A stretch of DNA of 64,000 nucleotides. It comes from Cristatella mucedo (lineage: Eukaryota > Bryozoa > Phylactolaemata > Cristatellidae). The stretch lies in contig WPIO01000119.1 in the NCBI GenBank assembly GCA_009760855.2, positions 676,001 to 740,000 of the forward strand, written 5' to 3'. Positions 1-64,000 of this stretch are shown here, in pieces (the stretch's first letter is position 1; every line of letters starts with the position of its first letter). The position numbers and the translations under genes were made by a program. The notes under the pieces were generated by a model. That model did no database searches. It was not told the DNA's origin and worked only from the letters and a program-made list of their open reading frames with translations.

Positions 1-75
1 AGCCGGAATCAAACCCAAGACTTCGGGAACGAGTTCCTGATTATCAACTGCCTTAACTAGTGTGCCATCAGTGCT
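1..75 (-). mobile_element. SINE-A fragment (tRNA-derived head), cut by window edge
   Basis: Read on the minus strand it has an A-box-like TAGTTAAGGCAGTTG and a B-box-like GGTTTGATTCC, in the order and spacing of a pol III promoter. It matches the head of the SINE-A copies elsewhere in the window. Confidence 0.55.
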
Positions 76-1866
76 GGCCAAAAATGTAAGCATGAGTGGC
101 AGTTTTGTAAATCTGATGTTGTTTCAGTTAAGTGTATGTAAATTGTGTGCAATTCTATAGCAAACTAATCCCTTTTAACACATGTGATTGTAAAAAAGAG
201 ATAGTTCAATACACTCACTGTTCAAGCTTCCCATTAAGAAACTAACCCATCTTTTTACAATTGTTACTAGACATGTAACCGTATTAGTATGGCCGATAAC
301 TATTTGCCGTACTATTAGATGCAATATTTAGTGGTGAAGCAATTATGATTGAAAGTGTGGTCCAAAAATTCTAACAGCAAATATATAATCGTAAAATACC
401 TATTGCAACACATGCATTAGTTTTTAGAGTAAAGTGTGTAAGTATAAGTGTGACTTCCACTTACATTGGTTAGAACGTATAGGTTCAGTCAAAACTGAGC
501 AAGATGACACATAAATGCATTAATACAAATTAGTTAGGCCAAACGTCGGCAATGGTCTGGGACTAGTAGGTCATTTCAGGAGGTCAGGAAGACACACTAG
601 GCTAGAAGAAACCGCACCCACTCAGCAGGCCAGCCGGAGTGGGCGTTGCCAGACGAACAAACAAACAACAAGTCACAACTGACGCACTGACTCGCATTGC
701 AATTAAAGGGATCGACATTCATCACCCAAGCCCAACCACCCACTTTCGTTCATAAAAGCACCTGACATCAGTTCTAAAAATATATATGGGCAGCATTTTG
801 AGCTGCAAACAGCAGTAATTTAGGGGAACAAAGCCACGACAATTTACTTACTAAACATTCTATGGCACTTCTTAGGTGGCAAATGTAAGTGCCTATAAAG
901 AGATAGAGTTATCTCTGGGTTGCTATGTCAAATGTATTATAATTATAATTATTAATTAGGCTTGATCCAACAAAAGCAACTCGGGTGACTTTAGACCGGA
1001 CTGAAGTGCTAGCTGGGACCTATCTGGTACAAAGGCCGGATTTTTCTGATCTCTTGGCTAACACGTTCTGGCGAAAATCCTTCAGGTCAAAGTGCTGCCG
1101 CCGCAAGCTGTGTGCTTAGCACACTAGCAGTTCTAAAATCATACTGCGAAACGCTCGAAGCAAAGTCAAGCACAATGACAGTTAGATCTGAACCTAAAGC
1201 AAAATGCGGCTGAGAGACGGCTCGTGCCTCGAAAACTCGGTAGTTGTTACACTCGTGAGACATAGTACCTCAATAGTGAATGGGAAGGAAACTGCAACAA
1301 CTCAATTAGGTCGGACCCATAAATTAATAACTAGATGGCCGCTAAGTCGGACTAAAGAACTAGCCAGGCCGGATCTGGCCCTAAAGGGCGTAGTTTGCCG
1401 TCCTCTGGTTGAACCAAACCCTTTTTATAATCAAGTTCATCTGCTATGCATCTATAAGGCGATGCATGGAGTCATTGAGTGGATGCTAACTACCAGATAG
1501 TAACTGTCATGCTAATGATATTCATTACAATACCTTTTAATTCCTTTCAAGGCATTCATTTCTTGAGGGTGCTAAGCCAATGTATTATTTTCATTATTAT
1601 GATCAATATATTGAAATTACTGGTGTCGAAAATGTGTGCCAAAGCAGAGTTGATCTCAGACTACTGGCAGTTTTTTCTTGGTATGATAGCAAATATTTAG
1701 GTAGAAGATTTCTTATATATGTCACACGCAGTTAGAATTTGATTTCGTCCAAGATCAAAGTATTTAGTTTAGCTTTTTAATCAATTTCAGCAGATATCTC
1801 ATGACAACGGAATGTGAGGTTTTTATCTGAATTCAGCAATCCAGGCTTTCACTCTTTTGTTCTGCA
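76..1866. other. Upstream region, no gene recognised; LINE-A-type tail at 885-960
   Basis: I see no exon or known protein here. At 885-960 there is a degenerate + strand copy of the LINE-A/SINE-B 3' tail (GTGCCTATAAAGAGAT, then an ATT-rich end). The 980-1470 part is richer in GC, with an open frame of about 98 codons that resembles nothing I know. If 1933 is the true start, the promoter lies in this stretch; no clear TATA element stands out. Confidence 0.4.
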
Positions 1867-1932
1867 GTGCAAGCATTTCCTTTTGCTGAAATACTCAAAA
1901 ATTTTATTCTGCAGAAAACCTTGCTCGTTGGG

Positions 1933-1999
1933 ATGGCCAACTTGAAACGCTTTTTCAGAACTTTACTGCTACTAATCTCGCGAGACATCTGTTCTGGTG
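1933..1999 (+). CDS. Candidate exon 1: start codon and signal peptide of the L1-like gene
   Basis: The ATG at 1933 lies in a good context (GGG before, G after). It opens a short peptide beginning MANLKRFF, followed by a small hydrophobic run (TLLLLIS) and then a possible cleavage region (CSG). The exon ends at a strong donor, G/GTAAGT, in phase 1, which is the phase exon 2 needs. An acceptor-like site preceded by pyrimidines ends at 1867, so the exon could begin there, with a non-coding exon further upstream. The hydrophobic core is short for a signal peptide. The join to exon 2 spans 9.5 kb and rests only on phase and position, so another leader exon is possible. Confidence 0.45.
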
Positions 2000-4900
2000 G
2001 TAAGTTTTTGGATATAGTAATTAGCTGTGCCTGTTTGATGGCAAAGTGTTCTTCCAATCTTAAAACATATGCACGGTAATGATTTTCTATTGTGTTATTA
2101 TTACTATAGGCATTGGATTTGCGTTCACATTATCATATGCAGCCTCAAATTTATCACTCATCCGCAAAATATCTCACATGTATAAAAAAGAAGTTGAAAT
2201 CCCATGCTAAACTGTATGTTTCAGTTGTATGAAGCCATATTCTATTTTAGGGATTGTGGCCACGTTATTTGCGGTTTCCTTTTCAGCATCGTCAATCAAA
2301 TTTTTGTTGAGCCTCGGGTGGGCTGTACTACTTATGTTTATTAAGGTTGTGCTAAAGCTCGACTAGGATCAACTCATTATTAGTGGACGCAGCAGGCAAT
2401 TATTTGATCGTCCTAGTATAAAACAAACACCCAACTCCACCGTCCCTAATAATAATAATAAAAAAGTAATGATAATACATTTGTATAGCACCATCTGAAA
2501 ACTAAATCTCTGTCTAGGTGTGTTATGTTTACAGTAACAGTGAATGAACTTTGTCCCCATCGCTGTGCGTGCACGTCTTTGTGTGTATGCATGTGTTTGA
2601 GTGTCTGTGTGACAGCGTATGCGACGTGTGTGCATGCATGTGATCACATGACCTTACCACCTACTCTGCTGTCTTCATTCTGTAGCGGTTGTCATTGTAG
2701 CATAAATATCAAGATATTTGAGGGCATGCGTTCGCTGCTGCATGCTTAATATTACTAATACGCTAGACCAAGAGAACTTTGGCAACTGCCGCCGAGTCTC
2801 CCGTCTAACATTCCAATCAAATACACTGTAACGAGTAGTGAGAGACCAGATAAACTCATGTATCGTGACTTTTATCTTTGCTAGTAAGTTCCAGGCTGGT
2901 TTTGGAGATACACAGAGTCAGCATAGCTTCGGGTTTACAACAACCTACGTACGAATGCAGACATAGGAAGTGTATCTGGTGGTTTTTCTCGATATTTTGG
3001 CTGCTTTTAATGCTATTAATCACTAAGATCTTGAGCGCCTCTCACCTCGCCTGGGCAATACAGTAGCTGCATTGCCATAGTTAAGGTCGTACCTCAGTGG
3101 GAGACTTTGGAGGGTTGATGTTAATATTAGAACATCATTCGATGAAATTCTGAAGTATTGGGTACCACAGGGTTGTTTTATGACCATGTTCTTAATACGG
3201 TTTATATTCTTCCACTTGCCGATGTGATTGCGAAGCACAAGCTAGGCTTTCACTTCTATACGGATGACATTCAGTTTTACATTTGCTATGATCCCTCTCA
3301 GCCCTGCAGCATGTAAAATTCTCTTAACTTCCGTGCTGAATGTCTTGATGGAATCCGAACATTGACAGCAGCAAATTTGTTAACATTTAATTATGATAAA
3401 ACCAATTTTCGAGTCATAGGCAAACCAAGTGTGATTCAGAAATTGAAAAAACAAAGACTCAGCATCAGATTTGCCCGCTAATCTCCCATTGAATATATAC
3501 GAAATCTAGGTGACATGTTGTATAGGGAATTTTGGTTTGATCAAACACGTTATATATACAACCCACATCGGTAGATATATCATATATCTCTTCATCACTA
3601 AAAATGTTTTTCCCACTGATCGCTGAAGCTCTCGGATCGCTGTTCGATCTCGTTCACTATTTCTGCTCACTTGTATGTACAGGGTAATGTCGAACTTGTC
3701 CAGCGACTTAACTAGAAAGCGCCGACGGAGTCTCTTTGTGATGCAGGTCTTCTTGATCTGCACCCAAACTCAACCGACAGCCCCGATACCCTCACTGATG
3801 CAGTGAACAAGACACTTAGGAATGTTCTTGAAAATTAAGCTCCCATTCATTCTATCCGATTAGAGGTTTGCAGAGACTCCTTTCAACATATCAAACAACT
3901 TCAAAAGATGCATAGTATTAAGCATAGGCTTGAACGACGTTTCAAGAAACCAGGGTCCGATGCTGACCTAGTCAATTTCAAAGAATTCCTTCGAGTTTAC
4001 ACTGGGAAGCTTAAAAAAGCCGGGGCTTCTTTTCCATTCAAAATCTGAATTCCTGCCAGTCGGACTCAAAACGAATTTGTAAGAGAGTAAAGAATTTACT
4101 GGCCGGTGCTGAAAGTCTGACCTCCCAGATATTAACGGCGCAGCCGAAATCTTTTCATCCTTATTTAATGAAAAAATGCAAATTTCGGCATCCACAAAAC
4201 CCTATCGAGTAAAGCTATTGTGGAATCGCATCCTGTGAGCTTCATTAGAAGGTTTTCCGAGGTTTTGCATGGGATGTGGCAGACTTAATAAGCTCAAGCA
4301 AAAGGAGCTCGTTTGATGAATACCTTATACCATCATCTCTGTGGTCTTCACGGGCAGACCAAGTTAGCTCTGCCATAACCAAGATGTTTAATGCTTCTTT
4401 GAAAAAAATACGTCCTACCCAAGTCCTTCAAATCGGCAATCTTTAGACCGATACTTGAAAAGCTTAGATGAAATACAAACGCCCTTGCAAACTATCACTC
4501 AGTTTCCCTACTTCTTTTTTGATAAGGATTCTTGAAAAAATTGTCCCTAAGCAGCTAGTACCTTATTTTGAACATGATTAAATTTCAAAAATATTTCAAT
4601 ATGGGTTCAAGAGGCAGCAATCCACTTAAACCGCTCTCCTTCATGTTAAGAATAACATTCTACATGGAAACGATGAATGGAATGCCACTGCCCTAGCTCT
4701 TCTAGATATGGCACATACCTTTGACACCAATGACCACGATGCTTAACTTGAACGATTGATAACAATGATCGGTCTGGCAGATGAGGTACTGGCTGGTTTA
4801 AATCGTACTTATCTGATCGTGTTAAATCCATGTCGTGTGGGGTCAGGTATCAGATACGACACAGGTCACCTGTGAAGTCCCTCAAGGGGCCGTCCTCGGT

Positions 4901-7900
4901 CTCTCCCTGTTCTCCATGTATACTAAATCTCTGGGAATACTGACTAAGGCCCGAATAAGATATCACTTTTATGCGGACGATAAACTTAACAGTATTTGCA
5001 TTCAAACTGTTGGAATCTGCTGCAGCAAATGATAAACTGAATGCTTACCTTGCCGGTATTCGATCCTGAGCATAGGAAAACCTTTTTAAAATAAAGAACT
5101 ATAAAACCAAACTACTGCTCTTCGGACGAATTAAGTGTGAGGCTGGATTTAAAGGCTTTACTCGTCAAGTCTGTGAAGCTATTGTCCGACCATCACCACG
5201 CCTTTGAAACTGAGGCGTCGTTTTCGAATACTGCCTTAATTTTATAAGTTTTACTTAGATGAGTGCTTCTGCAGCTAACAATCACGTCTCATCCCTACCC
5301 TAGATCAAGAGCTGTCTTCCACAGTGGCTTCCAAAAAATTTAACTAGCTCCTTAGCTTGTTTCCGGCATGCTTATTGTCATTTGCCTTTGGTTTGGCTAC
5401 CAAACGAAGCAGCTAGGCCAATCCAGCTGGCTATGATTATGGCTGCAAGGCTAGTTTTAACGTCCCAGACGTCTGACTACGTGTCGCCTTCGCTAAAAGA
5501 GCTAGGATGGCTGCTGGTTGATACTGATACAGAGCCAAGTTCTCATGCTAAGCCAAAAGGATTGGCTCCTCTCTACTTTGCCGACCTGCTGCACCCGTTT
5601 CAGCCTCCTCGTGCCCTTAGGTCCTGTGTGGACAATTAATTGGCTGTTCCATACATCAGCTGAAAGATACTTGGCGACAGAAGCTTTAGCTCTGCAGGTC
5701 TTTCACTGTGGAACTTGCTTCCATTATCCTAATGCAACGGCAACTACTCTTCTGCTGCCGACTCTGGCTCATTCTTTCCTGCGGTCCTGAGCTGCTGATT
5801 CCATTCTACTCACTACCTCAACTGCTTTCCTGAGTTAGCAATGTTTTCAACATTCTGTGTGTTGCGTGAGATAAAGTCTGTTGGCTACCGAATGCTTATC
5901 GAATGTCGCTTAGGCTATGAGCACTCAATAGAAAACTCTCTTGAGTAGCACCTATATAGTCTATGGCTTTGCGAAGTTACGGAAGTAAAAACGTTACATA
6001 ACAACACAGGTTTTAAGTGACCATTCGTTAGTTGACAACATCATCTCCACAATCAAGTCTGCATACTATCAGCTTTATAACATATCTAAAATGTGGTCTC
6101 CTTTTTATGGGCATACTACATGTAAAGTTAAGGATGCATTTGTAACGTCGCGTTTTGACTTCTATTACTCACTGCTCACTAATTTACCGGCCCGTGCAGT
6201 CAGGGGCTACCGCTATGCAAATTCCCACAGCTAAGCTTGCCTGTGCTGAGATTTGCAGTTACCACTTCTTGTTGACCTGCACTGACTACCATTCAAGCAA
6301 CGGATTGACTTCAAGGTTTTGTCGCTCAATTTAGATTACTTCATTCTTTGGCTCCAGCCTAGCTCTCAGATCTACTCCCCCACCAGGTCAAGCATCGTAC
6401 CACCCGCATTTCGGAATCCAACAGTTTACCAATACCTCGTACAAACCTCAAATCCTTTGGAGACCGTGCATTTAGTTCGTATGCTCCCAAAGCCTGGAAT
6501 GTAATGTATCTCCGTCAGTAACTCCACAAAGTCATAAAGACCACGTGGATGTTACGCAGGAGAGTTTGTATAGCCCATCCACAGCCTAAGCGGCTTTCGG
6601 TACGCATTCGGTAGCCAACAGACTTCGTCTCACGCAACAAAGAGAAAGTGGAAAGCATAGCAGAGTCAGGAGGGCAGTTGAGGTAGTGACTAGCATAGAA
6701 GTAGCAGTTCAGGACCGCTGAAAAAGATGTGCCACAGTCGGCAGTTGGATAGTAGTTGTCGTTGCGTAAGAATTGTGGAAGCGAGTTCCACAGTCTAGGA
6801 CCTGCTGAGCTAAAGCTTCTGTCGCCAACTGTCTTTAAGCGGAGGAATGGGACAGCTAATTTATTGTCCACACAGGAACTGAGGGCGCGAACAGGCTGAA
6901 ACTGATGCAGCAGTTCAGCTAGGTACGAAGGAGCCAAGCCGTGGCGGGCCTTGAGTGTCAGCGTAAGAACTTTGCTCTGTATCAGTTGCTCAACCAGCAA
7001 CACTCCTAGCTCTTACAGCAGAGGTGACACGTGCTCAAACCGCAGGAACTTGAAGACCAGCCTTGCAGCCATATTCATGGTCAGCTGTAGTGGCATAATA
7101 GCTTTCTTTGGCAGCCCAGCCAAAAGGGAATTACAGTAATCAAGCCGAGACAGAACTAAAGAGCTAGTTAAATTTTTTACAAGCCGCTGTGGGAGACAGC
7201 TTCCAATCTTTGATAGGGATCGGATGTGATGGCTAGCTGTAGAGGCAGTCTTCTGAACGAAGCTTTTGAAACTGAGGCAGCTGTCGAACACGACACCTAG
7301 ATTACGAGCACGTGGTGAAGGTCGCACAATAGCATCACCTATTAGAACAGCAAAGCCTTGTAATCCAGCTACAAGCTTAGGGTGTCGTATGAGCAGCAGT
7401 TTGGGAACTCCCTCCCGACCTGCGTCAGAACATCCCCTGACCTGACCACGTTTAAAAAGAACTTAAAAACACACCTATTTAGGGCAGTATGTAGTGGTTC
7501 CCTGTGATTCGTCCTTGATGTGCTTATGAGTGCTGACACTGTGCATGCTGCCAATAACCACATTTGCATTCTGACCCTGTGCATGTCACCCCTAACCATG
7601 TTATTCATGTTGTTTGTTTATCAATCATGATATTACTCACAATTTAATTGCATCTTCGTTTCCAGCCTATGTAAAGTGCCTAGAAAGAGATTGAATTCTC
7701 TGAGGGCGGTTCATCGAGTGAATTATTATTACTATTATTATTCTTACCACATTACACCACTTTTTGTGTACCTGGACTGGCTACTATCTAGCAATGCATC
7801 GAATTCAAGGTTTTGTCGCTCACTTTTAGGTCCCTTCATTCTTTGCTTCCAGGCTACCTATTATATTTACTCCCCTACTAGGCCAAGGATCGTGCTGATG

Positions 7901-10900
7901 GCCTTTTGGAATCTAACTGTTCACTTATACCTCGTACACACCTCAAACTCTTTGGAGTCCGTGCCTGTAGTTCTAATGCTTCCCAAGCCTGGAACTCACT
8001 CCTGACCTGCATCACGAAGTCTCATGACTTGACCACAGTTAAAAAGTAATTACTAACACACCTATTTCTGACCGGATTCAGTTAATCCCTGTGATTCATT
8101 CTTTACGGGCTTATGCGTAGACACTGTGCATGCTGCCACTAACCAAGCTTGAGTGCTGAGTCTGTGCATGTCATCCCTAACTATATTATTCTTGTTGCTT
8201 ATCGAGAATGCTGCCATTACAAATTGTATCGTGTTTCTTTTTTCAGGAAATGTTAAGTGCCTAGAAAGTGATTTAGTTCTTTGGAGCACTTTATCAGGTG
8301 TGTTACATGTTATTATACCTATTACTTACATAGTGGTTAGCTATTAGTGCACGTCTGGTAACTCATATTCTCAATTAGCCCTCCTAGCCAAACTTTGATA
8401 TGCTGGTTACAATACATTCGCACCCATAAGCCAACCAGTATTTGAGAATAATTTCCTGCAATTGTAGTGGTTAGTTAGGGATTAATGTAGGTAGCATAGC
8501 AACCCTCTTTCTCAGTTCTAACCTATATTTAATGCTGGTTTATTTGAGGTTGATATAATTTGCATGTGGATACCTATTGCTGAGTTAACGTCACAATTGG
8601 CATTTGTGTATTTGCCAATGCTAGGCAGCCTGAAAGGCTGCTTCGCTGAGTAAAGCATTAATAAGAATAAGGTGCTAAGACAGCTCAATATTACTAATAA
8701 AACTGCCACTTGAGTTTGCTGTCTTGTTAATGATTTAAAGATTTTAAATTTACATTAATGCATGTTAGTCCTAAGTCTTCAGGCTAAGTCCAAAGGCTTC
8801 AGACTGAACTCGACTGATTATCAACCTTTAATATTAGACTCCCTGGCCCTTTTCTAGTGTTTAGTCCTGTGGGGCATAATTTGGTCATCTTCAACGGATG
8901 GTAAGGACAGTGATAAGCTTCGATCTTCGCCCAGCAGCTTAAAAGAAATCATATCGACGATTTGTACAGCTCTTAAGATTCAAGGCTTCTACTGTCACTC
9001 TGAATGCTGTACCAAGACTTCCGATATTTACCTTGTCTTCACATATCGAAATACATGTTAAATGATTATTCTCAGCTACTTATGAAGTCCTTTCTCAACT
9101 GAATGCTGTTCTGCCTTTTAATGTCACAGCTGGGTAAATAATGAAGCCATCGAGGTTGAAATTTGGAATGCGATTTGGCTTGGGCTTTTGCATTATTTAA
9201 ACCATCTAAATTTTTTGTAGGACTTGGCATAGTTTATTTACTTGCTCAAAAGCTAACTTTATTACTGAACAATCGGTTCATTAACTATGGGCTTTTGTGT
9301 CTCGTGTTGTTTGTGGATTAGCTAGGCTGTCTTTGATAAGCGTTAAGTCTCAGTAAAAGTCAACGCAGTCGGTAATTTCTACTTGAACGTCTTTTAGGAA
9401 GTCTCCCAACTTTATCGGCGGCTTACTGACCTTGAAATGTATGCTTCGGCAGCATTGACTGGTTCTTTTGGAGCGAATATCCAACAGTCTGGCTTTGTGC
9501 TTTAAAAATATCTTTGCTCATAAACTCACGATAAGTCTGAATTTCGAGGGAGAATCGTATTTTGCCTTCCGTGCTAGGTCGGTTGTTTTCACGGTCTATA
9601 ATCTCCCTCTTGCTGATGTGACTGCCAAGCAAAATCTAGGCTTCCACTTCTATGCAGATGACACTCAGTTGAACCTTTGCTTTGATCCCTCCCAGCCTTC
9701 GAGTACCTCTAATTCTCTCAACTCGCTGCATGTATTGATAACATCCGCACAAGGATTGCAGCAAATTTTTGAAAAGTAAAAGCTGATAAAACTAACTTAC
9801 TATTTATTGGGCAAACCCAGTGTGATTCGGAAATTGGAAAGGCCGACGCTCGAAATTGGCTCTGAAAACATATCTTCTATTGAATCAGCTCGAAATCTAG
9901 GTGTCATGTTCCAAAGTGACCTCCCGTTGGACGACCACATCAGCTCCACAGTCAAGTCTGCCTACTTTCAGCTACATAACATTGCTAGAATTGTGCTTGT
10001 TCAGATAGGGCTACCACGTCTAAGTTAGTCCGTGCATCTCTGAAATCTCGTCTTGACTTCAGCAACTCATTGCTTACTGGCCTACCGGCATGTGCGATCA
10101 GGCGATTGCAGCTGGTGCAAAACTCTGCAGGTAGGCTCTACTGTCGTGAGCGTCTCAGTTGCCACGTAATGCTACCTTCCCCCGACCTGCACTGGCTCCC
10201 AGTCAAGCAACAGATTGACTTCAAGGTTCCATTGCTCACTTTTAGGTCACTTCATTCTTTGGCTCCAACCTAGCTCTCAGATCTACTCCCCCACCAAGCC
10301 AAGTATAGTACCACCTGCTTTTTGGAATTCAGCAGCTATCGAATACCTCGTACAAACCTCAAATCCTTCGGAGACCGTGCATCAAGTTCATATGCTCCCA
10401 AAGCCTGCAACTAACTCCCGACTTGCGTCAGAACATCCCCTGACTTGACCACATTAAAAAAGAACATATAAACACACCTATTTAGGACAACATTTAGTGG
10501 GTCCCTGTGATTCGTCCTTCATGTGCCTTTGTGTGCTGACACTTTGCATGCTGTCACTAACTACATTCGCATGCTTACCCCGTGCATGTCAAACCTAACC
10601 ATGTTATTAATGCTGTATATCAAGCATGATATTACTCACTATTCAATCGTGTTGCCCTTTGCAGCAAATGTAAAGCGCCTAGAAAGAGATTCAGTTCTGT
10701 GAGGGGGCTTTATCAAGTGCATTACTATTATTAATATTTTCATTACGCGATAGAAATTCCGTTTCACTACACCCGGATTTAGTATCGCCTGCACCCACGT
10801 CCTCAACTGTGCATTGCATTAACATAATATTCCTTTTTTACCGATTTCAAATCAAAAATAAGTTGTCTACATTCGACTATTGTAGGTCTTTTTATCACGT

Positions 10901-13900
10901 CAGTTGAAGTATTTGTTTTCACTCTACTGCAATATCTTGAATCAGTTAGTTTTAAGCTAATACTATTGAAACGCCAAGGCATACACCGTGATCTTCACTT
11001 CCGAAAATATTAGGCGTTTTTGCGTTATGAAATATTGAAGGTTACTCATGCTGCTTTTTGAATTTCCGTGTCAATTTTGAAATTAGTTTGTGTTTTCTGA
11101 TTGAATAAATAGTTTGCTAATACGATAAGCCTTATCTGTATAGGTAGGCAACGCCTTATGTATCCTGAGTCTCTCTAATACGTATTCTCATATAGAATAT
11201 TGCTTGCCTCTTATTGACTTGGTACATATCCTTGTGAAACTGGGCTGCACGAGAGTTGGGCAAACAAATGACACCCAACAATGGTTCACATTAATGTTGT
11301 TTGTAGAATAATTCTAGATAATTACTGCCATAATGTTGAGATACAAAATCGCGTCTCTGGTTTTTCATCAAATTATCAATAAATTCATGAAATTATTGTT
11401 TTAATTAATTTATAATAAAATCATTTTTTTTTAATGTGCTCGAGCGTTTTCCTTAAACTGCTACGTTCAATAGTTTAATCCTCACATTGCCTTGTTACTA
11501 CTTCAGCCTCTCTTTTTAAGGTACTGTCTATGCTCCCATCCTAACGCGTCTTCCAGGGAATAGCCAAGTTAAGCTTTTGTTTGTGACGTCACTGTTTAGT
11601 GGCTTTGTACTTGCGTGCCAACCTGATGCAAAGTCAGTGGCTTGGAAATGCTAAGTTCTGTGGTGGTCGTCCCTCTTTTCTCTATTTTTTAAACACACCC
11701 AATATGCATCGCTCTGGGCTTTATCATTTTAACCAATACCAATATGCTTGGCAGAAGTATTTAGCCGTTTGATGAGTAGAGTCTTTTTGAGTTTCCATCT
11801 TCTAAAGACTTCTAAAGATAGAAATTATTGAGTGAAAAATATTGAACTCATGTTACTTTCTTAAAATTCCATGTCAATTTTTAAATTGATTTTTGTTTTT
11901 TTGATTAATTAAAAGTTATGAAATGACGGTAAGTCGTAGCTGTTTAGTAAGACAAACTCTTATCTAGCCCTAGTCCCTCTAATACGTCTTCTCATATTCA
12001 ATAGTGTACGCCTCTTATTTCCTCGGTACATATCCTTATGAACCTAGGTTGCACAAGACGTGAGCAAACGAATGATACCCAGCGGTGGTTCACATTAGTT
12101 TTGTTTGTAGAATAACTATAGACAATTAGTGCAATAAAATTGAGGAAAAGTCGCGGGTCATGTTTTTCACTAAACAATTGTTAAATTTAATAAAATAGGA
12201 TTTCAATAAATTTGTATTAAAACAACCATGTTTTTCATTTTGTTTGTTTTTCAGGCATGATTTTACTTACTATTCTATTGCGTATCACTTTGCAGCAAAT
12301 GTACAGAGCCTAGAAAGAGATTAAGTTCTCTGAGGGCGCTTTATCAAGTGCAATATTATTATTATTATTATTATATCATCATCTTAACAATGTGCACGAT
12401 TCTTTTCCTCAACCTTTGATGCTCAACAAAACCTGCTCTTGCCTTATTACTATCTAAGCATGTAATTTTTAGGTACAGTTTATCCTCCCATCATAATGTC
12501 TCTTCAAGTTAATGGTCAAGTTAATCCTTTTGTTGTCACATCACTTACCAGTGACGTTGTATTTGTGTGTCAACCTGATGCAAAGTAAGTTGTTTCGTAT
12601 TAATAAGTTCTGATGCGGTCGTCCCTCCTGTCTATTTATTCACAACCAAATATGAATAACTCGGGTCTTTGTAATTTTAACCTACGTCATCATGATTGAA
12701 AGCAAGAATTTTGCAGCTATACGAGCATATATGGACGAGTGTTTTTGAGTTTTAATCTTTTTATTCGGGCTGACGTTTCGATATGAGTGTTAAAGTCAAG
12801 TAGTCTACGCTCAGATCACATGTAGACTATCTTAGGCTTATGTGACTGTCTCCCTCTAAGCTTTGTGCCAATGCGATAAATCACAGACTGTGCACAATTC
12901 AGCAGTACGGCTTTCGTGATCAGTTCTGCAGCTGCATTAACCCAAGAAATACGAGTTGAGCTGGCTCCTCAGCAATTGCAGTCCGTTCTTTCTCTTTCTT
13001 GGTGGTTTTCGTCTTGTCCCATTAAACATTTTCCTACTCTGGCTTTCTGGTTACGTTTGTAGATAACCTAAGATCATGCACACCTTGTAAATATAAGAAG
13101 TGCCGGCCTTCAAATTTTATGACACTCTCTCTCGTAATTCTAGGCGAAATTTCGAACTTACTTTTTTCTTTACAGTTTTAACTTCGGTCATAGGAACTCT
13201 CTTTTATGTGCTCATTTTGAATGTTTGTATCCTTACTTGGTCTGCATAGTTCTCTGAGCGGCCTACAGAAGAAAAAGATAAACGTGCTTTTTTCTACAGC
13301 GTGTTCTATGTAGCTGCAGTTAATAATTATTAAATAATTATTCGAAAATAAATGTATATACCACCCTACGAGGAATACATCTTTTTCTAGGCACTTTACT
13401 TATGCTATATAAAAAGCACATTACGAAATGATTGGTGATAATATCAGGAAGTTATGCCGTTGTTGCTATCATCCGCATTTGGCTTCAGGTCTTAAATTCT
13501 ATTTATGCAAAATGGAAATGTTTTTTTGTCTTGCAATTGTTTATTATTATCTCATTGGGTAAATAATCAGAATTTAGCGATCTCTGCAAAGAATTGGACT
13601 TCGATAAATTGCTAACTTATTTCCAGAAGCATTTCATTTGTGTCTATTTTTGTAAGCGATGGTGCTTCTCTGCCTTGCCTCGTCTCTTCGATGGTGATTG
13701 TCTTAAAATGTTCCTAGCTATAAGTGCTTTAATTTACATAAATAATCTTTGTAATCAGGCCAACTGACTGAGTCCTAGCCCACGGTAAGGCGAAAGTTCT
13801 TCACGCCCAAGAGTGCACCCGAGTCCTTTAGTGAGCTGCCATTCTTGCCCACTGCATGAGATGGTGATAGCCGGCAATGCTCTCCTGTTGCCATGGAAAG

Positions 13901-16900
13901 CTATCCCTCTGTGGACTCACTTAACTGCGTCATAGTACTTCCGTTACGGAATACGAGGCTGTACCGTCTAAACCTATGACGGAAATGCTCCATCTTGTGA
14001 TGGACATTCTCACTTTCATTAGTAGATATAAAAGCCGTTGGGTCAGCTAACCTTTTACTTGACGAACATCGTGGGAGATTTTAGCAATCGCCAAAATAAA
14101 TATTTTCCTATCCGACGAGATTCTGACCGTGTACCTTTATATTTATGCTCTGCTACCCTTTCTATAAATGTTTAACAGACTTCTTTCTTTAAGGCCATGC
14201 AACAAAACCGGCATATCCAGAGCACCATCCACTTGGCCACCTTAGGCTCTTGTCATAATTATTCCCACCTTGATTTTTTTTAATAAGTTTATTTCATTTA
14301 AACTATGTAGCACTATGATGTCTACAACATTCTTAGGCATGCTGACCGAATTGTGTGAATACACTTAGTGTTTGCAGCTGATTCCTACAAGACCATAGCA
14401 TCAATCACAAGACGCGAAATAATATTTATTTGCTACTGTAGGTACAGGTCCGACCATCATGATTTCCTACACTTGTAAAATTCAAAACTTACTATAGTGA
14501 CCATCTTCTGGCTTAGGTAAAGTAATTCGGCCAACCTTATAGTCCAACGTGTACATCAGCCGGAGATCCTTTGCAGCTATGACCCTGTTTGCTGTTGGCA
14601 ACCATCGATACCCTGTTTCTAGGCGCAAATCCATTATTCACGAACACCTAGTCTGCGAACAGTTTCTTGAGAGTCAAGTAAACACGGTTGAACTCAGTAC
14701 CAACCAAGTATTTTTTCGACTAAAATTTCAGAATTGAGTATTAGGGCCACAATACTAGTGGTAATTGGTGTTCATGCAGCCACACTTGCTATGCTTTAAG
14801 CAATTCAAGGGTGTCAACAACACTCAACTGGTGTTGTGAGTTTTATCTCCACTTTTGCAGACCTGCAAACGTTTAGCATCAGATCACAGTATCTGCTCAC
14901 CAACCACTACAGGCATAGTGGTATCAGCTGGGCACTTGAATTTAAACTAAAGCATGTAACTGCTAATAGGCATTACATAACGATTTGGCTAGAGCATGTG
15001 ATGTCATTTAGGCATTTTGCGGTCAGCAGTAGTAGAACACAAGTCTTGATAGCTCAATATTAAGTGCATTGGACCTAGAAGTCAGAGGTGACCAATTTTA
15101 TTTCTTGCTGAAACATGTTGCGTTCATAATCTGAAGATTGACTGAGACTTGAGATACTTTGCTAGACACTGTGATACAGCTGCCACATCTAAAATGAGCA
15201 CTTGACGACTGGTTTTGTCTGCAATGTCTACAATACGATGTAGCTCGTTTACCCACAGTCTTTAATGCAATTCGACTTAATTCGACTTACCCGAGCTGTT
15301 TAAGGCCAGAGCACATTCTCGTGCTCTGGCCTTAAACAGCACGGGCCAGCCAGCATGTATATACATTAGAATATCGATACAGGTACCATTTCCATAAATT
15401 GCTTCCCATTACATTGGCTTTGGTGACAAATTAAAGCAGCCATGGTTCCACTAATTATCATGCAATTGTGCTTTGGATGGATGCTCTTGCAATGGCCTTC
15501 AACAGATTAGCCCAGTGATGCCCTCTATATTCCAATGGCTCTACAGCTGCCATTTACATAAACTTTGCAAACCTGTGGTTTTTATTCTTTATTACAGGCA
15601 GGAAGCCATGTTCAATGTTGCCGCACTTATCTTTGTGCTAGTGGGCATGCCTGTTCTCATGCTGTGGCCTTCTTTTGCCTGGCTATCCAGATTCCTAAAG
15701 TACTCATTTTGCAATACAGTTGCCATTGCAATTGTAGGCACTGGGCTACTTTGTTATTGACTCCGTGAAAACGAAAGGTTATCCCAATCAAGCCACTTCA
15801 CTTCATCAGATTTCTCGTCTGAGTTCTTGCGTACTAGCTTCCAATATCCCAGCTCAATGAGCAGTCTTACACTTCGGAGTGCTTTTTGTAATCGAAGCCT
15901 CAATTATGGAAAGCTTATTGTAAAAATGTCAGACTAATCTAATTTCGAATAGATAGGCTTGCTGGCTGGCCCGGCCACTGGACACTATACCTTGAGAAGG
16001 GTCAGGAACTGTGCCATGAAAGTTGGTTGGTGCATCCGGAACACGGTTTTCGGTATAGGGTATCAAAGCAGCAGCTGATTAGGCAGCCTGTGGAATTGGC
16101 AGCTACATCTCAGTTTGAAATATAGTTCTGACCAGGCCTTTATAGGATTATGCACATTCCCTAGGGCATGATATTCTTTGACACAGCCTGAATACTTGTT
16201 TTTCATCATGTTGAATGAAAACTGCTGTTTTGCTACGCTATTATGAAAATGGCAGGTGTTTAGCAGTTCGAGTATGCATGTAGGGAGGTTGGCTGGCTGG
16301 CCAGAGTCGTTGGTGGCTGTAGCATGAGTAGCCAACTCACTATGCCACGATATGTGCCGGTAAAGTCTGATTGCTGTTTTCTTTCATTTGAAATCAAAAC
16401 CGCAGTTGCAATCTAGTTTCCGTCTATTACAATGCTTACAATGGAAACGACAGCTGTGTTGCAGTTTGAAATTGCAGACATTTGTAAGCATTTGCTCGAG
16501 AGCCGGCAACTACAGTGACATTAAATTCAGGGGGTAAACCCGGATCACTGTTCTCTGTAATAGGGACCCCACGTCAAAGTTGTTTGAAGTTAATTGTTAA
16601 AATTGCAGTTGTTGCCCGTTTGTAATATTGGGATGTCGTAACTGGCTGGCCATAGAATGCAATAGCTTGGGCACGTTCAAGAGCACTATCATGACATTTT
16701 GTGGGTTAACCAGGTACTTGGATCACTAATATTTCCAATCATAACCATATTTGCTCGAACCTCCTGTGAAAAGGGCAGTCTGCTTACAATTTAGTTATTT
16801 ATAGTTGCCATCTGAGCTAGGCCACTGGAGGCCATGCAGCAATTGAATGGAATGTAGTGAGTATCTGCCTACTTTCAGCTACATAACATTGCTAAAATTC

Positions 16901-19900
16901 AGGCTTGTTTAGATATGGATACCACGCCGAAGTCGTTATATGCATTCGCGACATCCCGTCTCGACTTCTGCAACTCAATGCTTACTGGATTACCGGCATG
17001 TGCGACCAGGCAATTGCAGCTGGTGCAAAACTTGGCAGCTAGGCTTGTCATTCGCTGCGTCACAGTTGCCACATTACTCCACTTCTCGCCGACCTGCACT
17101 GGCTATCAGTCAAACAACGGGTCGACTTAAAGGTTTTTGTCGTTCACTTTTAGGTCACCTAATTCTTTGTCTCCAGCCTATCTCTCAGATTTACTCCCCC
17201 ACCAGGCTAAGCATCGTACCACCTGCTTTTCTGAAACCAACAGTTTACCAATACCTCGTTCAAAACATCAAATCTTTTCGAGACCGTGCATTTGGTTCGA
17301 ATGCTCACAAAACCTGAAACTCACTCCCGAATTGCGACAGAACATCCCCTGACTTGACCACAATTACAAAGAACTTAAAAAACACTTATTTTGGATAGCA
17401 TTTAGTGGGTCCCTGTGATTCGTCCTTCGTGTGCGTTTGCGTGCTGACACTGCGCATGCTGCTACTAACCACATTAGCATGATTACCCTGTGCATGTCAT
17501 CCCTAACCATGTTAATTATGTTGTTTATCAAGCATGACATTACTCACCATTCAATTTCATCTCCCTTTGCAGCAATTGTAAAGCGCCTAGATAGAGATCG
17601 AGTTCTCTGAGGGTGCTTTATCAACTGCATTATTATCAATAATATTATCATTTGATTTACATAATCTGGAATCAAATCGGCAGGATAGAGTTTACTGTGA
17701 ATCGGTAGCTGCATCGCAGAGTATCTCAGTACGACACACAACAGATCTCAGTTTTTTTTTCTCAATTGCCAGCTATTCAAGTTAGTATATGCAAAAATGC
17801 CACCGTGACCAGCAAGTGAGATTTTACATTTGTTTTGAGCTTTACTGAATTGGAAACAGGTTTTCTCATATTTGTGCATTGTGGTTGAGCATTTTGTAGT
17901 TGTGTGTAACACTAATAATTTGCACCGTTTTAAAACCTATTACGGGAAACTTTAGCTGGCATGGCAGCTCTATAGCATCTTCTGTTTCAGACTTGTAGGT
18001 GTAGGTTTTCTTTGCCCCTTTTGATATGAGCCCGTAAAAATGAAGTATTTTACCACGGCTAGGGTACCTTGCTATGTTGGATTATCAAAAATCTGCATAG
18101 TTGTGAGCGACAATAGCTAGGTAGCGTTCAAAATATTTGTAATATCAATCGTAAGCAGATCAGACCGGATGTGTGACCAGTTCTGGTTCATGGTCTTTTT
18201 TTGACGAACCATAAGCAAATATGGTTGTTGCTGCCTGTGCTTTGTTAATATTGAAACATTATTGAATCTTAGCTTTTAGTGGTATGATTGTGGTCTAAAT
18301 TTGATGACGCATTTGCTAAGTTTCGCTTGTTCTGAGTGTCTGAGCATCGTGGCTTGTTTTCAAATGGCTGTATCTATTACTACCTTACACGTGAAGGAGT
18401 TTCATGCTAATGTAGGATAAAGATGCCTAGAACACTTCATGCTCTCCCTGAATGTTCAAATACTCGTGAAAATCATGACCAGCAAAAGTATTAGATAAGT
18501 TAACAGCCTCATTCGTATAACGGCAGAAGAGCCTAACTGTCTTCACTATTGCTTGCAGTTGGGAATGAAGGATCGCCCACTGCAAGATTCGAACCCAAGA
18601 CCTCTTTCGTGATTAGCGAGCAGTTTACCTCATGGGCAATCACGACCCAGATAGCTTTGTTGAAAACTATGCATGTAGACCAGCCAATAACCGCTTATAA
18701 ACCGGTGCCAGACACTGGTTAGTTGGCCTGTTTTGTTTGAATATAAAAAAAACTTTGTGACCATATTTCCTTTGAAGTCAATATTTCTCCATGTATTCCA
18801 ATCCTACTAATTCCCCTGGTGATCGTCTGTTCTCCTTTAGATAGCTATCGTTTGAATTACTGAGTTCTACATAAGGTTTAGTCTGCTTTTTTGTAATCAC
18901 TACATTTCTCAAAGACTATTTAGACTTATACACTTCATGCATGCAGAAGCTCAGTTTCCTCTTTATGTATTTTTCGTACAACAATTCCTTCTCGCTACCT
19001 CATTCGGGAGGAGGTAATGAATTGCAAATACTAGCTCATATATGCTCCTCTCATTGCATGATGGTACTATTCCCGACTGAAAGCAGGTAGAATGATCAAA
19101 CACAGATTCGCTTAGGAAGCATCCTATGTTGATAGGAGTACATATTGGTGAATAACTGATTACTCGATAAACTGCTGGTAAACGAGCAATTACAAAAACG
19201 TGGAGAGTTTTTCCAAAACTACGTGTTAGTACTCGGAAAGTTAAACTGGTAAGCATTGAGTTACACAAGTACGGAACGATTGTAACGATTGCATATATAG
19301 TACTAATAAAATAAAGTTGTATAGCCTTATCCTAGGAATTTTACGCATGCTGTACAGGAATCCTGTTAGAGTGGTTAGTGCTAGCAAGCTCAATGTAAAC
19401 AAGCGTATCAAGGTTATAAGTGACATGCAGTGGGTCAGCCTGCTAATACGGTTAGCCGAAGAATGCACAGCATCAGCACTCATAAGCACACTAAGGACAA
19501 GTCACATAGGCCAATTAAATGCTGTGACAAATTGATGTGATTGCTTTTATATGTCGTTAAGTAAATGGTTGTTGCGATTTTAGTCAGGAGTGGTTTTAAA
19601 TCAGTTCATATTTCATTTTGCAGTATGAAAGTAAGTGTTGTGAAGGTCTTATTTCGTGTTGAAAAAGATTTTGTCCGAGTTCCAAATAACAGTGTATCGG
19701 CGTGAGACTGCTGTAGCTGAAGTGGCAGGTCAGGCAGCAGGAAATTGTAAACCATTGCTGTAAAGCATTGTAGATGCCAGTTTCCTTGTGTGGGAACTTC
19801 TGAGGAAAGATTGTAGAGGTCAGTTCCCCAGTCTGGGAGCTTCCGAGGAAAGACTTGATGTAAACTGTCTTTTAGTGCTATATATTGGTGAACAAATGAT

Positions 19901-22759
19901 GGCTCACAGCCTTCTTTTGCACATATGGACAAGTATGCTGCTTATTAGATTTGTATCTCTACCGAAAACCGGTTGAACTTTAAGTCAATCTCATGTTACC
20001 TAATTATTTTTCGGTTAAGGCATGACTGCTTGCGTAATTAGCTTTGTTTAACTGAGCCTCTGGTAATTGTTAAGCTCAGTTTTAAGCATGCATCTGCAGA
20101 CTTAGATCAGACCGTTGGCAGCTACTGCTAGCAATACTACTACTTTTGCTAGCAATGCAGTGGCTACTCTCAACTGGTCAAATAGTATTTGAGGAGTGGC
20201 CGTCATCTAATTTATAATTGGCACAATTTTTTCCGTAATGTGTAACCTGTTACGGCATGCTATTAAAGCATTTCTGATGTGCCGTATGCGTTTTTGCTGT
20301 TTTTGGAAGCCAATGGCATTGAAATGTCGGTGAGTTTTTAGATAACTAGTAGGCATGCTTAAAGGAAAGCTGTTTGTATTCGTAACCCTCGGCTGTGCAG
20401 ATAGTTACAAACATATTGATTCTAAGCTGAAAACTGTATGGCACAGCTATTTGTAGTTACGGAAGCAATGCTGTATTGTGCTCACTCCATCTTTCTTTTA
20501 CCTTCACAATCACTTATCCTTGCTTGTCATTGCAGTGTTGACCCTAGCACTACTTACAACTGGACCGTGAATGGTTTCCCACCATCCAATAACTATGTTG
20601 TGAATGGGGCTACTATGACACTACAAAATTATAGGTTTAGCCCTGGAATTTATACAGTAGGGCAATACGATGGCAACTATGAATGCACTGCCAAAAACTC
20701 ACAAGGCACTGCAGTCTCAAGTCCAGCTGATGTACGGGTTGGAGGTATGTAGCATTCTTTGCATAATCCTGCTTTTTCAGCTTTGAGAGGGATAAACAAT
20801 TTCTTATAGGTGTACACAATTCCTGGCAACACCAGTTATGCAGTTGGGTCTGTCCTAGATGTCTTATATACGTTTTATCATGCTTCCTGCTGAAATGGAC
20901 GAACTGCTATTTTGCTTTGACATTGAAGGTCATTGACGGTCACCATTGCCACCATGAGCTTGCATGTACACATTCTTGTCACAGTAATGAGTGATGAGCT
21001 GCTGGCCGTGTTGCAAGCTGAAGCTGTGTGTTTGGAAGCCGGGTTTCACTCTTTGATATCTTCTCAGGAGAGGCAGGTCACCTATACATGCTTGCCCTGC
21101 TTTTTCTAGTGTTGGCAGGTACACCATATGCTGTAATGCTATCCCTGAACCTAACTACAGCTGGGAATGTGCTTTTATGCAAGAGTTATTTCCTTTTCCT
21201 TGCACATTGCCATTGTTTGCTTAACATGTACTGTAGAAACTCAGTTCAAGACACCGGGTATTTACTTTTAGCGACCTCATTAGTCTTGGCTTAACAGTAC
21301 ATACGCATTTCACCATTATTAAGGACTGTGTTAATGAATTCAGACATTATTACTACACGAATAGCTATTGCGATTTCAACTCATAATAAAGATCATGTGC
21401 AACCGCATTCGCAGGAATCGATATCTTGAAACAAAGCAGCTTATTAAAGGTTGTCATAAAACCGCAACTTGTCTAATCTGCCAAGCATGTGACTTTAATT
21501 GTCAATTAATTTAATCAATTGCTAATTTAAAACATTTAATTAATTACTTTAGTTGTTTTTTGTGCTTTCCATTCTCGAATCACCCAAATCGTGTACAATC
21601 AGATAATTGTTTTGAACAGTCAGCATTATTAATGTTGCAGCATTTTATCACTGGTTTGACATGTTTTGTGAGTGTCGTGGTATTATATATGCAACTAATT
21701 TTTGTTTTTTTTCTAGCCTTTATAGGTACATATTTACCTACTAGTGCACCAGCAGCAGTACCAATGTCGTTCAGCCCTGGCTCCACTCTGATTCTGCCAT
21801 GCAACTCGAGCGGTCCTTTGACATACTTGCCTTCGATCTGGAGCCTTTCTCCAGCATTCGTCTGGTTTGGGACATTAATTAATGCTCCACCTGGTACCTT
21901 TGGACGTGTTGAACTTGTGTATACTCAGGACTCTCGCTATACCTTTAACGATTACGGTAAGCATTGTTTCATGCTATTCAAATCCTGAAATTACCGAGGA
22001 ACTAGACATGTATAGATAGGGTTATTGCTGTCTGTTTTTTGTCTTACATGGCCCCAGCTAAAACTATTTTTTCCTGACATATGAGTATTTTTTACTTTTA
22101 AAATCTCAATTAACTAAATTCTGAATTTGCAGAGATTAGTTACCCAACAAGTTGAATAATAAGAAATGTGTCTTCATTTTTATTCAAGCAATGCCACAAT
22201 GGCTAAGTGGTATGTAAGCTAGTGAGCGTTCGATGTATTTTTAATCCTATGCAGCTGCCGGTGTACTTCTGAAAGCCAACATACTCCATCTCAGGAATAG
22301 GAAAACTGAAAAATATAGTTTAGTTAGGACAGTCATGAAGGACATTGGTAGCCTTTACAAAAAAAGGAAAGAGTATCTGGAACTGCAGCAGAGAAGTTGC
22401 ATTAGGTTATTGCTGATGTGGGCTTCGATGTCTAGGACTAGCAGAGCTCTTGTGGCTAGCAGTCTGTATTCAATAGAAATAACCAGCTGACATTGGTCCA
22501 GCAATACAGCTAGATGTGAAGAAGCCAATCTACATATAGTCTTGGTAGGAGCTTGCTCTGTAACCTTCGATCAAACATGTGCCGTCGTAGCTCCTTCAGC
22601 TGGCTTAATTTCTTGAAAGTTTTGACCATCCTGCAGCTTTCCCACTGTCGGCTGGTTTCGCATTAGACTACTCAATAATGGAGGACAAAGGTCCGGTCTA
22701 GACCAAACAAGCTTCAAGCAGTCAAAGAGGACTCCTGTACAATGGGTCCATGATGATCA

Positions 22760-22805
<46 letters not shown>

Positions 22806-25800
22806 GCTCCAACAATTGGCTACCTGGAGAATAATAGTGTGTGCAGTTAGGGTATCATATTGAAATGCAGTTTAGTGACATTTACTAGCCACGTGTGTGT
22901 CGTAGCAAGGTGTAGCTAGTGCCCAAGGGAGAGTTCAGTTCTTTTCATTGCCTGCTAAGACTCTGATAGCCATTTCAATTGCCACTTGGGGCACATTTTT
23001 AAGTTGGTATATTCCATTAAGAAAAGTATTGTTCTGCCCTTAGTTGGTCGCCTAGCTTTGGTCATTTCTTGTTATGCATTCCTCACGACAACTGCATCCT
23101 TTCAATCTTAACTGACAAAATATCACATGGGTTGTTTCTTCCCTTGCTTGGCTAAAATAAATGAATACAATTCATCTGTATTGTGACCTGAGAGAACAAC
23201 ATTTTAATTCAAGTGCCTCACATATGCCACAGGGCTAGTGCTTACGACCTCGGCCTGACCTTGGTCGTCGGACATACATTGGTCGGGGCGAGCACCTCAA
23301 CCACTTGGCCAAACCAGTTCGGTAAAGGGGTTGCTTATATGCTCACCTCAGGAACAAGCTGTTCTATTGTATTATAAATATTAATAAATACTAGCTTATT
23401 TAACATCGTCGTATATATAGTGACAAAAGAGAATTTTTAGGGTTCGAACTTGGGACCGATGTTGTGAAAAGCAACTGCCTTACCTATGGTGCCATCATTG
23501 TTAAACATTTATTAACCTCAGTATGGCAGAATAGTCACCTGTTTTGTCTTAGGCTCTCCTGTCAAAATTGTATTTATGTAATTTATGTTGAGGCTATTCA
23601 GAAATCAGTTTTGTGCTCGCAGTGACAAAAGGGTTAATATGGATGCATCTATTTCGTTGGGCACTGCATTGATAGGTCGCGTTTAGGCAGTTGAGCATGA
23701 CTTTAGCATCTTTTGCCATTAGCAGCTTGTATTTGTAGTGATAGTATCCTTATTCGTAGGAGCGTTTGGGGATGGTAATTATTTTGCAGAATAAAACCTT
23801 GCAACCTGTTACTCTATTTTATGTAGACGTGAGTGATATGGGGTAAAAACAAGTAGAGGTTTATAATATAATTAATGAGCAGATATTGGGAATAGATGCA
23901 TTTTTGTGCAAAAATGCACACCTATATCCTCAAGCCCGGCTGTGGCTTTGCTTCTTCATATGTAGCTGAATATCGTAACGACTTTCAGATGGGTGGTGCT
24001 CTTAGCTCCTGTCTGGACAATAAGTAAGATATATCGTCGCTTTGTATAGAAGACTTGGTGGCCGAGTCCTGCTAGTTGGGTTAAAGCTGTTTCGTTTATT
24101 TCCCCAGTTACAATGCTTCTACTTGTTCTCTTGAGCTGCCCTTTCTTGCAGATCATATCGAGCTGTTCAGTGGAGCAACATCATAGTAACGTTCTTGCCC
24201 ATGTATCTTGCTGACTCGTGTAAGCTTTTATTACTTTTGAATGTTAGTTGATGTCAGTGGGCTACCCTGGGCTTTCGCAATACAGCTTAGGCTCTGATCT
24301 GTGTTTAAACTTGCTTCCATTGTTAGTCTTGGTAGAGTTACTGAAATTTTACATTGTGTAGCTCCTGCATGCCGTGCGAGAACTATAGTTATGTAACACG
24401 CTCTTGTTTCGAAAACTGAGATTTTCTTTGTATGTCCAGTCGGCCAGTGCCAATTATTTTGAAAGCAAAGCAAAACTATAAATTGTAATAGCCCTAGTAA
24501 ACTTCTCCAACCGATTTTTAATTTGTCTAATTTGCAGAAAGGTGAATATTTCGAAGCCATTTCTCGTTGTTCTATGCAAAACTACCAAGCTAAACAGGAG
24601 GTGCTTTTAAGATATAAAGCAAAGGCTTTGTTAAATTGCCTATTACCAATCTAGTTTGAGCCATAGACTCACTAGCCATTCAGTGTCAATTGTTCAATGT
24701 GGGCACTCAGAGCTGCCGAACCAACTGATTTTATGGCACATAATCTCCACCATTTGATATTGATGCTGCAGCTAGCAATGACAGTAAAAAGTAAGCGGTT
24801 CATCAGTCTCATCTATGTAGCCGCAGTCAAGCCTTTAAAATGGCATTCGGGTTATTAACCAGCCTTGTTTCTTTAGCCTCAGTCGTGCCTTAGAAGCGGC
24901 CTTTACTTGATTAAAAAGACTCACTATAGCAGTAGTCAAGGCTTTCTCTCAGCTTCAGCTGACGTTAATGAATTGCCCACTAATTCAGGATTACAACGTA
25001 CTTCTCTGTATTATAACTCACTCTATGTAATGAAGTGCAAGTAGGTCACCACTAGGCTAACACCTAGCTTCTGGTATTTTCTGAGATGTGTAGAACTTTG
25101 GAATTTGTCACTGGGTTTTTCCTAGTCCCGACTGTTCTATAAGACCGCACAATTAATGATGAAGCCAGTTGGCTATTGAATACTTCCCCCAAGTCGCTTA
25201 GGCTGTGAGTGCTGTATACAAAACTCTCCTGTGTAAAACGCATTCAGTCTTCGTGGAGTCTACAGACGGAGATGCCTTACATAAATGGACCGGGCACATT
25301 TATGCATTGGCAATCGTAGTAAACCCAGCAGTTTTTTTGGTGAACTGTCCTTGTTCCTGCTGCGTTTTTCAGCTTGGTATTCTAACTCGTAGCAGAAAAA
25401 CTGCAGTTCATGGAGTAAACCAGGAAGGCTTAGTATACTGTTTCAAATTACCTTAGTTGCTCTTTGAGGTGGAGGCCGAGGTTAAGTATGGAGGCTCGAG
25501 TCCTGTGGCATATATGTGAAGCACCTGAGTAGAGCATGAGTTCTCTTATAACATTGTTCAAATAAATTGTATTTATGTATGTATTTATCTCTGTCGGTAA
25601 CCCCACAAAAGCCTCAGAGACTTTGTGATTCTTATGCATGAGAGTTATCTGTAGCACTCTAAAAGCCTAAGTGGCAGTATGTATGCATTCGGTACCAATA
25701 TGACTTCATCTCAAACAACTAAGAGAATGCGAGGATAATTGCTGGGTCAGGGGAGCAGTGCAGGTAGTGAGTAGCAGGTAAATAGCAGCTCTAGGTGGTC

Positions 25801-28800
25801 GGAAGTATGGGCCGTAGTCGGCAGCAGGAGATCTGGGGCCATTTCATGGGAGATCTCCTTGTCAGAAACGGTCATGCACATGCTGCTTTGGCTATGACAC
25901 GAGCTTAATGAGCCGGCGATGTGCAATTTGGTTTGCAGAAATCCTTGCTACGTTTGAATTTTTTAATTATAATTATAATTCATTTGTATAGCGCCCCAAG
26001 AGAACCTATGTTCTATTCAGGCGCTTCACATATGCATCGGGCTCGAGCCGGCGACCTCAGACAGACCTTGGTCGGGGCAAGCACCTTAACCGCTGGGCCA
26101 AACCAGCTTGGTTTGAAAGCTTTATATGAGTGCTTAGTGTGGCAGAGCTAGTCGGGTAAAAGCTCGACAGTTTTTTCTTTAAGCAGGTGGTACGCTGTTG
26201 TGCAGGTAAATGAGCTAGTGCAAATGAGATGAGCTTACTTAGCTTGGTCATAATGCCAGTCAATCAGCAGTCAGGTTGGAGTAACTCAACTGTAATCTGA
26301 GATGGCAGAAGCCACGAACTAGTCCAGGACGCTTGGGTTGAATGACACCTGTAGTGTAAAGCTATATAGTTAGTGGCTGCTTAAATAGCTTCTGGAAGCA
26401 AGAGGCATCAATTCTCATCCCAGTGGAAGCTCCCCCCTGGAAGCACAGGTTGCCAATTTTTTGTTGTAAAATGCTGAATGACATCTGCCATGAAAATGAA
26501 TTAGGAAGAGAAGCTGTCTTGCCAAAAATTTATGTGCAAACAAGAGATTTTTACAATAAAAAACTTATACACGTAAATGTCTCCTATGTCCTGTATTTTT
26601 TTCTTAAGATTTTGCATTCATTTTTCAGTAGTTTCTATAGTCGAAAATAGTTTCTTAGTTACTCATCGCAGATTTCGATAACTTTCCTAATCTTGCACAA
26701 TGCAAGAGCACCTGTTGCATTTTCAGCTCTCGATATTTATGTATTTATAAGGCTGTTGCATGTGATCTGCCATGGTGCTAGATATTCTGAATTTTGTCGT
26801 TAAAACCGAATACAAACAGGTAAGCCCCGGTTAGTAACCTCTTGCCACATCCAATAATCGTTTATTCAGCCGTTGTGTAGCCCTGTAATCCGACTACCAG
26901 CTTTAAACCTTAATCATCTGTGTTGTTGCACTCGTTTGTAAAGATGATACCATGCATGTGATTAAGCTATGCTTATCTTGTAAAGCATTTGGGTAGAAGA
27001 ATTAAATATAGTGGTGCTAAACAGATGACTTTCGAATTCTTTTACGGTTTATTATAAGTTGTACTGTATCTTAAAAGGTTTTCATAAAGTCTTCGCACAA
27101 AACGCCACTTGTTTGGCCACCACTTTTAATTTTTTTATCTGTGAAAACTGCTAGCTTTTTCACAGAGCAATCACTATTTGCTCCCCTTTGTATTAGCTAG
27201 AGACGATTCTTGGCACTGATAAATAACTTAACTGATACGTGTTGTAGGTACATTATTCATTCGAAATAGCACAGCTGATCAGTTCAGCAGTTTTAAGTCT
27301 ATTTCTTGCTACATTAAAGAGAGTAGCTTTTCTTCTGAACTGGCAGTGGGGGTTTACAACATGCAACCATCTTCGACGCCTGGCACTCTAACCACTGCTC
27401 CCACTTTACTGTACAAGTCACCTGATTTGACTGTGCCCGAAGGAGCATCGTTTTTCCTCAGTTGCATATTTGATGAGTAAGTTTGCAAATGTGTGTTTTT
27501 GTGTGTAGATGTGCTTGTAGTAATGCATACACGTACTTTATAGTCTTGCTCTGCCCCTTAAGCTGACGTCTACCTGGTGCCGGCTTCCGGCTTTTAACGT
27601 AGCATATAGACACAATACGTAAATCATTTATGCGAAATATTTAATATATACATATCTGTCTCTCATTAAAAATGTTGCTGATGGTGCAAAAAAGTTAATA
27701 AGTTCGGTCATTCAGTGTTTGTAGTGAACTTTCTGATTTGCCCCTGCATAGTGTCAATTTGCCTCTTATTGGGCTCTGGTGCAATATTTAGCCAAGGGTA
27801 CTTGAGCCAGCAAAAAAGCTTATTACGAGTCGTAGCAGGATTAGAGTCAGACCTCGTACAGCACTCAAAACTGGTACAGCACTCAAAAATATGCTCTACG
27901 GGATTTAGATCAGGTGGCTGACTCGGCCAACTTACGACTCTGACCCGTGATTGAGCAAACATCTTTCGTCGGAGGCCTTTGCTGTGTGCTTGCGGTAATT
28001 GACTTTATGCCAAACATAATCATTCTTCAGGGGAGCTCTAGCTTTTGGAATTTCGGCATTTCTAAACAGTTCTATGTGCCAATGGTGGTCCATGTTTCCA
28101 TCAAAAACGTGCAGCACTACCACAGCAGAACAGCAAAGGCAAATACAAGCCAGGACACTGCTGCCATCGATTTTAACTGTTGGATAATAATAACAATAAT
28201 AATTCCCTTGATAAAGCGCCCTCAGAGAACTTAATCTCTCTCTCTAGGCGCTTTACATTTGCTTTAAAGTGAAATGCAGTTGAATGGTAAGTAAAATCAT
28301 GCTTGAAAAACAAACGAAATGAATAATATGGTTAGGGGTGACATGCAAAGGGTCAGCATGCAAATGTGGCTAGTGGCAGCATGCACAGTGTCAGCACGCA
28401 TAAGCACATCAAGGACGAATCACAGGGGCCCACTAAATGCTGTCCTAAATAGGTGTGTTTTTAGGTTCTTTTTAAATGTGGTCAGGTCAGGGGATGCTCT
28501 GATGCAGGTCGGGAGAGAGTTCCAGGCTTTGTGAGCATATGAACTAAATGCACGGTCTCCAAAGGATTTAAGGCTTGTACGAGGTATTTCTAGACTGTTG
28601 TATTCCGAAAAGCATGTGATACGATGCTGGCCTGATTGGGTGGTATATCTGACAGATAGGCTGGAGCCATAGAATGAAGGGACCTAAAAGAGAGGGACAA
28701 AACCTTGAAGTCAATCAGTTGCTTAACTGATAGCCAGTGCAGGTCGGCGAGAAGTGGAGTAATGTGGCAACTGCAAAGCTCACGACAGACAAGCCTAGCT

Positions 28801-31800
28801 GCAGAGTTTTGCAATAGCTGCAATCGCCTGATCGCACATGCTGGTAGGCCAGTAAGCAGTGAATTGCAGAAGTCGAGACGGGATGTCACGAATGCATGGA
28901 CCAACTTGGACGTGGTATCTTTATCTAAACAAGCCCGAATTTTAGCAATGTTATGAAGCTGAAAATATGCGGATTTGACTGTGGAACTGATATGGTCGTC
29001 TAACGAGAGGTTGCTTTTGAATATGACACATAGATTTTGAGCTGATTCAACTGGAGATATGCTGGCAGAGCCAATTTTGAGAGTCAGCCTTTCAAATCTC
29101 TGGATCACACTGGGTTTGCCCATAACTAGCAAGTTAGTTTTATCATCATTGCACAACAGTCAGGGTAATACAACGCACCATTTCGCAGACTCATGTTCTC
29201 CTTTTATAATATGGTAGACAATGAGTTCGACAACACTACTACTAATAATAAGAATAATAATAACAATACATTTCATATAGCACCACCATATAACTCAATA
29301 TCTTTCTAAGCACTGTACAACTACATTATGTTTAGAGGTAGTATGCTCAATAAAACCAAAAATAACATGGTTAGGGGTGATATGCACACGGTCAGCATGC
29401 AAGTATGGTTAGTAGCAGCATGCGCACTGTCAGCATGCATAATTACATGATGGTTGAATCCCAGGGATCCACGAAATGCTGTGGCCCGTGCCTTAAGTTC
29501 ATAAGCTCCCAAAGCCGTGAATTCACTTCCCACTTGTGTCACGATGCTCCCTGACTTGACCACATTTAAAATGAAACTAAAACGCATCTATTTGTAACAG
29601 CATTTAGTGGGTCCCTGTGATAACTAGAAGTTTTGTTCAAGTAGAGTTAAACTCACATGAGCAATTGTAGCCTCTGTGTCTTAGCGCAGGAGGTAAGGTG
29701 CTGGCTTTTCACGATACGGGTTGTGGGTTCGAATCCGGGGATACACAAATCAGCCAGCCGAATAGTACTTGCTATTTGGAACTCGTGCTTCCGGTAAGTA
29801 GGCATGGCTTCGCGAAAAGTGGTAGCTGACACCTCGGAACCAGTTACAGGCCTTCTTTAGCATCAGTGCATTATGCTATTCTATCAAGCTGCTACTCTAT
29901 CAATACCGAAGATTACAGTACCCTGCAACTTTTTAGGCAAATATTGTACTTATAGTTGAAAACAGAAGCCTCCAACACTGCTCAATAATATTTTGACATC
30001 TTAGGAGCATATATTGCGTAATGCTAGACCTCTTGCTTTATAAACAATCTGCCCCACTTTGATTCTAGGTGACTTTACTGATTCAGCCATGAATAGTCTG
30101 CATGAGCTTGACAAGAGTCTACACCAGTTTCACTGAATAAGATCAACCACTGAGAAATGCATATTTTGATCACTTTGCTGCTAGTTTACATTTATCCGTA
30201 CAAATTCCGTGTGGGTTTTCAATTAGGTGCCTGACTGTGGCAGCTCATTGGGGTATTAGGAGTCGGTTAATCTGGTTCTCTGTTCTACTTACACATGTTT
30301 TCCTTATTTAGCATTGAGTTATTCCTCGAATGCCTCTCTGTTATCGCATTGCTATTCTTGCAATTGTAACTCATTTTCCGAAGCACAGGCCTCTGAGCTT
30401 AGGAAAATGAGATTCGTCGTACTCTCTCGGACTTAATTCAATATAGTTGACTAGTGTTTGTGTGTGTACTTGTTTGCGTTCGTGCATGTGTGCACGTATT
30501 TTGTCTCTAACTCTCCTTCACTCTCTCACTGACTATTTATCTTTTTTTTACTGGCTATTTATTCGGCGTACATGGATATGATTGAACCTGTCTTGTGTTT
30601 CTGCTTTTTAGTCAAGGCGGTGCAACCGCTTTGGTAAATTGGAACAACTATGTTGCTAATCGGCAAGATGGTGGAGCTAGGATACAAATAATTAATGCCG
30701 ACGTCAATCTTCCATCATTATGGACCTGCACTTATGTCAGTTCAAGTGGTAAAAGTGCAACCGGTACGATTACAGTGACAGTACTGCCTTATCCTGAAAT
30801 ATCAGGCCTGCAGGATACAATTGTCACGACTGGATCTGTTGCCGTGTTTACTTGCCGAGTGCGTCCTCTGAGAGCAGCTACATTCAAGTGGTACAAGAAT
30901 GGTATGGACGTTCCGCTATTGAAGTATGTCTCTGCTTTAAGTGCCGATGGTTTTTATTCCAGTAAGTTTATTATATTTGAGTTTGGCAAGATTATTAATT
31001 TTTTTTCTTAGCGTGTTCAGTCAAGACTTTGACTTTGATGTATCAGTGCTGAAACAGGTGTGTCGTAACACGGGCTTATGCTAGCTTAGCATGATAGCTG
31101 AATTCCACAACGCAACTTCCTTATTAGGAGGTAAAGCAGTATTAACACAGTGCCACATGTGCACCGAGCAGTTCGTTTAATCGGCTACTATCGTGAGCAT
31201 GCCGAAATTAGTCATAAAATTCCTACCATCCTTCTCGAAATGCAATTGAGACCTAACATGAGATGTAGGTGAGCATTTTCCTATGGCAAGTTCCTGTGGC
31301 TTGCTGCCCTTCCGTTGCGAGCAGCTCAGTGCCGAGATGTGGCTCAAATATGTCAAGTGTTGTCATCTAGTAACCACATGATTTGGTTGTTGCCAAGTCT
31401 TTTTACTAGCTTTGCAGGTCCGGCAGAAAAGTTTGTCGTTTGGGCATGCTTCTTTGAAGTATTAATACCTCGGCATGTCATCAGTGAGACAGCTCCTGAA
31501 ATATTCGTAAAGTTTCTTTGGTCATTATGTGTACAGTTTTTTCTGTACAAGAGGTGCTCAATGAAACTATTGGGATTTCCTCATTGCTAAACTAGATTTG
31601 CTTTTGTTTCCAAACAGAACCACACCTACATTTGCTATTAAAATCTGGTTTATTTAGGATATCATATCCTTTGCATGGAAGCTGAAAACTCAACTGCGAG
31701 TGCTTCAGCTTTGCACGGCTGTCAAACAGGCAAACGATATTATATTGGGTAAAATTTGACGATGCTCTTTGCTGGAAACGTTTCCCGAAGCTTAGCTCAA

Positions 31801-34800
31801 CACAGCCTCCATCTGACTGCTGACCTTGATCGACCCTGGAGCCTAATCAAACACAAGAACGACAATAACAATCTCAGACCATGGCCCCGGGTGTTTATGT
31901 GACCTGTTTACCTGATCGGACTCCAGTCTTTAATAAGAGAGAGGCTCTGCCTTTTCAAGCTTATTTTAAAGTGCGAAACGCTCAAGACTTGTATGGCCTG
32001 TTTTACCTTAACTTGCCAATTAATTGCGTGTTAACTATGTAGATGTGTAGGCTGAAGCTTGTCAAAGCTGCCGAGCCCAGAGGTTATCCAGCTTCTTTGG
32101 ATTGTCCATTGCAGTCATTGCTGGAACTTAAGGAAGATTGCTCTTCAGAAAGATTACTCGTCCAAATACAGTTGTTTTGTCAGCTATAACAGTTGCTCGA
32201 GACTAGGATCGTCTGTTTGATTAAGTCTTATGGTCTTTGTTTTGTTAAGAGCAACATAGAATTTACTGCCTTGACTTGGCATAAGTTAATGTTCAGCCGT
32301 GAGTATAATTTTAGGCTGTTACACTTTGTAGTTGAATTTGCTCGACATGCTCTTTTTATTGTAGCTGCGTACAGAATCCTATTAGATTGACTGCAAACGA
32401 TGACCATGCTCCCAAGTATAATACCCCTTCGCTAATTTGTTATGTAGTTTAAGATTTGCATCAAGCATTTAGCATATTAAGGTAAATTTCTAGAAAATGC
32501 TGGGAAAATTCTGTCCAGCAATCTTACGTTTGTTTAGGGTACCTTGCAAAAAGACAAACATGTTATAAATGGTATCACAAGTTTTGTCGATTTCTATATC
32601 ACAGGAAAAAATTATTATTACAACCATGTCTAACTAGAAAATTAACCGGAAGAAACATCTACAAATATAATGTCCGATCGTCAGTTCTTTTATAAATTTT
32701 GAAAACTCTTTTGTACTTCAGCAGAGGTCTACTTTTAGCATGCCTACTCTGACCCAACTTGATACGTCGGCCGGGTGGCTGTGTTTTGCTGTGACCTGAG
32801 CGATTGTCATTTACTTTCCTTGTTTCGTTTTGTTTCTCTGATCTTTTACTTTTCTTTTAGCGTTTAGTATGCTTCAGGCATTAAGCTTTCCTTGGTAGCC
32901 GCGTCTTCGACCCGGTAATAGTAGAATAAATTAATTTATCAGTGGAGTTTCGACAACGGCTTTTTTTTAAATAAATTTGGTAAACGACCCTGTTAGCACT
33001 TCTGCACGTATCAGCTCCGCTCTCATGTCTTGGTCTTTGAGAATTTCAACACGGGGACAGACAGTTAAAGTGAAACCTTTGCAGAGGTGTGTTGGTTGGT
33101 CTACGCCTGTATTCCTCCCATTTCCGTGAGGTAGCATAAAGTCTAGATAGCTGCTATAGCACAGCTGTGTTTCGGTTGTTTCTATAAACACAGCCGGAGA
33201 GTTAAAATGTCTCATATCAATCTCCATAATTTTTTTTTCATGGCTGCTTTGGTCATAGTGACTTAAGCCATTGGGCAAGGGCTTAATTTTTTGCTGCGAT
33301 CATGTCTGTTATAATAAACTCAACTAAGTTTTCCTTAATTTTTATGTATTTCGAATGTTCGTAATTTCATTGCATATGAGCCGTGATCGAACGCCCATAT
33401 GAATGCCTACCTGCTGCATTCTCAAAAGTTGATACCGAAGGTTTTTTATTAAATGTATTTTTTAGCCCTTACAATCTCCAATGTTGACAAAGCAGACATT
33501 AGCGTCATCACATGTACTGCTTCTAACACTTTGGCGATTCGCAAGAAAGGTGTCAGGCTAATAGTCACAGGTATGTGGTTATCGTTGGTTTTATTTTGAA
33601 CTTACATACTTCTGTTTAGTTTTTAACCTGAGCATGTACACTTGGTTTCCTTTTACCTCCAGATCCGACAACTGTCAGTATTGCTGCCATTCTGGACAAC
33701 CCGGTTGCAGGCAAGCCTGGTAACTTCCCGGTAAACCGTAATACGACGACAATAAGATTTTTATGTGATTACACCTTGGATTCTAGTATCTCCGGGGAGA
33801 AAGTGGTGTGGCAAATGCATGCATATTCAGGTGACATCGATGAGAACACACTGGCACCAGATTTTGGCTTGCAACTATCTTCTGTCGAAACGCAAACATC
33901 CCAGAAGCAGTCCGCCTTGACTATTCAGTATACTCCGGAGAGCTCCCGGAAGATCTTGGGGAGTGTCAACTGTTCAGTGTTGTACCAAATTCTAGGCCAA
34001 TCCTTTAGGGCAGGATCAGGAAATTCCGGTCAAATAACCGTCACAGAAAGTGAGTACTACTATGTGTGTGCAATGATTTTTCTGTGTATTTTCTTCGGTA
34101 GAATGGCTAGTAATACTCTTAGCTTGTTTTGTAGTACCTCCACCATTAGAGATTACCACTGTCGCACAGTTTCCTTACTGGATTATCGGTGTGATCGTTG
34201 CTGCACTTTTTCTCATTCTTCTGGTATTCCTCATCATCTTTTGCGTTCAGCGGAATAAAGGAGAGCAATACTATGGTGAGTTTGTCTTTAACATCTGTAT
34301 TGTAAAGTTATTCATGTGTTATTAGCCTACAGTGTCTTTCGAAAATGCCTATTTCTTTTTCTGGCTTTTGCTAACTTCACTTGATTTAATAACATGGTTC
34401 TGGTTTCTGCTTGCAATGCATAGCTTTGCCTTGGCTACATGTAAAGCTGTATATTCATATCACGGCTTTGCTTGCTACAGTTGGAAAAAAGGAAATGGAC
34501 GCTGGTCATGATCCCAAAGAAGACAGGCCTACGTGGCAGGACTTCAACCGTCCGTGAGTTGGATTTCTACTTTGTATATTGGATGTTTGATCTTAATTTG
34601 TATTATTTTTATGGGCTGCGTGTCTTAGTAATCAAAATGAGTGTCTGACACAAATTGAGTCAAACAGCCAATAGGCAGGGAGAGGCAACACTTAAAAATT
34701 TTGGCCTCAGTGGAACAGGATAAGGTAAGCTGTTTTGGTTGTAGCTAGTGGACCTCTGCACTTGTTCGGATGATGCGACTAATCCGGTTTTTCACGTGGT

Positions 34801-37800
34801 GTATGTCAATGCTCCTTCTGTGTGGTGTAAAACACTCGTATGAGAGAACAAATGATATTGGCTGGCTTGCTGCCGGTTTCTCTTTATTTGATAGTAAATA
34901 GCTTTCATATTTACAGGCTAACATGCTGGACTTTGTAGTTGTTAAATGCATATGCTGACCTCTTCCTTCCATGTGTAATCACTTAATTCTAGTACCTTAG
35001 TAAAGCTCTGCTCATATATTTATCTTAAATTGAACTGCCAGCAGAAAGATTCTGGGTAGTTAGTTTCTGCTCGATATTATCATGCCTGCTAATCTTGCAA
35101 ATGGATCGTCAATCCAAGCTTTCTGGTGCAGCTTTCCACCCTAGTGAGTGACAGCTGTCTGCAATATTGCTGCCCTCCTCAATCAGTGGTGCAGCCCCTG
35201 TTCACAGCATGCTCATTTGTTAGTGCAAACAGACCGAGCTGCCTCCAATCCTAAGATAAAGTGGCTTTTTTCTGCCGTGCCATATGATTGGCCTTATTGC
35301 ATAGGATCTCCTTGCTTGCTTCGCCTGGCACACTTGTAAACTGCAGCTTCTTCGGGATGATTTAGGATTGAGTAAAAGCTATTTGTACTATTTCTGTGTC
35401 TGGTGCCCGAATAGATAGAGGAGACTGCCCTGGTTAGAGAAGCTGTCGAATGGAACAGGGTGTCGTCAGCTGTATCTTCATGTCCACTGGACCCGACTGT
35501 ATGCCACAGCAAATGAGCAATCACTTGATTTTGCAGATTGTGTATCATGCATTTGCTGCTGCATTGGCAAACTTAGCTGCTCTGCACTGCATCCTCCTGT
35601 AAATTGGGACGGCAGGTGGCCAGCAGCACCCTTGCTGTTGGCTTTGTCAGCCGGACATTCACTGTTTTGTGAACTGTTTTGTGCAAGAGTGAGCCTGTGT
35701 TCCCAAACAGATGGAACACTTGTAGGCAACTGTACTCAGCAACGTGTACTTACCAACTCCAGTGCAATTTAACCAAGGTGTTGGAGGGGCCACCCAGCCT
35801 AGTTGGGGAGCCAGGCTGACAACTACATTGACGACAACATATATACACGTGGCACTGCTATAGGCTGGTGTACGCACTCTTAACATACGATCACTACAGA
35901 ACAAACTGATCATGCAGGGAAAGTATTTTCACTGCCTGCTGGCCATCGATTGCTTGTGGCCTGTCTCTGACAGCTCGACATGACCCTGCAGTGGTCCACT
36001 CGGCTGTTGGGATGTTATGAAAGCTCTGCACTCAGCTCTGCTTCAACTTGAATATTTGGCTAGTGGAGTGAACGGTACGAGGTAATATTTCCTCTGAATG
36101 AAACACTGAAACACTTTTAGGGTCAAAGCCTTAAGCATCGATAAAATGCCCCCTGGCATACGTGCATTGCAATGATTTGAGCGATATGGTCGGCCACGTT
36201 GGAGGACGACCACGATTTGTAGGCACGAAGCATCTACAGCCCTCGTGTAGCTTTCCTGCTTTATTTAATAATAATAATACTAATACATTTGTAGTGCACC
36301 CTCAGAGAGCTAAATCTCTATCTAGGCACTTTAAAGATACCGTATTGAAAGCATTACCAAGTGATTGGTGGTATCAGCAGCACACAGCAGATACGTGCAC
36401 ACGAAAAACCAACCTAAAAGACCCACCAAATAGAGTAATGAACAGGTGCATTCGCACTCACTGTGGTGAAATTCCCTTGGTATGTGCTTCCGAATTCAAC
36501 GTCTATCGTTAGCATGTAGGCATATACTGTAGCTAACACATTATTATGAATACTTCTTAGTACCTCAGATCTGTGTGCTCGGTCCATTTCTTTACTCAGT
36601 TTATACTCTCCCTCTTGCTGATGCGATCGCCAAGCACAATCTATATTTTTTGCCTATGCAGATGACACTGAATTGCACCATTGCTTTGATCCACCCCAGC
36701 CCACCATCATGTCAAATTCTCTATGCACCCTTGCTGCATGTACTGATGGCATCCGCACATGGATTTCAGCTAACTTTCTTAAGTTGAGTGACGACAAAAT
36801 TAATCGATTATTTATTGGCAAAACAAGTGTGATTCAGAAATTAGAAAACCTTACGCTCAAAGTTGGATCTGCCAGCATACTTTGCATTCAATTTCTACAC
36901 AATCTAGGTGTCCTGTTCCAAAGTGACCTTTATTTAGACAAACACATATCCACTATCAAGTCTGCATACTTTCAGCTCCATAAAATTACTAAAATTCGGG
37001 CATGTTTAGTCAGGGATAATACGTCGAACATAGTCCATGCATTTGCGACATCGTATTTGAACTTCTGCGACTCACTGCTTGCGGGTCCCTACATTTGCAA
37101 TAAGGTGCTTGCAGTTGGTGCAAAAACTCGGCAGCTAGGCTCATCTGTCGTTAGCAGTGAAATTGCGATATTACACCACTTCTCGCCGACCTGCACTGGC
37201 TCCCAATTAAGCAGCTCATTGACTTCAAAGTTCTGACACTTAATTTCTTTTTAAGTCCCTCAATTTTCTGGCTCCAGTCTACCTACCGGAACTACTCCCT
37301 CACCAGGCGAAGAATCGTACGACTGGCTTTTGTGACTCGAATAGTTTAGCCATACCTCGTACTAACGTCAAACCGCAGGAGAACGCACCTTTAGTTCATA
37401 TGCTCCCAAAGCCTGGAACTCACTACCGACACGTGTCACAGCGTCCCCTGACATGACGATGTTTAAAAAGAAGCTTAAACGCACGTGTATGTTACAGCAT
37501 TTGGTGGGTCGCTTTGATTCATCCTTCATCCACAAGGTCGCGGGTTTGAATCCTGTGGTGGGCGATCCTTTATTGCTGCTTCAAGTGGTGGTGATAGCCG
37601 TAAAGGCTCATCTGTCGCTATACAAGAAAAGAGGCTGATTAATCGTCTAGTATTTATTTCGTGTTCATGTACCTGCTGCATGCTACTTGTGGATGTGACC
37701 AGCCTAACAATGGCAATGATTTCTCTGTAGCGTCTGTAAAATGCATATAGAGAGATTCAGTTCTCTGGGGACGCTATATAAATGTAATAGTAATACTATT

Positions 37801-40800
37801 TGAGAACTGTGTATTGTTGTCGATTAGGCTCCTTATCTGCCTTCTGATTGCTTCGGGAGGCTTTAATGATTTGGCACATTGCCGACAAAAGTCAAGCTGC
37901 AGTGAGATGGCTGGTTGTTGTTGTGTAGCTCTCATTCATATTCCCTAGCTCTGTATATCATATTTTCTGTAGCTCTGGTAGATATGTTCATGGAGCATGT
38001 CTCCTGCTGACAGACTCGTCACTGTTGTCAAGTCATGTGACTCGTTGCATGTCAAAAAGCACCACACATGTACAACGGGTTTTCCTACTTAATATCTAGC
38101 TGCAGTTTATCTGTGATGTAAAGATTGCCCACTCTAGCTGCGACAAGAAATACACTAGAGTCCATAGAGGAGTCTCTATAGAGGAGTCTCTATAGAGGAG
38201 TCTCTATGGACTTTGGCGGATTTTTCTGCATCCCCTTTGCTCGGTTTTCACGTCCTAGTCAGGGCTCAGCTGGCCGAATAGGGCAAGAGTCTTGGTGTCC
38301 TGAAGGACTTTCCCAAGCACCGTCAGACGAAGTGAGATGGATATGTGAGTTGGTTTGCAAGTTTGCCAATGCCGAGTTTTTTACTCTTGTGTTGCTACTG
38401 CATGCTTGTTGGGTCAGCTGCTGCTAGTCGTAATGGCTCACTAGGTAAGGCGTTGCTTTTCACGACCTGGGCTCCTAGGTTGTCAGTTCGAATGCTGTGG
38501 TGGGCGATCCTTTATCGCCACTGCAAGCATTGGTGATCGCCGTCAAGGCTCTTCTGTCGCCATACAAAAAGAGGCGGTTAAATCAGCTAGCATTTTTTAT
38601 CTTAGGCTTTGCCTCCTCGCCCACCCTTTCCACCTTCGAGCATTATTGGGGTTCGGACAGCCAAGAAGGCATCTAAAGTACCTGGTGCCTATGTGCTATA
38701 TAGATCTACTGTGAATCGGCAAAATGTCCACTCAAATGATTAAAAATGAGCTTTAACCCTAGCTAATTGTGCATGAGCAGAGAAAGTACCATATCCGAAG
38801 TGGCTTCAAAAAGATATCCCATCGCCGTAATGTCATGTGGCCTTAAAAAACAATGTCTAGTTAACTGATGTCGATGTAGCAAATTGATTTGGCTTGCCGG
38901 CAATCGGCTGTGTCAGTTCCATTGGCATGTCCCTGTGGTAGTGACAAAGTCCAGTCATCAACTAACTTCTTTAAGTTGGCAATATTTGTTCAGGGGCCCA
39001 CTTCCACCTTCATATAGCTTTTCAACCTTGATTAATTAATTGTGCGCACTGCTGAAACATTAAAAGCTGTTATTGGTCGGGGAAAGTAGTTTCTTGTTTT
39101 TAAATGTTTTTGCTGCACTGTGACATGATACCCAACAGAAAAAAAAATTCCTTGCATGTGTTTATTGACACGTGCAAGCCGCCTTCACAGCAGCTACAAC
39201 TGTCGCAAGAAGCAGTTGATGCAAAAATTAGTTGGTATTCTGTTAGGCCTAATCTGACTGAGGTCGTGGGCTCGAGCTCCGAGGCATATGTGAAGCACCT
39301 GAATAGAGATTAAGCTCTCTTGGGGTGATATATAAAAAAATTATATTCAATATTTAATAATCTGTCTGCATGTATGCATGCATGCATACCTGCCAGCTAG
39401 TGTGTGCTTATAGCAAACAAAATGGTTTCAAAACTTTCATTTATTTGTACACATATAAATGTGCTCAAAATTACCTAATTTTTCTTGCATTTTTTTATAC
39501 TTAGCCTAGTGACTCTCTGTTATGCATTGTTTTACTTTACAATTGCTTAGGCCCATGGAAAGTTTCATAGAATTTTAATTAAAAAAAGCGTTTCCATAGT
39601 GCCCTAAGAGAGCTAAATATCAAATCAGGCACTTCACATTTGCCACGGGCTCTATGCAGCGAACTCGGCCTTAAATACATTCACGTTTACTTTGGTCGTT
39701 AAAAGTAAGCAGCCGAACCACTGACCCAAACCAGACTAGGCCATGCATAATGAGTAGGCACTTACGTTTAAGCTAGCCAACGACTTCTTAGACGTTGTTT
39801 CCATTGCACGTGGCTTCTCTGACCTCTATTTTCATCGTCAAGTGTGTGCATCCTAATAATGGAGTTCGTCAGTTGCAATACTGGTCTTGGCCGTGCACAT
39901 TGGCCTAGTTAGCCCTACTGTTACAGAGCCCAGAATGGAGACCACTAGATTGACATCGTCTTTGACATCCCTGGTTAAGTTTTGCTTGCAGAGACTGTCA
40001 GTCTCCCATAACCGTGCACCATTCTTCACTAGAGTCAGAAACTGCATGCTGATCGCAAGTCTCATTTGTGGGGTGGTTATTCTCTCTTAAGTTTTCTTAC
40101 TTATAAAAAATATTGACTCCTCTGGCCTACTCTCCCTCTGCATTCGAACCGCTTAGCTTTGCATCTTGCCCACCTCGAACCTTATGGAGACCACGTCTTT
40201 TGTTTCATGAGCTTAAACTCACTCTTAACTTTTCTATCGGCAAATATCCCGACATCCACTTGGGGAGATGCTGTATAAGTGGCATTTGGGCTTAATCGGA
40301 GTCAGTCGGGATGTTTTGGTTATGTTGGGACTTTCAATTGTAAGGTGCTGCACGGGCTTCTGTCTTGCTGGTGGTTTGGCCTAGCCAAGCTATTATGCTC
40401 CCCCTCCGACCTAGGTCTGGCCGAGGTCGTGGGCACGAGCTCCTTGGCGTAGGTGACGCTTTTATAAACATCGGTTTCTCATAGGGTACTATGCAATGAA
40501 ATTATATATTGTTTTTGTATGGTAAGATCTAAGGGACCGTTGTATTCTGCTAGCATTTTGAGAAAATCTTGTGTCGGACTTTGTGGATTTGATGTTGAAG
40601 TCTTGCAGTCACCAGTAACAGTTTAGACTTCTCATCATTTCTTCACAGTCTAACAATCTACCAGTTTCGTAATTTTGTCACGATCCCATAAATGACATTT
40701 GTTGAAAATGTGGACCAGTTGAAGTTAGCAAATTGCAAGCATTGGCCAAGGCTTTATTGTGGTCACCCTTATTTTCTTGACCAGTGATCAAGATCCAGTG

Positions 40801-40974
40801 AAAGGCAGCCAGGCATCTCTTGAAATGGAAGGAGAGAGGCCAATTGGCTCGGACTCAGGAAGCATGGATGAGTATGGGGTCGACACCAAAACTGGCAAGT
40901 TTAATGAGGATGGTTCATTCATAGGCAAATATGGTCCCAAAGGCCAACGGTCTGGAGCTACTGGTCATGTTTAA
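1933..40974 (+). CDS. L1-family Ig cell-adhesion receptor (spliced, 5 Ig + TM + FIGQY-type tail), whole gene
   Basis: This is a hand-built gene model. The coding exons are 1933-1999, one of 11521-11632 or 12473-12584, 20536-20744, 21717-21956, 27248-27476, 30612-30961, 33466-33570, 33663-34049, 34135-34275, 34481-34553 and 40785-40974. They total 2103 bp (700 codons plus stop). Every intron is GT..AG and every junction keeps phase. The predicted product has a leader, Ig1 (about 24-128), Ig2 (131-255), Ig3 (260-335), Ig4 (338-437), Ig5 (438-566), a TM helix (582-604) and a cytoplasmic tail (605-700). The tail blocks RNKG (606-609), GSDSGSMDEYG (659-669) and FNEDGSFIGKY (677-687) follow the order seen in L1CAM, neurofascin and neuroglian. 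In those proteins the last block binds ankyrin and links adhesion to the spectrin skeleton. Homophilic or heterophilic adhesion at the cell surface is inferred from the family. No FNIII domain is present. The family call is strong; the leader exon is the weakest part of the model. Confidence 0.88.
2448..2530 (-). repeat. LINE-A/SINE-B type 3' tail, minus strand
   Basis: An AAT microsatellite is followed by TTTGTATAGCACC and then the complement of the tail stem-loop (AAATCTCTGTCTAGGTG). The body of the element is not recognisable. The rest of 2000-3090 is intron without visible coding sequence. Confidence 0.5.
3090..3516 (+). mobile_element. LINE-A reverse transcriptase fragment, 5' piece of a split copy
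   Basis: It aligns by eye with the better copy at 9585-10735: a polymerase region with LPLADV and a mutated catalytic box (Y-T-D-D at 3256-3267). It contains stops and frameshifts. It breaks off in the phrase that in other copies reads CTAGGTGTCATGTT and resumes near 6010, with LINE-B sequence between. It lies in intron 1 and is a dead copy. Confidence 0.7.
3517..6008 (+). mobile_element. LINE-B copy inserted into LINE-A (degenerate reverse transcriptase)
   Basis: About 2.5 kb of a non-LTR retrotransposon with many stops. Recognisable in order are a linker region (about 3850-4200), an RT region with NY..ISLL-like and QYGF-like segments (about 4470-4620), YADD (4970-4981), and the C-terminal ARLV...SP..KELGWL segment (about 5440-5520). 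The copy ends in the LINE-B 3' terminus near 5960-5990. Clade assignment to the L2/CR1 group is inferred from these motifs. It is non-functional. Confidence 0.7.
6009..6502 (+). mobile_element. LINE-A, middle piece of the split copy
   Basis: It resumes the LINE-A text interrupted at 3516 (AGTGACC, then ACAACATCATCTCCACA). It continues through the region ending LTSRFCRSL-like to GCTCCCAAAGCCTGGAA, where a second LINE-B copy in the opposite direction breaks it again. Confidence 0.7.
6503..7389 (-). mobile_element. LINE-B 3' part, minus strand, inserted into LINE-A
   Basis: The minus strand reads ARNLGVVFDSCLSFKSF, then LDYCNSLLAGLPKKAIM, then HGLAPSYLAELLHQFQP and SFSSAGPRLWNSLPQFL. These are typical of the C-terminus of L2/CR1-like reverse transcriptases. 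One frameshift separates two long open pieces. The 3' terminus (at 6503 on the + strand) matches the LINE-B ends at 25585 and 54545. Confidence 0.75.
7390..8330 (+). mobile_element. LINE-A 3' end, followed by a second overlapping LINE-A 3' end
   Basis: 7390-7745 is the rest of the split copy: CTCCCGACCTGCGTCAG, the 3' UTR with the tandem GTGCATG motifs, the stem-loop tail (TGCCTAGAAAGAGATTGA), and an ATT microsatellite. A second, more decayed LINE-A 3' part starts at about 7742. It has its own tail at about 8255-8325, ending in a TTAT-rich stretch. Confidence 0.65.
8331..9584. other. Intron 1 sequence without recognised features
   Basis: AT-rich intron. No exon with splice signals and Ig-like coding, no RNA gene and no clear repeat was seen. 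The part after 9430 may belong to the following LINE-A copy but is too decayed to say. Confidence 0.3.
9585..10735 (+). mobile_element. LINE-A copy with polymerase box and complete 3' end
   Basis: The best + strand LINE-A copy. It contains NLPLADVTAKQNLGFHF, then the YADD box (9651-9662), then ESARNLGVMFQSDLPLDDHI, SRLDFSNSLLTGLPA-like and DLHWLPVKQQIDFK segments. A 3' UTR follows, then the stem-loop tail (AAGCGCCTAGAAAGAGATT) and a TTA-rich end. At least two frameshifts are present. The 5' end is truncated. It lies in intron 1, just upstream of the exon duplication. Confidence 0.8.
11521..11632 (+). CDS. Exon 2A: first half of Ig1 (alternative copy A)
   Basis: A 112-bp exon between the acceptor TCTTTTTAAG and the donor AA/GTCAGT. 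It enters in phase 1 and leaves in phase 2. It encodes TVYAPILTRLPGNSQVKL, then LFVTSLFSGFVLACQPDA, giving the A and B strands of an Ig domain and its first cysteine. The phase-2 exit just after the B strand is the same as at the end of exon 5 (Ig3). It joins in frame to exon 3 at 20536, which supplies the tryptophan and the second cysteine. A paralogous copy of equal length lies at 12473-12584. Confidence 0.78.
12240..12385 (+). mobile_element. LINE-A 3' tail inserted in the second duplication unit
   Basis: A very 5'-truncated insertion: CAGGCATGATTTTACTTAC, the stem-loop tail (GAGCCTAGAAAGAGATTAA) and an (ATT)n end. It is absent from the equivalent place in the first unit (about 11430), which dates it after the duplication. 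Confidence 0.75.
12473..12584 (+). CDS. Exon 2B: first half of Ig1 (alternative copy B)
   Basis: This exon is 112 bp, the same length as copy A. The acceptor is AATTTTTAG and the donor AA/GTAAGT, closer to consensus than copy A's. It encodes TVYPPIIMSLQVNGQVNP, then FVVTSLTSDVVFVCQPDA. By my count 21 of 37 residues match copy A, including the invariant CQPDA end. Phases are also 1 in and 2 out, so splicing A to B would shift the frame. Only one copy can be used per mRNA if both are functional. It is not known whether both are expressed. Confidence 0.78.
12771..15289. other. Intron between exons 2B and 3; LINE-A-type tail at 13350-13440
   Basis: No coding exon recognised. A minus-strand LINE-A-type tail lies at about 13350-13440 (CTTTTTCTAGGCACTTTAC). 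A weak SINE-A-like stretch (about 13740-13905, including GATGGTGATAGCCGG) may be an old + strand copy, but its boxes are not clear. Confidence 0.3.
15290..15345 (+). repeat. Near-perfect hairpin: 25-bp stem, 6-nt loop
   Basis: The arms 15295-15314 and 15321-15340 are exact reverse complements over 20 bp (GCTGTTTAAGGCCAGAGCAC and its complement), with the loop ATTCTC. Counting one A:A mismatch, the stem reaches 15290-15345. It lies in the long intron before exon 3, so it would be transcribed with the gene. It could be a small-RNA precursor, the end of a small inverted-repeat element, or chance. No matching second copy was noticed in the window. Confidence 0.7.
15346..16861. other. Intron sequence without recognised features
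   Basis: No exon, RNA gene or recognisable repeat. An open frame at 15473-15760 encodes a hydrophobic stretch but lacks splice signals and Ig features and is probably chance. Confidence 0.3.
16862..17645 (+). mobile_element. LINE-A 3' part
   Basis: It starts in the middle of the RT C-terminal region (CTACTTTCAGCTACATAACA) and continues through SRLDFCNSMLTGLPA and QLQLVQNLAARLV segments. It ends with the 3' UTR and tail (GCGCCTAGATAGAGATCGA, then a TTAT-rich end). It is 5'-truncated and frameshifted. Confidence 0.75.
17646..18494. other. Intron sequence without recognised features
   Basis: AT-rich sequence with no visible coding exon or repeat family. Confidence 0.3.
18495..18660 (-). mobile_element. 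SINE-A copy (tRNA-derived)
   Basis: On the minus strand it shows an A-box-like region, the B box GGTTCGAATCT, and the family body GGGCGATCCTTCATTCCCA. The end phrase GGCTGTTAA also follows. It matches the + strand SINE-A copies at 38425 and 47105. Confidence 0.65.
18661..20535. other. Intron sequence; LINE-A 3' UTR fragment at 19415-19535 (minus)
   Basis: A decayed LINE-A 3' UTR piece (ATGCACAGCATCAGCACTC, ATAAGCACACTAAGGACAA) lies at about 19415-19535, in minus orientation. The rest shows no exon or known repeat. The region around 19780-19850 contains a loosely repeated CCAGT.TGGGA.CTTC.GAGG motif. Confidence 0.4.
20536..20744 (+). CDS. Exon 3: second half of Ig1
   Basis: The acceptor is a long pyrimidine tract ending in TTGCAG, and the donor is GGAG/GTATGT. 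Entry is phase 2, matching exons 2A and 2B, and exit is phase 1. It encodes VDPSTTYNWTVNG with the core tryptophan, then DGNYECTAKNSQGTAVSS with the second cysteine. The G strand follows, ending at DVRVG. This is an ordinary I-set pattern and contains an NWT glycosylation site. The reading frame stays open upstream of the acceptor and happens to contain a Cys pair. An alternative acceptor at 20456 (phase 1) would give a single-exon domain without exon 2. The pyrimidine tract and the phase match favour 20536. Confidence 0.82.
21717..21956 (+). CDS. Exon 4: first two-thirds of Ig2
   Basis: Entry and exit are both phase 1; the donor is TACG/GTAAGC. It encodes the A and B strands with LILPCNSSG, a long C-C' region, and ends at TFNDYG. 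The LPCN around the first cysteine and the NDYG before the next strand resemble Ig2 of L1-family proteins. Two in-phase acceptors lie 9 bp apart, ending at 21716 (TTTCTAG) and 21725 (TTTATAG). The second would drop three residues (A-F-I) and join smoothly at G-T-Y. The NSS is a possible N-glycosylation site. Confidence 0.82.
22762..22802 (+). repeat. (TC)n microsatellite in intron 4
   Basis: About 20 uninterrupted TC units, followed directly by GCAG. The rest of intron 4 up to 23200 has no recognised exon. On the sense strand the run looks like an ideal polypyrimidine tract before an AG. Confidence 0.9.
23205..23335 (-). mobile_element. SINE-B copy
   Basis: On the minus strand it begins CTGGTTTGGCCAAGTGG and GGTGCTCGCCCCGACC, an A-box-bearing tRNA-like head. 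A B-box-like region and the tail (CATATGTGAGGCACTTGAA) follow. It matches SINE-B at 58423. Confidence 0.65.
23405..23510 (-). mobile_element. SINE-A head fragment
   Basis: The minus strand shows an A-box-like TAAGGCAGTTGCTTTTCAC and the B box GTTCGAACCC, close to the SINE-A head. The body is poorly kept. Confidence 0.5.
23511..25169. other. Intron 4 sequence without recognised features
   Basis: No exon, RNA gene or clear repeat was recognised. Some stretches may be very old repeat remains. Confidence 0.3.
25170..25275 (+). mobile_element. LINE-B 3' terminus
   Basis: A short, 5'-truncated piece. AAGTCGCTTAGGCTGTGAG and AAAACTCTCCTGTGTAAAA lead to GGAGTCTACAGACGGAGAT, the LINE-B end seen on the minus strand at 6503 and 25585. 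Confidence 0.55.
25450..25575 (+). mobile_element. SINE-B 3' part
   Basis: It starts inside the head (GGCCGAGGTTAAGTATGGA) and runs through CATATATGTGAAGCACCTG and the tail (AGAGCATGAGTTCTCTTAT) to an ATTTATGT-rich end. It sits next to the LINE-B fragment at 25585. Confidence 0.6.
25585..25900 (-). mobile_element. LINE-B 3' fragment
   Basis: It matches the minus-strand LINE-B ends at 6503 and 54545: CTGTCGGTAACCCCACAAA, then AGCCTAAGTGGCAGTATG and CATTCGGTACCAATATGAC. It is decayed, with no open frame. Confidence 0.55.
25965..26112 (-). mobile_element. SINE-B copy
   Basis: An ATT-rich end (at left), the tail stem-loop in complement (ATAGCGCCCCAAGAGAACC), the B-box complement GGGCTCGAGCC, and the head ending AACCAGCTTGG. 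One of the better SINE-B copies, in intron 4. Confidence 0.75.
26113..27247. other. Intron 4 sequence without recognised features
   Basis: No exon or repeat recognised. The 26420-26650 part has an open frame of 75 codons without splice signals or familiar motifs. Confidence 0.3.
27248..27476 (+). CDS. Exon 5: end of Ig2 and start of Ig3
   Basis: The acceptor is GTTGTAG and the donor GA/GTAAGT. Entry is phase 1 and exit phase 2. The first part completes Ig2: TLFIRNSTADQF then SFKSISCYIKES, with the second cysteine and an NST sequon. A Ser/Thr/Pro-rich linker follows (MQPSSTPGTLTTAPT). The A and B strands of Ig3 come next, ending in VPEGASFFLSCIFD. The exon therefore crosses a domain boundary, and both of its introns fall inside Ig domains. 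Confidence 0.85.
27705..28160 (-). pseudogene. Tc1/mariner-type transposase remnant
   Basis: The minus strand reads WPSQPPDLNPVEHIFECC, the conserved C-terminal segment of Tc1/mariner transposases that precedes the third catalytic acidic residue. Upstream in the neighbouring frame are KHTAKA (the position of the usual D-x-x-KHT box, with the Asp lost) and FDGNMDHHWHIELFRNAE. At least one frameshift separates the two parts. A direct 17-bp duplication containing GTACAGCACTCAAAA (about 27857-27890) extends the C-terminus. No terminal inverted repeats were seen. Dead DNA-transposon fragment in intron 5. Confidence 0.7.
28190..29165 (-). mobile_element. LINE-A 3' part with long open frame
   Basis: The minus strand has an uninterrupted frame of 188 codons (28590-29156) with KTNLLVMGKPSVIQRFE, ESAQNLCVIFKSNLSLD, FVTSRLDFCNSLLTGLP and DLHWLSVKQLIDFKVL. 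This is the C-terminus of an L2/CR1-like reverse transcriptase. The 3' UTR and stem-loop tail lie at 28205-28260, with a TTATTA microsatellite at the end. It is one of the youngest-looking copies here. It lies in intron 5, antisense to the gene. Confidence 0.85.
29245..29630 (-). mobile_element. LINE-A 3' UTR fragment
   Basis: An ATA/ATT-rich end, a decayed tail (ACTCAATATCTTTCTAAGC), then the 3' UTR landmarks (GGGGTGATATGCACACGGT) and the end of the coding region (CACATTTAAAATGAAACT). Confidence 0.65.
29665..29760 (+). mobile_element. tRNA-derived SINE head (SINE-A-like)
   Basis: It contains an A box (TAGCGCAGGAGGTAAGGTG) and a perfect B box (GGTTCGAATCC). The D-arm and part of the acceptor stem can pair. 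The anticodon stem does not pair, so this is a SINE head rather than a tRNA gene. The following body differs from the other SINE-A copies. Confidence 0.55.
30612..30961 (+). CDS. Exon 6: end of Ig3 and most of Ig4
   Basis: The acceptor is CTTTTTAG and the donor CCA/GTAAGT. Entry is phase 2 and exit phase 1. It finishes Ig3 with ALVNWNNYVANR (core Trp) and LPSLWTCTYVSSSG (second Cys), ending TGTITVTVLPYPEI. Ig4 begins with TTGSVAVFTCRVRP and ATFKWYKNG, a textbook I-set B-C region. The exon stops before the E-F strands, which lie in exon 7. Confidence 0.9.
30962..33465. other. Intron 6, no recognised features
   Basis: A 2.5-kb intron inside Ig4. No further exon, RNA gene or clear repeat family was seen. 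The longest open frames (31315-31590 on +, 32967-33278 on -) show no familiar motif. Confidence 0.35.
33466..33570 (+). CDS. Exon 7: end of Ig4
   Basis: A small exon of 105 bp, phase 1 at both ends. It encodes LTISNVDKADISVITCTASN, the E-F strand signature of an I-set domain with its second cysteine, then the G strand ending GVRLIVT. Acceptor ATTTTTTAG, donor CACAG/GTATGT. Only 92 bp of intron separates it from exon 8. Confidence 0.9.
33663..34049 (+). CDS. Exon 8: Ig5, membrane-proximal Ig-like domain
   Basis: A 387-bp exon, phase 1 at both ends, that encodes one divergent Ig-like domain. Cysteine lies in IRFLCDY, tryptophan in EKVVWQM, and the second cysteine in GSVNCSV; the last strand is GQITVTE. 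The usual Tyr two residues before the second Cys is missing. NTT and NCS are possible glycosylation sites. The Cys-Trp-Cys layout supports Ig rather than fibronectin III. In canonical L1 proteins FNIII repeats would stand at this membrane-proximal position. Confidence 0.82.
34135..34275 (+). CDS. Exon 9: transmembrane helix
   Basis: Phase 1 at both ends, acceptor TTTTGTAG, donor TATG/GTGAGT. It encodes a short Pro-rich stalk (PPPLEITTVAQFPY), a 23-residue hydrophobic helix from WIIGVIV to LIIFCV, and then the stop-transfer and membrane-proximal block QRNKGEQYY. The block RNKG..Y right after the helix is a conserved feature of the L1 family tail, where it takes part in FERM-protein binding. 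The intron before it is 85 bp, so nothing lies between Ig5 and this exon. Confidence 0.92.
34481..34553 (+). CDS. Exon 10: proximal cytoplasmic tail
   Basis: A 73-bp exon, phase 1 in and phase 2 out, with acceptor TTGCTACAG and donor CC/GTGAGT. It encodes VGKKEMDAGHDPKED followed by RPTWQDFNR. It continues the juxtamembrane block of exon 9 with a Lys/Glu/Asp-rich segment, like the K-E-rich segment after RNKG..Y in L1CAM and relatives. A 6.2-kb repeat-filled intron follows. Confidence 0.85.
34554..36260. other. Intron 10, first part, no recognised features
   Basis: No exon or known repeat. Several short open frames on the minus strand overlap each other and look like chance. Confidence 0.3.
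36265..36480 (-). mobile_element. LINE-A 3' end fragment
   Basis: An AATAAT microsatellite, then the tail in complement (TAAATCTCTATCTAGGCAC) and a decayed 3' UTR. It is 5'-truncated. Confidence 0.55.
36548..37795 (+). mobile_element. LINE-A copy interrupted by a SINE-A
   Basis: It contains the polymerase box region (CTATGCAGATGACACTGAA, about 36655), an open frame of 187 codons (36673-37236) with KLSDDKINRLFIGKTSV and HISTIKSAYFQLHKITK, and the following C-terminal part with frameshifts. The 3' UTR is broken at about 37528 by a SINE-A. The LINE tail resumes after it (GTAAAATGCATATAGAGAG, about 37735-37795), ending in a TAAT-rich stretch. Confidence 0.75.
37528..37660 (+). mobile_element. 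SINE-A inserted in LINE-A 3' UTR
   Basis: It carries the B box GGTTTGAATCC and the family body GGGCGATCCTTTATTGCTG, ATAGCCGTAAAGGCTCATC and CTATACAAGAAAAGAGGCT, ending TCTAGTATTTATTT. Most of the head is missing. Confidence 0.7.
38160..38212 (+). repeat. Short tandem palindromic repeat, three 16-bp units
   Basis: Three units of AGAGGAGTCTCTAT(AG) stand in a row, flanked by TCCATAG on the left and CTATGGA on the right. The whole block is close to its own reverse complement. It lies in intron 10. Confidence 0.85.
38425..38602 (+). mobile_element. SINE-A, near full length
   Basis: tRNA-like head with A box (CTAGGTAAGGCGTTGCTTT) and B box (GTTCGAATGCT), then the body (GGGCGATCCTTTATCGCCA, TCTTCTGTCGCCATACAAA). 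It ends GCTAGCATTTTTT. It serves as a reference copy for the family in this window. Confidence 0.8.
39225..39355 (+). mobile_element. SINE-B 3' part
   Basis: TCTGACTGAGGTCGTGGGC, a B-box-like region, CATATGTGAAGCACCTGAA, and a tail AGAGATTAAGCTCTCTTGG leading into an ATT-rich end. The head is partly lost. Confidence 0.7.
39575..39748 (-). mobile_element. SINE-B copy
   Basis: AT-rich end, the tail in complement (TAGTGCCCTAAGAGAGCTA), CACTTCACATTTGCCACGG, and the head ending ACCCAAACCAG. An extra segment lies between the boxes. Confidence 0.65.
40360..40515 (+). mobile_element. SINE-B copy just upstream of exon 11
   Basis: The head has GGTGGTTTGGCCTAGCCAA, then GGTCTGGCCGAGGTCGTGG and CGTAGGTGACGCTTTTATA. 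The tail (GGTTTCTCATAGGGTACTA) is decayed. It lies about 270 bp before the acceptor of exon 11. Confidence 0.65.
40785..40974 (+). CDS. Exon 11: distal cytoplasmic tail with ankyrin-binding FIGKY motif
   Basis: The acceptor is TTCTTGACCAG, entry is phase 2, and the stop codon TAA is at 40972-40974. It encodes GSQASLEMEGERPIGSD, then SGSMDEYGVDTKTGK, then FNEDGSFIGKYGPK and a C-terminus ending TGHV. The order S-x-x-SL, P-I/L-GSD, acidic-Tyr-Gly and FNEDGSFIGxY is the same as in vertebrate L1-family tails. The motif is FIGKY (40918-40932) instead of FIGQY, with the regulatory tyrosine kept. The last four residues do not form a class I PDZ ligand. Confidence 0.92.
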
Positions 40975-41801
40975 GACTGCTGCCTCCAGGATACCATGTG
41001 CAACCTAAATGGGGCATATTGTTTGCAGAAGCTTGCAGATACATTTTACTATATTTGCATGCAGAGTGTACAGGGATGTAGCCTGGGCACGTGGCCTTTT
41101 TCTATTGTACAACCATGCACGGTTGTCCTCACGCATGTGAACTGGCCCTGGCTTGCAGCCACACCCTTTTTTGGGATAACTGCTGGTTATCTGCTGTTGT
41201 ATCCAGAGTATAAGAATAACTTTCATTACCAAGACTGGTTTGCCACGCCGGGAAATCTTCCTAATGCCGTTCTTTTTGTATGCATCAATTTTGCCTTGCA
41301 GTGGCGGTCAGCTTGTGTACAGCTTATGAGAGCCGAGAATGCTAAGAAAAACTAAATCGCATGGACTGTGAGTTACGACAGAGTCGTGGTATCTGACAAA
41401 CCCTACGTTTCTGCACCACCGGCTTATAGATTCAGATTAATAAGCTTTGCTTGCCAACAACATTGTCGGCCGTGAAATCAGCCCACGGCCTAATGATTTG
41501 GTTTCAGGAATGGGCTGGAAGCAGTGATCCGTGTTCTTTCTGATCGTTATCGGTTCAAGCTATCAACCTTTTATGTACCCACTTTTCGTAGCATACTTTA
41601 CCAGTGCTGATGTCTACAGTGAGCTTGCGGGTTTTGTCGGTGAAAAGAATTGGTTTGTCACATGTCTCACGAACGTCTAAGGAATCTAGAATATCTTATT
41701 TCTTTCTTACTCTCCTAGCATGTGCTTTTCTAATTTCTTAAACATTCGCCCAGTAGATGCCTAATGAGTTTCATCATGCATGAAGGGTGTGGTACAATAA
41801 A
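40975..41801 (+). other. 3' UTR of the L1-like gene with candidate poly(A) signal
   Basis: No long coding frame follows the TAA. The first AATAAA on the + strand that is well placed for a 3' end is at 41796-41801, about 0.8 kb after the stop. It is followed by a T-rich stretch and then by a LINE-B fragment. The end of the transcript is inferred from this signal only. Confidence 0.45.
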
Positions 41802-41804
41802 AGT

Positions 41805-42060
41805 CCCTTTTTGATTAATTCATCATAATATATTTGTGTCCAACTTTTTGAAGTCGTGTGGAATAATGTGTGTTGCTCCTTGGTGTTTTCGATGATAAAG
41901 TGAGAGCTATAAAAATAGCAGCTCAGGATTGCTTGAAAGGATGTGCCACAATTAGCAGCAGGCGAGGTCACATTCGGGTCAGCTTGGTATACATAAGGAA
42001 AGCCTTGGTAGCGATCAGGTGTTCATGCGGCTTTCATCCTCTGCACGTGCCCTGTTGCTT
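41805..42060 (-). mobile_element. LINE-B fragment downstream of the gene
   Basis: It contains AAAATAGCAGCTCAGGATT and GGATGTGCCACAATTAGCA, which match the CAGCTGAAAAAG...TGTGCCACAGTCGGCAG stretch of the LINE-B copies at 6720 and 54730. Decayed; no frame. Confidence 0.5.
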
Positions 42061-42544
42061 AGATGTACTTTTTAAAGGTCCTTAGTAGGACTTACAACCC
42101 AGAAGCTAGTGGAGCGGCTGTATCGATTTTTGCTTTGGACTGTGGTGCTTCTCACTTAAACATAGCGCATGCTGTTCCATTCACAAATACCGTCGTGGTA
42201 TTTCCTCTTGGACTGAGAGAAATGATACGAACAACCCGACATCTTCGGTCCGGCCGTCTGCAGCCAGAATAGAAGCCTGCACCAAGAATTGACAAGCTCA
42301 TCTCTACTGCAGAGGGGCCTTCATTTTGCTAACTAAGTACACAGTGAATGGCAAATTGAGCAAAACTGAGTAATGCCTGCTGCTATGTGGCTGGAACCTG
42401 AAATAATACCGTGTCATCACGAAAGCTAAAGCACTAGAATCCTGGTTTGAAAAGAAAAGCAGTCTTTTTGGGCAGCGTCAGGGTGCTCCAAGGGCCAGTA
42501 TCACGAGTTACAAGTCCAGCTTTCTGAAGACTGAGGTGTACATG

Positions 42545-42732
42545 GTGTCATCCTGAATCTTATGCTGTGGTGACAAAGGCTATCATCTAGGCGTAAGTTG
42601 CTTGTAGTCGAGGGTGCAAATCATGCCGTGGGCGACTTAGTTGCCAACTGCAAACATTGATGGTAGCCGTTAAGGCTCTCCTGCCTCTATAGAAGTGAGG
42701 CTGTTAGATCACCTCGTATTTTTTTAAGGCCG
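42545..42732 (+). mobile_element. SINE-A copy
   Basis: A degenerate head, a B-box-like GGGTGCAAATC, then GTGGGCGACTTAGTTGCCA, GTAGCCGTTAAGGCTCTCC and GAGGCTGTTAGATCACC, ending in a T run. It matches the SINE-A body at 38520. Confidence 0.65.
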
Positions 42733-42865
42733 AACTTGGAAAAAGTGGAAATTCAGCATCGATGATAGCTTCGCCAGATAATTGTTCAGCTTCTTCAGTA
42801 AACAAGATTGGATGTTCTTCTGCAGGAATGTGGTCTGTCTATTTGAGGTTATAGGAATCACATGT

Positions 42866-44208
42866 GTAATGCCGAAGGCTCGGCGGGGTAGGCTTGACCT
42901 GCCGCTTACCTAGCGGCGTAGCCTATCGCCTAATGCCGTTCGGTGTGTGCCTTCGAGAAATAACCTGGCCGCCACGAAACGAGTGTTTCTGGCGCTAAGC
43001 TGCTTACCGTTACTAAAGGGGGTCGTGAATCTGCGACGTGAATTGGAAAGCGAGACACACAAATTGGGGATTTTACTGAACTTCATTCGCAATCGCACAA
43101 AGTCGCAGCGGGTCTAGTTCAGTTTTATCTCCACGCTCCTCGCACGCTCTCAACTGCACCAACACTCTAGCGGAGGGAATACTCCTCCACACTGAGTGCG
43201 ACCCGGACCCTAAACCCTAACCGGAGAACTAGGAATCCGTTCTCACCTGTGACGAGGGAATATCCCCAACACGCCAACTTAAACACTCTTTCGGAGGGAA
43301 TAATTCTCCACACTGAAGCGCGAACCGGGGCCTAAACCCTACCAGGAGAACTAGAACTCGGTTTCCACTAGTGCGGCAGGAATACTCCAGACGCCAACTC
43401 AAACACTCCTGTGGAGGAAATACTTCTCCACACTGAAGCGAGAACCGGAGCCTAAACCCGAACTGGAGAACTAGGGCTCCACACACGCCAACTACGCCTA
43501 GATCGCACCGGTAAATCCCTATGCCGAGACCACGTGCTAGCGGGCACCCACACGACACACAAACAACACAAAACGCGAAAGAACACACGAAATGCCAGCT
43601 CGGGCGCGATACGACCGTATTCGGTGGAGTTCCACCGAATCTTCCTAGCGCTGTCTCGTCCTGTTCCGTCAATCGCCGGTGAACAGCCCGCCCTCCTCCC
43701 TCGCTTTCAGAGAAACGAGTGCGAAGGCGTCGAAGCCGGACCAAAGACAAAGGCCGTAAGACCAAGAGTGAGCGTCGCTCGACTCTTAAATACCTAGCTG
43801 AAACAATGGGGCAAGAGCTTAGTGGTATTGGGCCCGGACACCTTGGCCCATTACGGAAAGGAATTACTACCGTCCCCAGGCCACTGGAAGGGCACCTCTG
43901 TCCAGCTTGAATGGGGAATGAGTTCCAGACGATTCTTTCTTGGAAAGAGGGAAGGCGTGGGTTGACAGGCCAGCCAACATCTATCAGCAGCTTCCGCGGG
44001 TATCGGACCAATTCTAAAGGCCGAATCGCCGCGGCTCGTCTCAGAGCTTCCTGGCTTAAGCTTGAGCTCTTAAGCCCTTCTTCTCTAACCGCACTGACGC
44101 TCCTCTCTGGATCACTGCTCCAGGACAAAGGAGTTCTAACCCGCCTCCAAACAGCTCTTGTTTGCGCTAAAATTCAGCCAAGGCCAGCAGGGCGCTACAC
44201 ACGTAACT
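42866..44208 (+). mobile_element. GC-rich dispersed element, copy 1 (possible solo LTR)
   Basis: Copies 1 and 2 share ordered landmarks. These are GGCTCGGCGG near the start, TTTCTGGCGC / TCTCTGGCGC, TTATCTCCACGCTCC / TTATCTTCATTCTCC, GAGCGTCGC.C followed by TACCTAGCTG, GGTTGAC.GGCCAGC, and AGGACAAA.GAGTT near the end. In copy 1 the ends read TGTGTAATGCC and GGGCGCTACACA, a TG..CA arrangement as in LTRs. No target-site duplication was seen. A minus-strand open frame of 299 codons (43229-44128) covers much of it but is likely a by-product of GC content and internal repeats. Confidence 0.55.
43161..43500 (+). repeat. Three tandem 120-bp repeats inside GC-rich element copy 1
   Basis: The phrase AACACTC recurs at 43161, 43281 and 43401, exactly 120 bp apart. 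Each time it is followed by GGAGG.AATA..TCTCCACACTGA-like text, then CCTAAACCC and GGAGAACTAG. The third unit is slightly short. Copy 2 of the element has only one such unit (about 46015-46180), so the array arose or was lost in one copy. Confidence 0.85.
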
Positions 44209-44839
44209 AGAGTGCCTGGCTCATAATAAAGTGTTTAGCCTGGAACACTGAAGCCATGCTCATCAGAACACGTACTCCCTCCATGGGCCTCAGAGAGAAC
44301 TACAACACTAGATCACTAGTATTGAGGTATTGCTTAGATCAATGAATTATAACTACTACAGGTTGTTTATTAAATAGTTCAAAAAGAGGTTATACCGGAT
44401 GTGCTTCTCAAGTGGTTTCTTGAGGTCTTGTTGAATTTGCCTACTGAACAATTCGGACAGTAAGTAGCACTACACTATCGGGACTTGCAAAGGGGTTCAG
44501 TACCCGGCAGGGAAGGCGGTAATGTGAGGCCGTAATGTCATGGCTATCGATAGTTAGAGAATACTTTTAAAGTAACCCACGGTATTTTCAAAGCTTCCTG
44601 CGAAAAAGTGATGGTTGGTATTTATGTAAGACTAGTGGAAATGAAGGTCAAAAGTGTGGCCATTTAGCAAAGAAGCTGAACTGCACGACAAAAATTAATT
44701 TAACAGCTTCGCTGCAGTGGTACACTGCTTTCTTTTTTATCTCTGTGCCCTCGATGCTCGTCTTGAGAGCCTATGAACTAGCTGGGACCCCACTATTAAC
44801 TTACGAAATGTTTAGCGGCTAAACGCACTTTCAGTTTTA

Positions 44840-45721
44840 TAATAATGCACTTGTCATAGCGCCCTAAGTGAAAATCTCTTTATAGGCACTTTACGTTGGC
44901 TGCAAAAAAGCATTATTGAATGGTTAGTGATAACATGCTCAATGTCAAGTATAACCAAGTTGAATTGTATGAGTTGATATGCATAGAGTCAGCATGCAAA
45001 TATGGTTAGTGGCAGCATGCACTGCTTCAGCAAAAGTCGAATCACAAGCGACTACTAAATGGTGTGGTAAAAGGTGTTTTATAGCTTCTTTTTTAATGTC
45101 GACAAGTCAGGAAATGTAAGTAAGGTCAGTCGAAACTGAGCTCCAGGCTTTCGGAGCGTACGCACTAAGGCACGGTATCCAAAGGATTTGGAGTTCATAC
45201 GAGGTATAGGTAAACCACTGGATTCAGTAAAGCAGGCGGTACAGTGGTATTCCTGGCAGGGAATTAATCTGACAGCTAGGCCGGAGCCAATAATGGAGGG
45301 AACTAAAAGTCAGTGACTGAACCCTAATAAGATAACGATGATAATGATGCATTTGACATAAAGCCCTCAGAGAACTAAATTCCTTTCTAGGCACTTAACA
45401 TTTGCAGCAAAGAAAGCACAAACCTTGAAGTCGATGCACTGCTTGACTGGGAAACAGTGCACTCAGGCCAGAAGTGGTGCGATAAGGCAACTGCAATGCT
45501 CATGACAGACCGATGTTAGCAGCTGCAATTTGCACCAACTGCAAGTGTGTGTGTGCACAGGCCATTAGACCAGAAAGCCGTGAGTTACGGAAGTCAAACA
45601 GGGATGTTACAAATGCATGGAACAATTTAGAAGTAGTATCTTTCTAAGCAAGCCCAAATTTTAGCAATATTATATAGCTGAAAATTCGCCGACTTGACTG
45701 CAGAGTTGACTTAGTTGTCTA
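44840..45721 (-). mobile_element. LINE-A 3' part, interrupted
   Basis: A TTATAATAATG-type end, a tail, and the 3' UTR landmarks (GTTAGTGGCAGCATGCACT). Decayed C-terminal RT sequence follows, up to GACTTAGTTGTCTAGG. A second LINE-A-type tail (about 45335-45425, GCCCTCAGAGAACTAAATT) is inserted inside it. The coding sequence continues at 46819 after the GC-rich element. Confidence 0.65.
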
Positions 45722-46818
45722 GGGTTTGACGCGTTAGGCTCGGCGGAGGAGGCGTAACCTGCTGCTTATCAAGCAGCCTAGCAATCAACCGAATGCGATT
45801 TTTCGGCGTCTGTGTGCAACAAAAGATAGCCACGCGAAAGAGCGTCTCTGGCGCCAGACTAGATACCGTTACAAAGAAGTTGCGAGTACGTGACGTTAGT
45901 TAAAAATAGAGACGCGTGAAAAGAAGATTTCACTGAGCAAGTTATTCACAAGCCTAGAAAGTCTCTGCGCGTCTGGCTCAGTTGTATCTTCATTCTCCGC
46001 ATAGGCTCTCAACAAAACGAGCGCTCTTGCGAGGAAAATGCGTCCCCACTCTTAGGCTGCACGCCTCTATAGTAGGGAACGAGCCAAACAAACTTGATCC
46101 CCGGACAGCCGGAACCTAAACCAAGACCAGAGAGCTAGGATTTTGCTTACACCTTTGCAACGGCAGGAATACTGGGGGCCGTTTCGCCTACGAAGAAATA
46201 ACAATTCTAGATTGAGCTGAACTACACATGTGCACACATGTCAAATGCAAACCACATGCCCTATCCAACTGCGTTCGGTAGCGTCCACCGAATTCTCCAG
46301 TAGCTGATTCGCTCTGTCTCGTTGAACGCTCCTGAATGGTTTTCACGCCTCCATCGTTCAAAGAGATAATGAGTCTGGCAACAGTTGGCGACTGCGTCGA
46401 ACTGAAGGTGAAGACGAAGATCGAGCCCTGACTGAGCGTCGCCCAGCTCTGAAGTAACTAGCTGGGACAATTGGGTTGACTGGCCAGCTGCCATCAATAA
46501 GCCTGCTGGTAGTACTACAGCTGCGTCATCTTGCTCACAGCTCGAGAAAGCAGGTGCTTTTCAGCCACCTTACTCGTTCTCACGGAAAGCCATCCAGCAA
46601 CTCTCGGATGGCTGGCGGCGAGGCGATCTTGGGCAGGCGTTGCCTAATTCTTAAATTTCTAGCCAGGATCGTAGGGTTGTTGAGCGAGCCAAAATAAATT
46701 TCCTTGCGATCCTTCTACAACGGCTGTGTCTTTTTGCTCGATACTATAGGACAAAAGAGTTTTCCACTGTGCAGTTATTTTTCGCCCTAAATTGAGCTAG
46801 GCCAAAGCTTTGCTTCAA
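45722..46818 (+). mobile_element. GC-rich dispersed element, copy 2, inserted in LINE-A
   Basis: It has the same landmarks as copy 1 over its whole length but is shorter. Its borders are set by the broken LINE-A text: GTTGTCTAGG before and AACGAGAGGCC after, which in the intact copy (about 28995) run together as GTCGTCTAACGAGAGG. It starts TTTGACGCGTTAGGCTCGG. An AATAAA lies near 46691. It carries no recognisable protein. A solo LTR or a non-autonomous element is possible. Confidence 0.6.
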
Positions 46819-46960
46819 ACGAGAGGCCACTTTGAAACAGAATACATAGATTTCGTGCAGCTCCAACAGGGATACGCTATCGGAACCGATTTCGATCATT
46901 TTTTTCAAGTTCTGAATCACACCTCGTTTGCCTATAACTATTAAGTTGGTCGTCATTTAG
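46819..46960 (-). mobile_element. LINE-A, remaining piece after the inserted element
   Basis: It resumes at AACGAGAGGCCACTTTGAA and runs through the region equivalent to GKPSVIQ..E (on the minus strand GKRGVIQNLKK) to GGTCGTCATTTAGTCAG. This shows the GC-rich element was inserted into a LINE that was already there. Confidence 0.65.
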
Positions 46961-47104
46961 TCAGATGCTTTTAAAAAGCATACTTTCTTCCTAAATCCGG
47001 TGACATTTTATGCCAATCTCCCACAAATTTATTCTGCTACGGAATCACATCACACCATACGGGGATGGGTAGGAGCCAAGTCTGCAGACTCGCACGAATA
47101 AGAA

Positions 47105-47293
47105 TCTGCTTGTGGAGGTGAGCCGTGATGGCATGCTAGGTAAGGCGGTTGCTTTCACGACCTCTGCCCGAGGTCGCGGGTTCGATTCCTCAGGTGGGTG
47201 ATCCTTTATTCCCACTGCAAGCGGTGGGGATAGCCGTAAAGGCTCTTCTGTCACTATACAAAAGGAGGCTGTCTAATTAGCTAGGATTTTTTT
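47105..47293 (+). mobile_element. SINE-A, near full length, forming the left arm of a fold-back
   Basis: A box GCTAGGTAAGGCGGTTGC, perfect B box GGTTCGATTCC (47179-47189), body GGGTGATCCTTTATTCCCA, end GGCTGTCTAATTAGCTAGG and a T run. Its 3' half is repeated in inverted orientation at 48440-48526. Confidence 0.8.
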
Positions 47294-48526
47294 CTACGTG
47301 TATGATTTCTAGTTGGCCCGACCGACCAATGAAGCTCATCGGTTCGTCACATACACCCTGTAACCGGGCTCCAGGGGTCAGAGGCTGATTCCCGCCAAAC
47401 CCGCCATACCCCGGCCACGCTGCCGCTCGCCATGCCGCCGAGATAGGGTAAGATGAGCGGCCGTCAGGTTAAACGTCTTTATAATAACGCATGCGCCAAC
47501 AACAACAGAGGAACTAAACAAGTCTACAGAGAGGGTCGTATACATAGTACACTATGGGAGCGCAAGATGATGCAGCAAGCTCGAACTAACGTGTTAGTTG
47601 GGGTCAGTCGGCTTCAGCAGTCCTGTCGTTGTACCGACTCCGAGTCAAACATTACGAGCGTACGCCATCCAAAACCCGGCTGGCTGATTAACTGCTGGCT
47701 ATTCCGAGTCGACAACTCCCACAGCCGTAAGCTTCCACCGAAAGACGCCAACACAGGGTGGGGTCACGAACGCGCTACACGGGTAACGCGGAATAAAAAC
47801 AAGTCAACAACGAGCGAGCTATCCAGCTCCACTCGGGCCTTGGGTACTCGTTCCCTTGCGTGCGTGGCAGCATCGCCGGAGCACGCCTGCACGAATCCAG
47901 ATGCATAACTCGGCGAGACCGGGAGCCTCCAACACCACGACTTACTTGGCCAACTTCCCGTACCCAAGAGCCCCGGTGACCTTACGTCACCGCATACATC
48001 CGCCACGCCATATGTCCGACCCAGGCCTAGCCGGTGACACTAACTCTCACTATAGCCGTCCTGTCCTAGCCAACCAAACCCAGCCTGGGTACATTCATTT
48101 ATAAATAACAATCAAAAGAAGATGAGCATTATAAAAATGCATTTTTGAAAAAGTGAGCACTACTGAGAAATGTTCCTAGTTACTGGTGTGAGCGGGTATA
48201 TGGCGAAGTAAGGTAGGCCGTTGCCGGATTTCTGGGCAATTTGATAAGCAAATGCACGACGCCTTATATGCGGAAAAGCCTTCACCCTTGGCTACAACCC
48301 CAGGCATCGTTGGTTCAAAAACACGCTTCAAATGCCTCCAATATAACTCGAGCGCTCAAATTTCAGCCCTTTTTATTTTGGCAGCAGGGTGTATGTGACG
48401 AACCGATGAGCTTCATTGGTCGGTCGGGCCTACTAGGAGCCAACAGGTAGAAAAAAAATCCTAGCTGATTAAACAGCCTTTTTTTGTATAGCGACAGAAG
48501 AGCCTTTTCAGCTATCCCCACCGCTT
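47219..48526. mobile_element. 1.3-kb fold-back structure with arms of about 142 bp
   Basis: The left arm (47219-47360) and right arm (48385-48526) are inverted copies. Each holds a SINE-A 3' half and a unique 46-bp inner part, GGCCCGACCGACCAATGAAG through CACATACACCCTG, nearly identical in both. The spacer is about 1.0 kb, relatively GC-rich, with no recognised protein; its open frames overlap on both strands. The flank CACATCAC.CCATACGGG occurs in direct orientation on both sides (47046 and 48527). It could be a non-autonomous TIR element, or an inverted duplication that captured SINE ends. Confidence 0.65.
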
Positions 48527-48576
48527 CACATCACTCCATACGGGTATGGGGAGGAGCCAGGTCTTTGACTTGGCGG

Positions 48577-49258
48577 TGTGGAACCTCGATAATTAAGAGC
48601 CCTTAACAATGAACCACAGTGTTTTTCGCAGGACTGGATCTGCCGGAGGTCAGTACATGAGACCGGTCATCGGGGTGGGCACGGATGTGAACCGTGGGAA
48701 TTTCCTGACAGTGGGAGCGGTTTCCCACCTTTGCTTCAGGACGGGCAGTATCTAAAACCGGCTGCTCGTGAGGGGTAGAGCTGATGTGTGCCTCGTGCGA
48801 GTCGCTGTCACGTAGCCGGCACCCCATCCAAGCGGTCGGAGCTCGTTAATGTTAAATCAATATCCTGATACAGCCCAAACGACAAACCACTGGACTAGAC
48901 CCCTCTTGAGTAATCTGAAGAAGAGAAAGCAGGGAGCCAATAGCGGCTTGACTTTTCAGTCGTGAGGGCCGCCCGTCCACATCAAGCTGGTGGACTATAA
49001 ATCTGGGAGGAAGGGCTGTAGTCTTCATCTGCGGCTTCTGCTGTTGTAATTAGCCTAGTGCCTTGGCACATGATACATGCCTCACGTGTGGCCAATTGTT
49101 AAGCCATTGACGTCAGGCCACTAATGCATGTTAGATTTCTGGTCGTCTGCTGCGATTGATGGCGTTCTCATACATGTGCATGTTTAGAGCAATAAAAGAT
49201 AGACTCGTTTACCAAGCAAATTCGCCCACTGTGTTTCTGTGAGACTCCCACTAGAACA
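48577..49258 (+). mobile_element. Possible solo LTR
   Basis: It begins TGTGGAACC and ends CTAGAACA, with a TATAAAT at 48996-49002 and an AATAAA at 49191-49196, about 195 bp apart, in the order expected for an LTR. No target-site duplication, second copy or internal coding sequence was seen, so this is tentative. Confidence 0.3.
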
Positions 49259-49319
49259 GCCACCGCCCGAGCCATTGTCATACACCAACGCCTCAATTCA
49301 AGTCAACCCTACAGACGAA

Positions 49320-49392
49320 AGCCATTTTTATTTCGGCTGGTGGGTGTATATGATGATTCCCAGGGCTTTGATTGGTCGGCTGGACTAAAAAT
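49320..49392 (+). repeat. Third, diverged copy of the fold-back inner arm
   Basis: CCATTTTTATTTCGGCTGG, GGGTGTATATGATGA and TTTGATTGGTCGGCTGGAC follow the text at 48367-48432 closely. It has no inverted partner nearby. Confidence 0.6.
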
Positions 49393-49872
49393 GTAAGACA
49401 TATTCTCCTGCCGATGGGTCTACTGGCTTGGCTGCTCCCCTAAAATGTTGTGACATGGGATGACCTAGTAGACCAAATATGTGGTAAACTATCCAAAATA
49501 TGTTGGCAAGTATTTCGTGTAAACGCAGCGTACGAAAAGTTTCTGCCATCTACACATTGATGGCATGTAAATATGGAACAAGGAAGTTGAAAGAATTCAA
49601 GGTGCTGAAGGCCTTATGTATGAAAGCAAAGACACAACAGTGGCTTGGCTTCTGACGCTAGGAAATACAGTAACGACTGAGAAGATTGCGACGCCATTAA
49701 AACATGTTCCGTCTGTGCGTCTTGGCGACAATGCTATAAGCTATTAGGACAAGCCACCATCTGACGTAAAGCAGAACTACCTCAAGCTCCACACAGAATT
49801 GATTATGCTGCTTATTGATGGATGGGGAGGTCGAGCTTGAGGTCCATATATTTCTACTGGAGTAAGAACAAG

Positions 49873-50367
49873 TCACCGGATCTGAGACTTGGACAAAGAT
49901 AGACAAGCATTTCTCCTACCCGAAGCCGACTTTCCTTTTATCTTGGACTTGTGCATGACAGACTTAATCCCGTCCACAACAGATTTTATAACCGACTTAG
50001 TGCCGCCCACAGCCCGTGATCTAATACCGGTGGTAGGATAATGCATGGGATTTCCACTGGAGGCCGCCTGGGCAACACTTGAAATTTGGAGTAGACTGCT
50101 GCAGCCGTAATTTTGGATGATTGGAGAAGAGGAAGGCAAAACGAACGGTGGACGCACCAGAGATGTAAGTGGCGTTACTGATATTGGTGTTGGTGTGTAT
50201 TCCATATTCCGCAGGCTCACGGCTTTTTCTCTGTAGGAGTAAGTCAAGCTGGGGCCACAACACAGGCCGATGGGGGCACTTGCGAAAGCCCACTTCAGGA
50301 GCCGGTTAATGAAGATTGCAACGGTTTTTGCAATTAATTGTGTATGTCCATTGAGGATTTTTATCAT
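49873..50367 (-). CDS. Orphan open frame of 164 codons, unknown
   Basis: An uninterrupted minus-strand frame from an ATG, with an N-terminal MIKILNGHTQLIAKTV, a mildly hydrophobic stretch, a Pro/Ser/Thr-rich middle and a basic C-terminus (KSKIKGKSASGRRN). I recognise no domain. It may be chance, part of an unknown mobile element, or an exon. No splice context supports a gene. Confidence 0.2.
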   Translation of the reverse strand: MIKILNGHTQLIAKTVAIFINRLLKWAFASAPIGLCCGPSLTYSYREKAVSLRNMEYTPTPISVTPLTSLVRPPFVLPSSSPIIQNYGCSSLLQISSVAQAASSGNPMHYPTTGIRSRAVGGTKSVIKSVVDGIKSVMHKSKIKGKSASGRRNACLSLSKSQIR

Positions 50368-50476
50368 GTTATGTGTCTAGTTGAGACCAATTTCGTTAAG
50401 GAAAATACCAATATTTCCGATAGCATTCAGGCAATCAAAGATTGGCAGAGACGCTTTGGCTTTTAGTGTCAGGTGA

Positions 50477-50905
50477 GGGCCAAGGAGTTGTCTGCAGCAG
50501 CATCCATGTCTCTCCGGAGCTAGAAACAGACCTTGCTATTATTTTAGAGAAGATTTAGAAAAGATTATAATAAAAATTCCGTATGTCGATGTTATCGCTT
50601 TTCAAAGTAATCACGGTCGTATGCGAGGTGCTTTACCAGAAGTTGAGAGGTTATTACTTCAAGGTAAGTCCAAAGTTGATATGTTCACTTTATGGTACGC
50701 CGATTGCAGAGTGTGGGCAAATCATACTGAAGCTTTAAGTAACTCGCACCCCGGATTTGCGAGAGGAAAAACAGGTGTATTTCTTATCAGGTGTGACTTC
50801 TCAAATTGCTTGGTGCACTGGACGGCAAGCATGTTGGATTGTAAAAGCCGGCAGGCAGCGGTTCATTCTACTGGAAATACAAACGGACCTTCAGCACAGT
50901 TCTGA
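50477..50905 (+). CDS. Orphan open frame of about 142 codons, unknown
   Basis: The frame is open from 50477 to a stop at 50903-50905, with an ATG at 50621. It contains REDLEKIIIKIPYVDV, GALPEVERLLLQGKSKV and DMFTLWYADCRVWANH. The residue mix looks protein-like, but no family is recognised and no repeat copy is visible. It lies next to the opposite-strand frame at 49873, so both may belong to one unknown element. Confidence 0.2.
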   Translation, partial: GPRSCLQQHPCLSGARNRPCYYFREDLEKIIIKIPYVDVIAFQSNHGRMRGALPEVERLLLQGKSKVDMFTLWYADCRVWANHTEALSNSHPGFARGKTGVFLIRCDFSNCLVHWTASMLDCKSRQAAVHSTGNTNGPSAQF

Positions 50906-52304
50906 TGTTACCGGTTAACGCCCAATGTGGACGTTAGCTGCAAGGGCAGTAATAGTGATTGTAGAGTGTTTCGTTATTAACGGCTGTCGAGGTAAATGGA
51001 AAACGGAAACTTCATTATATTGGCTCGTAGACCTCTGCCGGGAATGAGTATTCCTAGAGCATCAGTAAGAGTTGCTGATGGGGAAAACCTCAAACGGAAT
51101 ACCTAATGAAGTCACTCGATAAAAAGAGGGCTCACTCGCATGTACAAGGTTTGTAAATATCACGTGAGTCATGTTTGGCAAGTTGCTGAGCGAGAGCTTG
51201 CCATCCTAGCAAACAACACGAGTACTGCACACTCATCTTGCTGCTGAGCCAGCGGCTGCTGAACAAATTGTTTTAGCATGTTGTGCCCTTCACAACTATT
51301 AGCTGGATTAGAATGATATTTTAGGGGCTTGTGCCCCACATAGAGCACAAACTCACCTGCTGGCACATCCCCCCTTAGCAGTCAGCAATTTAGCAGTTTC
51401 TCTAGAGGGTCACAGGCAGTCCAAGCTGAATACAGTGCTTACTTTGGAATTGCTGGCTCATTGAATTGGCAAGAGGCTGCCATAGATGGAATTGATAACA
51501 GGCGATAGAGGGCATTGAACATAAATGACGTTTTATTCTTTACCAGTGGGCTGTGTTGGACTATGGGACTCCTGCATTGTGACCTCGACAACGGGACCAT
51601 GGAAATCCGGCATTGAGACCTCGACAACGGGGATATGAATCAGAGATTCAGGGCGAGTGTCACTTGCACAAGATTTATAAAACTATAGCTTTACAAGAAG
51701 CCGTTCATTCGGAGACGATTGTCTCAAAGAACGGCAGGTACTAGCAGCTGTGCCTAATGGGGAGCCCTGACTCGGGATAGCCATTGCCCAGCAGAAAAGT
51801 TCTGGATTTAACCCAGACTTTGACCTCTCGCTGCACGTTTAACCAGAGTCATTTTAGAGTGACGGGCTATGGCTTTCTGACTCAAGTCTTTCGCTGCTAC
51901 TACTATCATTTGAAGTGATTGTATCGTCCAATAATGTCGTAGCTGCTGCTTGCTGGGGCTGATCATGTGATGCAGACATCTCACAATCATGATTCTGTAA
52001 TTAAATTGTTATGCAAGCATACACGAACTGTTCCATTTTATTTGCACTGTAGGCACAGAGGTATTGAAAAAAGGATATAACAATCACAAGCATCAAATGC
52101 GATACACAAGAATCCAAATGTATGCTCTGTATTAAAGACACCTCACAGCGAGCTGCCAAGTACAACACCACATACACGGCTCTACATGTTGACCCACATT
52201 GACCGTGCTGACTCATATGTCAATTTTTACTCTGGGAAAAGTGATCGAGGCCCATAAAGTTGGATATCACTTTAATGCTTACGTGGCTGGACTAGAAAAC
52301 ATTT
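50906..52304. other. No gene recognised; short two-unit tandem repeat at about 51565-51630
   Basis: At about 51565-51630 the phrase GACCTCGACAACGGG occurs twice, about 36 bp apart, each preceded by GCATTG(T/A)G. The rest shows no recognisable gene or repeat. Confidence 0.35.
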
Positions 52305-53060
52305 CTTTTCTAACAGGTGATGCTCTTATGCGACCATCATCATGTGCTCGAAATTTTGGTGCCGTCTTTGGTAGCTTTCTTAATCTGGAAAGCTTGGCTA
52401 AGAAGACCGCTTCGTAGCTAGCCATCACGTACGATCCATATTTAAGATTAGGAGCTGTCTTACGTGGTAAATTGCAAAAAAATTAGCTAGCACCTTAGTT
52501 CTCTCTCTACCAAGTTATTGTAACTTCCTTTTGGCTGGGATAACAAAAAAGCCACTGGGTCTCTACAGGTTGCTTTGAATACGGTTGCCAGGCTAGTCTG
52601 CAGATACCAGAGATTTGAAACCATTTCTTTTTTGCTAAAAGAGCTAGGATGACTACCGGTTGATCAAAATCGCTGACCCATAAGGCGTGGCACATTTTGG
52701 CTCCTCCATACACAGCAGAACTGCTGCAACAGTTTTAGCTTCTGCGTGCCCTCGGGTCCGGCATTGACAATAAATTAGCAGTTACATTTTCCCCCTTAAA
52801 GACCGTTAGCGGTAGAGGCTTTTGCTCTGCAGGTCCTAGACTGTTGAATTCACTTCCAAGATTCTTTCGCAACAACTCTCCTACTGACGACTATAACACA
52901 TTGTTTCCAGCAGTCCTAAGCTGCTACTTCCCGGTTACTCACAGTCTCAAATTTTTCTCCTGACTCTGTTATACTTCCCATTTTTTCTTTATATCACCAT
53001 CTACTGATATCAAAAGCCAGACAGTCGAGCAAAACTTATATAGCTGCCTCAGCTATCCGG
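52305..53060 (+). mobile_element. LINE-B copy, decayed
   Basis: It starts near GATGCTCTTATGCGACCAT, with an ARNFGAVFGSFLNLESL-like segment. It continues to AGAGCTAGGATGACTACCG, then CGGTAGAGGCTTTTGCTCT and the C-terminal LLNSLPRFF-like part. Many stops. + strand. Confidence 0.65.
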
Positions 53061-54540
53061 CGGACCGCGTGATGTATTGACGTTTCTTTGACGTAAGGAG
53101 TGCTGCATGTGCCTATAGATATTCTTACTTCTAGATCAGTGTCAAATGTCAAATATCCTCGGTTTTTAGTTGTGCTTTGGTCAGGAATTATTGACCTATA
53201 GCTTTTTAGCCATCACAATTCAGGAACTAATATTAATGAATACCTGCAGTAAACTGTCATATATATCATTCCAATATTTCAAGGTGATTGAGGACCAAGG
53301 TGTCCTACGGTTCATGGGAGGGCAGTGAATCAATTCATCTGCAGTGTTACACGTTCGCTATCAGGATCTCGCTCCATCAGTCATTTGGTGGAGTCAGCTC
53401 TTTCAGTTACGGAATCTATGTTTTTTTTTAAATGACCAACTAGCCCATCGTTCGGTTTTTCCGTACCATGGTCTCTATTTTCTGGATTTAGTGTCTATCT
53501 CTGCTTAGCGTTGTATACACTCGCTTACCTAGGCCTATTAGCTAGGCCAAGCCCAAGCCCAAGGTCCGCAGGTCGCACTTCTTGCTGTAAAACTTCTGCA
53601 TCGAAACCAAACTCACCAAGAACAGCCTGTTCATTTTCGGCTCCATGTTTGAGAGCTGCTTTGACTGAGCGACTCTCACTAGATCTGGTAGAGGCACATG
53701 CAATGTTCAAAGACCTAAATTTCAAAATACACCATCATTAACAGGGCTTGACTTTCTTAGCACAGCGGAAGTAGCAACACCGTATTAGAACGAACACGGA
53801 ACAGCCTGTCTATCGTGCCTGCCAGGGCAGCTGACTTACAGCTGACTCGTTCTTATCGTCACAGAGAAGCTCAAGCTCAGTGCAACGACTTAACCACCAC
53901 TAGACCGTTACTCCTAGTGAGCAACTGTGTTAACGCTCATGCCTTGTTTAATTTCCAGCTATTAGGTCTTACAATTGTCTTATTCACATAAAGTCCCAAA
54001 TTGTAATGCTCACAAGCCTTGGCTAATACAGGCTATCTTATATTAGGCTCTCAATTCAAATTAAGCTGCCAAACTCGTAGCTCATAACGAAGGTTCAGCT
54101 CTCAAGCTCATGGATCATAATCGCCGGTAATTGCAAATCAATGTCTGCTCCCTAGTTAAGGCAACGTCCACTTGGGGGCATTGCAACGATTCGGCGTTTG
54201 GAGAGCAGACAACGGGAATGCGTGCCAGTCTCTGACGAGGTGTATCAGTAGCATGCAAGTTTCTCTAAGCACCTTCCGGTGGAAGCTGAACTCCCTTCAA
54301 ACGTTGCTTATAATTGAAGGAGCACGATCTGGGCAGGATGAGTTGAAACAGTCTTAAAGAGATAGGAACTTCCCTTTTCCGTTGCTAAATGAGACTTTGA
54401 TATTTAAAAGACACGCAAACATGCAGCCATTCATTCACTAGGAAAGACCAACGGTGGTGTAGCTGACTGCTTTGGTGGGAGTTATGCTCTACCCCTGCCT
54501 ACACCCGATAAGGCAAACGGTTTAGCGGTCTCTGGTGTTG
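53061..54540. other. No recognised gene or repeat
   Basis: No exon, RNA gene or known repeat. Two overlapping opposite frames at 53511-53741 look like chance. Confidence 0.3.
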
Positions 54541-54544
54541 TAAT

Positions 54545-55660
54545 CTAAAACTATACAAAGTCATAAAGACCATGTGGGTGATAAGCAGGAGATTTTTGTA
54601 TAGCTCACTCACAGCCTAAGCGGCTTTCGGAACGCTTTCGGTAGCCGACAGACTTCGTCTCATGCCACAAAGAGAAAGTGGAAAGCATAGCCGAGTCAGG
54701 AAAGCAGTTAAGGTAGTGAGTAGCATGGAAGTAGCTGCTCAGGACAGCTGAAAAGGTTGTGCCATAGTCGGCAGTTGGAGAGTAGTTGTCGTTGCGTAAG
54801 AATTGTAGAAGCGAGTTCCACAGTCTAGGACCTGCTGAGCTAAAGCTTCTGTCGCCAACTGTCTATAAATGGAGGAATGAGACAGCTAATTTGTTGTCAA
54901 CACAGGACCTGAGGGTGCAAACAGGCTGAAACTGATGCAGCAGTGCAGCTAGGTACGAAGGAGCCAAGCCGTGGTTGGTCTTTTGGGTCAACGTAAGAAC
55001 TTTGCTCTGTATCTGCTGCTCAACAGGCAACCATCCTAGCTCTTTCAGAAAAGGAGACACGTGCTCAAACCGCTGGGACTAGGAGACTAGCCTTGCAGCC
55101 ATATTCATTGTTCGCTGTAGTGGCATGATAGCTTTCTTTGGCAGCCCAGCCAAAAGGAAATTATAATAATCAAGCCAAGACAGAACAAAAGAGCTGGTTA
55201 AACTTATTACAAGCCCCTGTGGGAGACAGCTTTTAATCTTGGATAGGGATCGGATGTGATGGAAAGCTGTAGAGGCAGTCTCCTGAATAAAGCTTTTGAA
55301 ATTGAGGCAGCTGTCGAACACAACACCTAAATTTCGAGCACTTTGTGATGGTTGCACAACAGCATCACCTATTGGAACAGCAAAGCCTTTTAATCCAGAA
55401 ATACGCTTAGGGTGAACTATGAGCAGCAGTTCGGTTTTATCATCATTCAGTTTCAGGAAGTTTTCCGACATCCGGGATCGAATATCGGCAAGGCAAGCAT
55501 TCAGTTTCTAAGTTGCCGACCCAGATTCCGACGGTTTGAATGACAAATACAACTGAGTATCATCAGCATAGAAGTGATATCCTATTCCATGTGCCTTAAT
55601 CACTTTACCCAGAGGTTGTGTATATATGGGGAACGGTAAGCCGACTGCAGCAATAATAAT
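54545..55660 (-). mobile_element. LINE-B copy with polymerase box and 3' end
   Basis: The minus strand has the YADD box (55559-55570), then SENFLKLNDDKTELLLI, SARNLGVVFDSCLNFKS, VSPFLKELGWLPVEQQI, HGLAPSYLAALLHQFQP and a SFSSAGPRLWNSL-like end. The frame is broken at least twice. The 3' end at 54545 matches other LINE-B ends. It is the best LINE-B copy in the window. Confidence 0.8.
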
Positions 55661-55824
55661 GGCTATAGTTCGGCACCCACCAACTTGTAGGGGTAGCCGA
55701 TAAAAAGTGTTAAGAATTGTTAATTATTAAAAGTTGGCATATTCAAAGATAAACTAATTATAAATGCAATCACACATTTTGGTGGTTGTCAGATGACTGG
55801 AACATGGTCAATACAATTGTTATC

Positions 55825-55826
<2 letters not shown>

Positions 55827-55855
<29 letters not shown>

Positions 55856-55925
55856 TCACTTGATAAAGCGCCCTCAGAGAACTCAATCTCTCTCTAGGCG
55901 CTTTACATTTGCTGTAAAGGGAAGA
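55827..55925 (-). mobile_element. LINE-A 3' tail with (TAA)n
   Basis: A (TAA)n run of about ten units, then TTCACTTGATAAAGCGCCC and the tail in complement (CAATCTCTCTCTAGGCGCT). It is an extremely 5'-truncated insertion of under 100 bp and a clean example of the conserved tail. Confidence 0.8.
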
Positions 55926-58415
55926 CTTATTTAAACAGGAAGTATCATCGAGCTCAATAAAAAAAATTCTTTGAAAATAACTGAGCTATAACTGCGGTTT
56001 TCTGGTAAACTCTGCGAATATAAGCTACTCAGCTTTAAATGAAACCTCAGAAAAAAAACTTTGGAAAATGACAAAACGTAAAACTTTCCCGGAAATGACA
56101 CGCCCCTCGAGATCAAACGTCCGACTGGAAGTATAACAAGATCATAAAAGAGTAAACCCTCTATCGGCTGGGGCCTAGTCCAGCTTCCGCTGCCCCGCCC
56201 CGTCGATAGCAACCGGCAGCAAACGGCATCCCTCGGCCCACTCCTTATTTATTTGGCAGGAACATGTTTACATTGGTATGTTTACATCGGCTCAAAAATA
56301 GGTAGTTACTGTTGTTCAGCCAGTAGACGAACATTAGGGATAATATATTGAGATTTCACTGCTCCCGGGGCCGCCGTAACTAAGGAGTCCATTATCAAGG
56401 CATCACACGAGTCCTAGGATAGCTGATCCAGTTCCCGTGGCAGCCATAAAGCACGTAGCAACGGTTGCGAGCGGTCCATTGTTAGCGGCTGGTCAGGTTA
56501 GCGACTTGGATGGAACTAGCGCGTCGTTTACTTCTAGCCAGTCTGAAAATGTTGATTCATTTCTATTCAAGGAAATTTAGGTGTTTTCAAGTTCTCATTT
56601 ATGTCGTTAATAGTTAGATATTTGTATTTGCGAATGCTGGCGAGCCGCCCGGCTGTAGCTTGGATTGTTGGCCTGCCGTATGAGACCTATCACCGATATG
56701 TTCTGCTTTGGCTGTATAAGGATCTTATTAGGTTGACCTATTCTTAAGATCAATATTTATCTATTTATTGAATTGTTCGTGCGATGATAGCGTTTCCTAG
56801 TGCTGCATCTTGGTTATAGCTTGGAGCTATCAAGTCTACCTTCATACGACAGTCCAATGCCAGCTGTCACTTATGTCATATCTAATAAAATAATGATCCG
56901 ATCACCTAAAAACTTAGTAATATATGATTAATTGTAGTTACATAATTATCCCAGCCTTCTCGCGTGCATATTAAACCTCAGTAGATACACTTGTTTTGGT
57001 CAAAACTGGCTGTGTTTGTCATGCTAAGCCATTGTCATCCTTTCACTCACATGTCGGTAAAATGTCACAGGTAGGCTAATAGTGACCCAATCAACGTGAA
57101 ATTCGAAATACATGCTCGTAAGTATGTGTTTCCAAGTTGAATGGCGACAAATATAGTAACAATCTTATGTCCCTCGGCTGTGGTCGTGATGACAGTCAAC
57201 AGTTTGAGATGTCAAATTTTCTTATATTTTGTGTGGTGAGGTTAACGTGGAGTCGAGTGTCATGCATCTTTTGAGTGGTTTGCCATATTTCTACAATGAC
57301 AGGTGGTAAAACTGGGCGATTTGGTAGTAAAGCCGTGTATGACTGAGGTGCTGTGCTATATGTGACCTTGGAATTTTACAGGTCATCAGAAGGTCAACAC
57401 GGCAGCTATATCACATCAAACGGTAGCTTAGGTTACTAGTGTTCTTTGTGACCATTTTCATGCCGTTCATTTTATCGGTCTGTAAGATAAAAATAAATGT
57501 GCTTTGGGAGGAAAACTCGCACTATTAGCGGCCATCTTGGGGAATAACTCCCACTAATGGCCGCCCTACCCCCTATTAGATATGTGTGAATGCAGGAAAA
57601 TTCACCGGGGTTCAGATTGTGCACATTCATCGTAATTAAGAGTCAAAGTTCAAACGTACAAGTCAATTCGTTTTCACAGATAGTTTACCTGTGTGAAATA
57701 ATTTCCAGGCTCCAGATCCGAGATTGCCAGTGACTGATGACTATAACTTACTAACGACTACCCTCATGAAAGCACTTAACTCGCTGGCCTTTTGTGTCGA
57801 ATTAAATATTTTACTGATCGTAAGTCACATGTTTTGCCCAAGGTAACCATTCTGTATTTTCATCTGGAAGATCATTTGAAATTTTATCTTTGCATCCCCA
57901 GTTAAAGACCTAGAATACATGTTCTGCTATTCATTGATTTCCACAAAAGCAGCGGATGACGGCTCATGCAAGCTACCCTAATTGCTCGGACTCGTGTAAG
58001 TTGTGATGTTGGTAGGTGGTGATGTGGCTTTCTAGTCGCTGACCGAAGCAGCCATAGCTTGTTGCAGCTTAGCATGCATGTGTCATTATTCACGTAGGTG
58101 TTCAAATCACTTATTATACCAAAACTCGGTTAAAGCATTTAATTTGAAATATAAAGTCAACGTTTCAAATCCTAGTGTTCGTGGAACAGAAACATAGGGT
58201 GGTAGCTAGAACGGGACCTGTAACCGTTACCCGGAAACAGTAACCAGTAGCTGAATCGTTTACTGCTCAAGGCTAATCTCTTTGTGTTGCTTCGTCCCAC
58301 AGCCCTCTGCGTGCGTTCGCTCAGTATTTAAAAATCATTGATCATATAAAGTTCGGAGACAGTATTTAGTAATCTTAGGTGCTATAAATAAGTCTTCCCA
58401 TTCATTTAGTGTCAT
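55926..58415. other. No recognised gene or repeat
   Basis: About 2.5 kb without a visible exon, RNA gene or known repeat. It is locally GC-rich around 56160-56500. The open frame at 55931-56212 (minus) has no familiar motif. Confidence 0.3.
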
Positions 58416-58422
58416 TATGCCG

Positions 58423-58570
58423 AGCTGGTTTGGTCCAGCGGTTAAGGTGCTCGCCCCCACAAAGGTCTGGCTGAGGTCGTTGGCTTGAGCCCAGGAGGCA
58501 TATGTGAAGTGCCTGAATAGAGATGGAGTTCTCTTAGGGCACTATACATTCGAATTAAATTTATTATTGA
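58423..58570 (+). mobile_element. SINE-B, near full length
   Basis: Reference copy for the family. The head is GAGCTGGTTTGGTCCAGCG and GTTAAGGTGCTCGCC (A box), then a B-box-like GGCTTGAGCCC (58482-58491) and CATATGTGAAGTGCCTGAA. The stem-loop tail AGAGATGGAGTTCTCTTAG leads to an AATTAAATTTATTATT end. The tail copies the LINE-A 3' end. Confidence 0.8.
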
Positions 58571-58624
58571 TGATTTTATATTTTTCATTCGCAAATCGGT
58601 AATGAAATTTGTCGGTCTTAAAAA

Positions 58625-58750
58625 ATATTATTATATATTATATATATTTATATATTATATATTATTATTATATATATATATATAATACTATTGACTTCTT
58701 ATAGCGCCCTAAATAAATATACTCCGTATTCAGGTGTTATAGAACTCGCT
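58625..58750. repeat. AT-rich TATA/TTAT run and SINE-B/LINE-A-type tail
   Basis: A low-complexity ATT/TAT stretch (58625-58685) is followed by TTATAGCGCCCTAAATAAA, a decayed minus-strand tail of the LINE-A/SINE-B type. Confidence 0.6.
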
Positions 58751-60215
58751 GCATGAGAACCTGTCGACGATAGTTAACGAAAAGAAAATTATCTGGCTTC
58801 GGCCACCAGTAAAAAAATTACAGTTATCATGCAACGACAAACGTCTAAGAGCACGCAGAAAAGCTCATGGCTTCGGGTTAGTGGGAACTTTAGATTGAAA
58901 CAATTAATCCGTCATGCACAGATAGGCAAAACCTGCATGAAAAAAAGCAAGTCAACTATGGTGCTAAATTTAAGCGTTTCGCAGTTACCTTTAGGACGCT
59001 CATAGTTTCACAAAGCCCAGCGGCAAAGACAAAAGATTTATCCCGAGAGAGCCGAAGCGACGCGGAACATATAAATTTCAGCTTCTTTTTGAAAATCGTC
59101 AAATAGGAGCTGAATATGCTGTAAGCCGGTAACGAGTTCCTGACTTCCGGAGCATAGCCACTGAAGGAATGGTCTCTGTGGACGTAGTCGGATCATGAGT
59201 ACATTGCGTACACACTTCTTCAGAGGCTGGTGGCCTTAACAAAGAGTGTCAATAAGCTCAGACACTATCAATCAGAGGCTACACTCATGTCTGAGCTCCT
59301 ATTTATCCTCACCACTTGGCCTGAAGGGCAGATGCAAATTCCTTCTTCACAGCAGTCGTACAAGGAGGTTGGATGCAAGATTTCAGCTCATAGTGGTTTG
59401 GCTTTTAAAGGCGACCAGCTTGTCATTCACCGACCCTTCACCTTCAGGCTCTGCTGCAAGTGAATAAAAAGTACTTGGGCATTTTTAAGAGCACACTGCT
59501 CACAAGACAACCGCACATTGGATAGACTTAACCAAAGAAATTGCAGCTGCCAGTACAACTATTTGTGGAAAAACAATAACCTAAAACTTCTTTAATATTA
59601 TATAAAAAAAATGTGAACCCGTTTCTGAAGACATTTTCATGAGTATTTCAGAAATTGGATACCATAAATTAGAGAATAAATTGTCGCGATCGACTTGCTT
59701 ATAAATTTTGTGAAGATCACTAAGGTACAACTGCATACACGAAAGATGCGATCCTGATTGTGGACGTGATATTTTTCTACCCCGGAGTCCCAAAAAATCT
59801 GGTAAGTAAAAACGGTCCACAGTGCTCAGGCATTGAATTTTAAGAAATAGCGTAGTGAAACCAAGCCAATCAAAGCATGCTAATCACCGATTAGTTATCG
59901 TATTCTCTAAATGTATAATCATTATAGCATGACTTTTATAACGTTTAATTTTTCTTACTTTCTCTTATTTTGTTTAATGCATTGGGTATTTCTGGTATAC
60001 TGGCAGCTAATTGGGTTGTTACTTCTTGCCCAGAAGGCTCTAATAATGTTAAAAACCATGTTTAAAGGGTCACGAACAGGTTTTCTATGCTCTAACTAGG
60101 AAAGTATTCAATTTATAGATAGCGAATCCAACTTATCCACTTATTCTGGAAATTCACTTATGGCGGTAGAGTCTAGGACTGATTAACTGCGATAAACGAG
60201 GTAAGACTGTAAAAT
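58751..60215. other. No confident feature; possible old LINE 3' fragment at about 59030-59240
   Basis: The stretch 59085-59180 (CTTCTTTTTGAAAATCGTC, AACGAGTTCCTGACTTCCG) resembles the end of a LINE coding region on the minus strand but is too decayed to place. The rest shows nothing recognisable. An (AAT)n run lies at about 60217-60235. Confidence 0.25.
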
Positions 60216-60773
60216 TAATAATAATAATAATAATACATTTGCATAGCCATTTATATAGCACTGTGCATGATTTTCAGCCGCGTTCTCTTTAAGGTCGTCA
60301 TTCCCTGATCGGCTTATACTCCTCACAAAGATCTGTAAAAAATGCATGTTTCGAAGTTGCAGAGGCCGGACTTGGAACTTACTTTGCGAACATAATTTAA
60401 TTGTTGTGAGAATTAATTACAAGAAAGTGAGAACCGACTATAGGAAATAATGACAATAAAATTATATTTGGGACACTTATATCATGCACATATCATGCTT
60501 GACGTCATCGTAATATATATTAGGCGGCTGAGATTGTAGCATGGCCTGTGTCACAAGTCGGGTAGGCGTCATTAGGGGCAGAACTTTACTTGTGCCATCA
60601 AAGGAGGAAGTGACTCCAACACCTGCATGTCCTAAATTTATTCCTTACTGCAAATTGTCAGGAATGGGAGGGGTACTTGCTGAACTCGTGGGTCAGGCTG
60701 CTTATCTTGTTAAAATTTGAGGATTACAGAGTTTCCCTAGAGACACTAGTCGGGGACGAACAGAACAGGAAGA

Positions 60774-60945
60774 CCTAAGGCCTGAGGCCTATGGCCTGAG
60801 GCCTATGGCCTGAGACCTATGGCCTAAAGCCTAAAGCCTAGAGCCTAAACCACAAACCCTAAACCTTAAGCCCTACAAGCTAAACGCTAAACCCTAAACC
60901 TTAATTCCTAAATCCTAAACCATAAACCCTAAACCCTAAAAAATG
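60774..60945 (+). repeat. Degenerate CCCTAAA-like tandem repeat tract
   Basis: The left part repeats GGCCTGAGGCCTAT-type units. It grades into GCCTAAA units and then into AAACCCTAAACC units, ending with two good CCCTAAA heptamers. The period is mostly 7 bp on the right side. It resembles the (CCCTAAA)n plant-type telomere heptamer rather than the TTAGGG hexamer of most animals, but it is irregular and internal. Confidence 0.75.
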
Positions 60946-61955
60946 CAATGCATATAGCAGACACCCAGAATTAGTGGACCCAGACCTGCTCTTAACATCT
61001 ATTAATTGTCCTTACTTATGACACTATTTCTCTAGGGGGATTGAAACTGTTGGGTCACAAGCATTTCATATCCAATCCTCGGGCCGTTTAGTGGTTGCTG
61101 CATGCACAGCTTCGTGTGTTTATAGCAATTACAATGCTCATGACCGGCAGTGGGTGAAAACACCAGCTAGCAAAACTCACTAAAAAAATACACAGATGGG
61201 CAAAGATCCGAAGATTGGTTAGCTTGGGCGTGCCATTCAGACCGAGTTAATACTGATCCTTAGTCAGGACATGCAAAGCTTTATTAAGCGAAACTACAAA
61301 CTTAGACAATTTACTCGCACTGAGCGAAGCCGGCGAGGAAAAGGTTGGCTTTAATCTTTATTTTCAATGTTTCGTAAAACCGTGAAAAGAAGTGATACCA
61401 ATAGACCCTGTGGCACCAAGGGTTCACCTGTAAAGCTGGAATGTGTTGAAATTGTTAACTTTAGATGAGGTCTATATTTATTTCTCACGAGCAAGTGAAG
61501 ATTTCGTTAAAATTACAGGTAAGTTTCTCAATTTAGTATCACGTCTGCTTCTGCTTGATTTATAATTAAATTTAAGTCAGCAAAATTAAAGTTATCATTA
61601 TACGTCCAGTAAGTGTGCTGCATGGAAAGTTCAACGTGAAACCGAATACTAAATAGGTATCACGAGCACAAAAAAGTTATGGCTGGGAGAAACCCAAATG
61701 GTGATTCATTTTGAAGGTATCAACGTGCTTCGAACTGCTACCAGCCTCTAAATAAAATCCCATAGTTTTTGCCAACCATTATAGACAAGTAAGTCTTTAT
61801 ACAGTGGATACAAACAAATCCGAGGAAAGCGAGCAAAACGTGTAGTGTGTGTGCAATTATCCCACGTGGAAGCGAGAAAAACGCCGACAGATTGCACAGG
61901 CTAATCAAAGTCCAAGTTAAAACTGATCTGATAGACCCTTTTAGATAGCGGCCGC
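60946..61955. other. No recognised gene or repeat
   Basis: No exon, RNA gene or clear repeat family seen. Confidence 0.3.
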
Positions 61956-61959
61956 CAGC

Positions 61960-62070
61960 CTAAACAGCTGTCATCACCGCTTGCAGTGGCAAAGAAGGAC
62001 TGTCTGGTACAAGACTCGAGCCGAACACTCTGGCCGTGCTGTGCAGGTGCCTCATCCTTGGGCTAAGACC
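61960..62070 (-). mobile_element. SINE-A fragment
   Basis: On the + strand it reads AAACAGCTGTCATCACCGC, TTGCAGTGGCAAAGAAGGA and GACTCGAGCC, the complement of the SINE-A body and B box. The head is decayed. Confidence 0.5.
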
Positions 62071-62189
62071 CCGCATCAAGCCCTGCTGGGTGGGAGGCCG
62101 CCCTTCTTCTCTGACTGAGGTTCGGTGTGCCTACCAACCACTCTCAAGAGGCTTATGTATTATTCCTTTACATATACATATATAGATAT

Positions 62190-62332
62190 ATATACTTCAT
62201 TTGTATAGCACCCCAAGAGAACTTAATCCCTATTCAAGCCCTTCACATATGCCTTGGAGCTCGAGCCCACGACATCAGCCAGGCTTTGGTCGGGGCGAGC
62301 ACCTTAACCGCTGGACCAAACCAGCTCCGATT
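62190..62332 (-). mobile_element. SINE-B copy
   Basis: TATA-rich end, TATAGCACCCCAAGAGAAC (tail), CACATATGCC, the B-box complement GAGCTCGAGCC, and the head ending AAACCAGCTCCG. Near full length. Confidence 0.75.
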
Positions 62333-63004
62333 GAGCCTACACCTCAGTCCCTTGTAGCATCGTCACTGGGTCAAAGCTTCTGGAAGCCCAGCACGATGGC
62401 AAAGGCGTCCGGGAATCGTTCCGGTGGCCAATCTGGTTTCCAATCCCGGAGCACACCGCTGGTGAAGACCAGAACCTCGTCCGCCACAACGCGAGGATTT
62501 CGAGAGCGAGAAACACATGCTTGAGGATTTCTATCTTTTGTCGGCGGCCTTCGTCAGACACTCCCAGTTGATGTCGAACGGGTAAGGCTACGTCGATGCT
62601 AACTGCCATGACCAGGTCCCCCTAATGACAGGGTTTGGCCACGGCAGACTGCCGCTATTTCAAATGCCCACTGCCACTAGTGCTCCGGCATGGCATTTTT
62701 CGGAAAACAGTGAGAGCCAGAAGAAGAACCTATATCAGAAGTCCAGAACTATCACAGGCCGGTGAGTGCTTCGGTTGTGGCTAAGTCAACCTCAGGATGA
62801 GACCTTCGGTATTGTTAGAGCAACTTAAGACCCGGGTCGCGGTTTGAGTCCTAGGCCGACAATAGGTCGGGCTCAAGAGCTAACACGATCACTCAAATGT
62901 GTCTTCTGACACTCGAACACGTGTTACGATGCAGCACCGGAAGTTCCTGCGATTTTCAAGGCCATGAAGTGGTACAAGTACAGGTTCTTATAAATCTTTA
63001 AGGA

Positions 63005-63165
63005 TAAGTATAACTCATTTTCATTTGTACAGTGGCCTAAGAACCTAATCACTGTCCATACACGTCGCCTATGCCCCTGGGCTTGAGTCCATGACCTCGC
63101 TCGTCAAATGCATTTACCTTGACCCTGGTCACCAAAGATGAGCACCTTAAGCCCTGGGCCAATTG
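63005..63165 (-). mobile_element. SINE-B copy, decayed
   Basis: TTCATTTGTACAGTGGCCT, GGGCTTGAGTCCATGACCT (B-box complement), and a head ending CCCTGGGCCAATTGGG. An extra segment lies between the boxes, as in the copy at 39575. Confidence 0.65.
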
Positions 63166-64000
63166 GGAGACACCTATAGTAGTACTTGACGAAGTGGATG
63201 CGTTCAAAAAAATTGGAAAAACTAAGCACGCGAATATTCATTGTGCGGACAGCATTCTGGGAGAGAATCTGCAACTTAATTGCATATATTTGGCATAAAT
63301 TACATGCTATAAAGCTGGCTGAAATTAAAATTTAGCCTGCGAGTTGCGGGATTAGCAGCTTAAATTTAACCACACAGAAGCTTACACATTATTAAGCAAA
63401 GTCACCCTGACAAGATAATTTTAACACAAAGCAGCCGTATTTATGAAAAAACAATTAAATGGTCTGGATCAAGAAGAAAGTCTTTAATGTCAGCCCATTT
63501 TGGAAATTCCATCATATCTGCCTAAAATATGGCCTCTTTGACTTTAGAAGATGCACTTAAAGAGGAACCGAACGATGAAAAAATAAAGCTCTCTCAATTC
63601 TTACCGAATCGATATGGATAGCAGGTCATTTTCAACTGTAAGTGCGGCATTATAATTGTAATCGTAACATTATAATTATTATTGATTCTCCCAAAGAAAG
63701 TTGTTAAGGGTTTGGATAAAGATTAGGGCTTCTTAGGGCGCTTCAAAAATTGCATAATTTTAATGTGATAATTATCGCAGATTTTAAAAATGTAGTGTAA
63801 CAGCATCTGAACCACTTTCCTCAGTTCTCAAATATAGCGCTCATAACCATGATACTTATTGCTGTTATACAAAAAAAAATAGTAACGACATCCTGAGCCC
63901 TGCAATTTCGGCTAAGATCTTTTGGATACTGCAGCGATAGCTGCGGAGCTGTTGACAGAAGCTGAAGACGGCAGTAACGTAAGAAGAGCCTAAATCTTAC
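63166..64000. other. Window end, no recognised feature
   Basis: AT-rich sequence. A weak LINE-A-type tail may lie at about 63700-63760 (GATTAGGGCTTCTTAGGGC) on the + strand. No exon or RNA gene seen. Confidence 0.25.

Follow-up and report, generated by a model that had tools for sequence, protein, structure and literature searches.

The window analysed here is a 64-kb stretch of DNA whose gene content points to a eukaryotic, animal source. Its forward strand carries a gene that we modelled with 12 exons (positions 1933 to 40974), the second of which is present in two copies (hereafter exons 2A and 2B, or copies A and B). Exon boundaries were picked by eye from GT–AG sites, reading frame and homology; all phases agree, and a single open reading frame of 702 amino acids results with either copy of exon 2. 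The modelled exons are as follows:

1933..1999, + strand: exon 1, proposed by eye, with the start codon and a marginal signal peptide (MANLKRFFRTLLLLISRDICSG); leaves in phase 1, donor GTAAGT
11521..11632, + strand: exon 2A, first half of Ig1 (TVYAPILTRLPGNSQVKLLFVTSLFSGFVLACQPDA); acceptor AAG, donor GTCAGT
12473..12584, + strand: exon 2B, first half of Ig1 (TVYPPIIMSLQVNGQVNPFVVTSLTSDVVFVCQPDA); acceptor TAG, donor GTAAGT
20536..20744, + strand: exon 3, shared by the two forms and entered in phase 2; carries the Trp and second Cys in the second half of Ig1
21726..21956, + strand: exon 4, Ig2 region
27248..27476, + strand: exon 5, Ig2/Ig3 region
30612..30923, + strand: exon 6, Ig3/Ig4 region
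31012..31064, + strand: exon 7, Ig4; 3' boundary set to keep the frame, donor GTAACA uncertain
33466..33570, + strand: exon 8, end of Ig4
33663..34049, + strand: exon 9, Ig5-like region
34135..34275, + strand: exon 10, transmembrane segment
34481..34553, + strand: exon 11, start of the L1-type tail
40785..40974, + strand: exon 12, tail with the FNEDGSFIGKY motif and stop codon; Pfam Bravo_FIGEY

Two parts of this model are the least certain: the 3' end of exon 7, and exon 1, whose short hydrophobic core and marginal signal peptide make it less secure than the other exons. Neither affects the reading of exon 2, because the frame of exon 2 is also backed by Ig homology. The end of the intron before exon 3 (20426–20535, + strand) is open in the exon 3 frame and reads SQSLILACHC, which resembles an Ig B strand; this is probably a chance likeness, although it could be a remnant.

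The predicted 702-aa protein starts with a short hydrophobic stretch; an ectodomain of Ig type and a transmembrane segment follow, and a tail of the L1CAM family completes it. The whole protein matches Pfam Bravo_FIGEY (E = 9.1e-16; 59.2 bits against a cut-off of 23.8), the motif here being FIGKY. About five Ig-like regions can be distinguished by eye in the ectodomain, of which Pfam marks only some. When compared with PDB, the ectodomain matched 39 Ig proteins, the best being contactin-2, titin, contactin-5 and neurofascin; Dscam is a weak match (E = 0.0032).

Proteins of the L1CAM family (i.e. L1, neurofascin, NrCAM and neuroglian) share the Bravo_FIGEY tail, here with FNEDGSFIGKY, and are typically built of six Ig and four to five FN3 domains. 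The host protein departs from this build, as judged by Pfam and by the Ig count made by eye: no FN3 domain has a Pfam match at E 1 in its 702 residues, whereas the vertebrate L1-like protein P0001 contains four FN3 stretches. Three proteins from public assemblies (P0002, P0003 and P0004, of 666, 674 and 806 amino acids) resemble the host in having Ig domains, a Bravo_FIGEY tail and no FN3 match. They are 45, 40 and 34% identical, respectively, to its residues 565–702 but only distantly alike in the first half of Ig1, and P0004 differs further in having two LDLa stretches; none of the three showed an alternative form. No near-identical protein was among the matches (1, 3 and 46 proteins) of our non-exhaustive protein searches; those with 1 and 46 matches scored only candidates sharing most words, and the latter did not recover P0002–P0004. 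According to two published accounts, Neuroglian was not found in a glass sponge (PMC10280926) and ankyrins are described as missing from sponges and comb jellies (PMC5135030).

Both copies of exon 2 encode the N-terminal half of Ig1, as an initial annotation of this DNA had read them; they reach through its first Cys, and exon 3 supplies the Trp and the second Cys. That annotation described two open 112-bp exons with intact splice sites, each entered in phase 1 and left in phase 2; coordinates, lengths, frames, GT–AG dinucleotides and phases all check. Exon 2A is preceded by TTTTTAAG and ends in CAAA followed by GTCAGT, while exon 2B is preceded by ATTTTTAG and ends in CAAA followed by GTAAGT. 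The copies align without gaps with 85 of 112 bases identical. The earlier count of 21 matching residues in 37 was reproduced (20 of the 36 whole codons plus a split Gly codon), as was retention of the Cys and the CQPDA end in both copies. Exons 2A and 2B thus resemble mutually exclusive exons: they are internal, homologous and adjacent, similar in length, share a reading frame and have compatible splice sites. When the window was searched by tblastn with the peptides of A and B, no further copy came up (best other match, E = 0.19), and peptides of seven of the 13 modelled exons (A, B, 3, 4, 5, 6 and 9) gave no convincing second homologue beyond the A/B pair.

One tandem duplication of ∼800 bp, including intron on both sides of the exon, made the exon 2A/2B pair. 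Its parts are as follows:

11030..11802, + strand: duplication unit A (intron, exon 2A, intron), from alignment and blastn; ends approximate
11840..12760, + strand: duplication unit B (intron, exon 2B, intron), split by a LINE-like fragment; ends approximate
12224..12380, + strand: insert within unit B, called LINE-like by eye; 12245–12374 is 84% identical to 10614–10743

Without the LINE-like insert, unit B is 72% identical to 11030–11801 over 785 columns (blastn, E = 5e-109), a likeness far beyond chance. An 11-nt block (GGTCGTCCCTC), at 11665–11675 and 12617–12627, is identical in both units and begins 33 nt past each copy of exon 2.

Because 112 is not a multiple of 3, a full protein needs exactly one copy per transcript. 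Translation bears out the earlier statement that joint inclusion breaks the frame: when A is joined to B, a stop follows at the 13th whole codon of B, so that the pair also fits the expectation for mutually exclusive exons that double inclusion is absent or leads to a frameshift and stop. With neither copy included, a stop is met in exon 3. By frame, exons 2A and 2B are a genuine either/or pair; that both are in use appears, from the DNA sequence, to be about an even bet. The same two stops could instead act as an off switch, in which inclusion of A with B or skipping of both would give stop-containing mRNA whose decay lowers receptor output, with no second protein form. The positions of the stops agree with this, and the 840-nt intron between the copies (11633–12472) poses no steric bar to A–B joining. 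However, copy A retains an open, Ig-compatible frame, which a poison exon would not require, and we consider an off switch very unlikely.

Measured against the sites of our own 12-exon model, the splice signals of copy A are unusual: an A at acceptor position −3 (AAG) and a C at donor position +3 (GTCAGT) are each seen in copy A only and in none of the 11 other acceptors and 11 other donors, respectively. By eye, the pyrimidine tract is better in copy A than in copy B. These signals fit either a weak, regulated exon or a decaying one. An alternative acceptor (CAG, 14 nt upstream of exon A) was rejected because it leads to a stop. In its own frame, copy A has a coding score of 2.6 bits (codon model trained on the other exons), a value reached by 10% of 521 overlapping open intron windows, and copy B scores 7.0 bits, reached by 0.8% of them; the range for 18 other coding chunks is −6.5 to 10.0. 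Copy A might be an idle by-product, skipped and drifting while B does the work, and still open by luck as the duplication is not very old (intron divergence K ∼0.33). Its unusual splice sites favour such idleness, while its coding-like codon score and its better pyrimidine tract argue against it.

We compared the divergence of the copies with that of the duplicated introns, which served as the yardstick for the neutral rate in the selection test. In the introns, 470 of 643 columns are identical and 173 differ (K2P 0.334); in the exons, 27 of 112 columns differ. The exon copies are no better conserved than the introns (85/112 against 470/643 identical; Fisher P = 0.56). A check of dN/dS between the copies gave 18 nonsynonymous and 9 synonymous differences (pN 0.22, pS 0.33), with a corrected-rate ratio of 0.60 and a bootstrap P(pN ≥ pS) of 0.15. 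With dN/dS ≤0.35 in both copies, 18 nonsynonymous changes are too many (P = 0.0023), which rejects strong purifying selection on the two together; at 0.5 the result is borderline (P = 0.053). The number expected is 14.2–15.7 with one constrained and one neutral copy and 21.8 with both neutral, and the observed 18 fits either, as an idle A would predict. At the protein level, 16 of 36 amino acids differ. Neutral simulations matched for the amount of nucleotide change (219 of 400 open simulations) give 17.5 differences on average and no more than 16 in 34% of cases, with replacements as conservative as the observed ones. Both this drift-like amino acid change and the equal divergence of exon and intron are in line with an idle A. 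Ordinary constraint on both copies, the usual expectation for mutually exclusive exons, is thus not evident from the sequence.

Nonsynonymous change that is high relative to ordinary constraint, while frame and Cys persist, would also be seen if both copies were used and diversifying selection drove the half-domains apart as in recognition receptors. Relaxed constraint explains the high nonsynonymous change equally well, because pN exceeds neither pS nor the intron level, and diversifying selection seems to us highly improbable.

The intactness of copy A is harder to reconcile with idleness. The chance that a copy drifting at the intron rate keeps its frame, AG/GT dinucleotides and length is 0.11–0.12 over a branch of K/2, 0.04 over 0.75K and 0.015 over K, although these values are softened because the pair was picked out for being open. 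CQPDA, whose retention also argues against an idle A, survives in 16% (K/2) or 2% (K) of open neutral simulations. Copy A also keeps the Cys together with hydrophobic residues at −2 and −4; this pattern survives in 63% of neutral K/2 simulations and has little weight. Scored against an Ig1 profile made from three relatives, exon 3 reaches 18.1 bits by itself, 22.4 with A and 24.3 with B; 37% of open neutral simulations at K/2 score at least as high as A, and the score of A carries little weight because neutral decay often leaves an equal one. Overall, an idle copy A is quite plausible, if somewhat short of an even chance, and on the sequence evidence mutually exclusive use and an idle duplicate appear about equally likely.

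The explanation that we prefer, and to which we assign close to an even chance, is a duplication-born either/or pair with B as the default and A as a minor or regulated alternative. The ∼800-bp tandem duplication doubled exon 2 of this L1-tailed Ig receptor, with some intron on either side, and so gave rise to the pair; mRNAs containing both copies or neither have a stop (in exon 2B or exon 3, respectively) and would presumably be removed by nonsense-mediated decay. Copy B is most likely the default, having more regular splice sites and a slightly better fit to relatives. Copy A, with its odd acceptor and donor and better pyrimidine tract, may be used as a minor or tissue-regulated alternative. 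The choice between them would exchange the B strand of the outermost Ig domain and the strands before it (named from the position of the Cys), and the Cys and the CQPDA joint would stay constant. Alternative use of both copies is supported by their common length, phases, frame and joint and by the early stop with both or neither. Use of copy A in particular is supported by the low odds of intactness (0.015–0.12), CQPDA retention, the coding-like score and the gain on the Ig1 profile, and is opposed by the lack of excess exon conservation, the neutral-like amino acid change and the odd splice sites. The proposal of the initial annotation that the N-terminal part of Ig1 can be switched is thus upheld in its either/or frame logic and in the half-Ig1 content of both exons, while the equal exon and intron divergence, the neutral-like 16 amino acid changes and the splice sites of A weigh against it.

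How exclusion could be enforced was also considered. With 840 nt of intron between the copies, simple steric hindrance is improbable, and U2/U12 incompatibility was rejected because neither copy has a U12-type donor. A check for docking/selector pairing detected none stronger than in shuffled sequences at equivalent places after exons A and B, in a scan that could miss weak or many-part structures. A first scan of all intron parts of the units had singled out 6185–6214 as an outlier (−28.8/−29.7, against −25.6 for the best of four shuffles; 0 of 500 segment shuffles), with best partners at non-equivalent places in A and B. As a docking site this segment was rejected: its pairing at equivalent places (−26.4/−29.7) is matched by 5 of 17 shuffles, and it lies inside a dispersed repeat that has 8 other matches in the window. 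Rfam gave zero matches at gathering thresholds across the window. The mechanism that we favour is frame incompatibility combined with decay of the wrong products. A dispersed repeat on both strands (67–79% identity) occurs at 6050–6400, 9949–10311, 16864–17219, 28620–28981, 37175–37320 and 45420–45700, and was called LINE-like by eye from reverse-transcriptase-like frames.

FGFR2 IIIb/IIIc is a tandem-duplicated mutually exclusive exon pair. A human survey lists 6,541 candidates, of which 1,399 were verified by at least one junction read and 855 at a stricter read count, and accepts joined reads if a frameshift results (PMC5740500). Like exons 2A and 2B, human tandem pairs are neighbouring homologous exons of similar length and the same frame for which frameshifting joint inclusion is tolerated (PMC5740500). 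Tandem exon duplications are common and linked to mutually exclusive choice (PMC9013439). The pair described here differs from the human ones in being known from DNA alone and in being no better conserved than the duplicated intron around it.

The best-known exons for exchanging half of an Ig domain are those of arthropod Dscam1. Exons 4 and 6 of Dscam1 encode the N-terminal halves of Ig2 and Ig3, as clusters of alternative exons of which one enters each mRNA, and a docking/selector model is described (PMC8787164). The parallel with Dscam1 drawn by the initial annotation holds for this anatomy, since exons 2A and 2B likewise encode the N-terminal half of an Ig domain. By contrast, the host gene is not a Dscam, given its Bravo_FIGEY tail and weak Dscam match in PDB; there are two copies rather than 12 or 48, the domain concerned is the first Ig domain and no docking/selector pairing exceeds shuffles at equivalent places. 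It is possible, though rather doubtful, that two half-Ig exons let an L1-tailed, FN3-less receptor alternate the recognition face of its outermost Ig domain, as an independent small counterpart of Dscam1 soon after duplication, with the choice enforced by frame incompatibility instead of RNA pairing. L1CAM also varies its N terminus by splicing, through a neuronal exon 2 that adds the five residues YEGHH (PMC5362498), whereas here half of Ig1 would be replaced.

If both copies are used, a pair of two members with introns that can still be aligned at 73% would reveal how clusters of this type arise, and would test whether frame incompatibility alone enforces an either/or choice before pairing elements evolve. 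Exons 2A and 2B may be regarded as a new candidate member of the known class of mutually exclusive pairs, set in an unusual host gene; judged by title and abstract opening, none of the literature matches listed reports the gene or the exon pair, which does not imply absence from print. The host gene is of separate interest as an L1-tailed receptor without detectable FN3 that has relatives of the same build in public assemblies. Elsewhere in the window, a GC-richer stretch on the − strand (43229–44173) contains a 314-aa stop-to-stop frame with repeated motifs (e.g. QCGEVFPPQECLSWR and QCGELFPPKECLSWR).

Follow-up and report, generated by a model that had tools for sequence, protein, structure and literature searches.

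A probable L1-type receptor paralogue with five Ig domains and no FNIII spacer

Members of the L1 family of cell adhesion molecules carry six Ig domains and four or five fibronectin III (FNIII) domains, and their FNIII repeats have been studied mainly through artificial deletion. Nematode LAD-2 and the short form of SAX-7 are L1 proteins that vary from this plan in domain number or in the tail, while the contactins and the IgLON proteins are GPI-anchored and have no L1 tail. PMC9239158, which deals with the nematode protein Bma-LAD-2, describes the four N-terminal Ig domains of neurofascin and other members as forming a horseshoe that is required for adhesion.

The window analysed here is a stretch of 64,000 nucleotides (C21:676001-740000), and the genome searched, this one genome only, comprises 572 Mb in 688 contigs. 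On its + strand the window holds a gene modelled in ten exons (12473-40974), with nine GT-AG introns that are all in phase; the frame stays open for 675 codons up to a stop, and its first codon includes a G that is assumed to come from a missing upstream exon. The encoded architecture consists of five Ig-type domains, one transmembrane (TM) segment and an L1-type tail. Two tandem copies lie on the same contig, copy A at 577-603 kb and copy C at 786-822 kb, with the window gene as copy B; both keep every exon length and splice site, except that copy C has lost 2 nt from its final exon. This conservation bears out the exons between 20536 and 40974 that a first-pass annotation of the sequence had proposed. 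With one genome compared, the gene is likely to be a lineage-specific L1-type receptor paralogue that has five Ig domains, kept the L1 TM and cytoplasmic exons and is without the FNIII spacer.

The gene begins further upstream than the position, 20536, from which it had been read. The first half of Ig domain 1 is encoded 8 kb before that point by exon Ig1a (12473-12584, +; acceptor phase 1, donor phase 2), which was found through its B-strand pattern and phase-2 donor and whose junctions are common to copies A and C. The second half lies in exon Ig1b (20536-20744, +), placed by junction comparison. An alternative in which Ig1 was stretched upstream as a single exon ('LILACHC...') was rejected, as all five copies that were aligned, that of the window among them, have an AG before 20536, and the C209 copy ceases to align well in that extension. 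A diverged duplicate of Ig1a (11521-11632, +), possibly an alternative or a decayed exon, has a weak donor (GTCAGT) and matches Ig1a at 55% by tblastn; the duplication is a 202-nt direct repeat with 952-nt spacing and 74% identity. In the DNA of copies A and C that was searched, one Ig1a only was seen. A scan upstream of Ig1 for an ATG with a hydrophobic stretch gave no signal peptide, a less strict one turned up two candidates, neither of them convincing, and no start codon was found there; since no signal-peptide exon was recognised upstream, the 5' end of the model is regarded as incomplete.

The remaining ectodomain exons, all on the + strand, follow in order. Exon Ig2a (21726-21956), the first half of Ig2, is recognised from its Cys/Trp pattern and has no Pfam match; an alternative acceptor is possible about 10 nt upstream. 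The exon at 27248-27476, placed by junction comparison, is real as first read, with its content now corrected to the end of Ig2 plus the start of Ig3; in its best 25-codon stretch all changed codons are synonymous (eight of eight against copy C, three of three against copy A). Junction comparison also places Ig3b/Ig4a (30612-30961) and, together with the I-set match of Ig4, the end of Ig4 in exon Ig4b (33466-33570), after which Ig5 occupies a whole exon with phase 1-1 boundaries (33663-34049). The introns contain three reverse-transcriptase-like frames, recognised by eye (16861-17130, +; 28590-29159, -; 36622-37236, +), which belong to one type of non-LTR retrotransposon. Beyond the gene there is a 314-aa open frame (43229-44173, -), and no Rfam RNA families were found in the window.

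The five Ig domains that had been proposed stand on different kinds of evidence. Ig4 is clear by Pfam (I-set, 1.1e-10). The joined Ig1 matches Ig_2 at 5.3e-5 and 23.8 bits, under the curated cut-off of 27 bits; a previous version that began at the wrong place scored 27.9 bits, just over the cut-off, and was replaced by the corrected one. Searched singly against Pfam, Ig2, Ig3 and Ig5 matched no family at E<=10, and Ig2 and Ig3 are recognised from their Cys-Trp-Cys pattern only. For Ig5, an alignment of 11 sequences has C35, W50 and C104 invariant, and the best of five AlphaFold models made from the 11 aligned copies has a pLDDT of 81.0 (the others 80.6 to 41.8); its best structural matches are antibody and T-cell-receptor V domains (Z 11.5 and below), so that Ig5 is predicted to fold as a V-like Ig domain. 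The expectation that the ectodomain would match Ig models and no FNIII model held clearly for Ig4, weakly for Ig1 and also for the absence of FNIII, and Ig2, Ig3 and Ig5 fell outside any family.

No fn3 domain was found by Pfam in the 675-aa model, and the FNIII repeats that stand between the Ig domains and the TM segment in L1 proteins are absent. Ig5 and the TM exon are separated by an intron of only 85 bp (34050-34134, +), which has no room for FNIII, as the first-pass annotation had observed. A genome-wide fn3 search, in which 150 of 284 candidates were scored, placed none on C21 among the matches listed (at least 149), although a search of this kind misses split domains, since the FNIII pieces of the C665 gene described below are absent from its matches too. 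Large arrays of FNIII matches occur elsewhere in the genome, at C111:10691619-10736487 and C653:8425227-8644150. Five Ig domains are modelled against six in the L1 family, and with the 5' end incomplete a further N-terminal domain is possible. Given five rather than six Ig domains and no FNIII, the protein is therefore considered an L1-derived variant and not a standard member.

The exon at 34135-34275 (+) encodes a single TM segment, read by eye, and ends in the basic juxtamembrane RNKGEQYY, which has the RNKG..Y form. It is followed by tail exon 1 (34481-34553, +), supported by its junctions and the Bravo_FIGEY match and encoding VGKKEMDAGHDPKEDRPTWQDFNRP when the split codons at its ends are included, and by tail exon 2 with the stop (40785-40974, +), likewise covered by Bravo_FIGEY. 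The blocks RNKG..Y, GSDSGSMDEYG and FNEDGSFIGKY occur in the order that had been noted, and the proposed kinship of the tail with the Pfam Bravo_FIGEY model is a clear match: E 8.5e-16 and 59.3 bits in the full 675-aa model, against a cut-off of 23.8, with positions 2-85 of the model's 86 covered. Searched by itself, the tail reaches 1.9e-17. The predicted ankyrin motif, for which the family form is FIG(Q/E/A)Y, reads FIGKY in the window copy and FIGQY in copy A. Its core FNEDGSFIGKY (40900-40932, +), in tail exon 2, is the same as the neurofascin segment of 7xce (neurofascin, ankyrin-3) except for a change from Q to K, and SMDEYGVDTKTGKFNEDGSFIGKYG in the window tail aligns, though weakly, to the neurofascin part of that structure over a short stretch (E 0.43).

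The Bravo_FIGEY cut-off is passed at three places in the genome: copy A, the window and C665:683962. Upstream of its tail, the C665 gene has Ig pieces at 646-658 kb, with one at 635 kb as a possible addition, then FNIII-like pieces at 659.7, 667-668, 670.7-671.2, 679 and 682.6 kb, with a TM segment next. When pieces were joined by eye, FNIII scores were 8.8e-7 (659.7 kb), 3.6e-14 (671 kb) and a weak 0.0052 (679 plus 682.6 kb), an earlier, badly joined version of this last piece having given no family; the pieces at 667-668 kb were recognised by motif only. C665 resembles the window gene in having a FIGEY-type motif (FIQAY) and in its two tail introns, of phase 1 between TM and tail-1 and phase 2 between tail-1 and tail-2, as in the window gene and at places that correspond by eye. 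It differs in its FNIII pieces and in a longer, more diverged tail C-terminus. A tblastn of the window Ig domains against C665:644001-687000 gave no good match (best Ig E 0.055).

At the level of exons, a protein search found 64 matches in the genome. Close copies beyond A, B and C lie on C209, C571, C86 and at another place on C21, some of them perhaps alternative haplotypes, and diverged relatives are found on C376, C66, C653 and C441, with a few more on C21. In members on C376 and C66 that were read by eye from Ig5 to TM, no FNIII-like frame was seen between the two. Four of these C376/C66 members carry RN(K/R)G..Y after the TM segment, and in three the next exon ends W.D(F/Y)SRP. Tail exon 2 begins as in the window in two copies on C376, with DQDPLKG or DQEPLRG; if the exon is spliced there, a stop precedes the ankyrin motif. 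A C376 juxtamembrane/tail-1 piece scores 0.0042 against Bravo_FIGEY, under the cut-off. Searching the whole genome with the FIGEY exon at E<=10 gave four matches, all on C21, of which two are fragments of copy C; its start in the two C376 copies was found by local search. The copy on C571 and two on C209 share the ectodomain exons examined, with divergence beginning within the TM exon, which may reflect an alternative tail or decay. The layout of Ig, TM and RN(K/R)G..Y shared by the C376/C66 members, together with the start of tail exon 2 retained in two of the C376 copies, suggests that the family began with an L1 tail, which was then probably lost or changed several times.

The kinship of the head is harder to read, and it is here that the main alternative arises. 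In a phmmer search of the ectodomain against PDB, titin came first and neurofascin second; contactin-5 and contactin-2 aligned across Ig1-Ig4 in a single stretch (contactin-5 over residues 27-400), and neurofascin Ig1-Ig2 aligned in register. A three-sequence profile against PDB again put titin first, followed by an IgLON protein with the best single stretch (Ig3-Ig4). The window head thus has weak similarity to contactins over Ig1-Ig4 and to IgLON proteins over Ig3-Ig4, and with titin at the top of both PDB searches and an IgLON protein second in the profile, descent of the head from L1 is unproven. An unrelated multi-Ig receptor might have taken the L1 TM exon and two tail exons through a phase-1 intron; the same working would be expected, but the head would not be an L1 head. 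The V-like Ig5 with phase 1-1 introns on both sides would suit such a capture, as would a head whose similarity to L1 and contactins is weak and is equalled by other Ig families, but the single-stretch contactin alignments and the in-register match of neurofascin at Ig1 speak against it, and it is judged a possible but rather unlikely origin. Loss of FNIII, one of the two origins suggested at first pass, is clearly favoured over capture, because the tail phases are shared with C665, the tail looks ancestral and the head aligns with contactins and neurofascin, even if weakly; it also fits better than an ancestral form. With phase-1 exon boundaries, Ig/FNIII modules next to the membrane could have been lost without disturbing the frame.

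Comparison of the three tandem copies indicates that the gene structure is not due to chance and is under constraint. In exons the window copy is 95.2% identical to A and 92.5% to C; when every aligned base is counted, exonic ones too, the values are 88.3% and 80.4%, respectively. Nei-Gojobori dN/dS is 0.35 for A-B and 0.49 for B-C, the latter including the frameshifted last exon of C. In the TM exon, all 46 whole codons are free of nonsynonymous changes among A, B and C, and the split codon ahead of them is Ile in B but Val in the other two copies. Of all exons, Ig1a evolves fastest when A is compared with B, with 10 nonsynonymous and three synonymous changes (dN/dS 1.09; 0.49 for B-C and 0.78 for A-C), changes so few that the ratio is no test of positive selection. 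Divergence is also patchy, as gene conversion would produce: B and C are identical across 199 bp of the TM exon and its flanks, and A and B are 99.3% identical across Ig2a and its flanks. The tail exon of copy C (C21:821675-821858) has a frameshift before the ankyrin motif, and the motif is lost. The family may comprise three tail types, namely one predicted to be ankyrin-coupled (A, B), one truncated before the motif (C and two copies on C376) and possibly another TM/tail type (C209, C571). A tentative and rather doubtful extension of these observations is that closely similar Ig heads, encoded in a tandem array subject to gene conversion and paired with three tail types, form a recognition-receptor family on an L1 chassis, like paired receptors, serving self/non-self or cell-type recognition.

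The same array raises the question of whether the window gene is itself a decaying, non-functional copy in repeat-rich surroundings. Its start codon was not found, copy C has its frameshifted tail exon, C653 and C209 members have stops in the matched stretches and one C209 copy has no AG before the TM exon; however, the 675 open codons, the nine intact introns, the dN/dS of 0.35 against copy A and the unchanged 46 TM codons make decay improbable. The window gene is real and probably encodes a functional FNIII-less receptor with an L1 tail.

That it is instead an ancestral short L1 form retained from before the gain of FNIII, the other origin first proposed, is very improbable: the window tail does fit the L1 model better than that of the FNIII-bearing gene (64.6 against 35.1 bits for C665), but an Ig-FNIII-TM gene with a FIGEY-type motif and matching tail intron phases is present in the same genome, FNIII-bearing L1 proteins occur in fly, worm and vertebrates, and mitochondrial gene order (genes named by eye) suggests a lophotrochozoan, a group inside the animals with canonical L1 proteins.

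The mitochondrial contig is C688, 21 kb long (20 kb read), with genes on both strands. It carries nad1-nad6-cob-nad4L-nad4-nad5 on one strand in this order, a block we take to be that of molluscs, phoronids and their relatives, which points to a lophotrochozoan placement. One reading frame occurs three times, once inverted, with the direct copies 2.1 kb apart. TGA encodes Trp, and AGR codons fall at sites that are presumably Ser in other animals. A tRNA lies where the nad5 frame ends; on the contig Rfam recognised one tRNA and ARAGORN none.

For the FNIII-less, L1-derived receptor, the likeliest working, by analogy with known L1 proteins, is that the Ig head mediates adhesion and the tail anchors the receptor to ankyrin and spectrin. 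Expression of the receptor is assumed here, and its adhesion and ankyrin binding are predictions. The Ig head would bind a partner on another cell, the FIGEY tail would tie the receptor to the ankyrin-spectrin cortex, and the tail tyrosine might act as a switch, as it does in known L1 proteins. The gap bridged by a receptor of this kind, which has no FNIII, would be shorter. Matches to ZU5 and UPA lie in ankyrin order on C38 and likewise on C47. C497, the best ZU5 match, was dropped as a candidate ankyrin partner, as by eye it reads as a ZO-type protein. The head is reused across a small family in which the ankyrin motif is kept (A, B) or lost (C, two C376 copies), or the TM segment and tail are changed.

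Evolution seemingly supplies receptors that lack FNIII but have a nearly intact L1 tail, beside siblings without the ankyrin motif, which suggests that a receptor family that expands and rearranges can accommodate such a tail. With an FNIII-bearing gene in the same genome, the contribution of the FNIII spacer to adhesion is directly testable, as is ankyrin coupling with a short, Ig-only head. Among the matches listed in a search of literature titles and abstract openings, no Ig-only protein with an L1 tail was found, though absence is unproven. With the L1-family cell adhesion molecules (L1CAM, neurofascin, NrCAM, CHL1 and Drosophila neuroglian), the window gene has in common the match to the tail model, the core FNEDGSFIG.Y, a multi-Ig N-terminus and a single TM segment; it departs from them in having no FNIII, in its five modelled Ig domains in place of six and in belonging to a multi-copy tandem family. 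Even the variant nematode proteins LAD-2 and the short form of SAX-7 keep their FNIII domains, whereas in the window gene the FNIII block is absent.
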